DNA of 64,000 nucleotides from an uncultured Flavobacteriaceae bacterium (GTDB lineage Bacteria > Bacteroidota > Bacteroidia > Flavobacteriales > Flavobacteriaceae): contig CANLVG010000007.1 in NCBI GenBank assembly GCA_947494565.1, positions 248,001 to 312,000 of the forward strand. Direction: 5' to 3'. Positions 1-64,000 of the stretch are shown here, one piece after another. The first letter of the stretch is position 1. Each line of letters begins with the position of its first letter. The position numbers and the translations under genes are program-made. The notes under the pieces were generated by a model, which saw only the letters and a list, made by a program, of their open reading frames with translations, was not told where the DNA came from and did not search any database.

Positions 1-112
1 AGTCATAAACGCTGGTTTCCTTTTCCGGTTTTGGAGGAATTTGAAACTGCGCGAGGGCCAATCCACAGAAAAAGAAGACGATGAGGTGTAAATTAACCTT
101 TAGATACCTCAT
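1..112 (-). CDS. TPM-domain secreted protein (YgcG type), N-terminal fragment
   Basis: Only the first 37 codons are in the window; the gene runs off the left edge. It begins with ATG at 112 and encodes a clear signal peptide (hydrophobic core VFFFCGLALA, then AQF) followed by the IPPKPEKETSVYD stretch that usually precedes a TPM domain in YgcG-type proteins. The start overlaps the end of the next TPM gene by 20 bases, so the two are translationally coupled in the lemA-TPM-TPM operon common in Flavobacteriaceae. The function of TPM proteins is not settled; roles in photosystem repair (plants) and membrane or envelope maintenance are reported for the family. Seen: signal peptide and motif. Inferred: the rest of the domain. 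Confidence 0.8.
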   Translation of the reverse strand, partial: MRYLKVNLHLIVFFFCGLALAQFQIPPKPEKETSVYD

Positions 113-530
113 TGCTCAGTTCATTTAGATCCCCATGCTGCCATGGAAAGTGTGCTTCAAGTTCTTTTCCCGCATTAAGGATTCCTGCTATGATGCCCTG
201 TTTGAAATTACCTTGGTGAAAATGCTCTTGAATGATATCTTTGGTCGTATTCCAAAAGTCTTGGGGTACCGCCTTGTCAATACCGCGGTCACCGTAAATT
301 ACAAACTTTCGATCATTGACCGCCACATAGAGAAGTACCCCATTTTCATCTTTGGTGTTGTCCATTTTAAGCAGGTGAAAAACCTCTTTGGCACGCTCAA
401 AATGGTCAAGTCTTGTATGGGATTCGATATGCACCCGAATTTCACCGGAGGTATTTTTTTCGGCCTCCAGTATGGCCTGAACAATGTCTTGTTCTTCCTC
501 CTCGCTTAAAAATTTTTCGACGCGCGACAT
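93..530 (-). CDS. TPM domain-containing protein (cytoplasmic, no signal peptide)
   Basis: 145 residues covering a single TPM domain: an N-terminal helix with the TSGEIRVHIESH strand, a central GVLLYVAVNDRKFVIYGDRG core and a C-terminal helical half ending near HFPW. There is no signal peptide or membrane segment, unlike the second TPM protein downstream. It starts 9 bases after the lemA stop and overlaps the next gene by 20 bases, so it is the middle gene of a lemA-TPM-YgcG operon. TPM domains fold like phosphatases in some plants, but enzymatic activity is not established for this type. The family call is strong; the cellular role is unknown. Confidence 0.9.
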   Translation of the reverse strand: MSRVEKFLSEEEEQDIVQAILEAEKNTSGEIRVHIESHTRLDHFERAKEVFHLLKMDNTKDENGVLLYVAVNDRKFVIYGDRGIDKAVPQDFWNTTKDIIQEHFHQGNFKQGIIAGILNAGKELEAHFPWQHGDLNELSNEVSKG

Positions 531-539
531 GAAGATCGA

Positions 540-1139
540 TTATTGAAAATCGAAATCTACGTCGGGTGCGTTTTCAGAGCCGGGGTCGGCCGAGTAGCGG
601 GCCATTTCTTCGAAACCGAATAGGCCTGCCAACAGTTTTCCGGGGAATTTGGTGGTATGAATATCGTAGATGTTCACCTGCTCATTGAAGCGATCGCGTG
701 CCACATTGATTCGGTTTTCCGTGCCCTCTAACTGTGATTGCAGATCTAGGAAATTTTGATTGGCCTTCAATTCGGGATAGCGCTCCACAACGACCATCAA
801 CTTGCTCAATGCACCCGTCAAGCCACTCTGTGCCTGTTGAAAGGCAGCCATGTTCTGAGGAGTTAGGTTGTTGGCATCAATGGAAGTAGAAGTGGCTTTT
901 GCCCTGGCCTCGATGACATCTTTCAGTGTACCTCTTTCAAAATCAGCAGCTCCTTGAACGGTCTTGACCAAATTGCCTATTAAATCGTTTCTGCGCTGGT
1001 ACGAGCTTTCGACATTCGACCAAGCGGTTTTGGCATTTGCCTCATAAGTGACCGCAGTATTATTAAAACCCACGGCCCATTGGTACAATCCTATTCCGAG
1101 AATCGCAACAACGATCAGTACAATCAATCCTTTTTTCAT
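540..1139 (-). CDS. lemA: LemA family protein
   Basis: 199 residues with one N-terminal membrane segment (residues about 4-21, LIVLIVVAILGIGLYQW) and a long helical body, which is the normal LemA plan and length. Characteristic segments are the YEANAKTAWSNVESSYQRRN stretch and the YPELKAN...FLDLQSQLEGTENRI region. LemA proteins are membrane-anchored with most of the chain outside the cytoplasm; their role is still poorly defined. It is the first gene of the operon with the two TPM genes downstream. It follows a merR-type gene by 61 bases, a gap that contains a small inverted repeat (1160-1179, ATTCTTG/CAAGAAT) that may be a weak terminator or operator. The symbol is by family, not by tested function. 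Confidence 0.92.
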   Translation of the reverse strand: MKKGLIVLIVVAILGIGLYQWAVGFNNTAVTYEANAKTAWSNVESSYQRRNDLIGNLVKTVQGAADFERGTLKDVIEARAKATSTSIDANNLTPQNMAAFQQAQSGLTGALSKLMVVVERYPELKANQNFLDLQSQLEGTENRINVARDRFNEQVNIYDIHTTKFPGKLLAGLFGFEEMARYSADPGSENAPDVDFDFQ

Positions 1140-1200
1140 AATCAGTGTTGTTTAATGTCATTCTTGCCGAAACAAGAATTTCTAGTGTTTACAATGGTAT

Positions 1201-1530
1201 TTATAGTTGTTCTTTGATTTTTACAAGTTCGGCCCGCACGCGCTGAAGTTTATCGATAATATCGAAATTGGTAAGGGTCTTTTGCTTGCTTTCCTTTAGA
1301 TGGGTCTTGGCCCCTTCGAGCGTGAAGCCACGTTCTTTTACGAGGTGATAGATAAGCTTGAGGTTTTTGATATCCTCAGGGGTGAATTTTCGGTTGCCCT
1401 TGGCATTTTTTTTTGGCTTTAACGCATCGAACTCTTTTTCCCAAAAACGGATCAGCGATGTATTGACATCAAAAGCCCTGGCGACTTCACCAATACCGTA
1501 ATAGCGTTTTTCGGGTAGCTCTACTTGCAT
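1201..1530 (-). CDS. MerR family transcriptional regulator
   Basis: 109 residues. The N-terminal half is a MerR winged helix-turn-helix (YYGIGEVARAFDVNTSLIRF, then the wing around NAKGNRKFTPEDI), followed by a dimerisation helix (TLEGAKTHLKE...). No cysteine cluster or effector domain follows, so it is a small MerR protein of the type that sits beside the M23 peptidase and alaS in many flavobacteria. Its ATG overlaps the stop of the upstream M23 gene (TAATG), so the two are coupled. Its target is unknown; the lemA-TPM genes directly downstream are candidates only by position. Confidence 0.9.
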   Translation of the reverse strand: MQVELPEKRYYGIGEVARAFDVNTSLIRFWEKEFDALKPKKNAKGNRKFTPEDIKNLKLIYHLVKERGFTLEGAKTHLKESKQKTLTNFDIIDKLQRVRAELVKIKEQL

Positions 1531-2507
1531 TAGTCCAGCGATTGATTTTCTTGATTTGCGTATTTCAGCATGTTCTCGAATTCCTCGGCGGTCAAACTGC
1601 CATAGTAGAAATTGATGGGATTGATCTTTTCCTTGTCCTTGAATACTTCATAGTGCAGGTGAGGCGCCTCCGATCGTCCGGTACTGCCCACAAACCCGAT
1701 CAAATCACCTCGTTTCACTTTTTGGCCCCTCTTGACGTTGTACTTGCTCAAATGGGCATAAAGACTAAGATAGCCATAGCCATGATCGATTCGGATATGC
1801 TTTCCGTACCCAGAGGAATTATTATCGGCCCTGGTCACTTTGCCATCTCCTGAGGCATAGATGGGCGTACCCTTTGGCGCTGTGAAATCCATACCCCAAT
1901 GCATTTTTCTTGCCTTGGTGAAGGGGTCGGAACGCCAACCATAACCTGAGGCCATTCGGGTGAGTTCATCATTGTTGATGGGCTGTATGGCCGGAATGGC
2001 AGCTAACAGTTTTTCTTTTTCAGCGGCCAATTTTGTAATCTCATCCAAAGACTTTGATTGAATGGTCATTTGTTTCTTGATGATATCCAAACGTTTGGTC
2101 GTAGCAATGACCATTTCCGAATTGTTGAAACCTTCGAGTGATTTATAGCGGTTGATACCTCCAAACCCGGCACGACGTTGTTCTTCAGGTATCGGATTTG
2201 CTTCAAAGTAAAGCCTGTAAATATTATTGTCGCGGTCCTCGATATTGGCCAGTACATATTCGATTTGCTCCATTTTCCTGTTGAGCAGTTCAAACTGAAG
2301 TTCGTAGTTTTTCAGTTCGCGGGCCAGAGAAAGTTCTCTAGGCGTGTTGATCAAATTGGTGTTCAGAAGTAAAATCAATCCTAAAAGTCCAAAAAGCAAA
2401 GAGCCCAGAAAAAACAAAGCAATATTTCGATAGCGGCGCGATTTATTGGTCTCTATCTTTCGGTAAGAGAGCGTGTCCGGATCGTAATAGTACTTTACTT
2501 TAGACAT
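1530..2507 (-). CDS. M23 family metallopeptidase (LytM/DipM-type), membrane anchored
   Basis: 325 residues. A short cytoplasmic N-terminus is followed by one membrane segment (about residues 29-48), a coiled-coil-like helical region (about 55-175) and a C-terminal M23 domain (about 185-300). The zinc and catalytic residues are visible: HWGMD (His203, Asp207), AHLS (His252) and HLHYE (His283, His285). The family cleaves peptide cross-links in peptidoglycan, or activates amidases when degenerate; here the site is complete, so an active endopeptidase in the periplasm is likely. It is divergent from alaS and coupled to the merR gene downstream (TAATG overlap). Confidence 0.93.
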   Translation of the reverse strand: MSKVKYYYDPDTLSYRKIETNKSRRYRNIALFFLGSLLFGLLGLILLLNTNLINTPRELSLARELKNYELQFELLNRKMEQIEYVLANIEDRDNNIYRLYFEANPIPEEQRRAGFGGINRYKSLEGFNNSEMVIATTKRLDIIKKQMTIQSKSLDEITKLAAEKEKLLAAIPAIQPINNDELTRMASGYGWRSDPFTKARKMHWGMDFTAPKGTPIYASGDGKVTRADNNSSGYGKHIRIDHGYGYLSLYAHLSKYNVKRGQKVKRGDLIGFVGSTGRSEAPHLHYEVFKDKEKINPINFYYGSLTAEEFENMLKYANQENQSLD

Positions 2508-2522
2508 GAATGTATTTTATTC

Positions 2523-2530
2523 TATTTTTG
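2523..2530 (+). promoter_or_regulatory. Candidate alaS promoter, -7 box
   Basis: TATTTTTG followed by TGCA matches the Bacteroidota TANNTTTG -7 element. It would give an alaS leader of roughly 75 bases. The -33 half is only TTTA (2498-2501), so support is partial. Confidence 0.4.
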
Positions 2531-2553
2531 TGCATTCGTTTTAACAGAACAAA

Positions 2554-2579
2554 CAAATATAAAAATTGTTTTGTACAAA
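2554..2579 (-). promoter_or_regulatory. Candidate promoter of the M23-merR unit
   Basis: On the minus strand TATATTTG (2561-2554) matches the Bacteroidota -7 consensus TANNTTTG, about 47 bases before the M23 start. An upstream TTTG (2579-2576) is closer than the usual 19-21 base spacing, so only the -7 box is convincing. Confidence 0.4.
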
Positions 2580-2611
2580 CCGTTAATTTTTGTCAAACCT
2601 TAGCATTTTCT

Positions 2612-5227
2612 ATGAATTCCAAAGAAATCAGGAAGCGGTTTTTGAACTTTTTCGAAGGGAAAGAACATAAGATCGTGGCCTCTGCGCCCATGGTCATCAA
2701 AGATGATCCCACCTTGATGTTCACCAATGCCGGAATGAACCAATTCAAGGAGTTTTTTCTTGGGAACACGAGTTCAAAACACAAGCGTATCGCGGATAGC
2801 CAAAAGTGCCTTCGCGTAAGCGGAAAGCACAATGATCTGGAGGAGGTAGGCAAAGATACCTATCATCATACGATGTTCGAGATGCTGGGGAATTGGAGTT
2901 TTGGTGATTACTTTAAAAAAGAAGCCATAGCATGGGCCTGGGAGTTTCTCACCGAGGTCTGTGAAATCGATAAAGATAGTCTCTATGTTTCCGTTTTTGA
3001 AGGAAGTGATGATGCCGATGATCTAGCAATGGATTCGGAAGCTTTTGATTTATGGAAGGCCATCGTGCCCGAAGACCGCATCATCATGGGCAATAAAAAG
3101 GACAACTTTTGGGAGATGGGTGATCAGGGCCCATGCGGACCTTGTTCGGAAATACATGTCGATATTCGTTCGAAGGAAGAAAAGGCCAAAGTACCTGGAG
3201 CTTCTTTGGTGAACGAAGACCATCCGTTGGTTGTTGAGATATGGAACCTGGTCTTCATGCAATACAACAGAAAGGCGGACGGAAAGTTGGAAACCTTGCC
3301 TGCAAGGCACGTCGATACCGGAATGGGTTTCGAACGACTTTGTATGGTGCTACAAAATGTGGAATCGAACTACGACACGGATGTTTTTACCCCGATAATT
3401 CGTGAAATAGAGACGATCACGAATTCGAAATACGGCCAAGCCGAGGATACCGATATCGCGATTCGGGTTATCGCAGACCATATCAGGGCGGTCTCCTTTT
3501 CCATTGCGGATGGTCAACTGCCCAGCAATACTGGGGCGGGATATGTGATTCGCAGAATTTTACGGAGGGCCATACGTTACGGATTCACTTTTTTGGATAC
3601 AAAAGGGCCATTCATGTTTCGTTTGGTCAGAGTGCTGACCGATACTATGGGCGATGCCTTTGCAGAGTTAAAGGAGCAGCACCAACTTATCGAGAACGTT
3701 ATCAAGGAAGAGGAGCATTCGTTCTTGAAAACCTTGGAACAAGGGTTGGTGTTGTTAGATAGCGTTATTGTCAATACCCAAGGGAAACTGGTAGATGGCC
3801 GAAAAGCATTTGAACTCTACGACACCTATGGTTTTCCGATCGATCTTACCGCTTTGATTTTGCAAGAAAAGGGGTATGAATTGGACGAAAGCGGTTTTAA
3901 GACCGCAATGCAGGAGCAAAAAAGCCGATCGAAATCGGCGTCTCAAATTTCAAAGGAGGATTGGATCGTTCTTCTTGACGATGTGGAGCAAGAATTTGTT
4001 GGGTATGATGTCTTGGAAGCTGATGTGACCCTCGTAAAGTATCGGAAAGTGACTTCTAAAAAAGATGGAGAACACTATCAAATGGTATTCAATTTGACCC
4101 CGTTTTATGCTGAAGGCGGTGGTCAGGTCGGTGACAAGGGCTATTTGGAATCCCCAAATGGTGATGTCGTCTATATCATCGATACCAAGAAGGAGAACAA
4201 TGAGGTCGTTCACTTTTCAAAGAACCTTCCCAAGAAGACAGGCGAGACCTTTAAAGCTTCCGTAGATAAAAAACAACGTTGGCGAACCGAGGCGAACCAT
4301 ACAGCTACACACTTGCTGCACCAAGCGTTGCGAGAGGTTCTTGGAACCCATGTAGAGCAAAAAGGGTCGGCTGTACATTCGAAATACCTGCGTTTCGATT
4401 TTTCGCACTATGCTAAACTGACTGTTGACGAGTTACGGGAGGTAGAGAACTTCGTCAATGCGCGAATTGCGGGTCAATTGCCTTTTGAGGAAAACAGGAG
4501 TGTTCCTATGAAAGAGGCCTTGGCGCAAGGGGCCATGGCTTTATTCGGGGAAAAATATGGAGACGCTGTGCGCACCGTTCGTTTTGGTCAGTCTATTGAA
4601 CTCTGCGGAGGTACACATGTAAAAAATACCGCTGACATATGGCATTTTAAAATCCGGTCGGAAGGAGCAGTAGCAGCCGGGATCCGTAGAATCGAGGCCA
4701 TAACCTCCGATGCGGTAAAGGATTTCTATTTTGAGAACAATCGTGTGTTGTATGAAATAAAAGACCTGTTGAATAACGCACAAGATCCGCTGAAAGCCGT
4801 TACTTCATTGCAAGAAGAAAACATCAAGCTCAAGAAAGAGGTAGAGCAGTTACTAAAGGACAAGGCGAAGAACCTAAAAGGAGATTTGGTAAACGAACTG
4901 GAAGATTGCAACGGGATTCAATTTTTGGCCAAGAAGGTGGATTTGGATGCTGGTGGAATCAAAGACCTTTGCTTTGAGATGGGGCAGAATAGAAACGACC
5001 TGTTTTTGCTCTTTGCGACCGAACAGAACGGAAAAGCCCTATTGTCTTGTTACATTTCCAAGGAAGTGGTAGCCGCTAAAGAGCTGAATGCCGGCACCAT
5101 AGTTCGAGAACTGGGCAAGTTCATTCAAGGTGGAGGTGGAGGACAGCCTTTTTTTGCTACTGCGGGAGGTAAGAATCCCGGTGGTATTGCCGAGGCCTTG
5201 GATAAGGTAAAAGAATATCTTCAATAA
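2612..5227 (+). CDS. alaS: Alanine--tRNA ligase
   Basis: Charges tRNA-Ala in the cytoplasm. From ATG 2612 the product has 871 residues, the usual length. An in-frame reading extends upstream to 2510, but the family N-terminus is [19 protein letters not shown], so the ATG at 2612 is preferred. Domains in order: class II catalytic core (motif around [39 protein letters not shown]), tRNA recognition helices, the editing domain with zinc-type motifs [13 protein letters not shown] (HxxxH) and CGGTHV (CxxxH), and a C-terminal DHHA1 domain ending in the glycine-rich [14 protein letters not shown]. Divergent from the M23 peptidase gene, a conserved neighbourhood in Flavobacteriaceae. Confidence 0.97.
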
Positions 5228-5261
5228 GACTTGGGATTTTTGAGTCCTAGAAGGTGCTCGT

Positions 5262-6086
5262 TTATTCGTTCCAAACCGAAGTTTTAAGCCACGAAATGGC
5301 ATCTTCGAGGTATGGGAGGTAATTACAGGGTTCCCCATGGGTCAAACCTGTGGCTTGTACCAAAGTGACATCACTACCGACACTTAAGGATTGTTCAACA
5401 TAGGTTTCGGTATTGGTATATGGGAACAATTCATCCAATTCACCCTGGATCGCATATATAGGAATTTCCGTTCTTTGAAGAAGCCCATTTTCATAGGATA
5501 GGCCATATGCCGTAGCCATGGGTATTCCGGCCGAAAACAGTTCGGGGTATTCGTCCGATAAAAACCAACTCCCATTGCCTCCATCACTGTATCCGGTGAC
5601 AACCACCCTTTCCGAGTCGACCTGTAGATATTTTAGCGCAAAATCAATGAGATTGACGACCTGCCATTGGTTCAACGCATCATACCATAGGAGGCCCTTC
5701 GAATTCGGACTTAAGATATATGCCTTCATGTCTTTCAAGGCGGGTTCTATCAAACAAGCCGTTCCCTTATGTGCATCCGCTCTTAGCGTAAGGGCCCCAC
5801 CATGAAGATTTACGAAGAGCGGAACCGTTTCATTATCCAATACTTCAGGGGCAATGATCCGGAAATCCCAGGTTTGATTGTTCGCAATACGAATTGAAAA
5901 ATCATTAATGCCCGTTTCAATAGTAAGTTTGGCGAATTCTTCTTCAATTTCTTCAAGGGTCAGCGGTGGAAATTCCACAGTTTCAGGAATAGGCACCGTC
6001 TTATTCTCCAAAAAGCTATCACTGCAGCCAAGAAGGAGTACGCCGAGATAGGCTAAAAATAGCAGTACTTTTACGTTTTGCTTCAT
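5262..6086 (-). CDS. Alpha/beta-hydrolase esterase, lipoprotein
   Basis: 274 residues. An SPII signal peptide ends in LLLG-Cys21, so it is probably a lipoprotein. The mature part is an alpha/beta hydrolase of the feruloyl-esterase/PHB-depolymerase type: an oxyanion HGG (LHGGA, about 95-99), the nucleophile elbow GYSDGG (Ser167) and a late histidine in LTHGEPC (about 250). Such enzymes cleave ester bonds in polysaccharide side chains or polyesters; the exact substrate cannot be read. It is convergent with alaS, with only 34 bases between the stops, and divergent from the GSCFA gene. Confident as a hydrolase, not as to substrate. Confidence 0.82.
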   Translation of the reverse strand: MKQNVKVLLFLAYLGVLLLGCSDSFLENKTVPIPETVEFPPLTLEEIEEEFAKLTIETGINDFSIRIANNQTWDFRIIAPEVLDNETVPLFVNLHGGALTLRADAHKGTACLIEPALKDMKAYILSPNSKGLLWYDALNQWQVVNLIDFALKYLQVDSERVVVTGYSDGGNGSWFLSDEYPELFSAGIPMATAYGLSYENGLLQRTEIPIYAIQGELDELFPYTNTETYVEQSLSVGSDVTLVQATGLTHGEPCNYLPYLEDAISWLKTSVWNE

Positions 6087-6197
6087 AGGTTGATCGGTGT
6101 TGAATGTAGTGAAGATACAATATTCTATCCTAGTGTGTTAGTAGGGAATGTTAATTTAAAAACGGCCATACGCCTATGAATACTCCATAATGAAGAT

Positions 6198-6205
6198 TAA
6201 GTTTG
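6198..6205 (+). promoter_or_regulatory. Candidate promoter -7 box for the GSCFA gene
   Basis: TAAGTTTG fits TANNTTTG and lies 28 bases before the ATG at 6234. No clear -33 TTTG is visible at the expected distance. Confidence 0.35.
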
Positions 6206-6233
6206 TATTTTTCAAGAAGCAGTTTTCATAGCG

Positions 6234-7199
6234 ATGAAATTACAGACCACCATACCGTTGAAACCGGTCATTACTCAGATTGATTATACGAGCGCTATAG
6301 TGCTACTGGGGTCCTGTTTTTCCGAAAACATGGGATGCAAATTGGAGTATTTCAAATTTCAGTCGTTGCAAAACCCATTCGGAATTCTGTTTCATCCGTT
6401 AGCCATTGAAAATTTGATTGCAAAAGCCGTTCAAAAGAAAGCATTTTCAGAGGAGGATATTTTCTTTTTAAATGAGCGCTGGCATTGCTTTGACGCGCAT
6501 TCCGAATTGAGTGACCCGTCTTCAGAAAAATTACTTCAAAAACTAAATCAGGGTCTTCAGGAAACGAATCAACAAATCAACAGATCAACCCATATCATTA
6601 TTACACTTGGAACAGCATGGGTGTATCGAAAAAAGGAATCCAACTCGATTGTGGCAAATTGCCATAAAGTTCCGCAACAGGAGTTTTCAAAAGAGTTGTT
6701 AAACGTTGAGGAAATTCGGAAGGGTTTAGAAAACATTGTGAACTTGATAGGTTCACTTAATGAAAAAGCGCAAGTAATTTTCACCATTTCTCCTGTTAGA
6801 CATCTAAAGGATGGGTTTGTGGAAAACCAAAGAAGCAAGGCGCACTTAATAACGGCAATTCATGATTTCCTGTCATTTCGAGCGCAGTCGAGCAACTGTA
6901 CCTATTTTCCATCATACGAAATCCAAATGGACGAACTCCGTGATTACCGTTTCTATACATCGGATATGGTGCATCCAAATCAGCTGGCAGTGGATTATAT
7001 CTGGGAAAAATTTAAAGAAGTCTGGATTTCCCCAGAAGTATATCCGATTATGAACAAGGTGGAGGCCGTTCAAAAAGGACTAGAGCACCGGCCTTTTAAT
7101 CCCGATTCCGAACAGCATCAACAGTTTTTGAAGTCTTTGAACGAGAAAATTAAGTATCTTCAAGACCGGTATTTCCATATGAAATTTATAACTACCTAA
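6234..7199 (+). CDS. GSCFA domain-containing protein
   Basis: 321 residues built on one GSCFA domain, named after the motif seen here as GSCFS (residues 26-30). Other family features are the NPFG stretch after it, a TLGTAWVY strand near residue 125 and the DMVHPNQLAVDYIWEKF segment near 245. GSCFA proteins are related to SGNH/GDSL-type hydrolases and are widespread in Bacteroidota, but no reaction has been assigned that I know of. No signal peptide, so probably cytoplasmic. Its base composition drops in places to AT-rich codons, but not enough to argue for transfer. Confidence 0.88.
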   Translation: MKLQTTIPLKPVITQIDYTSAIVLLGSCFSENMGCKLEYFKFQSLQNPFGILFHPLAIENLIAKAVQKKAFSEEDIFFLNERWHCFDAHSELSDPSSEKLLQKLNQGLQETNQQINRSTHIIITLGTAWVYRKKESNSIVANCHKVPQQEFSKELLNVEEIRKGLENIVNLIGSLNEKAQVIFTISPVRHLKDGFVENQRSKAHLITAIHDFLSFRAQSSNCTYFPSYEIQMDELRDYRFYTSDMVHPNQLAVDYIWEKFKEVWISPEVYPIMNKVEAVQKGLEHRPFNPDSEQHQQFLKSLNEKIKYLQDRYFHMKFITT

Positions 7200-7266
7200 A
7201 GGCAAACAGGCGCGTGACTTAAGATAGGCCTCATGTCCATTACAGTATAGATAAACCCCCTAGCGT

Positions 7267-7878
7267 ATGAAAAAAGTAGTAGCTGGTATGCTGATTACCT
7301 TGTCAGGAGTCCTCATTTTCCGTTCTTGCGCAGCCGATAAAAAGCAGGAATCCATCCTTCAAGAGAATACCATGCTGATTCAACAGCAAATTTCGAATGT
7401 TTCGAAGCTGATCGTTACGGAAGGTCATTTTGCGGAAGTATACAACTACAAAGATTCACAAGAATTATTCGGGCCGCTGATTACCGCGGACAAAAAGGCC
7501 TTGGTCGTTGTCAATGCCGAAGTAGCTATCGCCTATGATTTGAGCCAAATCGATTTCGTGGTAGACGAGGTGAATAGAACACTTTATGTAAAGAGCATTC
7601 CAGAACCCGAAATCAAGATCAGTCCCGATTTTGAATACTATGATGTGACTGCCGATTATCTAAATCCTTTTGGTGCTTCCGATTACAATAAGATCAAGAA
7701 GAATATCAATGCTTCTTTATTAAAAAAAATCGAAGCTTCAAACCTAAAAGGGAATGCCCAAAACCGTCTGTTGAGCGAGCTTCAAAAGTTTTATGTGTTG
7801 ACAAATTCCTTGAATTGGACATTGGTTTATAAAGATCAACCCATCGATAATTTCGAGAAGCTCCAGTTCAGGGATTGA
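7267..7878 (+). CDS. DUF4230 domain-containing protein
   Basis: 203 residues. An N-terminal hydrophobic segment (about residues 4-20, ending FRSC) anchors or exports the protein. The rest matches DUF4230: VTEGHFAEVYNYKDS, ELFGPLITADKKALVVVNAEV and the YLNPFGASDYNKIKK...ASLLKKIEASNL block. Function unknown; the family is common in Bacteroidota and Firmicutes. It follows the GSCFA gene by 67 bases and may be cotranscribed. Its 3' end overlaps the 3' end of the convergent CE15 esterase gene by 11 bases. Confidence 0.85.
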   Translation: MKKVVAGMLITLSGVLIFRSCAADKKQESILQENTMLIQQQISNVSKLIVTEGHFAEVYNYKDSQELFGPLITADKKALVVVNAEVAIAYDLSQIDFVVDEVNRTLYVKSIPEPEIKISPDFEYYDVTADYLNPFGASDYNKIKKNINASLLKKIEASNLKGNAQNRLLSELQKFYVLTNSLNWTLVYKDQPIDNFEKLQFRD

Positions 7879-9142
7879 TGTTGAACATCTTATGGGCCCA
7901 TATGAGATACTGTTCCCAATCATACTCCGTTACATCATGCTTTCCGGCTCTTAAGTGATAAGCGACTGTGTTTTGTATCGGTTGTTGTATTTCGGGTAGT
8001 TGCGCTTCCGAAATTCCCTTTTTATGAAATAGTTCGTATACTTTTGATGTATGGTATGCCGATAAAAACTCCCCTTGGGGGTCTGCCCACTGGTCTTCTT
8101 TGGCACTGGCCACATATAAGGGTCTTGGGGCGACGAGCGCGAGCAAGAGGTGTTGATCCACCGGTAGGGCTTCTTCGTTGTTGTTGTACCCCTTGAAATT
8201 ATGACAAAACCAATGTGGAAATTGGGTGTTGATAACGTTGATGGTCTCTCCGAATCTACGTTTGGACAGCGCCGCTCCGCCACAACCTGAATTATTGCTG
8301 ATTGCGCCTGCGAACCTTTGGTCACTTGCCGCCGCCCATAACGCCGCCTTGCCCAGACGGGAATGGCCGAACACGATTACTTTTGTCGGATCGATAGCGT
8401 CATCCGTAAGTAGGTAATCAAGAGCCTTGCTATACCCAAAGGCCCAAGCCGAAAGACTTCCCCATTCGTCACGTTTCGGTCGCTCTTGTCCTTTTTCGTA
8501 AAATAGCGCATGAATACCGTCGTTCATATCACTCTTGTCCGGGTCAATTTCCCCATAATAGATTGTCGCCAAACCAAAACCTTTTTCGATGATATTGTCA
8601 ATGGCCCAACGATGGGCCCTACCCCCTCGAGAAGCGGCGGTAAGCTGGTGATTGTCGATGTTTAGCGACGCGTTGTTCATTGACCAGGCGTTGGATATCA
8701 ATACCTCGTCCTCCGCTGTGACGGTGTGATTTCCATGAAAATTATAGCCTAAAAAAACAGGAATTTTAGACGCTCCTTTAGGCAAATAGATGAGCAGGGT
8801 AAAGCGAATCGATTTTCCATTCTTCCGAAGTGTAATTTCGACCTGCTTTCTCAGGGCTTTTCCGCCCAAGGCGTTATTGCCTTCCTCCAGAGTCTTGAAA
8901 GTGACCTTATCAAGCGGCCCGGGGACCTTACCATATACTTTTCTTTCGAAGAATTCATAAACTTCAGGCCTCCGTTTGGTATCCCATTCCTGGGGAGTAC
9001 TGATTCGCTCCCCAGAAAAAGTGGTTAGGGGCTCTGGCACCTTGAATTCAGGTACTTTGGTTTCTTCATAATTGATATCGAATTGGGCAGATGACATAGC
9101 GCAGAGAAAAAAGGCAATTGAACATTGAACGAACACTTTCAT
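7868..9142 (-). CDS. Glucuronoyl esterase-like alpha/beta hydrolase (CE15 family)
   Basis: About 424 residues from the ATG at 9142, which gives a clean signal peptide (MKVFVQ...LCAMSSAQ); an in-frame ATG at 9163 adds seven residues and is less signal-like. The nucleophile elbow GHSRLGKAALWAA and the following SNNSGCGGAAL segment are hallmarks of carbohydrate esterase family 15, and HWFCHNFKGY carries a conserved active-site region. CE15 enzymes split the ester between 4-O-methyl-glucuronic acid of xylan and lignin or related alcohols; marine members may act on algal glucuronans. Secreted to the periplasm or outside. Single gene, not in a polysaccharide utilisation locus here. Good family support, substrate open. 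Confidence 0.85.
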   Translation of the reverse strand: MKVFVQCSIAFFLCAMSSAQFDINYEETKVPEFKVPEPLTTFSGERISTPQEWDTKRRPEVYEFFERKVYGKVPGPLDKVTFKTLEEGNNALGGKALRKQVEITLRKNGKSIRFTLLIYLPKGASKIPVFLGYNFHGNHTVTAEDEVLISNAWSMNNASLNIDNHQLTAASRGGRAHRWAIDNIIEKGFGLATIYYGEIDPDKSDMNDGIHALFYEKGQERPKRDEWGSLSAWAFGYSKALDYLLTDDAIDPTKVIVFGHSRLGKAALWAAASDQRFAGAISNNSGCGGAALSKRRFGETINVINTQFPHWFCHNFKGYNNNEEALPVDQHLLLALVAPRPLYVASAKEDQWADPQGEFLSAYHTSKVYELFHKKGISEAQLPEIQQPIQNTVAYHLRAGKHDVTEYDWEQYLIWAHKMFNINP

Positions 9143-9284
9143 GTACATGATTTTGAGTCCCATTAAAATACTGTTTTTCCTCGAATTACCGGTATGGAAT
9201 GGGCGATTACCCTAAAATCGAAACGGTGTTACCCGTACAGTCGCTGAATTGTAGTACATTCATGGGGAATCAAAACCACAACCC

Positions 9285-9917
9285 ATGGAAACAGCGAACC
9301 ACAGAAGAAATTTCATCAAGACAGGTAGCCTTTTTGGGGCCGGTCTGTTACTGCCCCAAATGCACTTCGCCAGTTCGCCAATGTCCGACTTGAGTGAGGG
9401 CATGCATATATTCGGTAAACGAGAAGGTTTTACGGATCAAATCAGCATTTTGGTCTCTATGATGGACTGGATGCGTTTTACGGTCTTGCGCTCAGTCAAA
9501 GGCATGTCACAGAAAGAACTTGACTTTCTTTTGGACGAGGAATCAAATTCCATAGGAGCGATGCTGATGCATCTGGCGGCTACGGAACGTTTTTACCAAA
9601 TACATACGTTTGAAGGCCGAAAATGGGGTGATTTCGATAAAGCGGATACGGACATTTGGAATGTCGGTAGTCGTTTGGGGGATCGTGCCCGAAAGGAGCT
9701 AAGGGGTAATCCGCTGTCCTTTTATACCGATAAACTCGAAATGGTTCGTGAAAACACCAAAGAAGTATTGAAAAAGAGAGATGATAGTTGGTTGATGGAA
9801 TCCACGGAGTTTTTTGCGAATGAACCTACCAATAATTATTGCAAATGGTTTCATGTAGTGGAACACGAATCGAACCACAATGGGCAAATAAAATATATCA
9901 AGAGCAGGATGGCCTAG
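9285..9917 (+). CDS. DinB-like four-helix protein with Tat-type signal
   Basis: 210 residues. The N-terminus NHRRNFIKTGSLFGAGLLL is a twin-arginine signal, so the protein is probably exported folded with its metal. The body is a DinB/DUF664 fold: a first metal histidine in AMLMHLAATE (about residue 95) and a C-terminal HVVEHESNHNGQIKYIK with the HxxxH pair. DinB-like proteins bind Ni, Zn or Fe and include thiol-dependent transferases; no substrate can be read here. The ATG at 9285 is chosen because it precedes the RR motif. It is divergent from the CE15 gene and convergent, nine bases apart, with the hydroxylase gene. Confidence 0.8.
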   Translation: METANHRRNFIKTGSLFGAGLLLPQMHFASSPMSDLSEGMHIFGKREGFTDQISILVSMMDWMRFTVLRSVKGMSQKELDFLLDEESNSIGAMLMHLAATERFYQIHTFEGRKWGDFDKADTDIWNVGSRLGDRARKELRGNPLSFYTDKLEMVRENTKEVLKKRDDSWLMESTEFFANEPTNNYCKWFHVVEHESNHNGQIKYIKSRMA

Positions 9918-9926
9918 GCGTAGCGA

Positions 9927-11681
9927 TTACTTCGGGATCAATTGTAAATCGACCAATTGCAGTCCATCATCTATCAAATGCCCAAATCGGGGATGGTTTT
10001 GCTTTACGATTTCAAGGTGCGAGGCAATTTCCATGGCGAAATCCAGATCACCGTTGGTCTTGGCCAATTCATACAGTTCAATGGATAATAACCAGTCACC
10101 GGGGAACTCAACGGCAAGCTGTTCAAAAACCTTGTGTCTCGATATCGTTGTATTGCTACCCTCTCGAAATTCACGCACCTGTTGGTAGTACTTCTCCAGT
10201 TTCTTTTTCTCGGGAGCTATTTCTGTTTTTGAAGTGGTCGATGTAATCTCATGATCGATCAAATCAAAGCTTTGTAAGTCCGCTGGGCCGTTGAATGCCG
10301 AAACGATATGTTCGCCCACGGCCATGTTATAAAGCCGTTCGTCAGATTTAAAAAGTATTTTTTGCTTATGGTTTACAGTACAATTCCTGAAGGTAATCAG
10401 TATGATCTCGCCTTTCAGGTTACGGGTACCGGTAACGATTTCTCCCGATATGGTAATGCCGCCCTCGAATTCAAGGGTTATGGTCTGTCCCTCAAATATA
10501 TTGTAAGCTTTTAGGTCTCTCGGACTCATCGCTTCTATAGCCAAGTTGATGCCTTTTAATTTTCCCATGGGTGAGCCAAAACCATCATAATGGTGTTGTG
10601 TACTGTGCCCCACTAACTCTTTTTCGCGAAAGGCGAGTGCGGTGGGTCCCTTGGTTTGAAAAAACACGGGCTTGCCTTCAAAATCGATGGCATTTTCAAA
10701 ATTACCTGAGACTTGAAGACCGGTGCTCAGCTCAATGGTGCCAAGCTCTTTTGAATTGATGAGTTTTCGTAGGGCGCTCAAGCCCCCTTTTCGAACGGCC
10801 ATGCTGTTTGCAAATTCTTCCAGCACCTGGCTGAGAAATGCAAAATCGGGAGTCACAAAAAGTTGCGGTTGTGGTTGGGTAATATCGAAGGAGGTATGCG
10901 CCGCTTCAATGGAATAGGGTATTTTCCTTACTTTATCGGTCATGCACCATGCACTTTCGCCAATTGAAGAAAGGAGGCCGGCTCCGTAAATTTTAGGATC
11001 GTCGACCGTTCCGATCAGTCCGTATTCCACCGTCCACCAATGTAGATTTCGAATCAGGGCCATTTCACTGGGCTCGCCCATATTGTTTTGAAGCTTCGCA
11101 ATATGTTTTTCTGCCTTTTCGATATCCTTTTTGGGTGTTCCAGAAGCTTCCTTGATGATCGAAAGGTGCCGCACTGCTTCGTACAATTCAAAATCTTTGG
11201 CACTTGAAATCGCCTTGCAGCCTATTTCGCCAAAGCGCCGTAAATATTCCGCATACTCCGGATTGGCAATAATGGGGGCATGTCCTGCGCCTTCATGGAT
11301 GATATCGGGTGCTGGGGTATATTCGATATGCTCCAACTGACGAATGTCTGAAGCAATGACCAATACATTATAGGCCTGAAATTCCATAAAAGCGGCCGGA
11401 GGAATAAACCCATCTACGGCGACGGCTGCCCAGCCGATTTCCTGAAGAATACGGTTCATGCCATACATATTCGGAATACGGTCTATGGATATCCCCGTTT
11501 TTCGTAAGCCCTCGACATATGATCTGTGGGCAACTTTGCTGAGGTAATCCACATTTTTTCGCATGACATAGCGCCAAACGGCTTGATTGATAGCGGTGTA
11601 TTCCTCGTAGTCTTGAGGCTTTATAAATTGCTTCAGATGCTCTGGAAGCTTATCGAGAATAGGATTACTTTCGAAAGACAT
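9927..11681 (-). CDS. Aromatic amino acid hydroxylase (phenylalanine 4-monooxygenase type)
   Basis: 584 residues, twice the usual bacterial PhhA (about 270-300). Residues 1-260 are the catalytic domain: the non-heme iron ligands are visible as HEGAGH (His129, His134) and GESAW (Glu242), with PKIYGAGLLSSIGE matching the family core. The reaction is tetrahydrobiopterin-dependent hydroxylation of phenylalanine, or another aromatic amino acid, in the cytoplasm. The remaining about 320 residues are an extension found in Bacteroidota homologues, with beta-rich parts (FEGQTITLEFEGGITISGEIV) and a helical tail; its role is unknown. No pterin recycling gene lies next to it. Enzyme class confident; substrate between Phe and Trp not resolved. 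Confidence 0.88.
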   Translation of the reverse strand: MSFESNPILDKLPEHLKQFIKPQDYEEYTAINQAVWRYVMRKNVDYLSKVAHRSYVEGLRKTGISIDRIPNMYGMNRILQEIGWAAVAVDGFIPPAAFMEFQAYNVLVIASDIRQLEHIEYTPAPDIIHEGAGHAPIIANPEYAEYLRRFGEIGCKAISSAKDFELYEAVRHLSIIKEASGTPKKDIEKAEKHIAKLQNNMGEPSEMALIRNLHWWTVEYGLIGTVDDPKIYGAGLLSSIGESAWCMTDKVRKIPYSIEAAHTSFDITQPQPQLFVTPDFAFLSQVLEEFANSMAVRKGGLSALRKLINSKELGTIELSTGLQVSGNFENAIDFEGKPVFFQTKGPTALAFREKELVGHSTQHHYDGFGSPMGKLKGINLAIEAMSPRDLKAYNIFEGQTITLEFEGGITISGEIVTGTRNLKGEIILITFRNCTVNHKQKILFKSDERLYNMAVGEHIVSAFNGPADLQSFDLIDHEITSTTSKTEIAPEKKKLEKYYQQVREFREGSNTTISRHKVFEQLAVEFPGDWLLSIELYELAKTNGDLDFAMEIASHLEIVKQNHPRFGHLIDDGLQLVDLQLIPK

Positions 11682-11756
11682 TCTTACCTTGATTTGCGAT
11701 AAGTAAAGTTACGAAAATTGAAAATGGAATTGGGTTTATAGAGTGGGCAATGGGCT

Positions 11757-11780
11757 AAAAAAAACCGCCCTGTTGGGCGG
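11757..11780 (-). terminator. Rho-independent terminator of the DUF4136 gene
   Basis: Inverted repeat CCGCCC/GGGCGG with a 4-base loop, followed on the minus strand by eight T. It lies nine bases past the DUF4136 stop codon. Confidence 0.85.
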
Positions 11781-11788
11781 CCTATAAT

Positions 11789-12379
11789 TTATTTTGATGC
11801 GATTGCATTGGGGGGATATTCCTCTAAAATTTCGGAGACGAACTGTTGTATTCGAGCTTCCTTCTTCTCTATATTTTTGTTGTTGCCTAAGGTACCGACA
11901 CCTTTTCCTTGCCAGATCAACTCTTTTTTCTTTGCGTCGATCAAGTCGATATAGAGTGATCCTTCCGTTCTTGTACTGACAGCGTTGCCGCCCCAGCCCC
12001 AACCAGGACCCCATCCGCCCCAGCCCCAACCGGGTCCGAAGCCTCCCCAGCCCCAGCCTCCCCAGCCGCCCCAACCGAAGTTGTTATTGTAGACGTCTAC
12101 TTGCTCGCTCTCTTTCGTGAAAATACTCACCAAAATATCAGGGGAATCCGATTTTACAAAACCACGTGAACCCATTTCGGTTTCAATGGCCCGTAAAATA
12201 CGTTTCTTGTCCAAATCGGAAATCTGTGCCTTGTCGATGCCTGTCTTATAGAAGGCATACGACTTAAACTCATTAAAATCTGCTGCCCTATCATAATCGG
12301 ATAAGACCCTGACCGAGGTGCAGGAGCTTAAGAAGAGTAAGAGTAGCAACGGTAGGGCAAGAATCTTTATCTTTTTCAT
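11789..12379 (-). CDS. DUF4136 domain-containing lipoprotein
   Basis: 196 residues. SPII signal peptide (LLLLLFLSSC). A DUF4136 domain follows (YDRAADFNEFKSYAFYKTG near the N-terminus; SLYIDLIDAKKKELIWQGKG and the C-terminal EILEEYPPN). Between the two halves is an inserted low-complexity segment made almost only of Gly, Trp, Phe and Pro (repeated GWGWGGFGPGWGW units, residues about 103-131), which DUF4136 proteins often carry. Probably outer-membrane attached; function unknown. Transcribed alone: a terminator lies directly downstream. Confidence 0.88.
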   Translation of the reverse strand: MKKIKILALPLLLLLFLSSCTSVRVLSDYDRAADFNEFKSYAFYKTGIDKAQISDLDKKRILRAIETEMGSRGFVKSDSPDILVSIFTKESEQVDVYNNNFGWGGWGGWGWGGFGPGWGWGGWGPGWGWGGNAVSTRTEGSLYIDLIDAKKKELIWQGKGVGTLGNNKNIEKKEARIQQFVSEILEEYPPNAIASK

Positions 12380-12454
12380 AGTACAAACTGTTTAAGGAAT
12401 TCGTCAAGTATTTTGTAGTTTTAGTCTCAAAAACCATGCCGAAACCTTAGGTTT

Positions 12455-12628
<174 letters not shown>

Positions 12629-12778
12629 TCAATCATAAAATTAGTCGATTTTGTTGATAATACTTCCATCTATTGCTCCAAAACGTCCATTTTGCGGACA
12701 TATTTGTGCTATTCAACGGATAAATACAATTGTTGGCAACATATTTGAGTTCTATCCGACACATGCGCCGATAACAAT

Positions 12779-12786
12779 TAAATTTG
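12779..12786 (+). promoter_or_regulatory. Candidate promoter -7 box
   Basis: TAAATTTG followed by TGAA fits TANNTTTG, 25 bases before the ATG at 12812. No -33 TTTG at the standard spacing. Confidence 0.35.
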
Positions 12787-12811
12787 TGAATCGTCGTTTT
12801 AAAGCTGATAC

Positions 12812-13135
12812 ATGATTTTAGTCTTTAAACATCTTTTCTATAAAAACTACGTCGGTCTTTCGGTGTGGCCGTTCATTATTTTAAAAAACGATGCCCTCAA
12901 GGAAGATGGTGTTCTGATCAATCACGAGAAAATACACTTAAAGCAACAATTGGAATTATTGATTCTGCCTTTTTATGCAGTATACATTACCGAATGGCTT
13001 TTTCGGAGTCTTTTTCATTTGAGCTTTTACCGAGGGTATCAGAACATTAGCTTTGAACAAGAGGCCTATGCGAACGAGCACAACTTAAATTACCCAAACG
13101 AAAGAAGGCCATTCAGCTTTATAAAGTACCTTTGA
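12812..13135 (+). CDS. Small membrane protein with HExxH zincin-like motif
   Basis: 107 residues, conserved-hypothetical in appearance. It has HEKIH (residues 38-42), the zinc-protease signature, directly followed by a membrane helix (about 49-70) and then by FEQEAY (81-86), which could supply the third, glutamate ligand as in gluzincins. The whole arrangement looks like a stripped-down M48/M56-type peptidase core. An N-terminal hydrophobic stretch (about 13-25) may be a second membrane segment. It ends 18 bases before the desulfhydrase gene and probably heads that operon. Motif seen; peptidase activity is inference. Confidence 0.65.
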   Translation: MILVFKHLFYKNYVGLSVWPFIILKNDALKEDGVLINHEKIHLKQQLELLILPFYAVYITEWLFRSLFHLSFYRGYQNISFEQEAYANEHNLNYPNERRPFSFIKYL

Positions 13136-13153
13136 GAAGTTTAAACGACTTCC

Positions 13154-14059
13154 GTGAAGACCCAAAATCAGCAGATAAGCCTCCCCATTTTACAAGAAAA
13201 AAAGGTACTTCTTTTTATCAAGCGTGAAGACCTGATCCACCCCTTTATTTCGGGAAATAAGTTTCGTAAGCTAAAGTATAATTTGCTGGAAGCTAAAAAA
13301 AAGGGGCACGATACCTTGCTAACGTATGGTGGGGCCTTCTCCAATCATATTGCTGCCACCGCCTATGCGGGTAGAGAAGCGAAAATGAGGACCATCGGCG
13401 TTATTCGAGGCGAAGAACTGCGCACCAAATGGCATGAAAATCCAACTTTGGCATTCGCCGGTCGACAGGGGATGCAATTCCACTTTTTATCAAGGGAGGC
13501 CTATCGAGAGAAGACCACTTCCGGTGAACTGCAAAAATTGGAGGCGCTTTTTGGCCGATTTTATGAACTGCCCGAAGGAGGTTCGAATAGTTTGGCGGTA
13601 AAGGGATGTGAAGAAATGCTAACGTCAAGAGACTTTCAATTTGATGTGGTCTGTGCAGCGGTCGGAACCGGTACGACCCTTGCAGGGATATCCAATGCTG
13701 CTAGCTCGGAGCAGTCCGTTTTGGGCTTTCCTTCCTTGAAGGGCGATTTTTTAAAGGAAGATATTCGTAAATTTGCTTTCAAGGGAAATTGGAACTTGCA
13801 GACCGAGTACCATTTTGGGGGGTACGCCAAAGTTACTCGTGAACTGATCGAATTTATGAATAGGTTCAAGCAAGAAACCCAAGTTCCATTAGACCCTGTC
13901 TACACCGGAAAGCTGCTGTATGGCATACTGGATATGGTCAAAAAAGACCGATTCAAACCGAATTCAAGCCTGCTGGCCATTCATACCGGCGGCCTTCAGG
14001 GAAGGATAGGAATGAACATGAAATTGAAAAAGAAAAATTTGCCATTGATTCAACTATGA
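13154..14059 (+). CDS. PLP-dependent D-cysteine desulfhydrase / ACC deaminase family enzyme
   Basis: 301 residues of fold-type II PLP enzyme. The start is GTG at 13154. The PLP-binding lysine is in the motif ISGNKFRKLKY (Lys36), LTYGGAFSNHIAATAYAG matches the substrate loop, and AAVGTGTTLAGI is the phosphate-binding glycine loop. Family members either degrade D-cysteine to pyruvate, H2S and ammonia, or open aminocyclopropane-carboxylate; flavobacterial copies like this are usually annotated without deciding. Cytoplasmic. Its stop overlaps the ATG of the next gene (ATGA), so it is coupled to the glucosaminidase gene. Confidence 0.87.
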   Translation: MKTQNQQISLPILQEKKVLLFIKREDLIHPFISGNKFRKLKYNLLEAKKKGHDTLLTYGGAFSNHIAATAYAGREAKMRTIGVIRGEELRTKWHENPTLAFAGRQGMQFHFLSREAYREKTTSGELQKLEALFGRFYELPEGGSNSLAVKGCEEMLTSRDFQFDVVCAAVGTGTTLAGISNAASSEQSVLGFPSLKGDFLKEDIRKFAFKGNWNLQTEYHFGGYAKVTRELIEFMNRFKQETQVPLDPVYTGKLLYGILDMVKKDRFKPNSSLLAIHTGGLQGRIGMNMKLKKKNLPLIQL

Positions 14060-14907
14060 TACAACGACTGGCTACAGTAGCGGTACTCCTTTGCTTTTTA
14101 TCCGGATGCAAGGTGAAGCAACGGGCGACCCGCCAAAGTGAAACCCAACGGACGGTAGTGCGGTCTGATAACGACACTGAAGAAACAGAAGAGGATGACG
14201 GATCATTCGTGCTGCCCAAGGACACCGGTAAGTTCGTCCGATTCGAAATCGGTTCGGTTATCGAATACGTGCAGACGTTTTCGGAAATAGCCCAATTAGA
14301 GATGAAAGCGTATGGCATACCCGCTAGTATCACCTTGGCACAGGGGCTATTGGAAAGTGGCTTCGGCAAAGGGGAACTTGCTAGGAAAACCAACAACCAC
14401 TTTGGAATCAAATGCCATACAGGCTGGCAGGGAGATTATGATTTTCATGATGATGATGAAAAAGGGGAGTGCTTTCGCAAGTACAACCACCCCATGTATT
14501 CCTATCGCGATCATAGCGTCTTTCTCAAGAATCGTTCACGCTATGCTTCCCTGTTCGATTTGCGAAAAGATGACTACAAGAAATGGGCCTACGGACTTAA
14601 AAAAGCGGGGTACGCTACCGATAAACGCTACCCGTCCAAACTTATCAGTATTATAGAGAAGTATGATCTACATAAATACGATCAGGCTGTTTTAGGTAAC
14701 CGTTACAAGGCGAATACCCATACAAAACCAGTGACTGCCAGCACACCGTCTATCGATAAACATGTGGTGAAAAAGGGAGATACACTATACTCCATTTCTA
14801 GAAAATATGCGGTCTCTGTAGATGATTTGAAACGCTGGAACTATCTGTATGACAATTCGATCAAGGTAGGGCAGAAATTGACCGTGAAAACCAAAAACTT
14901 CAATTGA
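14056..14907 (+). CDS. GH73-type glucosaminidase with LysM domain, lipoprotein
   Basis: 283 residues. SPII signal with LSG-Cys18, then an acidic linker (about 36-50). The glucosaminidase domain spans about 65-220; LAQGLLESGFG contains the expected catalytic glutamate (Glu100) and NNHFGIKCH follows as in other family 73 members. A C-terminal LysM (about 236-281, VVKKGDTLYSISRKYAVS) binds peptidoglycan. It cleaves the glycan strand between GlcNAc and MurNAc in the periplasm during wall remodelling. Overlaps the upstream desulfhydrase gene by four bases. Confidence 0.92.
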   Translation: MIQRLATVAVLLCFLSGCKVKQRATRQSETQRTVVRSDNDTEETEEDDGSFVLPKDTGKFVRFEIGSVIEYVQTFSEIAQLEMKAYGIPASITLAQGLLESGFGKGELARKTNNHFGIKCHTGWQGDYDFHDDDEKGECFRKYNHPMYSYRDHSVFLKNRSRYASLFDLRKDDYKKWAYGLKKAGYATDKRYPSKLISIIEKYDLHKYDQAVLGNRYKANTHTKPVTASTPSIDKHVVKKGDTLYSISRKYAVSVDDLKRWNYLYDNSIKVGQKLTVKTKNFN

Positions 14908-14993
14908 GGGAATAGAAATGGGCAGTTGATGTGCTATCAAGGTAGCTTAGAACGAGCTTTTAAGAAATTCTGAGTGAGATTTCAACAAGCGAC

Positions 14994-15914
14994 ATGACAA
15001 AAAATATATCAAGGTACCACCTTATTGTTCTTGTGTGTACTACCCTTTATATGGGAGTATTAAAAGGACAGCAGAAAATAAGCTTTTCGTTTGATGACGG
15101 ATTAATTACCGACAGACCCGGGTATTCACTACAGGAGTGGAACCAACTTTTATTGGACAAGTTGCAGAGGCATAAGGTGAACTCCATTTTGTTCGTAGCG
15201 GGATATAATAAATTTGGTGAGAAAGGAAGATACGTATTGCAAAGTTGGAATGATAAAGGACACCTTATCGCCAATCATACGACCAATCACCCTAATTATA
15301 ACAATGACGACAGTACCTATCGTAAATTCTCGAGAGAACTACTTTCGAACGATAGTTTGATCAATGGGTATTCGAACTATGTGAAGTTGTTTCGGTTTCC
15401 GTACTTGAAAGAAGGAAATACTCCAGAGAAAGTCGATTCCTTTAGGTCTTTTATGGAAGAGATGGGGTATCGAAATGGATATGTGACCATTGATGCTTCC
15501 GATTGGTATATCGATAGTCGTTTGGTAGCGCGATTGAAAGAAAACCCCAAAGCTGATGTGACGGATTTCAAGAAATTCTATCTAGAACATATCTGGGAAA
15601 GGGCCCAATTCTATGAAAAGCTATCCTTTGAACTGAACGATAGACATATCGTACATACCTTATTGTTGCACCATAATTTGGCCGCCGCACTTTTTATAGA
15701 TGACTTGATTCAAATGTTCGAAGCTAAAGGGTGGCAAATCGTATCATCGAAAGAGGCGTATACGGACCCGATTTATGCGGTAACTCCAGAATATGCGGGG
15801 GAAAGCCTCATCTATGCCCTGGCCAAAGACTCTGGGAAATACGAACACCTCTTGAGGTATCCGGCCGAAGATAGTAGGTACGAAAAGAAACGAATGAATG
15901 CCCTCGGATTATAA
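14994..15914 (+). CDS. Polysaccharide deacetylase family protein (NodB fold)
   Basis: 306 residues with a signal peptide (hydrophobic about 9-22, LIVLVCTTLYMGVL). The NodB fold shows motif 1 FSFDDG (Asp34, Asp35) and motif 2 HTTNH (His95, His99), the Asp-His-His metal set of CE4 enzymes. RFPYLKEG (motif 3) and HTLLLHHN (motif 5) are also present. Likely removes acetyl groups from an exported or wall polysaccharide in the periplasm. It lies between the glucosaminidase and hemL in the same direction, 21 bases before hemL. Confidence 0.87.
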   Translation: MTKNISRYHLIVLVCTTLYMGVLKGQQKISFSFDDGLITDRPGYSLQEWNQLLLDKLQRHKVNSILFVAGYNKFGEKGRYVLQSWNDKGHLIANHTTNHPNYNNDDSTYRKFSRELLSNDSLINGYSNYVKLFRFPYLKEGNTPEKVDSFRSFMEEMGYRNGYVTIDASDWYIDSRLVARLKENPKADVTDFKKFYLEHIWERAQFYEKLSFELNDRHIVHTLLLHHNLAAALFIDDLIQMFEAKGWQIVSSKEAYTDPIYAVTPEYAGESLIYALAKDSGKYEHLLRYPAEDSRYEKKRMNALGL

Positions 15915-15935
15915 CTAACAAAGTTTAACTATACT

Positions 15936-17213
15936 ATGATTTACCAACGAAGCAGTGCACTTTTCCAAGAAGCCAAGAACTATATCCCGGGAGGAGTAAA
16001 TTCTCCGGTACGAGCTTTTAAGGCAGTGGGCGGAGATCCTATTTTCGTAAAGGAAGCCAAAGGAGCCTATCTATATGACGAAGACGGTAACCGATTGATC
16101 GACTATATCGCTTCATGGGGCCCATTGATTTTAGGGCACGCATATCTACCCGTAATCGATGCCGTCATCGAAAAGGCGAAGAAGGGAACATCGTTCGGAA
16201 TGCCCACGGAAATTGAAACAGCGTTGGCGAGATTAGCGGTTTCCATGGTGCCGAATATTGACAAGATCCGTTTCGTGAATAGTGGTACCGAGGCCTGTAT
16301 GAGTGCCGTTCGCTTGGCGCGCGGTTATACCCGAAAGGATAAAATCATCAAATTTGCCGGCTGTTATCACGGTCATTCCGATTCTTTTTTGATTCAAGCA
16401 GGCAGTGGGGCTGTTACGTTCGGAAGCCCTAACAGTCCTGGTGTGACACAGGGTACCGCAAAAGATACCCTATTGGCAGACTACAATGATTTGGAGGGCG
16501 TGCAACAGTTGGTCGAGGCCAATCGAGGTGAGATAGCCGCCATTATTATCGAACCGGTCGCCGGTAATATGGGCTGTATTGTTCCCACAGTTGCGTTTAT
16601 CCAGGGATTACGGGAGGTGTGTAACCAAGAAGGCATACTACTATTGTTCGATGAGGTGATGACCGGATTTCGATTGGGAAAAGGGGGCGCACAAGAAGTT
16701 TTAGGTATAAATGCGGATATCGTAATGTTCGGAAAGGTGATTGGGGGTGGACTTCCCGTCGGGGCCTTTGCCGCGCGAACCGAGATTATGGATCATTTGG
16801 CTCCGGATGGACCCGTCTATCAAGCAGGTACCCTCAGTGGAAACCCTCTGGCCATGAGCGCTGGTTTGGCCATGTTGACCGAGCTGAATTCCAAACCGGA
16901 AGTCTTTGAGAGTCTTGCGGACAAAACCGAACATTTGCATGAAGGGTTTGATAATGTCATGCGACGGAAGGGTATTCCTTATCAAATCAATCGTTTTGGA
17001 AGTATGATATCCTTGCATTTCACAGATGAACCGGTCGTCGATTTCAAATCCTCGGCCAAGGGAAACAACGACACCTTTAAAAAGTACTTTCACGCTATGC
17101 TTGAAAAGGGTATTTATCTTCCACCTAGTGCCTTTGAAAGTTATTTTCTAAACGATGCGTTGAGCTATGCCGACCTGGATGAAACCATTGCCGCGTTGGA
17201 TGCTATTTTTTAA
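15936..17213 (+). CDS. hemL: Glutamate-1-semialdehyde 2,1-aminomutase
   Basis: 425 residues, the usual length. Converts glutamate-1-semialdehyde to 5-aminolevulinate, the C5 route to heme, in the cytoplasm. Class III aminotransferase signatures: [36 protein letters not shown] and the PLP lysine in [12 protein letters not shown] (Lys267). N-terminus [22 protein letters not shown] is typical of HemL rather than of other aminotransferases. No other heme gene is adjacent; the ACC-deaminase-like, glucosaminidase and hemL order is common in Flavobacteriaceae. Confidence 0.97.
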
Positions 17214-17356
17214 GAACGTTTCCCTAGAATTGGATTTCTGATCGATGGAAAAGGGTATTTCATCGCAAATATGTGCGATTCACCAATTTATCGTAAGTAT
17301 TTACCCCTTAATCGAGTTATCATAATACCAAGTCAAGTATACCAAAATTGTCCCCT

Positions 17357-17758
17357 ATGAGATTGAACGTTATTGTAATTGATGATAGTGTGCTACAGCT
17401 CACACTCTCTTCGCAGTTAATCAAGAAGAATCCGAATCTAAATCTTTTAGGCGCATACTCTGATCCTTATTTAGGTCTAGAGGCTGTAAATCAGCAAGAT
17501 GTCGATGTGGTTATTTTAGATGTAGAAATGCCGGAAATCGATGGTTTTTCACTTCAAAAGCTATTTAAAGATTCTGTTGAGGTCATTATGAACTCCACTA
17601 AGGCATGTTTTGAGCTTCAAGCCTATGTCAACGGGGCAATAGATTTTATATTGAAACCATTATCAGCTTCAAAAATTACTCGCGCGGTTCGCAGAGTTGA
17701 TGAAATCAAGGAGATCATGGCTACGGAAAACGCGGTTATAGCAAATATTGCCATTTGA
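17357..17758 (+). CDS. Single-domain response regulator (REC only)
   Basis: 133 residues from ATG 17357; a TTG nine bases upstream is less likely. The whole protein is one receiver domain: acidic pocket VIDD (residues 8-10), phospho-acceptor Asp55 in VVILDVEMPEIDG and the conserved Lys100 in DFILKP. There is no output domain; 27 residues after the Lys form the last helix. The closest type is the receiver of LytTR regulators (sequence style of LDVEMPEIDGFSL), but the DNA-binding part is absent. No histidine kinase is in the window, so it works with a distant kinase, by protein contact or as a phosphate sink. Confidence 0.85.
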   Translation: MRLNVIVIDDSVLQLTLSSQLIKKNPNLNLLGAYSDPYLGLEAVNQQDVDVVILDVEMPEIDGFSLQKLFKDSVEVIMNSTKACFELQAYVNGAIDFILKPLSASKITRAVRRVDEIKEIMATENAVIANIAI

Positions 17759-17769
17759 TCGATCTCGTT

Positions 17770-18723
17770 TCATTCTATGGTAATGGTGCCCAAATGTACG
17801 GGTATGATTACCCTTGTTTCCGGTGAGCGTTGTCGCACATCTTTTTGAAAGGGAAGGAGTTTTTGGGTTACACCAAGCTCTTGTGAAAACCCATAGGGCA
17901 GACGAAAATTATCCCAATGTGTCGGGATAATGATGTTCGGGTAATTGGTCACTGCCAACAAGCGTTCATTGTACTTGTAAAGCCCCAACTGAGACCGGTT
18001 GACTCCTGCCAATAAAATATCCGGTTTTTGACCTATCAATTCTCTTTCCACAAAGTTCATCGAACCCATAGTAAGTACCGTATGTCTGGCAAAACGAGCC
18101 AAGAACATTAAAGAGCCACCTTCGATAAATTCAGATACTTTAAGGGGTGTTTTCGGTGTCTCGGTATACGTTCTTGAATCAATATAATGTTTGTCATTTA
18201 ACGCCGAATGAATCGAGGGAATGACTTGAACCGAAAAATCATCGAATTGATAGTCTTCTCCACCTTTCACTGGATATAGCTGTTCTTCAGGGATACCGTA
18301 GCCACGTAGAATATTCCGTGTGGTCTCGGTTCCGATGACTTTGGCGCCTGTTTTTTTGGCGATATAGGGCACGTCGGCCAAATGATCAAAATGCGAATGG
18401 TGTACTAAGATGAAATCAGCCTTGGTGATCAAACTATCGATCAAGAGGGTGTCGGAGACAAAGATATCTGAGCGTAATACGGTTTTTCGCGTATCCTTTT
18501 CGCTTACCCCCGGCCCTGTACCCAGTTTCATTCGAGTTAGATACGGATCGACCAATACCGTGATTTTTCCATCTGAAATTTCCCAGCCGGCGGTTCCGAA
18601 ATAACGAAGTTGAATAGGTTCTTCCTGGGCCGGAGCGGAAAAAGAACTGAAAAGGACCAAGACTAGTAGGCCGATTGTCGTGTTGATTTTGGTTTGGCTC
18701 AATGCTAACATAAGATGGTTCAT
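17770..18723 (-). CDS. MBL-fold metallo-hydrolase, exported
   Basis: 317 residues. A hydrophobic segment (about 17-32, ending APAQ) looks like a signal peptide, possibly with a later true start at Met5. The metallo-beta-lactamase signature is HHSHFDHL (His109, His111, Asp113, His114), and a C-terminal IIPTHWDNF supplies the last histidine. The short UlaG/YtnP-like fold resembles lactonases and phosphodiesterases; the substrate is not readable. It converges with the response regulator gene, 11 bases apart, and is transcribed alone. Confidence 0.82.
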   Translation of the reverse strand: MNHLMLALSQTKINTTIGLLVLVLFSSFSAPAQEEPIQLRYFGTAGWEISDGKITVLVDPYLTRMKLGTGPGVSEKDTRKTVLRSDIFVSDTLLIDSLITKADFILVHHSHFDHLADVPYIAKKTGAKVIGTETTRNILRGYGIPEEQLYPVKGGEDYQFDDFSVQVIPSIHSALNDKHYIDSRTYTETPKTPLKVSEFIEGGSLMFLARFARHTVLTMGSMNFVERELIGQKPDILLAGVNRSQLGLYKYNERLLAVTNYPNIIIPTHWDNFRLPYGFSQELGVTQKLLPFQKDVRQRSPETRVIIPVHLGTITIE

Positions 18724-18795
18724 AATGGGTTTCTATTTGCTCGATGGTCGAGATGTATACCTGCCTAATGTCGGGCGGACGTCAATTTGGTTAAT

Positions 18796-19917
18796 TTAGT
18801 TTTTCGGTCGAGCTATATAATAGCGATTAAGGCCGTCGGAATTCGCTTCTACAATATCAACAAATCCGTCACGGTTGACATCCGCAGTGATGATATCATA
18901 TGTATGTAGCGTTTCTTCATTGAGTTGATGCGCCTTCCATTCTTTTCCTTTGGCGTTGTTGAAATATACCCAATTGGTACTTCCCGAATTCGCGACAATG
19001 ATATCCAAATCGGTATCCCCATCCAAATCGGCCAAAGCCAGTGCATAGCTATCCGATTCGGTTAGGTCGAAGATGACCGATTCTTCGTAGGACCCTGCCG
19101 TGGTTCCAAAATGAATTCGGTTCGGTTCTCCGATATTCGCGCTTACAATATCCAATACACCATCTTGGTCGATATCACCAACACCCACGGAACGTGTTTG
19201 GTCATCGCCTGTACCATAGGGTATTTTGGACTCAAAACCCATCTTTCCGTCGTTGAGGTAGATGAAATTAGGTTGTCCATCCCGATTGGCCAAAACGAGG
19301 TCAAGATCTTGGTCCCCGTCCATGTCGGCGACTTCCACATCTATGGTGGAGTCCTTTGAAGTTCCAAAATTCATCGTTTCCATAAAGTTCCCATTTCCGT
19401 CATTTATGCAAATCTCATTGGCTCGCCCCCGATTGGTGATTAAGATATCGATAAAACCATCTTGATTAAGGTCGGCAAGTGTCAAATTTCTTGTTGGGGT
19501 ATATGACTTCCCGAAAGTGCTATAATGAGAAAAGTTACCGTTCCCATCGTTTCGGAAAAGAGCATTCGGGGCCATATCATTACCCACGGCGATATCAAGA
19601 TCTCCATCGTTATCGAAATCCCCCAGTTCGGTGGCATAGGTGGTCTCGCGTTGTGCTCCCAAGTTCATTTCCACCGTAAAAATTCCTTTGCCGTTATTCA
19701 GAAATATTCTGTTTTGGCCTGGCCAATGTCTACCATTCGCTACGAGAACATCGATATCCCCATCATCGTCTATATCACCTGTGGCCACTGAGGCAGTGCG
19801 TTCTTGATAGGTGCCCAGAATACGACGGCCATTGGTTTCAAGTGTCATCTCCTGTGCCATGCAACAAGCGCATGTCATCGTAAGAAAAACAACAAATTGT
19901 ACTCGTGTGTTTTTCAA
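18796..19917 (-). CDS. FG-GAP/VCBS repeat beta-propeller, secreted
   Basis: 373 residues, signal peptide (ending CCMAQ) followed by about seven repeats of some 45-50 residues, each with a calcium-type loop such as DIDDDGDIDVLVAN, DFDNDGDLDIAVGN, DMDGDQDLDLVLAN and DLDGDTDLDIIVAN. This is the integrin-alpha-like FG-GAP/VCBS propeller. No sorting signal, lipobox or ASPIC/UnbV tail is present, so it is probably periplasmic or freely secreted. Role unknown; such propellers usually bind proteins or carbohydrates. Stands alone in the minus direction. Confidence 0.85.
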   Translation of the reverse strand: MKNTRVQFVVFLTMTCACCMAQEMTLETNGRRILGTYQERTASVATGDIDDDGDIDVLVANGRHWPGQNRIFLNNGKGIFTVEMNLGAQRETTYATELGDFDNDGDLDIAVGNDMAPNALFRNDGNGNFSHYSTFGKSYTPTRNLTLADLNQDGFIDILITNRGRANEICINDGNGNFMETMNFGTSKDSTIDVEVADMDGDQDLDLVLANRDGQPNFIYLNDGKMGFESKIPYGTGDDQTRSVGVGDIDQDGVLDIVSANIGEPNRIHFGTTAGSYEESVIFDLTESDSYALALADLDGDTDLDIIVANSGSTNWVYFNNAKGKEWKAHQLNEETLHTYDIITADVNRDGFVDIVEANSDGLNRYYIARPKN

Positions 19918-20016
19918 GTGCGGTCTTTTTCAAGCTTTGGTTTCAAAGCTAGTTCTTTCTAAATATATGAAAAAAGGGGGTGGAAGTATACAGTGGTCGC
20001 CTGTAAAGGTGTTTTT

Positions 20017-20586
20017 CTAAGAGTTCAAGCTGTTGAGAAACGATTTACGCATACGCCAGCTAAAAATGAGGCTACAAAAAATAAAGGCCCCCAAAGCCAA
20101 ATAATGTCCCCAGAACGGTTCTGCTCCTTCAAAATCACCTTTGATACGGGCAATGTAGGTTATGATCATCACGAGGCTTACATAATAGAAATAGATCAAT
20201 TGCCAGAAGTACTTCAAACGATGCAATTTGAAAGGGGCCATTACGATCATCACATAGGCCAAGGCTCCCCCGACCAATTTAACAGGCACTACGGGTAGGG
20301 CATTCAGATACATGTTCATAGCCAAAAAAACGAAATGAATCAGGTGTACTACAGCAAAAAGGGTGAGAAGATTGCGTAATTGAAGATTGGTCTTTAAAGG
20401 AGATGGAAACGACTTGGCATAGTTATAGAAGGTGCACAAAAATACTACAGCCGATAAGCGGCCAGAATAGCGGGCGGCATGCCTGAATGTCTCTGTGTAA
20501 TCTTGGTGGACAACATATGAAACCAATATTATCACGGCTTCGAGGACAACGCCCCAGAACAATAGTTTTTTCAATGAAGGGTTCAT
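20017..20586 (-). CDS. Multi-pass membrane protein, ferric-reductase-like transmembrane domain
   Basis: 189 residues with about six hydrophobic helices. Histidines sit at the ends of helices as in b-heme membrane proteins: FRHAARYSGRLSAVVF (helix 2), VVHLIHFVFLAMN (helix 3) and KLHRLKYFWQLIYFYY (helix 5). The ARYSGR...F pattern resembles the ferric-reductase-like/MsrQ transmembrane family, but no flavin or NAD domain is attached. A role in electron transfer is plausible; direct evidence is only the hydrophobic profile and the histidines. Confidence 0.55.
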   Translation of the reverse strand: MNPSLKKLLFWGVVLEAVIILVSYVVHQDYTETFRHAARYSGRLSAVVFLCTFYNYAKSFPSPLKTNLQLRNLLTLFAVVHLIHFVFLAMNMYLNALPVVPVKLVGGALAYVMIVMAPFKLHRLKYFWQLIYFYYVSLVMIITYIARIKGDFEGAEPFWGHYLALGAFIFCSLIFSWRMRKSFLNSLNS

Positions 20587-20903
20587 CAGCAGCTATAGCG
20601 TTTCATAACTACAAGTATATGAAATTTGTTGTTGTGATTTAGAATGTTGAAATAGGTATGTTATGACTAATAACACTGGATTTTTGAACCCTAAATAGGG
20701 AGGTGCAAGATTTGTTGTGAATAAAAGTAGTTGATTTCAGTTGTAGTGCTAAGAATAACAGGAAAAGCTTATGATAATTGTAACTGCTTCAAAGGGATTA
20801 AGGTGTATACGTCACAGTAGTTTGAAGAATTATAATTTAGGTAAAAAACTTGAATATATGACATTTAACATTACTTATATTGTTTATATTATTTCAGAAA
20901 ATT
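20587..20903. other. Intergenic region, no gene seen
   Basis: AT-rich spacer between the divergent membrane protein and T9SS genes. No open frame with coding character, RNA gene or strong repeat was found; the right end leads into the promoter described next. Confidence 0.6.
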
Positions 20904-20904
20904 G

Positions 20905-20934
20905 TTGATAATTCGTACATATTATCTATTTTTG
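20905..20934 (+). promoter_or_regulatory. Bacteroidota-type promoter of the T9SS beta-propeller gene
   Basis: TTG (20905-20907), a spacer of exactly 19 bases, then TATTTTTG (20927-20934): a full match to the TTTG/TANNTTTG housekeeping promoter. It predicts a start of transcription near 20941 and a leader of about 20 bases. Confidence 0.65.
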
Positions 20935-20961
20935 AACTAAAGAACATTAGTAACTTATGTT

Positions 20962-22842
20962 ATGAGAAAAACCATAAGGCATCAAAAGTCGAGTTTGGAC
21001 ATTCTGTTGTCTTTTTTGGCCGTCATCACTGCATTATTTTCTCAAGGACAAGATATAACCGTGTCTACATCGGGTTCGGTAAGAGGTTCTGCCTATGCTA
21101 AGCAAAATAAGATCGTCACTTTGGAACGAGGTGGGGAGTTATTCACCTACTTCGCTTTCCTAGAAGAACAAAGTCCCGTAACTGCTTATACCGTTAGAGT
21201 ACTGGAATATAACCATAAAGATAGCATGAGCAACTACGTTGATGTTGGTGATATTCAATTGCTTAATGGTTATCCACCTCACGGAACCCCCAGTATTACT
21301 ATAGATAAAGACGGATATTTACATATTGTTTATGGTCCTCATTATGCGGAAATAAAATATCGAAAATCCACTCAAAGTCTGTTCAATAGCTCTCTAAACT
21401 TCTCCCCGATCGTTACAGTAGGTGCGTTAAAATCTTCGCATGATCAATGGACCTATTTAACAATCAAATCCGATGATTCCAAAACCCTTCACATTTCTGG
21501 TAGTTTAGATGCTACGAACCCATTCTCAGACAAAGCTCAGGACATTGGCTATATCCGAAAAAAAATCAATCAACAATGGGAATATCCGCTACAAACCAAT
21601 GACCCTGTAAACTCTTTCTCGCCCAATTATGAGTACGTCAGGTATGATGTTATGATGAACATTGACAACAACAACAAAGTTCACATTTTAGCCCCCGATA
21701 CTAATGCTAGTCTCAGCCTTCCTGAATGGAAAACGGATTATTATTATTTTACCTCTGGAACAGGAGGGAATTCGTTTAATTCCCAAGGTTTAGTATGGGA
21801 ACATGATTTGGTGCAGAGTAGGGGTCGAGGAAACATTGCCTTTGATTCTAATGATTTTCCTCATTTTACCATAAATGCAGGTAATACCGTATTAAGTGAA
21901 TACATTTATCACAACTACTATAATGGGCAGTCTTGGACCAAGGATGCGATAGGATTGCAAGGAAAATACGTGCATGTTCCCAAGCTCAGGATAGATGACT
22001 ATAACCATTTGTTTATGTCATTCTATGCCACAAACGGTTCGGGATGGACAAGCACAGGTTCCGAACTCTATTTGGCGTTTAAGGATTTAAATGACTCAAA
22101 CGCTACGATTAAAAAATACTTATATCGGAAAATACCTGGAAGTTTGATTTGGATTCCGACCATAGAGGAGTTTGAGCGCTTCACCAATATCAACAAAAAT
22201 TGGTTTCATATGATGTGGCAGGAAAGTACAAGTCATAACAATAATGCGATTCAACATATTTATGCGGATTTGGTTGTGCCAACAGAGTTCGCGGTTCCGG
22301 TCCGGACCTACAAAAGACACACTGACTTTAAGACAGGTACGCTTCTTACAGCTGGCAATCCCAATGCTACGAGTCAACCGAGTCTGAAAACAACTTTGTC
22401 AGAAACGAGTACGGCGAATTTTACTTCTGGCCAAAGAATACGGCTTTCACCGGGTTTCCATATAAAAAGGGGAGCGAAGTTTCACGCAACAATAGATAGC
22501 GGTCTCGAAGGTTTCGATAAAATTACTAATCTGATGTCAAAGACAGGGCTTAAAGATGAGTTTGAAGAAAGTTCGGCAGAAGAAGTAAGCAGCGAAAACC
22601 AGGGACTTTTATTATTTCCGAACCCAAATACGGGAGTCTTTCATATTGACCTTCCGGAAAGTCTAATTTCAGAAAAGGTGTTGGTTCAAATCTTTGATGG
22701 TCTTGGCAAACTAGTCCACCAAGAAAAGATTAATGCTTCAAGAGGAACAATAAAGACCAACTCACTATCTGTAGGAACATATTATTTGAAAGTAACACAT
22801 AAAGAAACACTTTTTAGTAAAAAGATTTTAATAACGAATTAA
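20962..22842 (+). CDS. T9SS cargo protein with BNR_4-like beta-propeller
   Basis: 626 residues. Signal peptide (about 1-30), then a beta-propeller of BNR_4 style: HGTPSITIDKDGYLHIVYG, SSHDQWTYLTIKSDD and GNIAFDSNDFPHFTINAG are blade strands with the Asx-box-like pattern. Then a linker of the kind rich in GQRIRLSPGFHIKRGAKFHA (about 480-505), often seen before T9SS tails, and a C-terminal type A sorting domain (LLFPNPNTGVFHIDL...GTYYLKVTHKETLFSKKILI). It is thus secreted or surface-attached through T9SS. Some BNR_4 propellers are ulvan or other polysaccharide lyases; whether this one has a catalytic site cannot be read here. A tail-fibre-like gene follows 11 bases downstream. Confidence 0.8.
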   Translation: MRKTIRHQKSSLDILLSFLAVITALFSQGQDITVSTSGSVRGSAYAKQNKIVTLERGGELFTYFAFLEEQSPVTAYTVRVLEYNHKDSMSNYVDVGDIQLLNGYPPHGTPSITIDKDGYLHIVYGPHYAEIKYRKSTQSLFNSSLNFSPIVTVGALKSSHDQWTYLTIKSDDSKTLHISGSLDATNPFSDKAQDIGYIRKKINQQWEYPLQTNDPVNSFSPNYEYVRYDVMMNIDNNNKVHILAPDTNASLSLPEWKTDYYYFTSGTGGNSFNSQGLVWEHDLVQSRGRGNIAFDSNDFPHFTINAGNTVLSEYIYHNYYNGQSWTKDAIGLQGKYVHVPKLRIDDYNHLFMSFYATNGSGWTSTGSELYLAFKDLNDSNATIKKYLYRKIPGSLIWIPTIEEFERFTNINKNWFHMMWQESTSHNNNAIQHIYADLVVPTEFAVPVRTYKRHTDFKTGTLLTAGNPNATSQPSLKTTLSETSTANFTSGQRIRLSPGFHIKRGAKFHATIDSGLEGFDKITNLMSKTGLKDEFEESSAEEVSSENQGLLLFPNPNTGVFHIDLPESLISEKVLVQIFDGLGKLVHQEKINASRGTIKTNSLSVGTYYLKVTHKETLFSKKILITN

Positions 22843-22853
22843 GCTATTTGATT

Positions 22854-23630
22854 ATGAAAATACAGAAGTTTATAGTAATGAGTTGTTTGCTAAGCATAGG
22901 TCTTTCCCATAGCCAATGGAACTATGATAATCAGTCCATACTCTATTCTGACAATTCAAATGTTGGTGTTGGAACTAGTACTCCCAGTACTAAACTACAT
23001 GTTTATGAGACTGCTATTCAGTCAGATGCGGCGATAACAGTACAAAACCGTTCTACCTGGGATCCAAATGCAACGGCTTCGATGTTGTTCACACATAGTG
23101 CGGCAAATTTTAGCGGCGGAAAAATTTCCTCAGTAAGAGATGGCCTCTACAGGTCAAATATGATAAATACGGCCAATTCCTCTTTGGTATTCTTTACTGC
23201 TAAAAATGGCGTTGATATCGAACATATGAGAATTGACAGTGACGGAAAGGTTGGTATTGGTACACAGGATACTGGCGATTTTCAACTAGCGGTAGAAGGA
23301 ATGATTGGAGCCCGGGAAGTAGGAATAACCTTGGATGGTAATTGGACATGGCCTGACTATGTATTTAGAGAAAATTATGCTTTACCGTCTCTTGAATTTG
23401 TGAAGTCTTTCATAAACACAAATGGTCATTTACCAGAAATACCATCGGAAAAACAGATTGATGAAGAGGGAATAAGATTGGCAGAGCTTAATATCAAAAT
23501 ATTGAAAAAAGTTGAAGAACTTACATTGTATTTAATTGAACAAAATGAAACGATAAAAGACCAACAGAAACAAATTAATGACTTAAAAGAGCAGATTAAC
23601 TCTACATTGTCTAATGATTCAGGACATTGA
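22854..23630 (+). CDS. Secreted tail-fibre-like protein with C-terminal coiled coil
   Basis: 258 residues from ATG 22854 (an in-frame TTG six bases upstream is less likely). Signal peptide (KFIVMSCLLSIGLSHS), then the NVGVGTSTPSTKLHVY motif typical of bacteroidetal proteins built like phage tail fibres, a beta-rich centre with a second KVGIGT copy, and a C-terminal module PSLEFVKSFINTNGHLPEIP followed by a coiled coil (about 205-250). This end resembles the intramolecular chaperone/stalk region of such fibres. No T9SS tail. It is cotranscribed with the upstream T9SS propeller and may be its partner at the surface. Function unknown. Confidence 0.7.
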   Translation: MKIQKFIVMSCLLSIGLSHSQWNYDNQSILYSDNSNVGVGTSTPSTKLHVYETAIQSDAAITVQNRSTWDPNATASMLFTHSAANFSGGKISSVRDGLYRSNMINTANSSLVFFTAKNGVDIEHMRIDSDGKVGIGTQDTGDFQLAVEGMIGAREVGITLDGNWTWPDYVFRENYALPSLEFVKSFINTNGHLPEIPSEKQIDEEGIRLAELNIKILKKVEELTLYLIEQNETIKDQQKQINDLKEQINSTLSNDSGH

Positions 23631-24039
23631 TTATTTTTTGCCAAAAAGAGTAAATCTCACGTACGTGGGAGTAAAGTTTATACCGGAGAATAAGTATTGG
23701 AAATCAAATTGTCAGAACAACCATTAATAGCGAGTGCCCTCTTATGCTATCCGTATTGCCGTTCTCAAGGGGTATGACGGCGAGTTATATTGCTGTTCTT
23801 GTCGGTCTCCCCTCATGAACTAATCGGGTCAGAAGTAAGTAGGCTCTCGATGTCTTCAAAGACTTTTTTAAGTATTAAACTCGCGTTTCAATATTTCCTC
23901 TTTCGAAGATCGTTTTCAGAAGTTACGGGTTGGACTAAGTAGGCGCCTCATGATTTTTACTACGAGAGAGCCTATATATGTGCTTCCTGCCTTTATTTTC
24001 AGAGATTAGATAGCTCGGATTAGTTTTAAGAAGTAGTAA
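23631..24039. other. Intergenic region, possible gene remnant
   Basis: No intact gene. It holds a perfect 10-base palindrome CACGTACGTG (about 23659-23668) and, near 23728-23815, two short reading-frame pieces (CYPYCRSQG, then YDGELYCCSC after a one-base shift in a GGGG run) with a cysteine pattern like a zinc ribbon. This could be the trace of a decayed gene, but is too short to name. Confidence 0.3.
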
Positions 24040-24642
24040 TCAATTCTTCCTGAGTTGCAAATCCGATTTCTCATAGCGTACAAATCCGTTCTTTGTTGGC
24101 AACTGTTTTTTTAGTTGCCAGTACTTCTGCACATCTTTTACGGTCTTACCCTCATTATCCGCTAAAAAGTCACGGGTGTATTGTGCAAGCATATTGTTGG
24201 CTGCTATGGTTCTTTTAAAGTTCGCGTCTTCTTTTCTCTTTTCCAATGCATACCACTTTTTGACCGCATCACCCAAATTTTTTCCCGCACTTGTTTTGAC
24301 CCAATCCATGAAGTCACTGTGACATGTGAATTTACTCCCGATTTGGCTCTTCATGAACCGTCTAAAATTGGGTCCGAAAGAGACATTGTCCGTAATTATC
24401 GTTTCGGGGGTCAATTCAGAATTCACCCAATTGAATTTTGATACGGTTGGGTTTTTCCTTGGCTGGGGTTTGATTTTTCCCTCATTGTCCAAAGCGTACA
24501 TGATTCGATCTCTCAAATCAAATTTGCGCCCATGAGAAGGTAAGTTCAGGAGTTTACAGATGGACACCATTTCTTCTTTGAGCCAATACCATTGGTTAAA
24601 CTCCCGCCCTGATTTTATAGTTTCGATTTCCGGTCGTTCCAT
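24040..24642 (-). CDS. DUF6434 protein with SAP-like N-terminus
   Basis: 200 residues from ATG 24642 (the frame stays open upstream to 24741, but the family starts at MERPEIETIKSG). The first about 75 residues (REFNQWYWLKEEMVSICKLL, then GRKFDLRDRIMYAL) are SAP-like helix-extension-helix. The C-terminal part is DUF6434: FNWVNSELTPETIITDNVSF, then FRRFMKSQIGSKF and the helical DFMDWVKTSAGKNLGDAV. SAP domains bind DNA, so a cytoplasmic nucleic-acid role is possible, but no function is established. It sits in a gene-poor, AT-rich stretch with no partners. Confidence 0.8.
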   Translation of the reverse strand: MERPEIETIKSGREFNQWYWLKEEMVSICKLLNLPSHGRKFDLRDRIMYALDNEGKIKPQPRKNPTVSKFNWVNSELTPETIITDNVSFGPNFRRFMKSQIGSKFTCHSDFMDWVKTSAGKNLGDAVKKWYALEKRKEDANFKRTIAANNMLAQYTRDFLADNEGKTVKDVQKYWQLKKQLPTKNGFVRYEKSDLQLRKN

Positions 24643-24994
24643 CGATTCATATTTGGTTGGTATAATTGCACCGCAACTCCGAATATACAACAGAATGAAC
24701 ATTTCTAGGGAGTTTTTAAGGTGGACGAGAGCAAAAAACACGCTTGCGATGGTCCGACAGTGGTAGGAGCGTACTTAATGGACCCGTTTCAAATAGCACG
24801 ACGTGAGTTTGAAATCCATTTTGGTCGAAATTATATTCAGAGGTGCGAAAATGAAGTACTTGTCAAAATGTAAGGAGGCTGATTTCAGGCTAGTGTCACA
24901 CCCTAGGGCAAATGATTCTCATTTTGGTTTTTTGAGACTCTTTTTGAGAAAGCCGCGGTGATTTTATCTCTAATTTTCGGAAAAATACGTTGTT
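24643..24994. other. Intergenic region, no confident gene
   Basis: Divergent spacer between the DUF6434 gene and a lipoprotein gene. A 31-codon frame (24778-24873) starting MDPFQIARREFEIHFGR is the only open piece; it has no recognisable family or ribosome-binding context. No promoter of the TANNTTTG type stands out. Confidence 0.5.
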
Positions 24995-25501
24995 ATGAAT
25001 TATTTGAGATTAGTAGGTAGGTCCATGACATTGATTGTGTTGTGTATGGTCGTGTTCTCATGTTCTTCCAGTGAAAATGATGATGACACGGGAGATGTTA
25101 CAAACACGGCTGTTGAAGGCCGCTATTCGGGTACGATTGAAATCACACTTTCCGGGGATATGATATCCGTCCCGATTACGATGACGGTAAGTGAAAATTC
25201 GCCCACCAGATTTTCCGGAGATTTTTTTGAAACCGGCAATTTTGTACCCTGCTGTAGTACAAACCCGCAGGATGGAACGTTTACGTTCAATTTTGATCCG
25301 GCGAGCATGACTATCGACAATTTTGTCATCCGAGTGGATTTCAATATCAATCCTGATATGCCCTGTACGGGCGTATACAGGGGTTCTGGACGAGTTGAGT
25401 TCGATGAAAGAAGTTCAATAGAGGCCGAGATGCTTTTTAATGATTGTAATGTTTCCGATACTACCGGAACAATCTCCCTCACTCGAATCGGTGGTTTGTG
25501 A
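24995..25501 (+). CDS. Hypothetical lipoprotein
   Basis: 168 residues. SPII signal peptide ending VVFSC, a serine/aspartate-rich linker (SSSENDDDTGD), then an all-beta domain: YSGTIEITLSGDMISVPI, TFTFNFDPASMTIDNFVI and YRGSGRVEFDERSS. Three cysteines occur in the mature domain, two adjacent (VPCCSTNP). No family was recognised; the fold resembles small lipocalin-like or YceI-like barrels only in outline. Single gene, followed by a bidirectional terminator shared with the convergent gene. Confidence 0.7.
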   Translation: MNYLRLVGRSMTLIVLCMVVFSCSSSENDDDTGDVTNTAVEGRYSGTIEITLSGDMISVPITMTVSENSPTRFSGDFFETGNFVPCCSTNPQDGTFTFNFDPASMTIDNFVIRVDFNINPDMPCTGVYRGSGRVEFDERSSIEAEMLFNDCNVSDTTGTISLTRIGGL

Positions 25502-25630
25502 AGAATTGATGCCAGTTAATGAGGTTAGTGGTTATAGGGGTCTTTTATTTTCTGTGCTTTTCTGAAACGGATGAAAAAGGTAGTATTAGATTGAATGCCA
25601 CCATTAGCACCTTTTAAATTAGTTTAAACG

Positions 25631-25661
25631 AAAAAGACCGCATTGTAAATTGCGGCCTTTT
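25631..25661. terminator. Bidirectional Rho-independent terminator
   Basis: Hairpin built from AAAAGGCCGCAAT-type arms around TTGTAA, with A/T runs on both sides. It lies between the convergent lipoprotein gene and the Spy-like gene and can serve both. Confidence 0.8.
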
Positions 25662-25682
25662 CAAACTATTCACCCACCGGAA

Positions 25683-26135
25683 CTATTTCTTTTTACCGTG
25701 GCGATTACGACTTTTTCCGTTCTTGCCATTTCTGTGCCTGCCCTTTCGGTGTTGCATTTGTTGCCATTGGGTATACTGTTCTTCAGACAGTATTTTTTTC
25801 ATTTCCGCCTTTTGGGCGATTTGATGATCCAACCGGGCGTTGGCCATGGCATAACGTTCTTCGGATGTGGGTTTTTTAGCCTCCCCATCTTCTTTCGATG
25901 CTTTGCGTTCTTCCATTTTGGCTTTATGCATTTCGGCATTTTCCAGTTGAATCACCTTGATCTGTTTCTGTTGCGCCTCGGTGAGGTCTAGAGCCAAGGT
26001 CATTTTCTTGGTTCGCAAGGTGGCCACTTGTTCCGGGGTCAAATCTTTCATGGCATCTCTATGGGTTCTTTCCCCTTTTTGGGCCGTTACTGTGAATCCC
26101 GCAAGGAGCAGGATCATCATTACTGTTTTTTTCAT
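25683..26135 (-). CDS. DUF4890/Spy-like periplasmic protein
   Basis: 150 residues from ATG 26135, which gives a proper signal peptide (MKKTVMMILLLAGFTVTAQ); a further upstream frame to 26162 is less likely. The mature part is almost all helix and rich in Lys, Glu, Gln and Met, with two LTPEQ/LTEAQ-type motifs (DLTPEQVATLR, LDLTEAQQKQI) as in Spy/CpxP chaperones, and an LSEEQYTQWQ repeat near the end. The last 20 residues are His/Lys/Arg rich (RKGRHRNGKNGKSRNRHGKKK ends the protein). Spy-like proteins act as periplasmic chaperones or metal sensors. Family-level call. Confidence 0.78.
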   Translation of the reverse strand: MKKTVMMILLLAGFTVTAQKGERTHRDAMKDLTPEQVATLRTKKMTLALDLTEAQQKQIKVIQLENAEMHKAKMEERKASKEDGEAKKPTSEERYAMANARLDHQIAQKAEMKKILSEEQYTQWQQMQHRKGRHRNGKNGKSRNRHGKKK

Positions 26136-26277
26136 CTGTATGGTTTTAAATGATTTCTGCAACTTTGACCCGAGTGTGCGCCATTGGTTTAATCTGGGAA
26201 GAACAATTGTGATTTTTTTAACTGAACATTTTTATTTTCCGGTTCTCTTAGCAGGGTTTTCTGTTGTTTACAAAAGG

Positions 26278-26315
26278 AAAGCGGCATGAGTTTGGGGAAA
26301 CTCATGCCGCTTTTT
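26278..26315 (-). terminator. Terminator of the 50-residue mini-gene (copy 1)
   Basis: Thirteen-base perfect arms GCGGCATGAGTTT/AAACTCATGCCGC with a GGGG loop, flanked by A and T runs. It is about 70 bases past the mini-gene stop on the minus strand. Confidence 0.7.
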
Positions 26316-26384
26316 CAAGTAGGTGTTTTCAAGGTGAACACAATTTGGGTTTTGGAAAGCCCTTGAATGTGTTCAAAATGTTTT

Positions 26385-26537
26385 CTAGTTCAACACGTCG
26401 TCGGTTGAAATCTGTTCTATTGTGTTTTCCACTAATTGGGTATTCTCGATCGTCTCGGTAGTATCAATACTGTAGTAGGTCATTACAGCTAATACTAGAC
26501 TTGAGAAATATAGGGCACTTTTTATTTTATGTGACAT
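26385..26537 (-). CDS. Small membrane or secreted peptide, 50 residues (copy 1)
   Basis: ATG 26537 to TAG 26385. The product starts MSHKIKSALYFSSLVLAVMT, one hydrophobic helix (about 8-23), and ends in an acidic Thr/Asn/Gln tail (ENTQLVENTIEQISTDDVLN). A paralog at 30899-31051 shares 38 of 50 residues and the same upstream DNA, while silent changes are frequent, which argues that the reading frame is under selection. The hydrophobic part may be an uncleaved anchor. Function unknown. It has its own terminator. It lies just downstream (minus direction) of the large metalloprotease gene. Confidence 0.75.
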   Translation of the reverse strand: MSHKIKSALYFSSLVLAVMTYYSIDTTETIENTQLVENTIEQISTDDVLN

Positions 26538-26690
26538 GGTGATTTGGTTTTTAATTCTGAAGCTAATCTACTTCGGATTCGTGTTCAAAAAAGCCGATTG
26601 TTGCGAAATGGGCCATTTCTGATGTCAAAATCACGTATGTTGTTGAATAGCGTTTTTTTTTACCGAACTTATTTTCCGTTCAACGATGCT
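26538..26690. repeat. Conserved upstream region of mini-gene, copy 1
   Basis: This segment is a diverged copy of 31052-31205. Shared blocks include GGTGATTTGGTTTTTAATTC, CAAAAAAGCCGATTGTTGCG and ATGATGTCAAAATC-like pieces. Because the non-coding part is conserved as well as the gene, it probably holds the promoter and regulatory sites. Confidence 0.7.
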
Positions 26691-26821
26691 TAGGGAAAAT
26701 TACATTTTGACGACTCTCTGGTTCACCTTCGATTTTATTGTCAGAAATAGGACAATAGCCTACAAAAAGGGAATAAAACCTTTATCTCTTTTTTTGTATC
26801 TTGATGAATTGGTCTAGAGGG

Positions 26822-29800
26822 CTAGTTCCTGACTATTTTATAAATTTTTAAGTCATTTGAAGTGGCGATGTTGAGTAGGTATACTCCCTTTGCCAATCCT
26901 GTCACGTTTATGGTGATCCTATTATCATTGACCTCGTACAACTTTGAACTGACCCGTGTACCTCTCATGGCGAACATCGAAACGACCAACTCACTTTCAA
27001 GACCGCCTTCCAATTCAATGGTCAACTCATCACCTGCTACGGGGTTCGGGTAGACCGCTACTTCGGGAATCAAAAGAATGGTCTCTTCGTAGGGAGTGTC
27101 ACAATCCCTGCCAGAGGTAACCGTTAACTCATTACTTGTAGCGGTTAAGGGAAGCCTGACCTCATTATCGGTAAACGTCTCCATTTGCCCATTCAAGGTC
27201 ACGGTGTAAGTGTCGCTTCCGGTTAGGGACAGGGTAAGCTCATTGGTGCTTAGGCTCAATTGCGTGGTCACGGAGAAGGCTTCGAGGGCTTCAACAGTAA
27301 TTTCAAAGCAGGCCACATAGCCTTCTTCACCATCCACTGTAATACAGACGGTGTATATTCCCGGATCCAAACCTTCAAAAAAGACCGACTCAGTAAAATC
27401 TTTTGAACGGCCAACATCATCTTTCGATAATGTGGCCTGATAGCGATAATCTTCAGCAACATCGATTTGAAGAGCACCCTTCCCGGGTTCACAGTCTGAG
27501 CGTACCGTAAAGGTGTAATTGGTATCCGGAAGATCAAAAATTGTATCACATACATCACCGATACCGTCGTTGTTGGCATCCGCTTGATCTGTATTGGCTA
27601 CCAACGGGCAGTTGTCCACAATGTCTAAAATGGTATCATTATCGTCATCCGCGTCACAGGCATCACCAATACCGTCTCCGTCGGAATCCAATTGATCGGT
27701 ATTGAAGGTATTCGGACAATTGTCTTGGTCGTTCAAAATGCCATCACCGTCAAGATCATCGGCGACGCTGTCGCAACTGTCACCTATGCCATCATTGTCT
27801 GCATCTGCCTGATTCGGATTTGCTATTAGCGGACAGTTGTCATCAATGTCCAAAATACCATCTTGATCATCGTCTTTGTCACAAACATCACCTATGCCGT
27901 CGTTATCGGTATCCAATTGATCCGGGTTGTACAAAAGAGTACAATTATCCACAGCATCCAAAATGCCGTCGTTGTCATCGTCAGTGTCGCAACTATCACC
28001 TAAATCATCTCCATCATTGTCTTCTTGATTTTCGTTGGCAGTATCAGGGCAGTTGTCCTCTGAATTAGCAATACCATCGCCATCCATATCGTTCGGGTCT
28101 TCACAAACATCTCCGATTCCGTCACCGTCAGAATCCGCTTGATCAGGGTTGCTGGTGAGCGGACAGTTGTCATCAACATCCAAAACACCATCATTGTCAT
28201 CATCTTCGTCACAGACATCGCCCATACTATCACCATCGGTATTCAATTGATCGGCATTACTGGTCAGCGGGCAGTTGTCTTCAACGTCCAAAACGCCATC
28301 ATTGTCATCGTCGTCGTCATCGATTGGAGTGCCCTCGATTACAAAATCATCGATAACCACCCCTTCTTGGTTTACAAACTCGTCGGAGTGAAAAACAAAG
28401 CGAAACATAATATTGGGCTCATTTGACAAGTCGGTCTCGTTGGCGGCATTCGCTTCGAAATCATACCCATACTCTTGAAATTGAGATCGGGTACCGGTCC
28501 ACTGTCCACCAGGACAGTTTTGGCAATCATTCGCACCTCCCGAACTCGCATTGGTCCGGTTACTGGTATACCAATTGGGTAGACTAGAGGTGTTCCCTAA
28601 ATTGCTCCAGCTTCCCCCGGCGTCCAAAGAATATTGTACATAAAGAATATCAAAATTGATTTCAAGACTATAGGCCATCTGGAACTTTAGTACCGGTGCT
28701 TGCATGGCCGAAAAGTCATAGCAATTGGTGACTAGGTAGCTCAGTTTTGATTCAGGATACGATCCCGACAAAACCGTTCCGTAGGCATTGGAGCCCGTAT
28801 GAGCTGTATTTAATAGGGCGCCGTTGGGGGTGCCTCTTTCCCAAACGGAACCGGCACCGGAATTATCATAACTGATAAGGGCATCATTCGATGTTTCGAA
28901 AGAATTGGTCTGCTCGGCAACTCCTGAAGTATTGGCGAAGAAATTCGTTACGATGGTATTATTGTTGGGCAGATCATCATTCGTTATTTCGGCAATGACT
29001 TCAATATTGGTTTCGCCCGAGGTACTTAATGTGATTTCGTCTAAGGTTAACGTGAGGGTTTCCTGTGGTGCTATCCCGTTCGAAAACGATTGTGTTTGTT
29101 GTGTTCCTTGATCAATACGGTAAAGGATATCAAAGTTGGAAATGGGGTTCAATCCGTTATTGATGAGGGTTATGGAGGGTGAGACACCGCCACAAATCAA
29201 ATCTCCTTCGTCGGGAGTCATGGAGAGTACTCTCAAATCGTTTTCCGGGGTTTGTACGGCATATTGTCCGGAGATGGAATACTTGCCGATGGAAGCATAG
29301 TCGGAATAGCCATTATCTACGGTACCGGAACCCACCCCTTGAATTTCTAGAAAATAAAGTCCAGCTGAGATATTCTCGGTTAGCGTGGCGCTCAACCCTG
29401 ATGGATTACTCGAGGCCAGTTCACTGCCTGTTTCATCCAATAGTCGTACTTGAATGTCCAGATTTGGATGTACTTGATTGGGATTAAGGGTAAATGTAGC
29501 CTCTCCGGCTTGGGCCAGAAAAGAGAACAGGTCGATATCATCGCGATCATGGATAATCCCACTGTTCTGTGCCTCAACAATGGCACCCGAACCGTCGGCT
29601 TCCAATTCTGTTGCGGTGTTGGTCGTATTGCCATGATCATCGGGAATGAAACCAAAATTGTTTTGATTTCCGGCGATGATAAGCAAATCGTTTTGGTTGT
29701 TGGAGGCATTGCTGTATTCGCCAAGACTCCACTGTGCGACAGGTTTGCCCAAACTGAAACCCATAATCGGGGCCCAATTGCCATGCCCAGAATAATATTC

Positions 29801-30721
29801 CGTGGATCCCCGGCCATCATGATTCAGGCCCATTGTATGCCCGATTTCGTGTGAACCGGTGTCTCCGGCCTGTTTTCCATTTCCAATATTGTATACCCAG
29901 CAAGGATCATCCGTATTCCAAGAGAAGGAATTGAGAAAGGCCACTCCTCCTGAACCAGGCTCGGCTGTGTCGGTAGGAGTAAAAATACACATCATTCTTC
30001 TGTTCCTTGGTGTCGCATCAAACACGGATCTATCGGTAACGATATTCACGTCGAACGGACTAAAATCCTCGGCCATGATTTCCCAAGTAGCTACGATTTC
30101 GGCATCCGACAAGCCGGCGGCTTGGGCGTTTATGGTATTTCCATTATTCCAATTGGTGTTGCTCACGGTTTCTCCATCGAAATCCAAATACACTACTGCT
30201 GAGGCAGAGGGTCGACTTTGAAGGGTGAAGGGTGAGCTTTTACCTAAGGGGTTGGAGATCGTTGACGTTTTGGAGGCTGGTTTTCTGGCTTTTTCAAAGG
30301 CGATGCAGAGAATAGCATTGATATCGGTCTCTTCAATAAATACTTTTCTGTTCGGTCCGGTAAATAGGCGATAAGCCCTGCTCTCCTCTCTTTCGATAAT
30401 ATGCCCTTCAATCTTGCCATCGGCGTAATTGAACCCAAAAGAGCCGCTTTTTTTATCGTAAATGACACCTATATATGAGTTGGTCTCACCAACGGTATTT
30501 TTGACATTGAGCTGTAGGTCAAGAGTTTCGGAATCAGATACGGCGATGGTCATCCGTTGCGGGTTCTTGGCAGAAACACTGGAGGCGGACAAGTCATTCA
30601 TGAAAATAGAAGGATTATCTGCCACTGCTTTAGGGAAATCAATCTTGTTCTGGGCATGAACAAGAAAAAGCGGGCCCAATAAAAGGGCAAAAAGCGAAAA
30701 ACGCTTTGCAAATTCGGTCAT
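26822..30721 (-). CDS. Large T9SS-secreted zinc metalloprotease with thrombospondin-3 repeats
   Basis: 1299 residues. Signal peptide (ending LVHAQ), propeptide-like N-terminus (about 24-170), then a reprolysin-like protease domain with HEIGHTMGLNH (His291, Glu292, His295, His301), the full HExxHxxGxxH zinc site. A bacterial pre-peptidase-type domain follows (about 365-490), a CARDB-like domain (about 495-595), a jelly-roll/MAM-like domain (about 600-800) and six to eight calcium-binding thrombospondin type 3 repeats (about 805-1075, DDDNDGVLDVDDNCPLTSNP style). The end is a T9SS type A sorting domain (VAVYPNPVAGDELTI...). Secreted, calcium-dependent protease, likely for protein digestion. Starts at ATG 30721. 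Two mini-genes flank it. Confidence 0.9.
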   Translation of the reverse strand: MTEFAKRFSLFALLLGPLFLVHAQNKIDFPKAVADNPSIFMNDLSASSVSAKNPQRMTIAVSDSETLDLQLNVKNTVGETNSYIGVIYDKKSGSFGFNYADGKIEGHIIEREESRAYRLFTGPNRKVFIEETDINAILCIAFEKARKPASKTSTISNPLGKSSPFTLQSRPSASAVVYLDFDGETVSNTNWNNGNTINAQAAGLSDAEIVATWEIMAEDFSPFDVNIVTDRSVFDATPRNRRMMCIFTPTDTAEPGSGGVAFLNSFSWNTDDPCWVYNIGNGKQAGDTGSHEIGHTMGLNHDGRGSTEYYSGHGNWAPIMGFSLGKPVAQWSLGEYSNASNNQNDLLIIAGNQNNFGFIPDDHGNTTNTATELEADGSGAIVEAQNSGIIHDRDDIDLFSFLAQAGEATFTLNPNQVHPNLDIQVRLLDETGSELASSNPSGLSATLTENISAGLYFLEIQGVGSGTVDNGYSDYASIGKYSISGQYAVQTPENDLRVLSMTPDEGDLICGGVSPSITLINNGLNPISNFDILYRIDQGTQQTQSFSNGIAPQETLTLTLDEITLSTSGETNIEVIAEITNDDLPNNNTIVTNFFANTSGVAEQTNSFETSNDALISYDNSGAGSVWERGTPNGALLNTAHTGSNAYGTVLSGSYPESKLSYLVTNCYDFSAMQAPVLKFQMAYSLEINFDILYVQYSLDAGGSWSNLGNTSSLPNWYTSNRTNASSGGANDCQNCPGGQWTGTRSQFQEYGYDFEANAANETDLSNEPNIMFRFVFHSDEFVNQEGVVIDDFVIEGTPIDDDDDDNDGVLDVEDNCPLTSNADQLNTDGDSMGDVCDEDDDNDGVLDVDDNCPLTSNPDQADSDGDGIGDVCEDPNDMDGDGIANSEDNCPDTANENQEDNDGDDLGDSCDTDDDNDGILDAVDNCTLLYNPDQLDTDNDGIGDVCDKDDDQDGILDIDDNCPLIANPNQADADNDGIGDSCDSVADDLDGDGILNDQDNCPNTFNTDQLDSDGDGIGDACDADDDNDTILDIVDNCPLVANTDQADANNDGIGDVCDTIFDLPDTNYTFTVRSDCEPGKGALQIDVAEDYRYQATLSKDDVGRSKDFTESVFFEGLDPGIYTVCITVDGEEGYVACFEITVEALEAFSVTTQLSLSTNELTLSLTGSDTYTVTLNGQMETFTDNEVRLPLTATSNELTVTSGRDCDTPYEETILLIPEVAVYPNPVAGDELTIELEGGLESELVVSMFAMRGTRVSSKLYEVNDNRITINVTGLAKGVYLLNIATSNDLKIYKIVRN
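27545..28320 (-). repeat. Thrombospondin type 3 repeat array (in-gene)
   Basis: Tandem array inside the metalloprotease gene encoding units of the form DDDNDGVLDVDDNCPLxxNPDQxDxDGDGIGDVC. The DNA units are clearly related yet diverged. Such arrays bind many calcium ions and form a stiff spacer between the protease and the sorting domain. Confidence 0.85.
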
Positions 30722-30793
30722 GATAAGGGGTCGTTACCCTTCGTGAACGTCTATCAAGCCTTTTTATTTGATTTATTGGATGAACGGGAAAAG

Positions 30794-30826
30794 AAAAGGG
30801 CCCGAAATTCTTCGGGCCCTTTTTTG
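30794..30826 (-). terminator. Terminator of the mini-gene (copy 2), probably bidirectional
   Basis: Arms AAAAGGGCCCGAA/TTCGGGCCCTTTT with an ATTC-type loop and T runs on both strands. It lies about 73 bases past the stop of copy 2 and before the metalloprotease start. Confidence 0.78.
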
Positions 30827-30898
30827 GGTAAGTAGGTGTTTGTTCTTGGAGAATACCAGAGCACCATAGGAAAATGCAATAGGTATTCAAAATATCTT

Positions 30899-31051
30899 CT
30901 AGTTCAACGCATCGTCGGTCGATGGCTGTTCTATGGTGTTTTCCACTAATTGTCTGTTCTCGATTATGTCAGTAGTATTGGTACTATAGTAGGTTACAAC
31001 GGCGAGTAATAGACTTGCGAAATACAGGGAACTTTTTACTTTATGTGACAT
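30899..31051 (-). CDS. Small membrane or secreted peptide, 50 residues (copy 2)
   Basis: ATG 31051 to TAG 30899, the same length as copy 1 at 26385-26537 and 38 of 50 residues identical. It starts MSHKVKSSLYFASLLLAVVT and ends ENTIEQPSTDDALN. Hydrophobic helix at about 8-23, acidic and polar tail. It lies directly upstream of the metalloprotease gene in the same direction but is separated from it by a terminator. Not recognised as a known family. The conservation pattern (changes in hydrophobic positions kept hydrophobic) supports a real gene. Confidence 0.75.
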   Translation of the reverse strand: MSHKVKSSLYFASLLLAVVTYYSTNTTDIIENRQLVENTIEQPSTDDALN

Positions 31052-31205
31052 GGTGATTTGGTTTTTAATTCTGAAGCTAATCTAGTGCGTATTCAGGTTC
31101 AAAAAAGCCGATTGTTGCGAAATGGTCCTTTTATGATGTCAAAATCGGGTATGTTGTGGAATAGCGCTTTTCTTTATCCGATTTATGTGTCCATACAACG
31201 ATAGG
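31052..31205. repeat. Conserved upstream region of mini-gene, copy 2
   Basis: Diverged copy of 26538-26690. The sequence around CAAAAAAGCCGATTGTTGCG is preserved almost exactly and the distance to the start codon is the same. Probably contains the mini-gene promoter. Confidence 0.7.
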
Positions 31206-31434
31206 TCGATAAAAAGACTGTTTGTCGGGTCATTGATTTTGTGGTTAAGAATACGGTATGAATAATAAGATCAACTATAAAGAAGAGTAGATTGAAAAAG
31301 AACTCAGCAGAGAACCACTACCTTAATTTGGACTTCCCATCGAATGGTTATCGTTTCAAATGAAGTTTTTTTTCTTTCTACTGTAACATTTTGGTTTTTC
31401 AACAGTCTTATAAGTAGTGAATTTTCATTTAGTG
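31206..31434. other. Intergenic region, no confident gene
   Basis: AT-rich spacer. A 60-codon open frame begins at 31344 on the plus strand, but it runs through the hairpins described next and has no family resemblance, so it is not called. Confidence 0.5.
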
Positions 31435-31511
31435 TCCCGATGCAAATCGGGATTGAATTAGTCAAGATAAAGTCGCATACTGTGGTTGGTGTTTGCGGCT
31501 TTATTTTTTTT
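31435..31511 (+). ncRNA. Candidate small RNA 3' end with GNRA hairpin and terminator
   Basis: Two hairpins in series: TCCCGAT-GCAA-ATCGGGA (31435-31452), a perfect 7-pair stem closed by a GNRA tetraloop, then a terminator (31467-31504: ATAAAGTCGCA paired with TGCGGCTTTAT) followed by a run of eight T. No protein gene ends here on the plus strand, so a non-coding transcript that ends here is the simplest reading. The 5' end was not found; no family recognised. Confidence 0.4.
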
Positions 31512-31880
31512 GCTGGTTTTAATTAAAGGAAAATTTATAATGATCCAATTATTCCGCGCGAGGATAATCAAGAGAACTCATCTGGAAATAAGCCCATGAT
31601 GCTCGATTTTAAACACTCTTTTCCCATAAAATCGTGGGTAAAGTGTTTTGATATTGGTAGTTCATCGAAAAACCGGAAATACTTCATCATAAAAATTCTC
31701 GGAGACTTTTGTTGAAATAGCAAGAAATCAGCTGTTAAATTATGGATTTGATAGTTCTCATGTTCTCTTCTTGTATAAGCCTTCGTTTTTCTCAAAAGCC
31801 GATGAAATGCCCTGCTAAGTAAATAGGCAATAACGCGACAAACCAGCGTTATTATAATTCATATATAATCGAATATCGAT
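31512..31880. other. Intergenic region, no confident gene
   Basis: AT-rich. A 75-codon minus-strand frame (31568-31795) starts with TTG and has no recognised family. Near 31832-31855 there is a small inverted repeat AACGC/GCGTT upstream of the LPEGF-repeat gene. Confidence 0.45.
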
Positions 31881-32279
31881 ATGAACAAAAAGAATTTAGC
31901 TTTAGCTATAGTAATGGGACTGACATTTGCGAAGGGAGTTTTCGCCGCGGACCCTGAAACGGAAAAAGAAGATTTTGATATTAATTCAATTACTTACATA
32001 CAAGAGGAAGACGAAATCGAATTGGGTTTTGATGTCGCGGATTACTTACCTGAAGGGTTCGATCCGTACGCATTCTATTTCAATTTGGATTCCGTTGAAT
32101 TCATCGAAGAAGAATGGTCACTTGATTTCGACACCGCTCAATACCTTCCAGAGGGTTTTGATGCCTATGCAGATCCTGTAGGAATTGAAGGAATCAATTA
32201 CATCGATGAAAATGATGCCATCGAATTGGATCTAACTACTGAGAATTATCTTCCAGAAGGTTTCAATGCCTATTTGTAA
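31881..32279 (+). CDS. Acidic repeat protein with three YLPEGF motifs, secreted
   Basis: 132 residues. Signal peptide MNKKNLALAIVMGLTFAKG...FAA, then three tandem units of about 33-35 residues. Each has an aromatic/acidic strand (ITYIQEEDEIELGF, VEFIEEEWSLDF, INYIDENDAIELDL) followed by YLPEGFDPYA (55-64), YLPEGFDAYA (88-97) or YLPEGFNAYL (123-132). The mature protein is very acidic with almost no Lys or Arg, suggesting calcium or cation binding, or a partner with positive charge. No named family is recognised. It is transcribed alone and ends in a good terminator. Real gene: signal peptide, repeats and terminator all agree. Confidence 0.8.
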   Translation: MNKKNLALAIVMGLTFAKGVFAADPETEKEDFDINSITYIQEEDEIELGFDVADYLPEGFDPYAFYFNLDSVEFIEEEWSLDFDTAQYLPEGFDAYADPVGIEGINYIDENDAIELDLTTENYLPEGFNAYL

Positions 32280-32306
32280 GTAAAAAACATTTTAATATAA
32301 CCTATA

Positions 32307-32335
32307 AAAAGGCCCCTGAAAGAGGGCCTTTTCTT
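32307..32335 (+). terminator. Terminator of the LPEGF-repeat gene
   Basis: AAAAGGCCC/GGGCCTTTT arms around CTGAAAGA, then CTTTTT. It lies 28 bases past the stop codon. Confidence 0.82.
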
Positions 32336-32377
32336 TTTCAACAATTACTTTGCTTATCAAGTTAAATTCCTAAGACC

Positions 32378-33061
32378 TCAGTGCCCCCCATATAGGTATC
32401 CGTAAATCTGGTAGATGAAAAGACCGATACCGGCAATGACCAAATACAGGTTGGCCGCTTTGTAAAAAGCGGCATAACTTTTTTTGTTTTGCCATTTTGT
32501 TATGATAAATACAATGGGAATCAGAGCCAAAATCTGACCCAATTCCACTCCGATATTAAAACTTACGATTTTGGCTAAAAACTGTGAAGTGCCCACATCG
32601 AAAGACTGTAACCTAGTGGAAAGTCCGAAGCCATGGATCAAGCCAAAAATAAACACCATGAACAAGAGGTTCGGTGATTTGCTCTTGAAGTATTTTTCAA
32701 ATCCTCCCAAATTCTCGAACCCTTTATAAAGCACACTGAGCGCAATGACCGCATCAATGAGATGCTCATTGGCCTGGATGCCAAGATAGGTTGCCCCAAT
32801 GAGGGTAATACTATGGCCGATAGTGAAAACGGTAATGAAGCGTACAATATCCTTAAACCCTTGCAAGTAGAATATAACACCGGCCAAAAAAAGCAGATGA
32901 TCATAACCGGTGACCATATGTTTGGCACCAACATAGATATAGGATAGGAGCCCACCATTGTTCAAAATCTCCTGATCTCCAGCACTAACACCATGCGCCA
33001 TGGCCAATACGGGAAACAAAAGCAGGATACAACCGATAAGTTTCTTCTTAGTCAACTTCAT
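32378..33061 (-). CDS. HupE/UreJ family membrane protein
   Basis: 227 residues. Signal-like first helix (LIGCILLLFPVLAMAHG) and about six further membrane helices. The family marks are GAKHMVTGYDHLLFL (about 46-60), FTIGHSITLIGA (about 80-91) and GLIHGFGLS (about 140-148), whose histidines and aspartate are thought to bind nickel or another metal. HupE/UreJ proteins bring nickel for hydrogenase or urease, but no such enzyme is in this window. It starts nine bases after the histidine-rich DUF4198 gene, so they are one operon. Metal passage is inferred from family and partner. Confidence 0.88.
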   Translation of the reverse strand: MKLTKKKLIGCILLLFPVLAMAHGVSAGDQEILNNGGLLSYIYVGAKHMVTGYDHLLFLAGVIFYLQGFKDIVRFITVFTIGHSITLIGATYLGIQANEHLIDAVIALSVLYKGFENLGGFEKYFKSKSPNLLFMVFIFGLIHGFGLSTRLQSFDVGTSQFLAKIVSFNIGVELGQILALIPIVFIITKWQNKKSYAAFYKAANLYLVIAGIGLFIYQIYGYLYGGH

Positions 33062-33070
33062 AGCCTGCCG

Positions 33071-34327
33071 CTAATTTTTTCTGTTAAACCAGAAGAATAA
33101 CAAACCGATCAATAAGACACTTAGAATCCAATAAACATAAGAAGGGATTCCACCTTCTTCATGAGTATGCGTGTCTTCTCCGTGAGCGTGAACCACTTCA
33201 AAGGTCAAGGTAGTCCAATTTGATTCATGAGTGTAGTTTTCCTCATCGGTCTCTACCAAATGTATGGTTTGTACATACCATATACCATCAGCGGATAAGC
33301 TCACCTCGATTACACCGTCGGCATCCGTGCGCATTTGTTGGCCAGAAGTATGGGTATGGGGTTCGATGTCGTCTTTTGTATCATTATCGTGCTCGTGGGC
33401 CTCATCTACTGAATGACTGTGTTTGGCCTGGGTTTCTTCGGCATGGGTATGTGAAGTGCTACCGTCTTTATGGGTGTGGGAGTGTTCATTCGCTTCCGAT
33501 GTTTCCGTTTTATGACTGTGTTGGGTGGTTTCACCATCATGCGTATGCTTGTCCTCCGTTTTTGCTTCATGGGCGTGCCCTTGCACGGGATTTTCATCAT
33601 GATCATGTGCCTCTTCCTTTTTCGTGTCATGTGAAAGTCCGTGTTCCCCTGCGTCAGTATGCGTATGCTCGGCCCCGGTTTCGGTACCATGGGTATGTCC
33701 ATCTTCGGGCGCCTTGAAATTGGCATAGACCAACTGGTTGGCCAACGGCGCACCATTTAAAAGTAGTTTGATCCTTAAGGTATCCCCTGTATTCAACTCA
33801 TAAGGATTGTCAAGCGGAACAAACTCAATCGGATACCCCAACGCTTTTTGCCAGTCATCTGACTTTTTATCTCCAACTTGAAAAATGGTCTTTACATGTT
33901 TGGAGTATTTTTCGACGGCACTACTGTCCATTTTATTATTCTCGTGACGCCAATCGATCATATCTAGGATGCCTTCATGTTCGAGGTAGGTGTTGAAGGC
34001 GTCGGCATCCATTTCTATCGCACGGGGCGCAGTGGAAATACCTGCCACCCAAGTACCCGCTTCACCGGTCTTAAAATTCAATACAGTAACACTGTCCTTT
34101 TCGCTCCATTGCGATTCGGCTACTTTTATTCGTTGCCCGTTACCTAACAAACTAGCATCAAGCATGCGGTCGCGGTCGATAACATTTTCACTTTTATCAA
34201 AAGTTCCGTTGAATAGTTGGATGGTGGCAGCCGTGTTGGGTTCAAGAAAATAACCCTCTAACTTGAGATACATGACATGGCTGCTGAACAGTACAAAGGC
34301 AATTAACGCAATAAAAATCTTTTTCAT
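33071..34327 (-). CDS. Histidine-rich DUF4198-type membrane-anchored metal-binding protein
   Basis: 418 residues. Signal peptide, then a DUF4198-like beta domain (about 20-205) that is split by a spectacular histidine-rich insert at residues 211-326: 25 histidines, mostly as HTH, HSH, HDH and HAH pairs between acidic residues. The beta domain resumes (about 330-380), a second short HAHGEDTHTHE cluster follows, and one membrane helix (397-413) with a KN tail anchors the protein. DUF4198 proteins go with nickel or cobalt uptake. With the HupE/UreJ gene nine bases downstream, periplasmic capture of Ni, Co or Zn is likely. The insert is a good place for metal storage. Confidence 0.85.
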   Translation of the reverse strand: MKKIFIALIAFVLFSSHVMYLKLEGYFLEPNTAATIQLFNGTFDKSENVIDRDRMLDASLLGNGQRIKVAESQWSEKDSVTVLNFKTGEAGTWVAGISTAPRAIEMDADAFNTYLEHEGILDMIDWRHENNKMDSSAVEKYSKHVKTIFQVGDKKSDDWQKALGYPIEFVPLDNPYELNTGDTLRIKLLLNGAPLANQLVYANFKAPEDGHTHGTETGAEHTHTDAGEHGLSHDTKKEEAHDHDENPVQGHAHEAKTEDKHTHDGETTQHSHKTETSEANEHSHTHKDGSTSHTHAEETQAKHSHSVDEAHEHDNDTKDDIEPHTHTSGQQMRTDADGVIEVSLSADGIWYVQTIHLVETDEENYTHESNWTTLTFEVVHAHGEDTHTHEEGGIPSYVYWILSVLLIGLLFFWFNRKN

Positions 34328-34497
34328 AGGGACGTATTAAGTGAAGACCATATTGGCCATCAGGTGTATACTACTTGTAACATAGCACCTAAAAATAGTG
34401 AAAAAAGGTTGATTTGGCTCGACACGCTCATTCTCAGGGGGTATACACCCGCTATCTTAACGCTGGTGAACTTGAGGATGTCGCTTTATATTTTGAT

Positions 34498-35928
34498 TTA
34501 GAATATCATGGGAATCACATATTGAAACATAAGAATCAATAGGGCTACGGCAATAAGATTTAGGATAACCCCAACTCGCGCCATTTCATGTACCTTGACA
34601 TACCCACTGGCAAACACAATAGCATTGGGCGGAGTGGCCATGGGAAGCATGAAGGCACAACTGCTCGCAATAGTCACCGGAATGAGCAGATAGAGCACAG
34701 GAATTTCCAAACCAATGGCGATACCGGCCACGACTGGTGCTAGAACTGCAACGAGGGCTACGTTGCTCATGATTTCCGTCATAAAAAGCATGAGGAAAAT
34801 AAGTAAGCTGGCCATGACCAAAATCGAAATATCGCTACTTGCGATAAGATTCGCGACAAGATCGACAATACCACTGACCGACATGCCTTTGGCGAGGGCC
34901 AATCCGCCGCCAAAAAGAATCAAAATACCCCAAGCCAGTTTGGAAGTGTCTTTCCACACAATCAAAAAATCACCTTTTTTTAGATTGTATGGTACAGCAA
35001 ATAAGGATATGGCCGCAAAAATACTGATCATCGTATCGTTTAATTTGAGGGCAGGAAATAGATCATTGATCAGGGCCCTGAAAATCCAAAGGGCTACCGT
35101 GATGCCGAAGATAACGAGCACCATGCGCTCTTTTCCTGACATGGGGCCAAGTTTACGCAGCTCTGTATTGATCACCTCTTTCGATGCAGCAAATTTCAAC
35201 TGTTTATTGGGAAACATCCATTTGGTCAACACGACATAGCTGATACCGATCATCGTAGCGGAAAACGGAATGCCCAATAGCATCCACTTAAAAAAAGAAA
35301 TCTCGATATCATATTCATTTTCCAGGAGCCCGATCATCACCATGTTCGGAGGTGTACCGATTACCGTGGCCACTCCACCTGCATTCGCTGAAAAAGCAAT
35401 ACCTAACATAACACTCAGAGCGAAGTTTTGATCACTCTTCGTAAACCCATCCTCGTCGTTCACCAATAAACCGATCACTGACATGGCGATAGGAAGCATC
35501 ACCACTGTAGTAGCCGTATTGCTGATCCACATGCTCAGGGACGCAGTCGCGATCATAAAGCCCAAAACCACCTTATTGGGAGTAGTACCTGTGAGCTTGA
35601 TGATATTTAGAGCTATTCGTCGATGGAGGTTCACTTTCTCCAAGGCAAGAGCCATGACAAATCCTCCAAAAAACAAGAATACGATAGGACTTCCATAGTT
35701 GGCGCCGACATCGGCAATGGGCATGACTTTAAGCAAGGGAAACAATAGCAGTGGTAGCAGCGCGGAAACCGAAATGGAAACAGCTTCGGTAATCCACCAT
35801 ACAATCATCCATACCGCCACCGCGATAACGTGGTCCCCTTGTTCGGAAACCATGTTAAAAGGTAGACTTAGAATGATCAAAAAAAGAATCGGCCCCAGAA
35901 ATAGCCCTAGTTTTTTGCTTAGATGCAT
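34498..35928 (-). CDS. SLC13/DASS-family sodium:anion symporter
   Basis: 476 residues, about 11-13 membrane helices. Family motifs: SNTATTVVMLPIA (SNT motif 1, about 135-147), GGVATVIGTPPNMVM (about 184-198), MTEIMSNVALVAVLAPV (near 388) and ATPPNAIVFASG (near 438), the two clam-shell substrate loops of DASS transporters. The substrate is a dicarboxylate, citrate, sulfate or similar anion, moved with sodium; no further resolution is possible. Single gene. The HupE operon lies downstream. Confidence 0.9.
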   Translation of the reverse strand: MHLSKKLGLFLGPILFLIILSLPFNMVSEQGDHVIAVAVWMIVWWITEAVSISVSALLPLLLFPLLKVMPIADVGANYGSPIVFLFFGGFVMALALEKVNLHRRIALNIIKLTGTTPNKVVLGFMIATASLSMWISNTATTVVMLPIAMSVIGLLVNDEDGFTKSDQNFALSVMLGIAFSANAGGVATVIGTPPNMVMIGLLENEYDIEISFFKWMLLGIPFSATMIGISYVVLTKWMFPNKQLKFAASKEVINTELRKLGPMSGKERMVLVIFGITVALWIFRALINDLFPALKLNDTMISIFAAISLFAVPYNLKKGDFLIVWKDTSKLAWGILILFGGGLALAKGMSVSGIVDLVANLIASSDISILVMASLLIFLMLFMTEIMSNVALVAVLAPVVAGIAIGLEIPVLYLLIPVTIASSCAFMLPMATPPNAIVFASGYVKVHEMARVGVILNLIAVALLILMFQYVIPMIF

Positions 35929-35997
35929 AGTTGGTAATTGCTAGCCCTAAGCTATGTTTTTTCTTTTGGATTTAGAAACTATTGCACCAAAAGTAAT

Positions 35998-37392
35998 TCA
36001 GTAAACGATCGAATCGGAGGCAAGGGGCGGTAGTTCATAATTGCCGTAGTCGATTTGAATCGCTTCATTCGTTAAGGTTTGTATTTCTTTAGCGGCAACT
36101 TTGCTCTGAAAGAGGTATATTTTTTCCAGGCTTTGAAAATCGGAGAGGTCGGAAAGGTAATCTCCTTCGAAATCCGTATGGGTCAAATTGATCGATTTTA
36201 AATGTTCCAAGATTGTCAAGCTCTTGATTTGCCTACCTGTAATCGAGGTATGGTCCAATTTTAAAATAGTCAAATTTGGCAGTTGTCCCAGTTTTTCGAA
36301 AATGATATCAGTGACTTGGGTGCCACCTAAATCCAAACGTGCGATTTGAGTCTTGAGAGGAAGAAGGATTTCGAAATCATCATCTCCGAATGTAGGCTTG
36401 TTAATGGCCGAAACACTAAGAAAGTTTGACTCCTTACTGATAAGATCCACATGTATCCCAGCTTTTTCAATAGTCAGAATACTGTCTTGCGACGCCTCCG
36501 TTATTTCCATATCTGGATAATCGTTTTCTACTTTTCTAGGGAAAAAAGCAGCGAATAGCTCCTTCGGCAAGCCCGTGGTTTTTATAGTGCCATTGAAAGG
36601 GTGCCCAGCATCGATCCATGCCCCGACCAATTTGATTTCTTCTTTCGTAGGTTGTGTTTTTCCTTCTGGGGGCATATGATCATCATCATCCATAGGCAGG
36701 GTCATACGCGAAAATAACTCGCTTTTTTCGGCATTACCTTGGAGGATAACCGCACCATTTTCGCCCCCTTCTTGGATATCTTCGGGTGTATGCAATAGTA
36801 ACGCACCCTTAGTTTTCTTGGGATTGTGACAACTTACACATTTATTATTTAAAATAGGTTTGATGACATCTTCGTAAATCAAGGCGTCCTCCCAATTGGT
36901 ATCGTTCAGAACAATTTCTTTTTCCTCGAACGTTTCAAAACCCAAGGCCGATTTTACCGAATTGGGTAAAGGTTCGACCAGATAATCATCTCCATGGGTA
37001 ATATTTCCGCCTTCATGTCCGGTAAAGGAAATCAAAACAAAGAACAGTACTGAAAGAAGTGCTGTGGGTACTTTATGGAGAAAACGGATGGTGCTTGTCT
37101 TTGAGAGTTTGGCGAACATGATAAAGGAAAACAAGGCCGTGGCTATACCCAACCACAGATGCCATTTTACCGTTTCAAAAGAATAGCCTTCCCCTAAGTA
37201 TTGAAGATACCCGGTAATACAAGCCAATACGGCACTGAATCCGCCCCATAGGAATATTAACGGTACCACTGGGGCATACTGCTGTCTTTTTCGGGCATAC
37301 CACTGCACTAGAAGGCCTAAAGTGATAAAACCGATGGGCAAGTGAACAATGAGCGGGTGAAGTCGCCCTATGAGTTGTTTGATAACTTCCAT
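35998..37392 (-). CDS. DUF2231 membrane protein fused to planctomycete-type cytochrome c and LRR
   Basis: 464 residues in three parts. Residues 1-130 hold a DUF2231-like membrane domain of four helices (LHPLIVHLPIGFITLGLLV). Residues about 165-265 are a PSCyt1-type cytochrome domain with heme site CVSCH, NPKKTKGALLLHT, MDDDDHMPPEGK and LVGAWIDAG. The rest is leucine-rich repeats (LTILKLDHTSI, LKSINLTHTDF). Such proteins sit in the inner membrane and take electrons in the periplasm. It is the last gene in the operon with DUF1501 and DUF1549/1553 genes, all minus, with a 48-base gap after the isomerase-like gene. Confidence 0.88.
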   Translation of the reverse strand: MEVIKQLIGRLHPLIVHLPIGFITLGLLVQWYARKRQQYAPVVPLIFLWGGFSAVLACITGYLQYLGEGYSFETVKWHLWLGIATALFSFIMFAKLSKTSTIRFLHKVPTALLSVLFFVLISFTGHEGGNITHGDDYLVEPLPNSVKSALGFETFEEKEIVLNDTNWEDALIYEDVIKPILNNKCVSCHNPKKTKGALLLHTPEDIQEGGENGAVILQGNAEKSELFSRMTLPMDDDDHMPPEGKTQPTKEEIKLVGAWIDAGHPFNGTIKTTGLPKELFAAFFPRKVENDYPDMEITEASQDSILTIEKAGIHVDLISKESNFLSVSAINKPTFGDDDFEILLPLKTQIARLDLGGTQVTDIIFEKLGQLPNLTILKLDHTSITGRQIKSLTILEHLKSINLTHTDFEGDYLSDLSDFQSLEKIYLFQSKVAAKEIQTLTNEAIQIDYGNYELPPLASDSIVY

Positions 37393-37440
37393 CTATTTCA
37401 AAGATGCTTTTAAATTAGTAAGAGAATTCAGCATTTTGGA

Positions 37441-38313
37441 TTATTCAACCTGCAACCTGTCCTTCAGAACCTTCATCATGTACACGTTGGCTTTCCATTG
37501 ATCTGCCACAGGCACTTGGGTGTAGGGTAGGGTCGGCATGTAATCCGCGGGGCCGAATTCCGTTGTAATCGTATATACGTCCTGCGTTTCCCATTTCTGA
37601 CGAATTACCTTTTCCCAAATGTCCATATGTCTGTTGACGGCTTTCTTCCATTCGGGGGCTTCCGGATCATTGACCTGGGGCCCTTCTGCATGACCCACTC
37701 GGGCATGAATGTGATAGGAACGTTCCAAGACTTCAGCCAGTTCTTGGTCTTGACCGCTCAATAACGATTCATGAACGACCATCCAATGGCTAATGTCAAG
37801 CGTCATCTTCAATTCTGGTATGGCCTCAATATAGTTTTTGGTATCCGGTAGATTGTAACTGAATCGTCCGCGGTGTGTTTCATGATAAATAGGAATGTTG
37901 TACGCTTTCGCCATCTTATTGGCGGCATCGATAAACGCTTTGTTCTGTTCAAAGGTGTAAAAGTCATTGCCTGTATGACAATTGATATAGGCCGGTTTCC
38001 AGGCAATCAAGGTCTTGAAGTGTGCTGTATACGCTTTCAAGCTTTCGGCAAAAGGGAGCGATTTGTTTGTACCATTCAAAAAACCGACTTTCAGCTCGTA
38101 TTTTTCCAAAGCGGCCTTGAGTTCCGATTGGCCTTTTTCATCTGAAGGGAACCAGGTTTCGAGTCCGTCATAGCCAGAAGCCTTTGTTTTTTCGCAAAAG
38201 GCATCCCATGATATCTGTCGACCCCAATCCGTTTGAAAGAATTCCAGTTTTTTTTGTTGCGAGAAGAGCGTAATGGTGAATAAAGAAAGAATCGCAAAAA
38301 ATCGTATGCTCAT
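37441..38313 (-). CDS. Sugar phosphate isomerase/epimerase-like TIM barrel, exported
   Basis: 290 residues from ATG 38313, which gives a signal peptide (MSIRFFAILSLFTITLFSQ); the frame stays open upstream to 38400. The body is an AP endonuclease family 2 (xylose isomerase-like) TIM barrel: YDGLETWFPS, INCHTGND, HETHRGRFSYN, LTLDISHWMVVHE-type metal ligand segments, HIHARVGHAEGPQ and TTEFGPADYM. Metal-dependent isomerases or epimerases of sugars use this fold. Export is unusual but common in planctomycete-like sugar clusters. Position 3 of the four-gene operon suggests work on a sugar released by or presented to its neighbours. Confidence 0.82.
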   Translation of the reverse strand: MSIRFFAILSLFTITLFSQQKKLEFFQTDWGRQISWDAFCEKTKASGYDGLETWFPSDEKGQSELKAALEKYELKVGFLNGTNKSLPFAESLKAYTAHFKTLIAWKPAYINCHTGNDFYTFEQNKAFIDAANKMAKAYNIPIYHETHRGRFSYNLPDTKNYIEAIPELKMTLDISHWMVVHESLLSGQDQELAEVLERSYHIHARVGHAEGPQVNDPEAPEWKKAVNRHMDIWEKVIRQKWETQDVYTITTEFGPADYMPTLPYTQVPVADQWKANVYMMKVLKDRLQVE

Positions 38314-38457
38314 TTTTTTTGGTCTGGTTATTATTTTCAATTTTTTTGGCCCTTTATGTTGAACCTTGATGTTCTTCCATTCACAACAGACGAAAAACAT
38401 TCCTGCTATCGGGAAACTGTTCCGCCTACTAAGGAATGCGCCACTTCAGAAGCTCGA

Positions 38458-39969
38458 TCAACTTAGTATTTCTTTGATGACCTCACCCTCTACATCGGTC
38501 AATCGAAAATTACGTCCTTGAAATGCATAGGTAAATTGCTCATGGTCAAAACCGAGTAAATGCAGGATGGTCGCGTGAACGTCATGGACCGATACACGTC
38601 CCTCGATTCCTGAGAATCCGATATCGTCGGTTTTTCCATGGGCAGCTCCTTTTTTGATGCCACCTCCGGCCATCCACATGGTAAAGGCATCTCCATGATG
38701 ATCACGACCTTTATAGGCCATTTCCTTATTTCCACGATTCTCTTGCATGGGGGTCCTTCCAAATTCCCCGCCCCAGACGATCAACGTATCCTCTAAAAGT
38801 CCCCGTTGCTTTAGGTCCAAAATTAGGGCCGCAATGGGTCGGTCTATTTCACGACACTTATTCCGTAATCCGAGATCGATCGAACCCTCGCGAATATTAC
38901 CGTGGGTATCCCATCCCCAATCGAAAAGTTGAACAAAGCGTACGCCATCTTCTACCAATTTCCGTGCGAGCAGGCAGTTGTTGGCGAATGACTCTTTGCC
39001 CGGTTCAACACCATACATCTGTTTGATGTTTTCGGGTTCGTTGTTGATGTTCATCACTTCTGGCACGGCAATTTGCATGCGGTATGCCATTTCGTACTGA
39101 TTGATACGGGCTAAGATCTCAGGGTCGGCATATTTGGCATATTCCTCCTTGTTGATTTGATTGATGGCGTCGATCGTACTTTTTTTAAGATTTCTGGTAA
39201 TCCCATCTGGATCTTCAATGTACAGCACCGGGTCGCCTTCCGATCGGCATTGCACGCCTTGATACACCGAGGGCAAAAATCCGCTCCCCCAAACACTTTT
39301 ACCCGCATCAGGGGTGTTCCCCCCCGAAGTCAATACCACGAAACCGGGTAAGTTTTGATTTTCCGACCCCAAACCGTAGGTTGCCCAAGCACCGATGCTA
39401 GGTCTCCCCAATCGGGCACTGCCCGTATGCATGAACAATTGCGCCGGCCCGTGATTGAATTGATCGGTATGAACCGCCTTTAAAAAAGCCACTTCATCGA
39501 TTACGCTCTTAAAATGGGGTAAAAAGTTCGAAACCCAATTTCCTGATTCACCTTCTTGCTTGAATTCTGCCTGTGGCCCCATTAATTTTGGTGTACCCTT
39601 TATGAAAGCGAATTTCTTTCCTTCCAACAAAGACTGCGGACAATCTTGCCCGTGATATTTATGGAGTTGGGGTTTATAATCGAACATCTCCAATTGCGAA
39701 GGAGCACCGGCCATATGTAAATAGATAACCGATTTCACTTTGGGGCTAAAAGGTGGGGACAAGGTCGCCAACGGATTCAAATCCCGCTCACTAAAGGCCA
39801 TAGTGCTCTTGGTATTGGTAGATGGTTTTGGATCGCATCCCATAAAAATCGAGCTCAAGGCGAGACCGCCCATACCTTGGGCACAACTTTTTATAAAGTG
39901 CCGCCGGGTTTGCGCCTGTGCCTCTCGAACCTGCTTTTCTCGAATCAGTCTTTCTAGGTTGTCTTTCAT
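38458..39969 (-). CDS. DUF1501 domain-containing Tat-exported protein
   Basis: 503 residues. N-terminus TRRHFIKSCAQGMGGLALSS (Arg22, Arg23) is a twin-arginine signal; FMGC (Cys45) suggests a lipid anchor. The rest is the DUF1501 sulfatase-like fold: IYLHMAGAPSQLEMFDYKP, WGWDTHGNIREGS and VWGGEFGRTPMQENRGNKE, GRDHHGDAFTMWMAGGG. DUF1501 proteins always go with DUF1549/DUF1553 cytochrome proteins in planctomycetes and Bacteroidota. ATG overlaps the stop of the upstream gene (TGATG), so the pair is translationally coupled. No catalytic activity is established. Confidence 0.92.
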   Translation of the reverse strand: MKDNLERLIREKQVREAQAQTRRHFIKSCAQGMGGLALSSIFMGCDPKPSTNTKSTMAFSERDLNPLATLSPPFSPKVKSVIYLHMAGAPSQLEMFDYKPQLHKYHGQDCPQSLLEGKKFAFIKGTPKLMGPQAEFKQEGESGNWVSNFLPHFKSVIDEVAFLKAVHTDQFNHGPAQLFMHTGSARLGRPSIGAWATYGLGSENQNLPGFVVLTSGGNTPDAGKSVWGSGFLPSVYQGVQCRSEGDPVLYIEDPDGITRNLKKSTIDAINQINKEEYAKYADPEILARINQYEMAYRMQIAVPEVMNINNEPENIKQMYGVEPGKESFANNCLLARKLVEDGVRFVQLFDWGWDTHGNIREGSIDLGLRNKCREIDRPIAALILDLKQRGLLEDTLIVWGGEFGRTPMQENRGNKEMAYKGRDHHGDAFTMWMAGGGIKKGAAHGKTDDIGFSGIEGRVSVHDVHATILHLLGFDHEQFTYAFQGRNFRLTDVEGEVIKEILS

Positions 39970-42701
39970 CAGGCTTTGGTTAGAAATTCATCTAAATTCA
40001 TAATGGCATTGGCAACGAGGGTCAGCGCACCTAACTCAGGGGTCGGTTGCTTTTCAAAAGATAAGAATACTTTTGGTGCCTCATTGTTTTTAGAGAACTC
40101 TAGTAGCGAGTTCCGATACAGCTCCTTTAGGACTTTTAATCGCGTAGGGGTAATTTTCTTCAAAGTTGCTTTTTCATAGCTTTTGGTAATGCTGAGGTCT
40201 ATATTATTGAGGATGTAGTTGTTTTTTGCCAGTTGGTATGATGCCTCGATATACACGGGGTCGTTCAAAGTGACCAAAGCTTGTAAAGGGGTATTGGTTA
40301 TGGTTCGGCGTATGGTACAGACCTCACGGCTTCCGGCATCGAAGGTCAGAAACGAAGGATACGGACTGGTGCGTTTCAAGTAGGTATAGATGCCACGGCG
40401 ATAGCGATCCTCTCCTTTACTTTCAATCCACTGCGCGCTGTTGTATACGGTCTTCCATACGCCATCGGGCTGAGGGGGCATCACTCCCGGGCCGTACATT
40501 TTGGTACTTAAGAGGCCCGATACGGCTAGGGCCTGATCTCTAATCTGTTCCGCGCCCAGCCTGATTCTCGGCCCACGGGCATATAATTCGTTTTCGGGGT
40601 CGATTTGATATGCTTCGGGCGTACCCTCGGAACGCTGCCGATAGGTGCCAGAGCTTACGATTTCCTTGATGAGGTTTTTTACACTCCATTGGTGTTCGTT
40701 CATAAAGCGCAAGGCCAACCAATCCAATAGCGCCGGGTGTGAGGGAGGCTCTGACTGTGAACCGATGTCTTCAATGGTAGCGACAAGACCTCGTCCAAAG
40801 ATTTGGTGCCATACCCTGTTGACAAGGGTTCGGGCCGTGAGTGGGTTTCTTTTATCGACAATCCATTTCGAGAGTCCCAGTCTGTTTTCGGGCCAATCAG
40901 GGTTCCAAGCGTTCAACGTTTCAGGGGTTCCAGGTTGTACCGTATCGGTTTGGGTCAACCAACTACCACGGTCAAACAACTGAGTGGTCCGCCTCATATA
41001 TTCAGGATTCTCCGCTAAAATGGGTACGGTTTCGGCAGTGGTATTCAAGGCCTTTATAAAGGCGGAATTGATTTTGGACCAACCTGACCTTTCCATACCA
41101 GGCATATCTTGTATGAACCCGACCCAATAGAGGTTCAGAATATTGACTTCAGGAGCCACGGCGTCATTCTGGGTCTCGATGTAGATATCGGTTTTTCTAT
41201 CGATATTTTTTAGGGCGAATTGGGCGGTGGTATTCTCCGAGGCCTTGTTGATGGTGAACTGTGCCAAAACAGGTCCGTTGGCGTCCTTTTCTCGAATGGT
41301 CACCTTCGTGCCATTATAGTGCGAACGATAGTTCAGGTACACATAGCTTGAATTATTGGTATAGGCATCTTCGATAATGAGGTTGCCATCGTCCCAAAAG
41401 ACCACTGACGCATGATCGTCATAGACGCTATTCTGAAACTCCTTGAAAAAGTGTGATTTGTATACGGGTTCTGTGAACTGTAAAAAGTCCTTATAGATCT
41501 TGTGCTGTTCTTCATTTCCATACTGACCGACCCAATCGAGCACCTGATCGACGGTCTTTTGTTGTTCGTTGGCATACAGTTTCAAAACCGGGGATTCGCT
41601 TGGCGTATCTTCATCCCTCGTATTGTTGAAAAATGCCATCAGGCGATAGTAATCTTCATGCTTAAAGGGGTCGTACGGGTGGCCATGACATTGCACACAA
41701 CCTATTGTGGTACTTTGCCACACCTCAAAAGTGGTATTGGTGCGATCGATAACGGTAGCGATGCGATATTCTTCATCATCCGTACCTCCTTCATCGTTGT
41801 TCATGGTATTCCTATGGAAGGCCGTGGCGATCAATTGATCGGCGGAAGGTTCGGGTAGCAGATCGCCGGCCAATTGTTCTATGGTAAATTGGTCATAGGC
41901 CAAATCGGTGTTGAGGGCATCGATGACCCAATCGCGATACTTCCAGATCGAACGTCCCATATCTTTTTCATAGCCCTTGGAGTCCGCATATCTGGCAAGG
42001 TCTAACCACCAGGTAGCCCATTTTTCGCCATACGTCTTTTGTGCCAATAGCGTGTCGACAAGTGTCTCATAAGTGAAACGTTCATTTTCAAAATCTTGCA
42101 ATAATTCTTGAGAAGGGGGTAGGCCCGTAATATCCAAGGCCAATCGACGGGCGATGATATTCTTTTCGGCCTGGGGATTGGGTTCTAAGGCCTCGCTTTC
42201 CAATCGTGCCCAAATAAAACGATCGATGTCATTTTTTAGGAAGGAGGGAGAGGACTCTGGAACAAAACTAGCTTCATTGGCAATCGATGGAACATCAACT
42301 TCCGCGGGAAGCGAATAAGCCCAATGTTCGCCCCATTCTGCGCCTTGGTCGATCCAGCGGGTCAATAGATCGATTTCTTCATTGGAGAGTTTCGGTTTCT
42401 CGTAAGGCATCCGTAGTTCGGGGTCATCTTCATGCAGCCTTTTGATCAATTCACTACCAGATGCATTTCCTCTGATAATAGCGGGTTGGCCCGATTCTGT
42501 TTTGGCAAATGCCTCTTCTTCGAATAAAAGGCTAAAACCGCCATTCTTTTTAACGCCTCCGTGGCAAGTGATACATTTGTTGTTGAGAATGGGCTTGATC
42601 TGGGTGCTGAAATCGACACGCTTCGAATCCTGACACGAAAATCCCAAAAGGATGGCCGTGCTTAAGACACCCCATAACAATACATGTTTAACCAAATTCA
42701 T
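39969..42701 (-). CDS. PSCyt1-DUF1549-DUF1553 cytochrome protein
   Basis: 910 residues from ATG 42701 (an earlier in-frame start at 42722 lacks signal-peptide character). Lipoprotein-type signal (LLGFSC), then a PSCyt1 domain with heme site CITCH and LRMPYEKP. DUF1549 follows (about 150-380) with TTWWLDLARYADS-like segments and a second CVQCHGHPYDPF, a beta domain, and DUF1553 (about 630-890) with NRVWHQIFGRGLV and FLTFDAGSREVC. First gene of the four-gene operon. These periplasmic di-heme proteins are tied to polysaccharide or sulfatase-rich catabolism in planctomycetes, but the reaction is unknown. Confidence 0.9.
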   Translation of the reverse strand: MNLVKHVLLWGVLSTAILLGFSCQDSKRVDFSTQIKPILNNKCITCHGGVKKNGGFSLLFEEEAFAKTESGQPAIIRGNASGSELIKRLHEDDPELRMPYEKPKLSNEEIDLLTRWIDQGAEWGEHWAYSLPAEVDVPSIANEASFVPESSPSFLKNDIDRFIWARLESEALEPNPQAEKNIIARRLALDITGLPPSQELLQDFENERFTYETLVDTLLAQKTYGEKWATWWLDLARYADSKGYEKDMGRSIWKYRDWVIDALNTDLAYDQFTIEQLAGDLLPEPSADQLIATAFHRNTMNNDEGGTDDEEYRIATVIDRTNTTFEVWQSTTIGCVQCHGHPYDPFKHEDYYRLMAFFNNTRDEDTPSESPVLKLYANEQQKTVDQVLDWVGQYGNEEQHKIYKDFLQFTEPVYKSHFFKEFQNSVYDDHASVVFWDDGNLIIEDAYTNNSSYVYLNYRSHYNGTKVTIREKDANGPVLAQFTINKASENTTAQFALKNIDRKTDIYIETQNDAVAPEVNILNLYWVGFIQDMPGMERSGWSKINSAFIKALNTTAETVPILAENPEYMRRTTQLFDRGSWLTQTDTVQPGTPETLNAWNPDWPENRLGLSKWIVDKRNPLTARTLVNRVWHQIFGRGLVATIEDIGSQSEPPSHPALLDWLALRFMNEHQWSVKNLIKEIVSSGTYRQRSEGTPEAYQIDPENELYARGPRIRLGAEQIRDQALAVSGLLSTKMYGPGVMPPQPDGVWKTVYNSAQWIESKGEDRYRRGIYTYLKRTSPYPSFLTFDAGSREVCTIRRTITNTPLQALVTLNDPVYIEASYQLAKNNYILNNIDLSITKSYEKATLKKITPTRLKVLKELYRNSLLEFSKNNEAPKVFLSFEKQPTPELGALTLVANAIMNLDEFLTKA

Positions 42702-42779
42702 AGCAACCCTTTCGTCGACCACTAAAGATAGTAATTATTTTAGGAGATTCCTCCTAGGTCCGAATGGATGAATGTGGTG

Positions 42780-44468
42780 TTATCCCAATTTTACAAAAAG
42801 GCCTTCCTCGTTCTTTTCAACCTTGGCCAGATTGTTCTTGGTCAACTCCTTGATGGATTTGTCCCATTTTTTGTTCGACAGGCCCGATTGTTCTTTCAAA
42901 TCCGCTAGGGGAAGCATCTCTACCTTTTTCAATGAATCGAGTACTTGTTTTGCCTCTTCACTCAACTCCACCGCTTTTTTCTCTGGCCGCATTTGAGGGA
43001 AGAACAACACCTCTTGAATGGAAGAGTTATTGGTCAACAACATGACCAAACGGTCAATACCGATACCGATACCCGAAGTGGGCGGCATACCATATTCTAG
43101 GGCACGAAGAAAATCTTGGTCGATAAACATGGCCTCGTCGTCTCCTTTTTCAGAGAGTTTCAGTTGTTCTTCAAAACGTTCGCGCTGATCGATCGGGTCA
43201 TTCAGCTCAGAGTACGCATTCGCCAATTCTTTGCCATTCACCATTAATTCGAAACGCTCTGTCAACGCAGGATTCGTGCGATGCTCCTTTGTCAACGGAC
43301 TCATTTCTTTAGGATAATCGATGATAAAGGTCGGCTGCACATAGTGATGTTCGCATTTTTCCCCGAAAATCTCATCTATGAGTTTCCCTACCCCCATAGT
43401 TTCGTCAACTTCAAGGCCTAGATTTTTGGCGGTTTCGCGAAGTTCATCCTCACCCATTCCCGCAACGTCTATCCCTGTATGAATTTTAATCGCTTCTAAA
43501 ATAGGCACTCTGGCGTACGGTGCCTTGAACTCGATGTCGTTTTCGCCGACCGTCACCTTGGACGTTCCGTTGGCATCCAGCGCTACTTTTTCCAACAATT
43601 GTTCGGTGGTTTCCATCATCCAGTTGTAATCCTTGTAGGCGACATACAATTCCATAACGGTGAACTCCGGATTATGGGTACGGTCCATACCTTCGTTTCT
43701 GAAATCCTTTGAGAATTCATAGACCCCATCGAATCCGCCGACAATTAGCCTTTTCAAGTACAGTTCGTTCGCGATTCTTAGATATAGGGGAATGTTCAAA
43801 GCATTGTGGTGGGTCAAAAACGGTCGTGCCGCGGCACCCCCGGGAATAGGTTGTAGAATGGGCGTCTCTACTTCCAAATAACCTCTTTCATTATAGAACT
43901 CACGAATGCTGTTGGTAATCTTGGTTCGCTTGATGAACGTTTCCTTCACCTTCGGATTGACTACCAAATCAACATAGCGCTGACGATACCGCAATTCGGG
44001 ATCGTTGAACTCATCGTAAGTATTTCCCTCGGCATCTTTCTTTGGTAAGGGTAGTGGACGCAATGATTTACTCAGCAGGGAGAAGCCTTTGACCATGATG
44101 GTTTTCTCACCTACTTGGGTCGTGAAAAGCTCGCCTTCAACCCCAATGATATCACCGATGTCCAGTAATTTTTTATAGACTTCGTTATAGTGGTTCTTGT
44201 CTTCACCTGGGCAAATCTCATCGCGATTAAAATACACCTGAATTCTTCCCGAACTATCTTGTAGCTCCGCAAAGGAAGCTTTGCCTTGAATACGTCGTGA
44301 CATCAACCTTCCGGAGACAATGACTTTCTTCCCTTCCTCATAATGCGCCTTGATACTTTCTGCAGTGGCATCTACGGGATATAAGGCCGCGGGATAAGGA
44401 TTGATACCCATCTCACGTAATCTGGTCAATTTCTCTCTTCTGATGATTTCTTGTTCCGACAATTGCAT
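42780..44468 (-). CDS. lysS: Lysine--tRNA ligase (class II)
   Basis: 562 residues. N-terminal OB-fold anticodon domain (about 55-170, [21 protein letters not shown]) and class II core with [19 protein letters not shown] (motif 2), [14 protein letters not shown] and [13 protein letters not shown] (motif 3). About 65 extra residues at the C-terminus ([12 protein letters not shown]..., winged-helix-like) are common in Bacteroidota LysS. Charges tRNA-Lys in the cytoplasm. Single gene; an intergenic stretch of degenerate repeats lies upstream. Confidence 0.97.
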
Positions 44469-44488
44469 TTAGCTCCTAATTTAATGCG

Positions 44489-44496
44489 CAAATATA
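44489..44496 (-). promoter_or_regulatory. lysS promoter -7 box
   Basis: On the minus strand TATATTTGCGCA fits TANNTTTG and lies 21 bases before the lysS start codon. A -33 half (TTTA) is only partly preserved at the right distance. Confidence 0.5.
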
Positions 44497-44509
44497 GGGT
44501 TTCGAGCGA

Positions 44510-44800
44510 TGATTTTAAAGCTAGTTTTCGGGTTTCATGTTTTGTGTTTCCGGTTTGGGCGTGGATGTTCGAAGCTCGGTGCGCGATACTTGGTGTTGCA
44601 TGTTGGATGCACGGTGCTTGGCGCCCGGAGCCGCTTGCTAATATCGAAAGGAGATTGCCGCATGGCTTAAAGAAGAGGGAAAATCCAAAACCCAAATTCC
44701 AAATCCAAAAAGGTTAGCAACTCAACTCTCGAAGCAAGGAGCGCATTGCGAATAACGTAGAGCGCATGGCATAAAGCACTAGGCATGTAGCTTCGGAAAT
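44510..44800. repeat. Degenerate intergenic low-complexity repeat
   Basis: Between lysS and the thioredoxin-like gene there is no coding frame. The sequence is built from short related words (GTTTTGTGTTTCCGG, GTTGCATGTTGGATGCACGG, then CAAAACCCAAATTCCAAATCC and GCGCATGGC-TAAAG twice). This word-salad type of intergenic DNA is seen in many flavobacterial genomes and is probably slippage-derived. No RNA structure was recognised. Confidence 0.5.
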
Positions 44801-44814
44801 TACGGTGCTATTTC

Positions 44815-45375
44815 TCAATCAAAATGCAATGATGTTGGATAGTTCGGGGTGTATTCCGAATCGGTGATGATCGCTTTAATATCAGTCTCTAATGTGGAAA
44901 TCGGACTTTCGATAATGCGGTTGGTTTCCTTTCCGTCCTTGAGAAAAATAAAGGTGGGTACGCGTTTGATGCTGAGTCCCCATTCTTCTCCGGTCGGACT
45001 CTTTTTATACTGTTCTTTCCTTCGGTCGACCGCAACTATTTTGAGATTCTCCATGGGGAAATCGGCAGTTTCCAATATCTTGATAAAACGCGGAACTTCC
45101 CTTTTGCTATCGCCGCACCAGGTACCCATGAACACCAAAATCTTATGTTCGGACAGGGTATTTTTAAATGATGTTATTTCGTTTTTATTTACCTGATAGG
45201 CCTCATAGTTATTGGTGTACCAGCTTTGATATGAATTGGACGATAGCCCTTCAGTGCTGATTTGACCTACGAGAAAAGGCTGGTTGTTGTCGATTTTGAT
45301 TTCTTGATTGATTTTTTGGGCAGATGTTATTGCTACAAAGGATACTAGAAAGAGTGTTAAGATACTTCGATTCAT
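44815..45375 (-). CDS. Thioredoxin-like protein with CxxS active site
   Basis: 186 residues, signal peptide (SILTLFLVSFVAITSAQ). Thioredoxin fold at about 65-180: VFMGTWCGDSKREVPRF has the first active-site cysteine, but the second is serine (CGDS), and VPTFIFLKDG holds the cis-proline. A single-cysteine site would act as monothiol, for isomerisation or binding rather than disulfide reduction. Periplasmic by its signal. The family is common in flavobacteria. Divergent from nothing; the LuxR gene lies upstream in the same direction with a 172-base gap. Confidence 0.85.
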   Translation of the reverse strand: MNRSILTLFLVSFVAITSAQKINQEIKIDNNQPFLVGQISTEGLSSNSYQSWYTNNYEAYQVNKNEITSFKNTLSEHKILVFMGTWCGDSKREVPRFIKILETADFPMENLKIVAVDRRKEQYKKSPTGEEWGLSIKRVPTFIFLKDGKETNRIIESPISTLETDIKAIITDSEYTPNYPTSLHFD

Positions 45376-45547
45376 AATTTTCGGTTTTTAAGGTTTACGA
45401 CCGAAAATTGCTAAAAAGGGGTGCTGTTATCGATTTTATCGGGATGGAAATAGGGACTAGACCCTAGGTTGATTTTTAGTAAATGTTCAAATCACGTGTT
45501 AAACCGGAAGTAAACGGATAGCGGGTGTCGTTTGATGAACGTAGAGG

Positions 45548-46600
45548 TCAGCCCAATAACTGTTTGATTTCATCGCGTGAGCTTACATTCAGTTTTTTGT
45601 AGAGATTGTTGATATGCGTTTTAACCGTGCTCAGGCTGACAAACAGATCAGCGGCAATTTCTTTGTTGGTTTTATCCTTTAAGATTTCATCGGCGATTTT
45701 CTGCTCTTGAGCAGTCAATTTGCCCAAAGCTTCATTTTTGCGGTTCTTTTTTAAGGAACGATGCCTCCTTATCAAATAAGCATTGCATGCTAGGGAAAAG
45801 AAAAGCAGTGTTCCTAAAATCCAGGGCCAGGGCGAGTTTGGTGCATTGCCCTGCAAGGCCATGCTTCGATCACTCGAAACGTCAGTGAGGTACAATTCGG
45901 TAAAGTTGGTATTTGGGTAAATAGCTTCTAGGCGCGCGCCCAAATCGGAATAATACTCATTTTTAGAAAGATCTTTTAAATAATGGGAATAGGTTTCGTT
46001 TCGCTTATCCGATAAAAAGTCGAAAATATAAAGTTCGGCCAAAGGCTCATTGAGATTTTCTCCGAAGTCTTGGAGTATCTTGAACCACTTTTTAGAATTT
46101 AGTTTCCGGCTGGCTTCACTTGGAAATTCGTAGAACTCAAAGGCCATTTCTTCCTTTAGCGCATCGATTTGTAGAAAAGCATCCGATTTTATATTTGTTG
46201 AGGTCAACTCACACAGTACCTCATTATCAAAAGAAGTGGGAAAGACAATCGTATCGCTATTGTTTGCGATGAAAAGTATGCTTTGGGTGTTTTGACATTG
46301 TCCTAAAAAATGGCTGGAATCAAAAGAATTTTGAGAACACTCATCCACATGAATGCGATAGATGCGATTCTCTAATGAAAGATTATCTCCCTCAAATTTA
46401 AAATACCCAGAAGAGTCGATCTCAGCTTTTTTAATGATTTGTTCTAAATAGGGTCTTGAAAGTTTGCGATAATCCTCGATAATGGAAAGGTAGATATCGG
46501 TCCCATTAACCGTTTCCGAGAGGTAGCCTTCAAAGCGATATTGCGAATAGCAGTTGAAGCTAAGTACAAACGAGACGATTAATATGATTTTTTGAATCAT
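45548..46600 (-). CDS. Membrane-spanning LuxR-type one-component regulator
   Basis: 350 residues. Signal peptide or first helix (KIILIVSFVLSFNCYSQ), a periplasmic sensory region of about 240 residues with a DUF4369-like start (YRFEGYLSETVNGTDIYL) and a pair of close cysteine patches (DECSQN, GQCQN), one membrane helix (about 262-282, WPWILGTLLFFSLACNAYLI), then a cytoplasmic LuxR helix-turn-helix (about 291-350, LTAQEQKIADEILKDKTNKEIA...STVKTHINNLYKKL). So sensor and DNA-binding output lie in one chain across the membrane. Ligand and targets unknown. Divergent from the Pmp3/YqaE gene. Confidence 0.87.
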   Translation of the reverse strand: MIQKIILIVSFVLSFNCYSQYRFEGYLSETVNGTDIYLSIIEDYRKLSRPYLEQIIKKAEIDSSGYFKFEGDNLSLENRIYRIHVDECSQNSFDSSHFLGQCQNTQSILFIANNSDTIVFPTSFDNEVLCELTSTNIKSDAFLQIDALKEEMAFEFYEFPSEASRKLNSKKWFKILQDFGENLNEPLAELYIFDFLSDKRNETYSHYLKDLSKNEYYSDLGARLEAIYPNTNFTELYLTDVSSDRSMALQGNAPNSPWPWILGTLLFFSLACNAYLIRRHRSLKKNRKNEALGKLTAQEQKIADEILKDKTNKEIAADLFVSLSTVKTHINNLYKKLNVSSRDEIKQLLG

Positions 46601-46651
46601 TGTGGAACGGGTTATACGCCTCTAAAATAGCGGATTTTGTAACAAAGCGCT

Positions 46652-46659
46652 TAAATTTG
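46652..46659 (+). promoter_or_regulatory. Candidate promoter -7 box for the Pmp3/YqaE gene
   Basis: TAAATTTG then CGACA fits TANNTTTG, 40 bases before the ATG at 46699. Upstream TTTG is too close (12 bases) for the standard -33. Confidence 0.35.
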
Positions 46660-46698
46660 CGACACATAGGTACATCATCAATCAAAAATCCAAATCAA

Positions 46699-46854
46699 AT
46701 GAGTTTTTTAAGAGTATTACTTGCCATCATATTTCCGCCCTTATCGGTCATTGGTAAAGGCTGCGGTTCTTTTATTATTGTTTTTCTGCTCACCCTTTGC
46801 GGATGGGTGCCCGGGGTGATTGCGGCCTTGGTCATATTGAACAATCCGAATTAG
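46699..46854 (+). CDS. Pmp3/YqaE-family small membrane protein
   Basis: 51 residues, two hydrophobic helices: LRVLLAIIFPPLSVIGKG and SFIIVFLLTLCGWVPGVIAAL, with the family's FPPLSV and WVPGVIAA signatures. Pmp3/YqaE proteins sit in the cell membrane and respond to salt, cold or membrane stress. ATG 46699 chosen by homology; the open frame extends upstream to 46600 without coding character. It lies 19 bases before lipB, but lipB also has its own promoter inside the end of this gene. Confidence 0.88.
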   Translation: MSFLRVLLAIIFPPLSVIGKGCGSFIIVFLLTLCGWVPGVIAALVILNNPN

Positions 46855-46868
46855 GGTTCGTATCTTTG
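46837..46868 (+). promoter_or_regulatory. lipB promoter, giving an almost leaderless transcript
   Basis: TTG (46837-46839), 21 bases, then TATCTTTG (46861-46868), a strong TANNTTTG match. The expected transcript start falls at or next to the lipB ATG (46874), so the mRNA would have little or no leader. Confidence 0.55.
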
Positions 46869-46873
46869 CACCG

Positions 46874-47590
46874 ATGAATAAAAAGGTGCATCTACAAGAT
46901 TTAGGTCGTCGTGATTACAAAAAGACTTGGGACTACCAAGAGGAACTCTTTCGGCACATCATTGACCTTAAAATCAAAAACCGGCGGGAGGAATCGAACT
47001 TGGTCACCCCCAACCACTTTCTCTTTGTGGAGCACCCTCATGTATTTACCTTAGGTAAAAGTGGAGATCTCTCCAATCTCTTGGTCAATGAGGAGGAGTT
47101 GGAACGGAGAGGGGCACAATTCTACAAAATCAATCGGGGAGGGGATATTACCTATCATGGCCCTGGTCAGATTGTGGGCTACCCCATTCTTGATTTGGAT
47201 AATTTTTTCACGGACATTCATAAATACTTGAGATTACTGGAGGAAATGGTCATTTTGACGTTGTCCGAATACGGCTTGAAAGCGGAACGCTCCGAGGGTG
47301 AAACAGGAGTTTGGTTGGATGTTGGAACTCCCTTTGCCCGAAAAATCTGTGCCATGGGCGTTCGCGCTTCGCGATGGGTGACCATGCATGGTTTTGCCCT
47401 GAACGTAAACGCCGATTTAGGGTACTTTGATTTGATGATCCCCTGCGGAATCAAAGACAAGGCGGTGACGTCCCTAAATGTCGAACTAGGACGAAAAGAG
47501 GTTGATATAAACGAGGTACAACAAAAACTACTTCGTCATTTTGAAACGCTCTTTGAAGCCCAGTTTATCAAGGAAAAAACCCCAGTTTAA
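46874..47590 (+). CDS. lipB: Octanoyltransferase
   Basis: 238 residues. Transfers octanoate from acyl carrier protein to lipoyl domains in the cytoplasm. Signatures: VEHPHVFTLGKSG, RGGDITYHGPGQIVGYPI, the lysine in ARKICAMGVRASRWVTMHG and the catalytic cysteine in LMIPCGI. The order lysS, Pmp3, lipB is common in Flavobacteriaceae, here interrupted by thioredoxin-like and LuxR genes. ATG at 46874 gives the family N-terminus (VHLQDLGRRDYKKTWDYQE). Confidence 0.95.
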   Translation: MNKKVHLQDLGRRDYKKTWDYQEELFRHIIDLKIKNRREESNLVTPNHFLFVEHPHVFTLGKSGDLSNLLVNEEELERRGAQFYKINRGGDITYHGPGQIVGYPILDLDNFFTDIHKYLRLLEEMVILTLSEYGLKAERSEGETGVWLDVGTPFARKICAMGVRASRWVTMHGFALNVNADLGYFDLMIPCGIKDKAVTSLNVELGRKEVDINEVQQKLLRHFETLFEAQFIKEKTPV

Positions 47591-47600
47591 ACTGAGGTTT
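47577..47600. terminator. Bidirectional terminator between lipB and collagen-like gene
   Basis: Imperfect inverted repeat AAACC-C-CAGTTTAAACTG-A-GGTTT with A and T runs outside. It overlaps the lipB stop codon and can also serve the convergent collagen-like gene. Confidence 0.5.
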
Positions 47601-47623
47601 GTTCATTTTATGGGTTAGAGTTT

Positions 47624-48259
47624 TTAGTAATCCAATCCAAAGAAGTCCATTGCTTCTTCATAGCTCATTTTAGAAAAGTCGGGATTCTTTTTCTTTCCAC
47701 TTAATAAAATATTCGGGGGTACGATGAGGTATCTGAATTTAGCACCTCGGTTAGGATCGATTTGAAATTCATTGAGAACTCCCGAAAGGGCCTGCGCTCG
47801 AATCAAAATATCCTCAACTGCGGCACTGCCAGACCCAAATCCAGCTGTGAATTGCGCTCCCCTAAAATTCAATACCGGCAATAGGTAGACATTACCATCT
47901 CCAAAGCCACTGAAGTAAACCAGAATCAAATGGGTATTTTTTATGCTGAACGCGGAAGGCATCGTATCTGGAAATTTGATATCCATAAATTTGACCGTAT
48001 CACTACTTCCGGTGAAATCAGCCGGTATCCAATTGCTATAATAGACTTCGGCATTGCCATCTTCACCAGCTGGCCCTTGGTCTCCCTGTTCCCCTTGATC
48101 TCCTTTAGGTCCTAGTAATCCTTGCTCTCCTGCTACTCCTTGTTCGCCTTGAGGGCCAATAGGTCCTATGGCTCCGTCTGTGCCATCCTTGCTACAGGAG
48201 GTTAGTGAAAGTGATACTGTTGCAAGTATGCAGCTCAGCATTTTAATTGTAGTTTTCAT
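47624..48259 (-). CDS. Collagen-like lipoprotein 1
   Basis: 211 residues. Lipobox (SLTSC, about Cys22), then about 13 Gly-X-Y triplets (GTDGAIGPIGPQGEQGVAGE...DQGPAGEDG), rich in GPQ, GEQ and GPK as in bacterial collagen-like proteins. A C-terminal domain of about 140 residues follows (YYSNWIPADF... to the end KMSYEEAMDFFGLDY), also found in collagen-like lipoprotein 3, which ends FHKMTYEEVMDYFALDY. Likely forms trimers that project from the outer membrane. It carries the shared GTTAACC promoter (see 48290-48320). Function unknown. Confidence 0.85.
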   Translation of the reverse strand: MKTTIKMLSCILATVSLSLTSCSKDGTDGAIGPIGPQGEQGVAGEQGLLGPKGDQGEQGDQGPAGEDGNAEVYYSNWIPADFTGSSDTVKFMDIKFPDTMPSAFSIKNTHLILVYFSGFGDGNVYLLPVLNFRGAQFTAGFGSGSAAVEDILIRAQALSGVLNEFQIDPNRGAKFRYLIVPPNILLSGKKKNPDFSKMSYEEAMDFFGLDY

Positions 48260-48289
48260 AATTTTAAAATTTGTTTGTCATTTTGTTTT

Positions 48290-48320
48290 CTTTTTATGTT
48301 CGTGTTGGAAAAAGGTTAAC
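48290..48320 (-). promoter_or_regulatory. ECF-type promoter A (GTTAACC-N14-CATAAAAA)
   Basis: Minus strand GTTAACC (48320-48314), 14 bases, then ACATAAAAAG (48299-48290), 31 bases before the collagen-like gene start. One of eight such sites; see the finding on the regulon. Confidence 0.75.
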
Positions 48321-48332
48321 CTTAAAAGCACA

Positions 48333-48358
48333 AAAACCTCGGCAATGACCGAGGTTTT
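48333..48358 (-). terminator. Terminator of collagen-C1q gene (CCGAGG family)
   Basis: AAAACCTCGG/CCGAGGTTTT arms with a six-base loop and T run on the minus strand; it sits 12 bases from promoter A. Confidence 0.82.
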
Positions 48359-48375
48359 GATGATGGTTTTTGCTA

Positions 48376-48996
48376 TTAATTGATTTTATATCCTTCGAAC
48401 CAACTGCCCGTGCCATCAATGCGTACATCTATACTAGAAGAGAAATTTCTAAGAGACATATATACTTCTTGGCCTGCCGATAAACGATAAATACCACTGA
48501 CATTAATCTTAACATCGTCACCATCGACAATTTGACTATATCGAGAATTCGGGTCTATGTTAAAATTGAGCCTAAAAAATGCGTCGGTGACCGTATTGGA
48601 TTGACGTACATAGCCCTGTAGAAAGTAATACCCTGTTTCCGGTATGACGTAGCGTTTCGACGAACTGTCAAATGCATTGGCCGTGTCAAAATCTATGATT
48701 TCCCAGATATCGGTCTCAATAGTAGTGCCGCCATCCAAATCTTTAACGGCAAAGCCGTTACCGCGAACCTTAAAGTATATCGGATTGAATTCGGCATCCT
48801 CTCCATCAGCACCGTCTTGACCATCAGCACCATTTTGTCCATCAGTACCGTTTTGGCCGGCAATACCTTGCGCGCCTTGAATCCCTTGTTCACCTTGAGG
48901 TCCAATAGGTCCTTGTGGCCCTTCTTTTGTGCAAGAAGTTGTCGAAAGCGTTAACAGTACCATTACCAAGCTCAACATTTTAACTGTAGTTTTCAT
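48376..48996 (-). CDS. Collagen-like lipoprotein with C1q-like head
   Basis: 206 residues. Lipobox (STTSC), then about 14 Gly-X-Y triplets (GPQGPIGPQGEQGIQG ... GQDGADGEDAE). The C-terminal about 135 residues look like a C1q/TNF beta-sandwich: IIDFDTANAF, YVIPETGYYFLQGYVRQ, FRLNFNI, VSGIYRLSAGQEVYMSLRNF and a final GTGSWFEGYKIN, the order and spacing of YxFxGxV, GxxVxL and SxFxGf motifs in C1q heads. This is the same stalk plus head plan as animal C1q. It should trimerise and bind a ligand at the cell surface. Shares the GTTAACC promoter. C1q assignment is by motif reading only. Confidence 0.8.
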   Translation of the reverse strand: MKTTVKMLSLVMVLLTLSTTSCTKEGPQGPIGPQGEQGIQGAQGIAGQNGTDGQNGADGQDGADGEDAEFNPIYFKVRGNGFAVKDLDGGTTIETDIWEIIDFDTANAFDSSSKRYVIPETGYYFLQGYVRQSNTVTDAFFRLNFNIDPNSRYSQIVDGDDVKINVSGIYRLSAGQEVYMSLRNFSSSIDVRIDGTGSWFEGYKIN

Positions 48997-49021
48997 AATT
49001 CTAGATTTTTAGTTTTATTTC

Positions 49022-49052
49022 CCTTTAATGCCTATGATCGAGCAAGGTTAAC
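49022..49052 (-). promoter_or_regulatory. ECF-type promoter B (GTTAACC-N14-CATTAAAG)
   Basis: Minus strand GTTAACC (49052-49046), 14 bases, then GCATTAAAGG (49031-49022). It lies 26 bases before the collagen-C1q gene start. Confidence 0.75.
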
Positions 49053-49062
49053 CGTTGTAAGC

Positions 49063-49090
49063 AAAAAAACCTCGGTTAAAACCGAGGCTT
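49063..49090 (-). terminator. Terminator of collagen-like gene 3 (CCGAGG family)
   Basis: CCTCGGTT/AACCGAGG arms close to each other, with a T run on the minus strand; ten bases from promoter B. Confidence 0.8.
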
Positions 49091-49107
49091 CATTCCTTGT
49101 CCTGTTT

Positions 49108-49722
49108 TTAATAATCGAGTGCGAAGTAATCCATGACTTCTTCATATGTCATTTTATGGAAGTCAACTTGATGGGATTTACCTGATAGGGATATGCCTCC
49201 GGGAATCATTACATATTTAAACTGTGCTTGAATGTCTGCGCCAACCCCATTAACTTCATTGTCGTTTAGCTCGCTATCATCTGTACTTTCTAATGAAAAT
49301 CGAACCTCACCTCTGTCGGAAAAGGAGATTGCGGTGATGGATCGCATGGTATTTCTGAGATTCGAGATATACGGTAAGGTATATTGTACATTTCTAGAAA
49401 ACCTAAAAAAGCCAAGTACAATGCCCCCTTCGTTAAAGAACTCATTTGTCAATCTGACTTCATCGACCTTCATGGCTTTGAACTTGGCTCCATCTATGAA
49501 GTTGAAGTCTTGATTTAACCATTCGCTATACATTACATTGACCGCACCTGCTTGGCCTTCTGTGCCTTCTGTGCCTTCTGTGCCTTGTTCCCCTTGTAGC
49601 CCCTGCTCCCCTTGTGGGCCTATGGGCCCAACCGGTCCTTCAGGTCCCTCTTTGGTACATGAGGTCATCGCAAGGGTACAAAGTATCAAACCGATGGCCC
49701 ATATTTTGATTGTAGTTTTCAT
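49108..49722 (-). CDS. Collagen-like lipoprotein 3
   Basis: 204 residues. Lipobox (LAMTSC), about 12 Gly-X-Y triplets (GPEGPVGPIGPQGEQGLQGE ... TEGTEGTEGQAG), with TEG units from recent slippage. The C-terminal domain is related to that of collagen-like lipoprotein 1 (end block YEEVMDYFALDY) but diverged in the middle (NVQYTLPYISNLRN). Starts MKTTIKIWA, close to MKTTIKML and MKTTVKML of its two neighbours, so all three come from duplication. Carries promoter C. Function unknown. Confidence 0.83.
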   Translation of the reverse strand: MKTTIKIWAIGLILCTLAMTSCTKEGPEGPVGPIGPQGEQGLQGEQGTEGTEGTEGQAGAVNVMYSEWLNQDFNFIDGAKFKAMKVDEVRLTNEFFNEGGIVLGFFRFSRNVQYTLPYISNLRNTMRSITAISFSDRGEVRFSLESTDDSELNDNEVNGVGADIQAQFKYVMIPGGISLSGKSHQVDFHKMTYEEVMDYFALDY

Positions 49723-49751
49723 AATTCAAATTTTTCGTTTTGTTTATTTTC

Positions 49752-49782
49752 CCTTTCATGTTGGATAGTTCGAAAGGTTAAC
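49752..49782 (-). promoter_or_regulatory. ECF-type promoter C (GTTAACC-N14-CATGAAAG)
   Basis: Minus strand GTTAACC (49782-49776), 14 bases, then ACATGAAAGG (49761-49752), 30 bases before collagen-like gene 3. Confidence 0.75.
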
Positions 49783-49794
49783 GAGGGAACAAAA

Positions 49795-49820
49795 AAAACC
49801 GAGGTACAGACCTCGGTTTT
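49795..49820 (-). terminator. Terminator of the repeat lipoprotein operon (CCGAGG family)
   Basis: AAAACCGAGGT/ACCTCGGTTTT arms with a short ACAG loop and T run; 13 bases from promoter C. Confidence 0.82.
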
Positions 49821-49855
49821 TAGTGTGGGGTTTATAGTGATGTTGTCGTCTACTA

Positions 49856-51562
49856 CTAATTCGTAAAGGTGTAGTCGACATCGACAAAATACTGATAAAG
49901 GAGGGTGCTTTGATCGGCATTCCACATCTGAAAGCGAATTTGGTCTACTGCGCCAGGCCCATTCAAGGTAAAGAAACCACTGGCCGTACCCTCACCGGTT
50001 GGGTGTATCGGTGATTGGTGTGCTCCGTATCCGGGACTAGGACTACCGCCTGTAAAGGGCCTGCCAAAAATTCGAACTCCGCTGGCTTCGGTGGTCTTGT
50101 ACTTGAAGTCGAATTCTACACGTTCTCCAGTACTCAGGGAGGCAGGTGATTCCGGACTTATGGTAACAAGATCTACTTTGTGGGCTACAAAGGTATAATC
50201 TACATCTACTGTGAATTCGTGCAAGAGCTCCGTTTGGGCATCATTATACATTCGAAAACGGATTTGGTCTACGGTACCCGCGGTATTAAGTGTGAAGAAA
50301 CCAGTTGAGCTGCCTTCTCCTGTAGGATATAAGGGTGATCCATGGGCTCCATAGCCTGGGGAAGGATTTCCTCCTGTAAGAGGTCTTCCAAAAATACGTA
50401 CACCTCCTGCTTCATTTGTAATATAATCGAATGAAAATTCTACCCGCTCTCCAAGACATAACGTTTCAGGGGCATCTGGAGTGATAGAATTTACGGTAAC
50501 ACTATGCGCTATAAATTCATAGTCTACATCTACAAATAACTCAAGTAATAGTTCGGTCTGATCTTCATTGAACATCTGAAATCGTATCTGGTCTATTTTT
50601 CCGGGTGTATTGACCGTAAAAAATCCTGATTTATTACCTGATCCAACAGGATGTAAAGGAGATCCATGTGCTGCGTAGTCAGGTGAAAGACCTCCATTCG
50701 TAAAAGGTCTTCCAAAAATACGGACCCCATCATCTTCGTTTGTTTTGTAATCAAAAGAAAAGGTTACTCGGTCTCCAATAAACAATGTAGACGGTGACGT
50801 TGGGTCTAAAGACAATACGTCAATGGTGTGATCTTCCAAACAAGTTAAATCGAAGGATGCTTGATTGGAAAGTACTTCGGTAGGTGCTATGATCTTTAAT
50901 TGTTGCCATAGCCCTTCGTAGGTAGTTCCCCCTCCTCCTAAAGTCCATGAAGTGGTAACCGTTTGGGTTCCTGCCGCCTCGAATTCCAATGTTTCTTCCG
51001 GCGCTGTGGCCCCGTCGCTTCTTAGCCAAGTGTAGGTTATGGAGGTCGGTGCGTCTACCTCTATGGTGCCCTCAAATTCAAATTTCTTGGGACACTCCCC
51101 GGTAAACTCATTTTCTCCAATGACAGCTACAGAGGTTTCTATACCAACAACTTCTGCGTCACATATCAAATCAAATTCCGCTTTGTTCGAGAGTATTTCC
51201 TCTGGTGTTGTTATTTTGATTTGCTGCCAAAGTCCTTCATAGGTGTTTCCATCCGCGCCCAAAGTCCAGGAGGTCGTGACCGTTTTACTTCCTGCGACGT
51301 CGAATTCCAGGGTTTTTTCGGGTGATGTAGCGCCATCACTGCGCAACCAAGTATACTTCACGGTCATGGCGCCGTTCGTTTTAATTTCTCCGGTGAAGTC
51401 AAATTGCTTGGAGCATTTACCTGTAAATGAGTCCACCGTGCTCAAAAGCACACTGGTTACCTTGGTCGTTTCCATAGGTGGTTCAGGCGCGTCATCCTTT
51501 TCGCAGGAAAGCGCGATTAAAAAGGTCAGTACGTACAAAAGGTGTTTTAAATTTTTCATCAT
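49856..51562 (-). CDS. Repeat lipoprotein with two Ig-like and three GVRIFGRP repeats
   Basis: 568 residues. Lipobox (LIALSC, Cys20). Two tandem Ig-like repeats of about 95 residues (residues 40-240), each with TYTWLRSDGAT, TVTTSWTLG and TYEGLWQQ. Then three tandem repeats of about 105 residues (about 250-568), each with GVRIFGRP, DQIRF and VDVDY...F near its end. The repeats are 60-80 per cent alike, so recent internal duplications. No name for either repeat was recognised. Probably a long stalk or multivalent binder on the outer membrane. It follows the first Kelch lipoprotein by 135 bases without terminator and is likely cotranscribed from promoter E. Confidence 0.8.
   Translation of the reverse strand: MMKNLKHLLYVLTFLIALSCEKDDAPEPPMETTKVTSVLLSTVDSFTGKCSKQFDFTGEIKTNGAMTVKYTWLRSDGATSPEKTLEFDVAGSKTVTTSWTLGADGNTYEGLWQQIKITTPEEILSNKAEFDLICDAEVVGIETSVAVIGENEFTGECPKKFEFEGTIEVDAPTSITYTWLRSDGATAPEETLEFEAAGTQTVTTSWTLGGGGTTYEGLWQQLKIIAPTEVLSNQASFDLTCLEDHTIDVLSLDPTSPSTLFIGDRVTFSFDYKTNEDDGVRIFGRPFTNGGLSPDYAAHGSPLHPVGSGNKSGFFTVNTPGKIDQIRFQMFNEDQTELLLELFVDVDYEFIAHSVTVNSITPDAPETLCLGERVEFSFDYITNEAGGVRIFGRPLTGGNPSPGYGAHGSPLYPTGEGSSTGFFTLNTAGTVDQIRFRMYNDAQTELLHEFTVDVDYTFVAHKVDLVTISPESPASLSTGERVEFDFKYKTTEASGVRIFGRPFTGGSPSPGYGAHQSPIHPTGEGTASGFFTLNGPGAVDQIRFQMWNADQSTLLYQYFVDVDYTFTN
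49859..50815 (-). repeat. Three-unit protein repeat in lipoprotein gene
   Basis: Three DNA units of about 315 bases, each encoding GVRIFGRP and DQIRF. Units 1 and 2 from the C-terminus are the most alike. Confidence 0.8.
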
Positions 51563-51697
51563 GATTATTTTAAAGTTATACTATTGTTGTTTGTATTTAA
51601 TTCTAAAGTCAAGGGGGAATGCACCGGCTTTCAACGGTAGGTGTTTGTTGTCTATACTGCTGAATGCGTTGTGTTTAAAAGAGATGGTTCTTTTTAA

Positions 51698-52747
51698 TTA
51701 ATCTTCCGTTATAGCAGTGATTTCTCCCCTGGCTTCGCTGCCCCCAATTCCGTCATCTTGGTAACCACCGAACAACCAGAGTGCATCGTCGTAAAAAAGT
51801 ATGGTGTGCGAACTAATACCATCGCTTCCGGGTCGCGGACCATCATAAAGCTCCCAGGTGGTCATGTTGGAAGAATACCAGATTTCATTGTTGAAACGTG
51901 CGCTTGGGTCTTGCCCGCCAATCGCCCATACCTTGCCATTGTAGACCGTAACCGTATGCGCATTTCTTCCGGTAAAGGGTGGGTCTGATCTAAGCCAATC
52001 GCGTCCATTCGTACTGGCCCAGACTTCTGCTAGTTTCGTACCGGCAATATCTTCCCCACCAATCACGTACATGGTATCGTTAAAGACAACGCCTTTTTGC
52101 CCCGCGCGGCCAGAAAAAGCGTCGTTTGTCTCTTGAACCCAATCAGCTCCGTTTCCTGTAGACCATACTTCGGTGTTCCCGCTGGTAGCGTTTCCCGCAA
52201 TGACATATAATCTATCATTGTACACCAAAGTAGTATGTTCGGGTATGGGGCCAAAAGGTGGGGCCACTTCCGACCAGTTGCTACCGTCTGGGGAGTGCCA
52301 GAGATTGGTATATTTTACATCGGTAGCATCCCTACCGCCAATCAACCAGAGCTGGTCTTGAAATACGGTCAGGGTATGCCCAACACGGAAGTTGCTAAAT
52401 GCTTCGGAAGTGGTTGTCGATAGGGGTACTGTTGCCCAGTTTATTCCATTTGTACTGTTCCATAGAAAGTGGGAACTTGTTGCGCCATAATCATTTACAC
52501 CACCTACTGACCAAACTTTGCCGTCAAAGATGGTCATGGCATTTTGGGCGAATCCGCCCATTTGATCTTCTTGGGTCTTTATATCAAAATTGAGCGAAAG
52601 GTCAGTTCCCTTAGGGAAGCTACTTTCTTTTGGTATCGATTTCCCATCTTTACGATTCACAATCGGATCTATAGGTTCCTCTTTTTCACAAGAAACGATT
52701 AATGCAAAAAAGGTAAGCACGTATAAAAGTTTTAATTTTTTCATCAT
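51698..52747 (-). CDS. Kelch-type beta-propeller lipoprotein 1
   Basis: 349 residues from ATG 52747 or the adjacent 52744 (frame open upstream to 52798, inside the promoter, so those starts are excluded). Lipobox (ALIVSC). The rest is six Kelch-like repeats, each with a strand like TVYNGKVWAIGG, VFNDTMYVIGG, VFQDQLWLIGG, or FYDDALWLFGG and WSTGNGADW or WHSPDGSNW. Propeller fused to a lipid anchor: surface or periplasmic binder. Directly controlled by promoter E, with the repeat lipoprotein gene downstream. Similar to the next gene's propeller. Confidence 0.85.
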   Translation of the reverse strand: MMKKLKLLYVLTFFALIVSCEKEEPIDPIVNRKDGKSIPKESSFPKGTDLSLNFDIKTQEDQMGGFAQNAMTIFDGKVWSVGGVNDYGATSSHFLWNSTNGINWATVPLSTTTSEAFSNFRVGHTLTVFQDQLWLIGGRDATDVKYTNLWHSPDGSNWSEVAPPFGPIPEHTTLVYNDRLYVIAGNATSGNTEVWSTGNGADWVQETNDAFSGRAGQKGVVFNDTMYVIGGEDIAGTKLAEVWASTNGRDWLRSDPPFTGRNAHTVTVYNGKVWAIGGQDPSARFNNEIWYSSNMTTWELYDGPRPGSDGISSHTILFYDDALWLFGGYQDDGIGGSEARGEITAITED

Positions 52748-52765
52748 TTTATTTTTAGTAAGCAC

Positions 52766-52796
52766 CTTTTTATGATGAAACACGGTCGAGGTTAAC
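52766..52796 (-). promoter_or_regulatory. ECF-type promoter E (GTTAACC-N14-CATAAAAA)
   Basis: Minus strand GTTAACC (52796-52790), 14 bases, then TCATAAAAAG (52775-52766), 19 bases before the start codon at 52747. Its position rules out translation starts upstream of about 52760. Confidence 0.75.
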
Positions 52797-52804
52797 ATCA
52801 GGGC

Positions 52805-52832
52805 AAAAAAAACCGAGGATAGTACCTCGGTT
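52805..52832 (-). terminator. Terminator of Kelch lipoprotein 2 (CCGAGG family)
   Basis: AACCGAGG/CCTCGGTT arms with a six-base loop and a T run; nine bases from promoter E. Confidence 0.8.
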
Positions 52833-52853
52833 CCTTATGATATTCAAAATGTG

Positions 52854-54185
52854 CTAGTCAATACGCCAAATATCATTTGCGACTTGATTGCGATTCCCAC
52901 CAATAATATAGAGCCGGTCATTATGGTTTACACTTGTATTGCCCGATTTGATAGGATAGTTACGCTGTTGTACGGCTTTCTTCCAATTGGTGCCGTTATC
53001 GGTAAACCAAAGTTCCTCATAGGTGAGCCCTCCAGTTACATACAATCGTTCATTATGAACTATGGCATCACTATAAAAACCTATTTGGAATGGTGGGTTT
53101 TCGGTAACAATACTCCAGTCTAAAGCGTCGACGCTGCTACGTATGATACTAGTTTTGGTTTCACTGAATGGAGATCCCTCAAAGGCGATAAGTTGTCCTT
53201 GAAATGATACTATTTTCATTCCATATTTTTGATTGAAGCCATGGTTTTCAGTGATGAGCGTCCAGTTTTTTCCATCTGCTGAATTCCAAACGTGCCGTTC
53301 CGTAGTCAAATCACCGATAGATCCGTCATAGGCGGCAAATCGCCATATTTTTCCATCTCGAACGAACATAGTGGTATGACTTTGCCCCAAAAAGGGAGTG
53401 TTGTTCCAAATACGATTATTTTCTTCTTGTATCCAGTTGATACCATCCTCAGAAGACCAAATATATTGATTCATAGAAGTATCGCTCGTACCACTGTACA
53501 TCCATAGTTTGCCTTGAAATACCACGACTGCAGCAGATTTTCTTGGGCCGAAAGCAGCGTTATTGGTTTCCATATTCCAACTGACCCCGTCAGAGGAAGA
53601 CCATACCTCTGCAAGAGGCTCGCCGGCTTCATTTTCCCCACCGAGTAAAAAGATCTTATCGCGAAACGATATAAGAGCGGCATTTTTGCGTTTGGAGAAA
53701 GGTGCGCTTTCAGTTAGTTGTGTTATCGTATTGTATTCTGTAATGAAGGAGAATGTTTCCGAGGCCTTCAAAGCTCCTTTTTCGTCTACGGCATCTACGC
53801 GCCATTGGTAATTCTGGCCTTTCTCCAAAGGTGTTTCGAGTAAAAAGTCCGTAGTGGTTATATTGTTGGCAATGGAAGTAAGGGGCTGTCCGTTGCGGCC
53901 TAGATATACATTGTAGGTGATGGCATCCGATTCTAGGTCGGTAGCTTCTTGCCAACTGAACATGGAGGTCAGCGCCACTAGTTCATCGCCATTCTCAGGG
54001 AGCGTTAAGAGCGGGGCTGAAGGTTCGGTATTGACCGATTCGAACTCCTCTTCCTTCTCAGGTGTCACGCTTTTTTCGGGTAGTATCGGTACGGGGTCCT
54101 CTTTCTTGCATTGCGTTGTGAGTAATACACCCACGATTAAACCTAATCGGAACAGCTGTTTCAAATTGATTATACACGTTTCCAT
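52854..54185 (-). CDS. Kelch-type lipoprotein 2 with fibronectin type III domain
   Basis: 443 residues. SPII-like signal (LGLIVGVLLTTQC), an acidic linker with many Glu and Pro, a fibronectin type III domain (about 53-145, PSAPLLTLPENGDEL...YNVYLG...YQWRVDAVD) and then a Kelch-type propeller (about 155-443) with FRDKIFLLGG, FQGKLWMYSG, VHNERLYVTGG and HNDRLYIIGG strands. The propeller blades resemble those of Kelch lipoprotein 1. Has promoter F and its own terminator, so it is transcribed alone. Binding partner unknown. Confidence 0.85.
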   Translation of the reverse strand: METCIINLKQLFRLGLIVGVLLTTQCKKEDPVPILPEKSVTPEKEEEFESVNTEPSAPLLTLPENGDELVALTSMFSWQEATDLESDAITYNVYLGRNGQPLTSIANNITTTDFLLETPLEKGQNYQWRVDAVDEKGALKASETFSFITEYNTITQLTESAPFSKRKNAALISFRDKIFLLGGENEAGEPLAEVWSSSDGVSWNMETNNAAFGPRKSAAVVVFQGKLWMYSGTSDTSMNQYIWSSEDGINWIQEENNRIWNNTPFLGQSHTTMFVRDGKIWRFAAYDGSIGDLTTERHVWNSADGKNWTLITENHGFNQKYGMKIVSFQGQLIAFEGSPFSETKTSIIRSSVDALDWSIVTENPPFQIGFYSDAIVHNERLYVTGGLTYEELWFTDNGTNWKKAVQQRNYPIKSGNTSVNHNDRLYIIGGNRNQVANDIWRID

Positions 54186-54206
54186 AAAATTTGTTTTTAA
54201 AGTTTC

Positions 54207-54238
54207 TTCTTTATGGATCGGTTTTATGAAAGGTTAAC
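54207..54238 (-). promoter_or_regulatory. ECF-type promoter F (GTTAACC-N15-CATAAAGA)
   Basis: Minus strand GTTAACC (54238-54232), 15 bases, then CCATAAAGAA (54216-54207), 22 bases before Kelch lipoprotein 2. Confidence 0.7.
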
Positions 54239-54246
54239 ATCAAAAC

Positions 54247-54278
54247 GGATAAACCGAGGTGCCCACCTCGGTTTATCC
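54247..54278 (-). terminator. Terminator of the 54.3 kb lipoprotein operon (CCGAGG family)
   Basis: Fifteen-base perfect arms GGATAAACCGAGGTG/CACCTCGGTTTATCC with hardly any loop; nine bases from promoter F. T run is weak, so it may also act on incoming transcription from the other side. Confidence 0.72.
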
Positions 54279-54303
54279 TATACGTCATAAAGCAAAAATG
54301 AGA

Positions 54304-54852
54304 TTAAAACCTTATGATTTCAGTATTGTGATTACCCGAATAGATGTTAAGTGATTTGAACAATGTATTCTCCATGGCGGAAGCCCCACCAAAATCCTTT
54401 ACCATAAAATTGAACGCATGACTTATGTTTTCGCCATTTGGTCTGATTGAAGCTGTGAGGATCATTCCTGTCTGTGGATTTGAACGGTTTCCATACCAAT
54501 TTATGGACGTGCTCAACCCACTGGAACGTGTGGTCCATGGGCTTGGTATACTGGTCTCGAATTCTACATAATCGGTGGCGTATTGCCATTGTATATGTTT
54601 GACGCCCCCTAGATCTGCCCCACTAAAAGTGATATTGTATCGGGCATCTTCCCTAAGGTTGAGTTGAAAACTATCAAAGTCCGTATCCTCATCGAAGGTT
54701 TGGTCGAATCCGTCTCCTTGGATTTGAAATCGAAATGTAGGTGGTTCAGTGTCGACATCCGGAATTTCGGTATCGCAGGCCTGCAATAGCACTGCTGCAA
54801 TAAGAAATAGTGTGGTTGCGCGGAGGATGCTGAATTTGTCTTTGTTCTTCAT
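54304..54852 (-). CDS. Hypothetical lipoprotein
   Basis: 182 residues. SPII signal (FLIAAVLLQAC). All-beta mature part: FRFQIQGDGFDQTFDEDTDF, YNITFSGADLGGVKHIQW, MILTASIRPNGENISHAFN and the end NHNTEIIRF. No family recognised; it reads like an Ig or CBM-type sandwich. No GTTAACC site of its own; it probably shares promoter H with the two small genes upstream (55108 and 54951), with no terminator between. Real gene by signal peptide and codon use. Confidence 0.72.
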   Translation of the reverse strand: MKNKDKFSILRATTLFLIAAVLLQACDTEIPDVDTEPPTFRFQIQGDGFDQTFDEDTDFDSFQLNLREDARYNITFSGADLGGVKHIQWQYATDYVEFETSIPSPWTTRSSGLSTSINWYGNRSNPQTGMILTASIRPNGENISHAFNFMVKDFGGASAMENTLFKSLNIYSGNHNTEIIRF

Positions 54853-54950
54853 TTGTTCTAAGATTTAAAAGTTAATTGTGTACGTACTAAATTTCTATTG
54901 TGTTGAACCTGACTGTGGTCAGAGAAACACTATTCCAGCTCGGTGCCAGG

Positions 54951-55088
54951 TCATTGTTCGGATATGGCAAGGAAGGGGGTCCGTCTATTTTTTAGCTTTC
55001 TGATATGCCTTTCTTTGATTTCCTGCCCATAGGTAAACGCGCTTAAAAGAATTAGGCTACAGGTGAAATATTTTTTAAAGTGCATCAT
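54951..55088 (-). CDS. Very small secreted peptide or truncated gene
   Basis: 45 codons from ATG 55088 (or 55085) to TGA 54951. The start codes for a proper signal peptide (HFKKYFTCSLILLSAFTYGQE), followed by only about 25 mostly basic residues (KERHIRKLKNRR). It sits between two genes of the same direction, 19 bases after the upstream stop. It may be a real basic peptide or a gene that lost its body. No family recognised. Confidence 0.4.
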   Translation of the reverse strand: MMHFKKYFTCSLILLSAFTYGQEIKERHIRKLKNRRTPFLAISEQ

Positions 55089-55107
55089 AATCTGCTTTTA
55101 TCTGGTA

Positions 55108-55470
55108 TTAATTTTCAATATCGTTTTGACTCTTTTCCATGGCCTCTTGTAGTTTCTGACTAAAAGCGATACCCAATGAATCTTTCTTTTTGGGGTCCAA
55201 ACTCATGTCGTATAGGTTGTATTGGTCTCGAAGCTCCTTTTTCATTTCGGGATCCATCTCGATTTGGTCCAATAGCTGTAGATAGTTGGTAGCCCCGCCG
55301 AAGGGGTTGTCAGCACCCATGCCCCCTAGTTCGAACACTTGACCAAATATTTTGGTCTGTTCGTCCAAGAGATTCATTTGTTTGGTGCTATCCAAGCTCT
55401 CGCTATTGTTCGTTTGTGCATTAGTGACCCCGATGAGACACAAAAGGGTTAAGGTGAGCATTGTTTTCAT
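55108..55470 (-). CDS. Hypothetical secreted helical protein
   Basis: 120 residues from ATG 55470, which gives a signal peptide (MLTLTLLCLIGVTNAQ); the open frame upstream overlaps promoter H and is excluded. The mature part is mainly helical and charged: DSTKQMNLLDEQTKIF, a short glycine-rich GGMGADNPFGG, then DPEMKKELRDQYNLYDM and a C-terminal KLQEAMEKSQND. No family recognised. First gene of the operon under promoter H. Facing the sigma factor gene across 240 bases. Confidence 0.7.
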   Translation of the reverse strand: MKTMLTLTLLCLIGVTNAQTNNSESLDSTKQMNLLDEQTKIFGQVFELGGMGADNPFGGATNYLQLLDQIEMDPEMKKELRDQYNLYDMSLDPKKKDSLGIAFSQKLQEAMEKSQNDIEN

Positions 55471-55491
55471 AATCAAAATTTTTAAGGTTTC

Positions 55492-55522
55492 CTTTTTATG
55501 ACAGCTCCCAAAAAAGGTTAAC
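55492..55522 (-). promoter_or_regulatory. ECF-type promoter H (GTTAACC-N14-CATAAAAA)
   Basis: Minus strand GTTAACC (55522-55516), 14 bases, then TCATAAAAAG (55501-55492), 22 bases before the helical protein gene. Divergent partner of promoter I of the sigma gene. Confidence 0.75.
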
Positions 55523-55680
55523 AAGGCGTCAGGTTTTTTTAGGAAAGGGACGTATTTAAAGAAGATTTACTTAAAATAATTGTGGTGGTATTCGTCCTAC
55601 AAAGCCTTGTGGTGTATGATGTGGGAGGCTCTAAGCGAACCGGTTTTTTCTAAAAAATCGCTACTTTCGCTATTCAAGGT

Positions 55681-55710
55681 GTTAACCTTTCGAATCTCCT
55701 TTCATCAAAG
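55681..55710 (+). promoter_or_regulatory. ECF-type promoter I, at the sigma gene itself
   Basis: Plus strand GTTAACC (55681-55687), 14 bases, TCATCAAAG (55702-55710). The -10 half runs into the GTG (55710) that opens the sigma reading frame. Suggests autoregulation with a leaderless or later start. Confidence 0.65.
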
Positions 55711-56276
55711 TGCAAGAATCAAGTAGAACCAACACACTGGAAGAACTGCGGCAAGGCTCTGAATTGGCCTTTAAGCAGATCTATGAGCAAAACAGGGATA
55801 AGTTTCTGAATTTTGCCCGTAGGTATCACTTATCCGATGAAGAAAATATAGACATATACCAAGATGCCTATATTATTTTTCACGATAATGTAATGAGTGG
55901 TAAGATCAAAGAATTGACCAGTAGTATTTCTACCTATCTCTTCAGCATTGGTAAATATTTAATCTTTGATAGGATGCGAAAGAATAAAAAAACCGTGAAT
56001 AGTGAATACAATCTAGACATTGTACGTGACGATGAATCCGTCATCGAGACACTTGACTTTGATACTGGTGAACTTACCCCGGAACAAACGCTTTTGAGAA
56101 AGCACTTTGCAACGCTGGGGAAGCAATGTCAAGAACTCCTTACCTTATTTTACTATCGTGGCTATACGATAAGAGAAATAATGGAAGCCGTAGACTATAA
56201 CAGTGAAAATGTCGTCAAGGCTGCAAAATCACGATGCATGAAAACATTGAGAGAACGAATTCAGGCAAAGGTATAG
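55710..56276 (+). CDS. ECF-type RNA polymerase sigma factor
   Basis: 188 residues from GTG 55710. Region 2 (about 20-90): AFKQIYEQNRDKFLNFARRY, ENIDIYQDAYIIFHDNV and YLFSIGKYLIFDRMRKNK. Region 4 (about 125-185): LGKQCQELLTLFYYRGYTIREIMEAVDYNSENVVKAAKSRCMKTL. No extra domain. GTG overlaps promoter I, so translation may begin at CTG 55737 or TTG 55764 in frame, or the message is leaderless. The probable anti-sigma gene starts three bases after its stop. Candidate reader of the eight GTTAACC promoters in this window. Confidence 0.92.
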   Translation: MQESSRTNTLEELRQGSELAFKQIYEQNRDKFLNFARRYHLSDEENIDIYQDAYIIFHDNVMSGKIKELTSSISTYLFSIGKYLIFDRMRKNKKTVNSEYNLDIVRDDESVIETLDFDTGELTPEQTLLRKHFATLGKQCQELLTLFYYRGYTIREIMEAVDYNSENVVKAAKSRCMKTLRERIQAKV

Positions 56277-56278
56277 GT

Positions 56279-57007
56279 ATGGATAAGGAGCTTTTACTTT
56301 ATAACTACTTTTCGAATCAGCTTACTGCAGAGCAAGAAAGAGCGTTCAATGACCTGCTGGATACGGACGCTGATTTCAAAGCCCAGTTTCTATTTGAAAA
56401 AGATCTGCAACAGGCGATTCGAAAGAAGGAAAACCAAGAGCTGAAGTCTAAATTGCAGGGTTTTGAGAAGAATATCCAAGCGAAATCAGCTGTTCCGAGG
56501 ACCAATGCGCGTTTTCGACCTTGGTCCGTGGCTGCGTCTATTACCATGTTGATCGCTATTGGATGGTTTGCCTACACTTCACTGTTGGGTACGAGCAATC
56601 AAGACCTTTACGATGCCTATTTTGAGCCTTATCCGAATACGGTGTACACTATTACAAGAAGTGATGGAAACCAAACCCTTGAAAGAGCGGCTTTTGTTGC
56701 CTATGAATCACAAGATGATGATAGGGCAGCCGAACTTTTTTTAGAGGCCGGGGCGACCATAGCGCATGGCAATTTCTATTTGGCACAAGTATTATTGCGT
56801 CTTAATAGGAACGAGGAGGCCATCGAATTGCTTGCTCAAAGTATTCTTGAAGATAGTACATTTGAGGCGGAGGCAAATTGGTATCTCGCCTTGGCCTACC
56901 TGAAGGAAAACGATACAGAGAGTGCTACAGAAGTATTGGAGCGCCAAGTGTCGCAATATGATTTCAAAAAGGTAAAGGCCCAAGAGTTACTGGATTCGCT
57001 GCGATAG
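56279..57007 (+). CDS. Membrane-spanning TPR protein, probable anti-sigma factor
   Basis: 242 residues from ATG 56279, two bases after the sigma stop (an earlier frame start at 56234 overlaps sigma and is less likely). Residues 1-75, before the membrane: MDKELLLYNYFSNQLTAEQERAF then acidic/helical, the place and look of a cytoplasmic sigma-binding part (DFKAQFLFEKDLQQAIR). One membrane helix at about 81-100. Outside, about 105-242, TPR-like helices (AERAAFVAYESQDDDRAAELFLEAG, FEAEANWYLALAYLKENDTESA). No zinc-binding HxxxCxxC anti-sigma motif. Its 3' end overlaps the convergent CHAT gene by 21 bases. Anti-sigma role is inferred from position and topology. Confidence 0.75.
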   Translation: MDKELLLYNYFSNQLTAEQERAFNDLLDTDADFKAQFLFEKDLQQAIRKKENQELKSKLQGFEKNIQAKSAVPRTNARFRPWSVAASITMLIAIGWFAYTSLLGTSNQDLYDAYFEPYPNTVYTITRSDGNQTLERAAFVAYESQDDDRAAELFLEAGATIAHGNFYLAQVLLRLNRNEEAIELLAQSILEDSTFEAEANWYLALAYLKENDTESATEVLERQVSQYDFKKVKAQELLDSLR

Positions 57008-59833
57008 GTACTTTTTCCTTAAAAATAATACCCCACTAATAAGGGCGATGAAAAGAAGAATACCCCATTGCACAAACTGGGCCGAACTTCCGGGGCTCAG
57101 CGCTGAGGTATTTCCTGAAATGACAAATCCTGACCAATAGTAAGGATGTGCCAAGGCGTTTTCTCGATTTGCTTGCAAGAAATCGACTTTCGCCTTTTTC
57201 AATGCAGTGTTCTTGGTATCTCCGGCTGCTAGGTTTTTGTAGAATGCATCCATAATAGTAGCGGTAGATGCATCATTGATTTTCCAAAGGGTACTTGTTA
57301 TACTGGCCGCACCACTGTAAAAGAAACCTCGGGCCAAGCTAAGAAAACCCTCCCCCTTTTTAAGTTCGCCAACCCCGGTTTCACAGGCGCTAAGGGTTAC
57401 TAGGTTTGACTGCAATTGAAGATTGTACAAATCCTTGACATAGAGCAGATTGTTCTGGCCGGGAGTGCTTGAGAATGCCAAGTATGAAAACTCAGGTGCA
57501 TTGTCATCGAACACCGCATGGGTGGCCAAATGCAAGGTGCTGAAATCCTCTAGTTGATGGGCAAAATTTCGAAGTGTTGCCGCTTCATCGACATATGATG
57601 TGCCATTGAATGAAGAAAGAATCTGTTTGACTTCCCTTTTATTATGCGGTAGGGGCAATAGCGTATTGCGATCCGGATTGACATCGGTCAGCTCTCCAGA
57701 GAATGTAGGGGCAAAGGCAAGAAGATCACCCTGCATTCGTTTTCGATTCGTAAGTTGCTCGTACAGGGTTGCCGAGTTGACATAGCTGATGTCATACTCC
57801 TCCATCAGATAAAATAATCCTTCATTCGTCATATTCAAGGCTCCGAAAGGAATATAATTAAGAAGGCCGTCAGGAATAATAATCAGTTTCCTTTTTTTCT
57901 TGGAATCCAGTAATGGGGCGATGAGTTGCTGAAATAGTCGATTCGAAATTCGACCTAGTTCCGCAATATCGGAATGCGGGTCTACCATCAGGGCATAGGT
58001 ATTTTTGACCGTCCTTTCGAGCTCGGCATTCAGGGCTATCCGATGAATGCGTTTTTCGTTATGAGTTATTGCAATGGCAAATAGGGCATCATTTCCATAG
58101 AAATAGGAAATCAGTTGTTCATCGGGTTCCAACAGTTCTTGTGTTTGATAGAGCGAACGGCTCTCCGTATTGTATTTGAGATCATAGTAATCTTTGTAGT
58201 GGTTTTCAATACTGTCAATTAGTCTTCGATGCGATTCCTTCAGTTCAAAAAGCCGGTCCTTCAGAGCATTTTTGTCCTCTTTGGAATTGATGACTTTCTT
58301 CTCATTGAATGTGATTTCGGATTTCAATTGGAGCTCAAGTTGCAACAATGCTTCCGGCACATTGGCAAATTGGGTCGCCTTAGCACTTAATAGTGCTTCC
58401 AAAAGCAAAATGGACTTGCTTTTTTCCGCATAGTCGAATGCCAGGTCGATGTATTTTTCGCCACCTGGGCCTTGGGCCAATGTATAGGCCGTAGTTAATC
58501 CATTTTCAAAAAGCGTAAAGGCCTCATTGATCAAGTCGAGTTTGTCGACGTTGTTCTTGAATGAGGGCTTCAGTAAATCAAGAGTACTAAGCCCTTGGTC
58601 TACCGCACCTAACAGTTCATTGTTATCCGGAAAGGTGTTTGATAGGGCACTTAGGGCTTTGACCTTTCCACAAAATAGTGAGAATAGGATGTTTTTTCGC
58701 TTGGCCATCGAAGGGATTGGGTTTACTGTCTTTTGGTCTGATCCGGATTCTGCCGCGAGTTCCGCAAGCCCACTTCGGTAACTGTGAAGAGCATTTTCAG
58801 GTTCATTTCGTGTTAGGTATAGGTCACCAATTCGTTTTTGCACGTTGGGGCGATTGTTCTTCAAAGTCGTACTCAAGGCGTCTTGGAATAGGGATAACGC
58901 TTTGTCATAAGCTTTTTCCTTGACTAGAATTTCCCCTCGCGCTGAAAGAAACCGGTCTTCGAATGGATCATCCTTGGCTTTGAAGACTTCTGTTTTTTCC
59001 AAATAGTAGTAGGCACTGTCAATTTGATCAAGATCTTTGAACACTTTAGCGACCAATAGTCCGGTTGTGACCAAACTATTTCTATTTCGGTCACTGAAGT
59101 TCTTTTCCAGAAAATTCAGGGAGTTGATCCAAAGGGTTTTTGCCTTTTCGAAATCCTTCTGGGCGTAGAGCGAATTGGCATACAGATTGTAGATTTTATG
59201 AAGTCCCTCTTGATCATCCGGCAGGGACTGTTTATAGAGACGGATATTTTTTTCATAATATTCATTGGCTACCTGATAGCGACTTTGCTGTACATTCATT
59301 TGGGCAATGAAATTGTAACACTGTGACAGCAGCTCAATATCATCTTCATGTAGGGGTGTACCACTCGCCAAAAGATGCTTTGCTATTCCATCAAAATATA
59401 CCTCGGCCCTTGCATAATCCTGGAGCTTGTGATAATAATTACCTTTATTGAAATTCAAGTAATTTTTTTGAAAATCCCCTTTATCGTGAAGGGTGTCAAG
59501 CACATGGGCATATTGTTCAATGAGAATTTCGGTACGCGCTATCGTCGATTTGATTTTTTCCAGATCGTAAAAGTACCCTGCGGAAAAGCAGACGTAGTTT
59601 AAATTGTCTATGGCGGTAGGTGCGTTCTGATGATCCAGTGCCAATTGAACAATACGATCGAAATAATGGTAGGTAGAATCCTTGTCCGAATAGAAGTGTG
59701 TATAGGCCTTGTCCTCAAGCAGAACCAGCTCCTGCTCGTACGTCTGTCCTTGACAAATTTGAACCGCCCATAAACAGAGGGAAAAACAAATGCAAACGAA
59801 TCTTAGCAAAATCTTATTTTTACGATATCCCAA
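56987..59833 (-). CDS. TPR-CHAT caspase-like protease, probably periplasmic and membrane anchored
   Basis: 948 residues. Signal peptide (residues 1-30, ends CQGQ), many TPR helices (about 40-500), a helical link and a CHAT domain (about 620-905). CHAT catalytic pair is intact: HLATHAVF (His772) and LSACETGVGE (Cys817), followed by GEGFLSLARGFFYSGA. A membrane helix (about 922-940) and a basic tail end it. So TPR and protease parts should be outside the cytoplasm. CHAT proteases cleave specific partner proteins after activation through their TPRs. Convergent with and overlapping the anti-sigma gene by 21 bases. Target protein unknown; the anti-sigma periplasmic TPR is the natural candidate. 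Confidence 0.85.
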   Translation of the reverse strand: MGYRKNKILLRFVCICFSLCLWAVQICQGQTYEQELVLLEDKAYTHFYSDKDSTYHYFDRIVQLALDHQNAPTAIDNLNYVCFSAGYFYDLEKIKSTIARTEILIEQYAHVLDTLHDKGDFQKNYLNFNKGNYYHKLQDYARAEVYFDGIAKHLLASGTPLHEDDIELLSQCYNFIAQMNVQQSRYQVANEYYEKNIRLYKQSLPDDQEGLHKIYNLYANSLYAQKDFEKAKTLWINSLNFLEKNFSDRNRNSLVTTGLLVAKVFKDLDQIDSAYYYLEKTEVFKAKDDPFEDRFLSARGEILVKEKAYDKALSLFQDALSTTLKNNRPNVQKRIGDLYLTRNEPENALHSYRSGLAELAAESGSDQKTVNPIPSMAKRKNILFSLFCGKVKALSALSNTFPDNNELLGAVDQGLSTLDLLKPSFKNNVDKLDLINEAFTLFENGLTTAYTLAQGPGGEKYIDLAFDYAEKSKSILLLEALLSAKATQFANVPEALLQLELQLKSEITFNEKKVINSKEDKNALKDRLFELKESHRRLIDSIENHYKDYYDLKYNTESRSLYQTQELLEPDEQLISYFYGNDALFAIAITHNEKRIHRIALNAELERTVKNTYALMVDPHSDIAELGRISNRLFQQLIAPLLDSKKKRKLIIIPDGLLNYIPFGALNMTNEGLFYLMEEYDISYVNSATLYEQLTNRKRMQGDLLAFAPTFSGELTDVNPDRNTLLPLPHNKREVKQILSSFNGTSYVDEAATLRNFAHQLEDFSTLHLATHAVFDDNAPEFSYLAFSSTPGQNNLLYVKDLYNLQLQSNLVTLSACETGVGELKKGEGFLSLARGFFYSGAASITSTLWKINDASTATIMDAFYKNLAAGDTKNTALKKAKVDFLQANRENALAHPYYWSGFVISGNTSALSPGSSAQFVQWGILLFIALISGVLFLRKKYLSQRIQ

Positions 59834-59959
59834 ATAAATCTCCCTCTAGTATGCGCGAGCACTCGCAAAGCGTCACCTAGATCCATACCCCAAAAACGTA
59901 TCTATGAGGTCATGCTCGGACCACTTACGGTTTGCCACTAAAATAAACCATTAACATGG

Positions 59960-59990
59960 AAACCAGCCTTGTAAGAGGGCTGGTTTTTTA
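59960..59990. terminator. Terminator hairpin (AACCAGCC/GGCTGGTT)
   Basis: Perfect eight-base arms around a loop of about nine bases, with TTTTTT on the plus strand side and weaker T run on the minus strand. It follows the minus-strand lipoprotein gene at 60018; on the plus strand no gene ends here. Confidence 0.65.
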
Positions 59991-60017
59991 GTTGTATTAT
60001 GGCACTTCGTATGGGTT

Positions 60018-60647
60018 TTACTGACCTCCAATATCCGAGTTGACCACAAAGCTGGTTATCTCATTGTCCGAAATTGCCTTTTCTTTGATTTGAACCGTGA
60101 TTTCCCCTTGATAGCCTTCTCCTTCATAAAGGAAAACAACATAGTCCAAAAGGTTTCCTGCACGCCCTACCGATTCTGGGCTTCCTTGGCTGCTACCTAA
60201 AAACCCTCCATTCGCATCAAAAATGACCAACTCGTAGAATTCTAGTCCCGTGGGAATAGCGATGTATTGAATGCCGGGCCAATCACAGTTCCCATTTTTA
60301 GGGCAGGGGCCAGGTAGGGGAGGTCTTCTTCTATAGACCGCTTCACGTAAGCCGGCAATTTCGATGAGCTCATTTGATAATGCCAATCGATTGGCCTTTG
60401 CCGTATCCAGTTTTTCTTGGGTTTCTTCGGTACCCTGTCCAGCATCGATGATAGCATCTAATTCCTTGATCTCATCGTTGAGTTTCTCCACTTCTATTTC
60501 ATAGAACGTTGTCTTGAAGTCATCCGAATAAAAGTAATTGGATTCCGTCAAGACGAGGTCCTTGTCATCGGGATGTCCATAATGATCTTTGATACACGAA
60601 ACGACGCTCAAGGATAAGAGGGCAACTAAAAGTACTTTGATTTTCAT
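60018..60647 (-). CDS. Hypothetical lipoprotein with coiled coil
   Basis: 209 residues. Lipobox (LSVVSC). A coiled-coil region (about 50-100, EIEVEKLNDEIKELDAIIDAG...) then a proline/cysteine hinge (RRRPPLPGPCPKNGNC), and a C-terminal beta domain (IQYIAIPTGLEFYELVIFDANG). No family recognised. It lies between the CHAT gene and the DUF3108-like/OmpA pair, same direction, and has its own terminator. No GTTAACC site. Confidence 0.72.
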   Translation of the reverse strand: MKIKVLLVALLSLSVVSCIKDHYGHPDDKDLVLTESNYFYSDDFKTTFYEIEVEKLNDEIKELDAIIDAGQGTEETQEKLDTAKANRLALSNELIEIAGLREAVYRRRPPLPGPCPKNGNCDWPGIQYIAIPTGLEFYELVIFDANGGFLGSSQGSPESVGRAGNLLDYVVFLYEGEGYQGEITVQIKEKAISDNEITSFVVNSDIGGQ

Positions 60648-60764
60648 TGTGAGGAATTTTAGTGGTTATATTATTATAAGAATTACTTTAAAAGTGACAT
60701 AGTGTTGGCTAAAATGGAATAACTCCTACTTGGAAACAGCGTTTCATATAAGGAGGGTAGATAC

Positions 60765-61463
60765 TCACTTCGTATATTTTGTGAGCTCCATACGGTTCAG
60801 CAAACTACCGTTCTGTTTGTACGATTCTTGCTTGATCATACCTACACCTTCCGCCAACCAGAGTTTGTTAACCGTTTCACGGGTAGCACCCATGGTAGTT
60901 GATGAGGCGGTTTCTGTAATGACATAGCACTCAAAAGTACCTGCAGGAGTTGTGAGGTTCTCCTTTTTTTCGACCTTTCGGTCCGTTTGGTCGACGGAAA
61001 TATTCATTTTCATTCCGCTCATTTTCATGGCGACCGATACATTGGCATCATCGAGTTCCTTTCCAACACTCAGGTCGTTCGGTAGTTGTATATCGGTTCC
61101 GCTAATGTCCATTTCAAGGCCCATGTCTTCATATTGCTTCATCATTTGAGCAGGAAAGAGTGATTTGTAGTCAATACTTATACCATCTCCGGAACACTGT
61201 ATGGTATAGTCTGAATTATACACTTCCTTTCCTTTCTTATCGGTAAAAGTCAAATCAAACGTCGCTGAGGTAGCTCCCCCATCTGTACTGACTTCCGAAA
61301 TCGTATAACTGGTTACGCCCTCGGTTTTCCCCTTTTTGTCGTACATGGTGTACGCAAAAAAAGAACCTTCCTTCATGGGGTAATATTTGCTGCAATTCTC
61401 TTGCGATTGTGAAGGACTGGTAACAAAGACAAATAAGAGAAAGCCTAATAGTTTATTTTTCAT
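60765..61463 (-). CDS. DUF3108/TapB-like periplasmic protein
   Basis: 232 residues. Signal peptide (LLGFLLFVFVTSPSQSQ). The mature part reads as DUF3108-like lipocalin-style beta: CSKYYPMKEGSFFAYTMYDKKGK, then LTTPAGTFECYVITE and a C-terminal KLWLAEGVGMIKQES. The same fold is seen in TapB-type and YjbF-like proteins. Probably binds a hydrophobic or glycan ligand in the periplasm. It starts 10 bases after the OmpA-family stop, so it is cotranscribed with it from promoter J. Confidence 0.78.
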   Translation of the reverse strand: MKNKLLGFLLFVFVTSPSQSQENCSKYYPMKEGSFFAYTMYDKKGKTEGVTSYTISEVSTDGGATSATFDLTFTDKKGKEVYNSDYTIQCSGDGISIDYKSLFPAQMMKQYEDMGLEMDISGTDIQLPNDLSVGKELDDANVSVAMKMSGMKMNISVDQTDRKVEKKENLTTPAGTFECYVITETASSTTMGATRETVNKLWLAEGVGMIKQESYKQNGSLLNRMELTKYTK

Positions 61464-61473
61464 TTTGAAATTT

Positions 61474-62811
61474 TTACTGTTTAATAAATTCTACGCGTCG
61501 ATTTTGTGATTTCCCATCAGTCGTAGTATTGTCGCCAACGGGTTCAGATTCGCCTTTGCCATCAGTTGTCAGGCGATTGGCCGAAACATTATAGATAGAG
61601 ACTAGTGCATTTTTGACGGCATCAGCTCTCAGTTTCGAAAGTTTCAAATTAGTGTCTTCGTTCCCGTCCGAGTCGGTATGGCCCACAATTTTTAAGTTGA
61701 GACTACTTTCTTGGGCCAGCACTTGATAAATCTGACGGATAATGCCCATCGATTGTGCCTGTAGATTAGCCGAACCACTCTCGAAGAGAATACCATTGGT
61801 AGAAATTCGACCCTCGGAAATCAGTTTTCTACGAAGGTCTATTCCACCTTCGGCAATTTTAAAATTACTTAGATAAATGGCTTCTTTGTTAATGTCAATT
61901 CCTCTGAGATGTATTTTGATTCCTTGCATTTTTGTGCTGGCAGGAAGCAATCTTGGAACATCAACTAATTTTTGCTCGTTGATCCATATTCGAAATCGCT
62001 GTTTGTTTACTGCAAGCGATATATGGTGTTCCGAGGCGACGATTTTTCTAATATCCGCTCGGATGTCATTTCTAATCTCACGCTTACCATTGATATTGTT
62101 TTCAACGATTATTCCTGCGTCTATGAACTGGCAAAATGGGTATTCTACAAAACCATAGTTCTTGGGCTTTTCAAATGTTTTTGTGTCGCCGACCATAATC
62201 TGAAGGTAGGACTGGGATGAGGTTTTACTATCAAGGCCTTCCGTAATGACATCGAATTCCATAGTGAATTCTTCTGGTAGTTCTTCGATGTCAGGAATAT
62301 ACTCTGTGCCAAACCCAGGAAGGATCTTTAGCCATTTTGAAGGAGAGTCATTGATATTGACCAGTTCTCCTCCACCATTGGTATTCCATTTAGAGGGAAA
62401 GTCTCCGATGAAATCATTTTTGAAATCATCGAGAAACAGCGGTTTGTCACCAGGGACAAAATCAAATTTGCGGTACACCACTATGGATTGCTCCGGCTGA
62501 TCCGGTGCCTTTTCAATTTTGCCGGGATCCGTATTTGTCGAAGGGCGCTCCCCGTCTTCCTTGTTTGGAATTGATTGGCCGTTCTTGCCTGTGGGTTGTT
62601 TTCCTTTTTTTCCAGGTTCAAGAATACTATCTAGCACCTGATCTGTTTTTTCAGTGGTTTCTTTTTCTACTCGTCGTTCTACGGCTCTTTCAGCAGCTTT
62701 CTCTGCTCTTTTCCCCAGTTTTTTTAGCAGTTGGGCATTTGCTTCAACCCCACAAAACAAGATAAAAAGGATGGCAAAAGCAGATTTGAGTTTTGTTCTA
62801 TTGGTTTTCAT
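61474..62811 (-). CDS. OmpA-family outer-membrane protein with LamG-like middle
   Basis: 445 residues. Signal peptide (ending GVEANAQ), a charged helical linker (about 28-105, KRAEKAAERAVERRVEK), a concanavalin/LamG-like beta domain (about 115-320, with NDFIGDFPSKWNTN and ISLAVNKQRFRIWIN) and a C-terminal OmpA peptidoglycan-binding domain (about 330-445, GILFESGSANLQAQSMGIIR, VGHTDSDGNEDTNLKLSKLRA, RVEFIKQ). No beta-barrel. So it ties the wall to something else, possibly lipid-linked elsewhere. Under promoter J. First gene of a two-gene operon. Confidence 0.87.
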   Translation of the reverse strand: MKTNRTKLKSAFAILFILFCGVEANAQLLKKLGKRAEKAAERAVERRVEKETTEKTDQVLDSILEPGKKGKQPTGKNGQSIPNKEDGERPSTNTDPGKIEKAPDQPEQSIVVYRKFDFVPGDKPLFLDDFKNDFIGDFPSKWNTNGGGELVNINDSPSKWLKILPGFGTEYIPDIEELPEEFTMEFDVITEGLDSKTSSQSYLQIMVGDTKTFEKPKNYGFVEYPFCQFIDAGIIVENNINGKREIRNDIRADIRKIVASEHHISLAVNKQRFRIWINEQKLVDVPRLLPASTKMQGIKIHLRGIDINKEAIYLSNFKIAEGGIDLRRKLISEGRISTNGILFESGSANLQAQSMGIIRQIYQVLAQESSLNLKIVGHTDSDGNEDTNLKLSKLRADAVKNALVSIYNVSANRLTTDGKGESEPVGDNTTTDGKSQNRRVEFIKQ

Positions 62812-62853
62812 CGTACATATAAATTATAAAAGGAATAGGTTTATATTTAATAA

Positions 62854-62885
62854 CCCTTTATGACGCCTAATATAGTGAGGTTAAC
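62854..62885 (-). promoter_or_regulatory. ECF-type promoter J (GTTAACC-N15-CATAAAGG)
   Basis: Minus strand GTTAACC (62885-62879), 15 bases, then TCATAAAGGG (62863-62854), 43 bases before the OmpA-family start codon. Outermost of the eight sites in this window. Confidence 0.7.
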
Positions 62886-62967
62886 AAAAGTCGCTGGGAA
62901 AAAGCTATGGAATGCAACCCCTGATGTACGGCTGTAGCACATTTGTGTATAAATGGTATGCGCGTGC

Positions 62968-64000
62968 CTAATTCAATTTGTAAGTAAGAATAGTGTCGTT
63001 TTCATCGCTAACGACCATGTCAAGAATGGTATCATTATTCAAGTCCGCTAAATCTATTATGGAATTTCCGAAAACGGGGAAGTTGGGAATGGCTTTGGCC
63101 TGACTATCGAACAGATATACTTTTTGACTTTGCAAGTCGGTAACGCTCACATAAATCTTGTTGTTGATATAGCTAATTCGAGGTTTGGTGTATACCCCTA
63201 GCTCAAGTTCGACCTTCTTTCCACGAATGGTCAGTATGTTATCGTTCATAAGTACCAAGGTATTTGCTGTGGCGAACATACCGTGATCGTTGGATAGATT
63301 AAGATTGGTTTTGGATAGACCACCCTTTGTATCGATTTGGTAGAGTGTTCCTTTTTTATCCGTAAGGGTGAACTTGTCTTTATTCAAGTACACTTCGTTC
63401 TCTGAAAAATCGATTTTCTCATTTACCCTCACACGAACATCCCCAACTCGATTCAGTATTTTCAACACGCCATTTTTTAATTTGAAGACGAGGTGGTCTT
63501 TATTGCCGATTCTGAGGTGTTTTGGGGCTTCCAAAATGATATCCTCGGCGTCGGTATACTTAAAGCCCTTTACAATAGAACCTTTGCTATTGTACATAAA
63601 AGTCTTTTTGCCCTGGGTGATTACAAAACGATAGTCTCTTTTACCGTCGTAATCAAAAACCGCTAAGGGATTAAGTCCTCCGCCTTCATAGGTCTTTGTG
63701 AACCGTTTTACCTCTTTCCCATTTCGGTCTAAGACCAAAAACTGGTTATTGGTCGTAAAGGCAAGTTGTAATCGCCCATTTTTAAAAATATCTACTTGTT
63801 CTACGGCTCCTTGTATTTGACCCTCTAACTGTTTTTTCCATAGTACTTTTCCTTTTGACGAAATCAGGTAAAGGACATTATTGAAATCTTGTGCGACCAC
63901 CTCCTTCGTTTTGGTCAGATGATTCGTGACGAACTGTGGTCGGGTAGCAATTGAGGTATCTAACTTCGTTTTAAACAAGGCGGTAACACCCGTATTGGAT
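62968..64000 (-). CDS. DUF3352-like beta-propeller protein, C-terminal part (runs off right edge)
   Basis: The frame is open to the last base, so the start is outside the window; 344 residues are seen. It reads as a PQQ/WD-like propeller: VAQDFNNVLYLISSKGKVLW, FTTNNQFLVLDRNGKEV, NPLAVFDYDGKRDYRFVI, FMYNSKGSIVKGF and LFDSQAKAIPNFPVFGNS. This is the C-terminal half of the about 600-residue DUF3352-like protein that stands next to rnhB in many Flavobacteriaceae, so rnhB may follow outside the window. Function unknown. Confidence 0.75.
   Translation of the reverse strand, partial: SNTGVTALFKTKLDTSIATRPQFVTNHLTKTKEVVAQDFNNVLYLISSKGKVLWKKQLEGQIQGAVEQVDIFKNGRLQLAFTTNNQFLVLDRNGKEVKRFTKTYEGGGLNPLAVFDYDGKRDYRFVITQGKKTFMYNSKGSIVKGFKYTDAEDIILEAPKHLRIGNKDHLVFKLKNGVLKILNRVGDVRVRVNEKIDFSENEVYLNKDKFTLTDKKGTLYQIDTKGGLSKTNLNLSNDHGMFATANTLVLMNDNILTIRGKKVELELGVYTKPRISYINNKIYVSVTDLQSQKVYLFDSQAKAIPNFPVFGNSIIDLADLNNDTILDMVVSDENDTILTYKLN

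Follow-up and report, generated by a model that had tools for sequence, protein, structure and literature searches.

Organization of the locus

The window is the whole 64,000-nt stretch of DNA that we analyzed, from a marine member of the Flavobacteriaceae. It holds eight copies of a bipartite element, GTTAACC-N15/16-CATNAARR, seven on the minus strand and one, at the gene for an ECF sigma factor, on the plus strand. The spacer from GTTAACC to CAT is 15 nt in six copies and 16 nt in two. A preliminary description of this DNA had placed all eight copies correctly but gave the spacers as 14 and 15 nt. Its distance of 19–43 nt to the start codon was reproduced when we recomputed it for the ATG of the seven non-sigma copies.

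Three collagen-like lipoproteins are encoded on the minus strand at 47624–48259, 48376–48996 and 49108–49722. The first two match Pfam Collagen above the cut-off, and the third, a Gly-X-Y protein, matches it below the curated cut-off. Their elements, also on the minus strand (48291–48320, 49023–49052 and 49753–49782), lie 31, 26 and 30 nt before the respective ATG, each with a terminator hairpin immediately 5′. Two kelch-repeat lipoprotein genes on the same strand are found at 51698–52747 (element at 52767–52796, minus strand, 19 nt before the ATG at 52747) and, with an additional Fn3 match, at 52854–54185 (element at 54208–54238, minus strand, spacer 16, 22 nt before the ATG). A 120-aa secreted protein of the MNLLDEQTK family (55108–55470, minus strand) has its element at 55493–55522 on the minus strand, 22 nt before the ATG and divergent from the sigma gene; orthologues occur in 15 of the 23 loci described below and are preceded by the element in 11.

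The ECF sigma factor gene (55710–56276, plus strand, 188 aa, GTG start) is followed by a putative anti-sigma factor gene (56279–57007, plus strand, 242 aa) and, convergent to the latter, the gene for a 948-aa TPR-CHAT protease (56987–59833, minus strand). Directly 5′ of the CHAT gene is a lipoprotein gene (60018–60647, minus strand) with no detectable element in this genome, while 8 of its 14 orthologues have one in front. The last element of the block (62855–62885, minus strand, spacer 16) is 43 nt before the ATG of a gene for a secreted OmpA-domain protein (61474–62811, minus strand). A DUF3108-like gene (60765–61463) starts 10 nt 3′ of the OmpA-domain gene and is probably co-transcribed with it. 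What had been called eight units comprise the sigma gene and seven genes for envelope proteins; three other genes in the block have no detectable element. With a matrix built from relatives, no element rose above background before 49856–51562, 54304–54852 or 60018–60647.

By chance, 0.02 elements are expected per window, and eight were reached in none of 100 shuffles. We ran the genome-wide search that had been proposed earlier. The exact pattern has eight matches in the whole 5.39 Mb genome, and all of them fall within this 14.6 kb locus (p ~1e-17 for eight uniformly placed matches). When the last two bases of the pattern were relaxed, one extra good copy was found beyond the window, on contig C1, preceding a gene for a DUF4493 lipoprotein. 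Relaxing the halves yielded three candidates that we rejected: one (L113) lies 5′ of a lipoprotein gene region but reads GTTAACT, a weaker −35, and two (L121 and L122) are intragenic. The two further GTTAACC copies that the preliminary description had set aside, at 29045–29051 and 60867–60873, are indeed present in the sequence.

Conservation in related genomes

A scan of genome contigs identified 22 named Flavobacteriaceae loci with an orthologous sigma gene, or 23 including the window. They include Maribacter, Zobellia, Arenibacter, Pelagihabitans, Kriegella, Pseudozobellia, Euzebyella and Bizionia. As had been asked of relatives, motif and sigma gene stay together, with the elements clustered around the sigma orthologue in all 22. 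The 23 loci contain 119 elements, 95 with spacer 15 and 24 with spacer 16, and the full pattern has no match in their reversed sequence. When GTTAACC alone was used as the anchor, 96 occurrences of CATNAA lay at spacer 15 and 24 at spacer 16, and no other spacing occurred more than three times. The spacer sequences of paralogous targets are mostly unrelated, so the conserved parts are the two halves and the distance between them.

Gene order is invariant: lipB, a variable lipoprotein array pointing away from the sigma gene, sigma, anti-sigma, and the convergent CHAT gene. The CHAT gene is often followed by lipoprotein, DUF3108-like and OmpA-type genes.

Evidence for the elements as probable promoters

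All 119 elements have the form of an ECF promoter, with two parts, AAC in the −35 and 16–17 nt to the −10. Many of them start about 10 nt after the run of T residues in the upstream gene's terminator. In a strict test, with terminators called by simple in-house rules, a perfect-stem terminator ends just 5′ of 27 of the 104 non-sigma elements; of 2373 random positions, 10 have one. Hence the gene that follows has to be transcribed anew from such an element. The distance from CATNAA to the start codon is mostly 19–36 nt in the loci, implying leaders close to the median of 24 nt in Flavobacterium psychrophilum (PMC9723704).

The proposed link to secreted proteins also held. By equally simple in-house rules for signal peptides, every non-sigma element gene encodes a signal peptide or lipobox once two wrongly called starts are taken into account; the same rough test gives about 55% for the remaining ORFs of the loci. 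Given their place after terminators and before genes for secreted proteins or lipoproteins, the elements almost certainly serve as promoters for the adjacent ECF sigma factor, as judged from sequence.

The sigma factor and its probable link to the element

The product of 55710–56276 is an ECF sigma factor, comprising regions 2 and 4 only. It matches Pfam Sigma70_r2 and the TIGR02937 profile (57.0 bits against a cut-off of 42.9), and its closest solved structure is SigW. A profile scan agreed with the earlier statement that the window has a single ECF gene, this being the only one to match this sigma profile.

We compared 149 genomes of the family, counting as sigma-positive those whose sigma homologue was at least 44% identical with the motif nearby, or at least 58% identical (n = 10). 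The motif averages 4.0 copies per sigma-positive genome and 0.76 in the other 139 (Mann-Whitney p = 8.5e-6), a comparison biased against the difference by a few genomes with 46–49% homologues outside the clade that sit among the 139. A backwards control pattern does not differ between the two groups. In 8 of the 10 sigma-positive genomes, a few kb at most separate the motif from the sigma gene. We consider it very probable from these distributions that the sigma factor at 55710–56276 reads the element. Confinement to the locus and conservation with the sigma gene likewise support the earlier reading of an ECF-type promoter over genes for lipoproteins and OmpA-type envelope proteins.

Putative anti-sigma factor and TPR-CHAT protease

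The protein adjoining the sigma factor was assigned as an anti-sigma factor from weak NCBIfam anti-sigma and TPR matches, the anti-sigma match being far under its cut-off, together with an AlphaFold model (pLDDT 85.5). E-values and structures here and below refer to predicted proteins. The model has helices at residues 3–11, 17–29 and 31–68, followed by a transmembrane (TM) helix and TPR repeats. The predicted layout is an N-terminal helical cytoplasmic domain, a single TM helix (about residues 81–102) and a periplasmic TPR domain, which in the model matches solved TPR structures. The preliminary description mentioned neither this protein nor the TPR-CHAT protease.

The CHAT protein matches Pfam CHAT (PF12770) with 217 bits. 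It combines the fold of a CHAT protease with a catalytic dyad, H772/C817, that all 30 aligned homologues share. Its model has a pLDDT of 89, and the first PDB matches are Csx29/Craspase, DdvA (8rw5, 8rot) and separase. The protein has an N-terminal signal sequence and a C-terminal TM helix, the latter with a basic tail in most homologues, so it should face the periplasm, as the TPR part of the anti-sigma factor does.

The sigma, anti-sigma and CHAT genes are neighbors in all 23 orthologous loci and in 19 of 20 further loci of the family, whose sigma homologues are as little as 33% identical. A single other CHAT protein is encoded in this genome, by the third gene of a second operon with sigma and anti-sigma genes. 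The sigma factor, its membrane anti-sigma factor with a periplasmic TPR domain and the convergent TPR-CHAT protease form a conserved module. Within the open-access literature, we found no CHAT protein described as paired with an ECF sigma factor besides Craspase, and no description of the GTTAACC-N15/16-CATNAARR motif.

Since Csx29 cleaves the sigma inhibitor Csx30 (PMC10028731), a protease role for the CHAT protein is reasonable. By this analogy, the periplasmic TPR-CHAT protein may act as sensor or effector, inactivating the anti-sigma factor and so freeing the sigma factor, a reading that we regard as evenly balanced. Somewhat less probably, the CHAT protein is a regulated output or an independent immune-type protease, and the anti-sigma factor is under another protease or a ligand bound by its TPR domain. 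This would suit the convergent position of the CHAT gene here, outside the sigma operon, and the many related anti-sigma loci where no CHAT gene adjoins. In a phylum-wide search, CHAT was adjacent in 8 of 30 anti-sigma loci (the window's own included, and some in other families) and absent from that position in 22, so it is not required by every member of the anti-sigma family. Against such independence stand the adjacency in 42 of 43 loci of the family, the operonic second module in the same genome, the invariant dyad and the structural match to both DdvA and Csx29. A conserved loop in the anti-sigma factor, NTxxxxxR, was considered as a mark of CHAT cleavage and rejected: it is found without CHAT and is missing in the second CHAT module.

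The element copy at the sigma gene

The sigma gene's own element, GTTAACCTTTCGAATCTCCTTTCATCAAAG (55681–55710, plus strand), ends on the first base of the GTG start codon, a position conserved in the 23 orthologues. GTTAAC lies 27–30 nt before the start in all of them, and GTTWAC lies 26–30 nt before it in 17 of 46 distant loci. The start codon itself is credible, because it alternates between GTG and ATG among orthologues and because length changes fall between GTTAAC and the start, whereas codons 1 to 9 show none. An in-frame stop lies within the GTTAACC of the window's sigma gene.

The C of CATNAA is a mere 7 nt from the start codon, whereas a −10 of this kind is usually 10–13 nt 5′ of the transcription start site. 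With standard ECF geometry, a transcript from this copy would have its 5′ end a few nucleotides into the gene and lack the start codon. Exact CATNAA is missing at the sigma copy in 7 of the 23 orthologues, with GTTAACC retained. Upstream, 11 nt 5′ of GTTAACC and preceded by an A tract, lies a putative primary-sigma −7 box, TACTTTCG (TAnnTTnG; 55662–55669, plus strand). In 19 of 23 orthologues the A tract and the box keep exactly this distance from GTTAACC; among non-sigma elements the box does so at 1 of 104. It agrees with the primary-sigma box of flavobacteria, which spans −12 to −5 (PMC9723704).

These features make the earlier proposal of a self-activating regulon doubtful, since the −10 abuts the start in 23 of 23 orthologues, the transcript would lose its start codon and a separate TAnnTTnG box lies upstream. 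Two polymerases at the sigma gene would exclude each other, so negative feedback is preferred. On sequence grounds we favor expression of the sigma factor by the primary sigma factor, with feedback more likely negative, over leaderless self-activation, the main rival. Whether the ECF holoenzyme itself acts negatively at its own gene, by occlusion and/or through an anti-sigma-only transcript, we hold at about even.

Leaderless self-activation, in which the ECF holoenzyme starts exactly at the sigma GTG/ATG, strikes us as rather unlikely. Positive autoregulation is the commonest ECF mode, which counts in its favor, and the near-fixed distance of 27–30 nt from element to start could reflect selection for initiation at the start codon. 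Leaderless transcripts make up 5.5% of mRNAs in F. psychrophilum (PMC9723704). The 7-nt distance, the orthologues in which the CATNAA is not exact and the primary-sigma-type box at fixed spacing all oppose it.

Proposed mechanism

In the mechanism that we propose, GTTAACC and CATNAARR would be a −35/−10 pair recognized by the sigma factor at 55710–56276, and the targets would form a largely self-contained envelope regulon. The core of this proposal, that the elements are promoters of this sigma factor and make up a local envelope regulon, we hold with good confidence from the sequence comparisons. The sigma factor would be made from the primary-sigma-type promoter and held by the membrane anti-sigma factor with its periplasmic TPR domain. 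Inactivation of the anti-sigma factor by the periplasmic TPR-CHAT protein would free the sigma factor, and the lipoprotein array would be transcribed. At the sigma gene, the ECF holoenzyme would block the upstream promoter by occlusion, and/or would make an ECF transcript that has no sigma start codon and still carries the anti-sigma gene. A more tentative proposal is that in Bacteroidota a non-CRISPR periplasmic TPR-CHAT protein may be a dedicated trigger for an ECF sigma factor and its anti-sigma factor, as a cellular parallel to the protease-sigma circuit of Craspase, with the start-codon promoter copy as a brake that gives anti-sigma-only transcripts.

It is improbable that another ECF factor, or several, reads or shares the element and that the local sigma factor is a mere neighbor. 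The genome does have 22 first-look ECF candidates, and flavobacterial ECF regulons can overlap (PMC9723704). Nevertheless, the elements cluster at the sigma gene in 23 loci, the element is depleted in genomes with no sigma homologue, and in the most distant sigma homologues the −35 at the gene's own copy has changed from GTTAAC to GTTTAC. Least probable is an operator or 5′UTR signal under a primary-sigma promoter, for although GTTAAC is palindromic and the sigma-gene copy sits between the primary-sigma-type box and the start codon, the box stands at the equivalent place in just one of 104 targets, terminators often ending about 10 nt 5′ leave no space for a second promoter, and an Rfam scan of the locus returned no family match.

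Comparison with known systems

The SigW promoter is TGAAAC-N16-CGTA, which has the same distance from AAC to the −10 as GTTAACC-N15/16-CATNAA. In the Bacillus subtilis SigW/RsiW type of ECF regulon, which has a class I anti-sigma factor, a membrane-bound anti-sigma factor is encoded beside the sigma factor, as is the putative one at this locus, and SigW is the nearest solved sigma structure. Unlike SigW/RsiW, the locus uses GTTAACC as −35 and CATNAA as −10, its anti-sigma factor has a periplasmic TPR domain, its regulon hardly extends beyond a single locus, which encodes envelope proteins of the collagen-like, kelch and OmpA types, and the −10 of the sigma gene abuts its own start codon.

Craspase (Cas7-11-Csx29-Csx30-CASP-sigma, type III-E CRISPR) likewise unites a TPR-CHAT protein, an ECF sigma factor and an inhibitor in one locus, and Csx29 is the best structural match of our CHAT protein. 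In contrast to Craspase, the CHAT protein here is predicted to be periplasmic and the inhibitor is a membrane TPR protein rather than Csx30. The Csx29-specific NCBIfam model scores 18 bits against a cut-off of 300, and no CRISPR parts, Cas7-11 or Csx30 occur among the conserved genes of the 23 loci, which places the locus outside Craspase. In Myxococcus xanthus, DdvS is an ECF sigma factor under a transmembrane anti-sigma factor, DdvA, which is among the best CHAT structure matches. DdvA has anti-sigma and CHAT parts in one polypeptide, whereas they are separate genes here and in the second module. SM6 of F. psychrophilum, in the same family, also has ECF promoters for envelope functions, but these have a CGT −10 box and T9SS targets, unlike the CATNAA locus (PMC9723704).

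The locus offers a complete, testable signaling system in a poorly studied group: its promoter code is defined, its targets are few and its protease partner is conserved. Control of the anti-sigma factor by the CHAT protein, if real, would tie bacterial caspase-like proteases to envelope signaling outside CRISPR. Conserved placement of an ECF promoter over the start of its own sigma gene would make for an uncommon form of feedback. That the collagen-like and kelch lipoproteins form a variable array and keep one promoter suggests a surface-protein repertoire under one switch.

The GTTAACC element most frequently precedes genes for collagen-like (Gly-X-Y) lipoproteins (window 47624-49722 and relatives). 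This family numbers 35 proteins across 20 loci in the window and its relatives, with a copy number that differs from species to species. At 48260-52900 of the window, lipoprotein genes are set apart by near-identical terminator hairpins (CCGAGGT...ACCTCGG plus a T run), so terminator and element together look like the borders of a repeated cassette. A LuxR/GerE-type regulator with a secreted N-terminal part (window 45548-46600) adjoins the locus.

A set of more distant sigma homologues (stretches L153-L168), many of them belonging to one genus, retains a TAAATTAG-type box. Since GTTWAC is missing from this group, the element's copy at the sigma gene's own promoter seems to be absent there.

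The same genome carries a second sigma/anti-sigma/CHAT module (stretch L183, G000:C7:228500-240500, at 3602-8092), whose three overlapping genes form a single operon and whose CHAT protein has 1058 aa. This module has no GTTAACC elements. In L093-L111 (about 11300-14200) there are two CHAT types, ATHA/SACETG versus STHAD/SACNTS. Both occupy the same locus, in different genera, with an identity of about 27%, which suggests CHAT replacement there.
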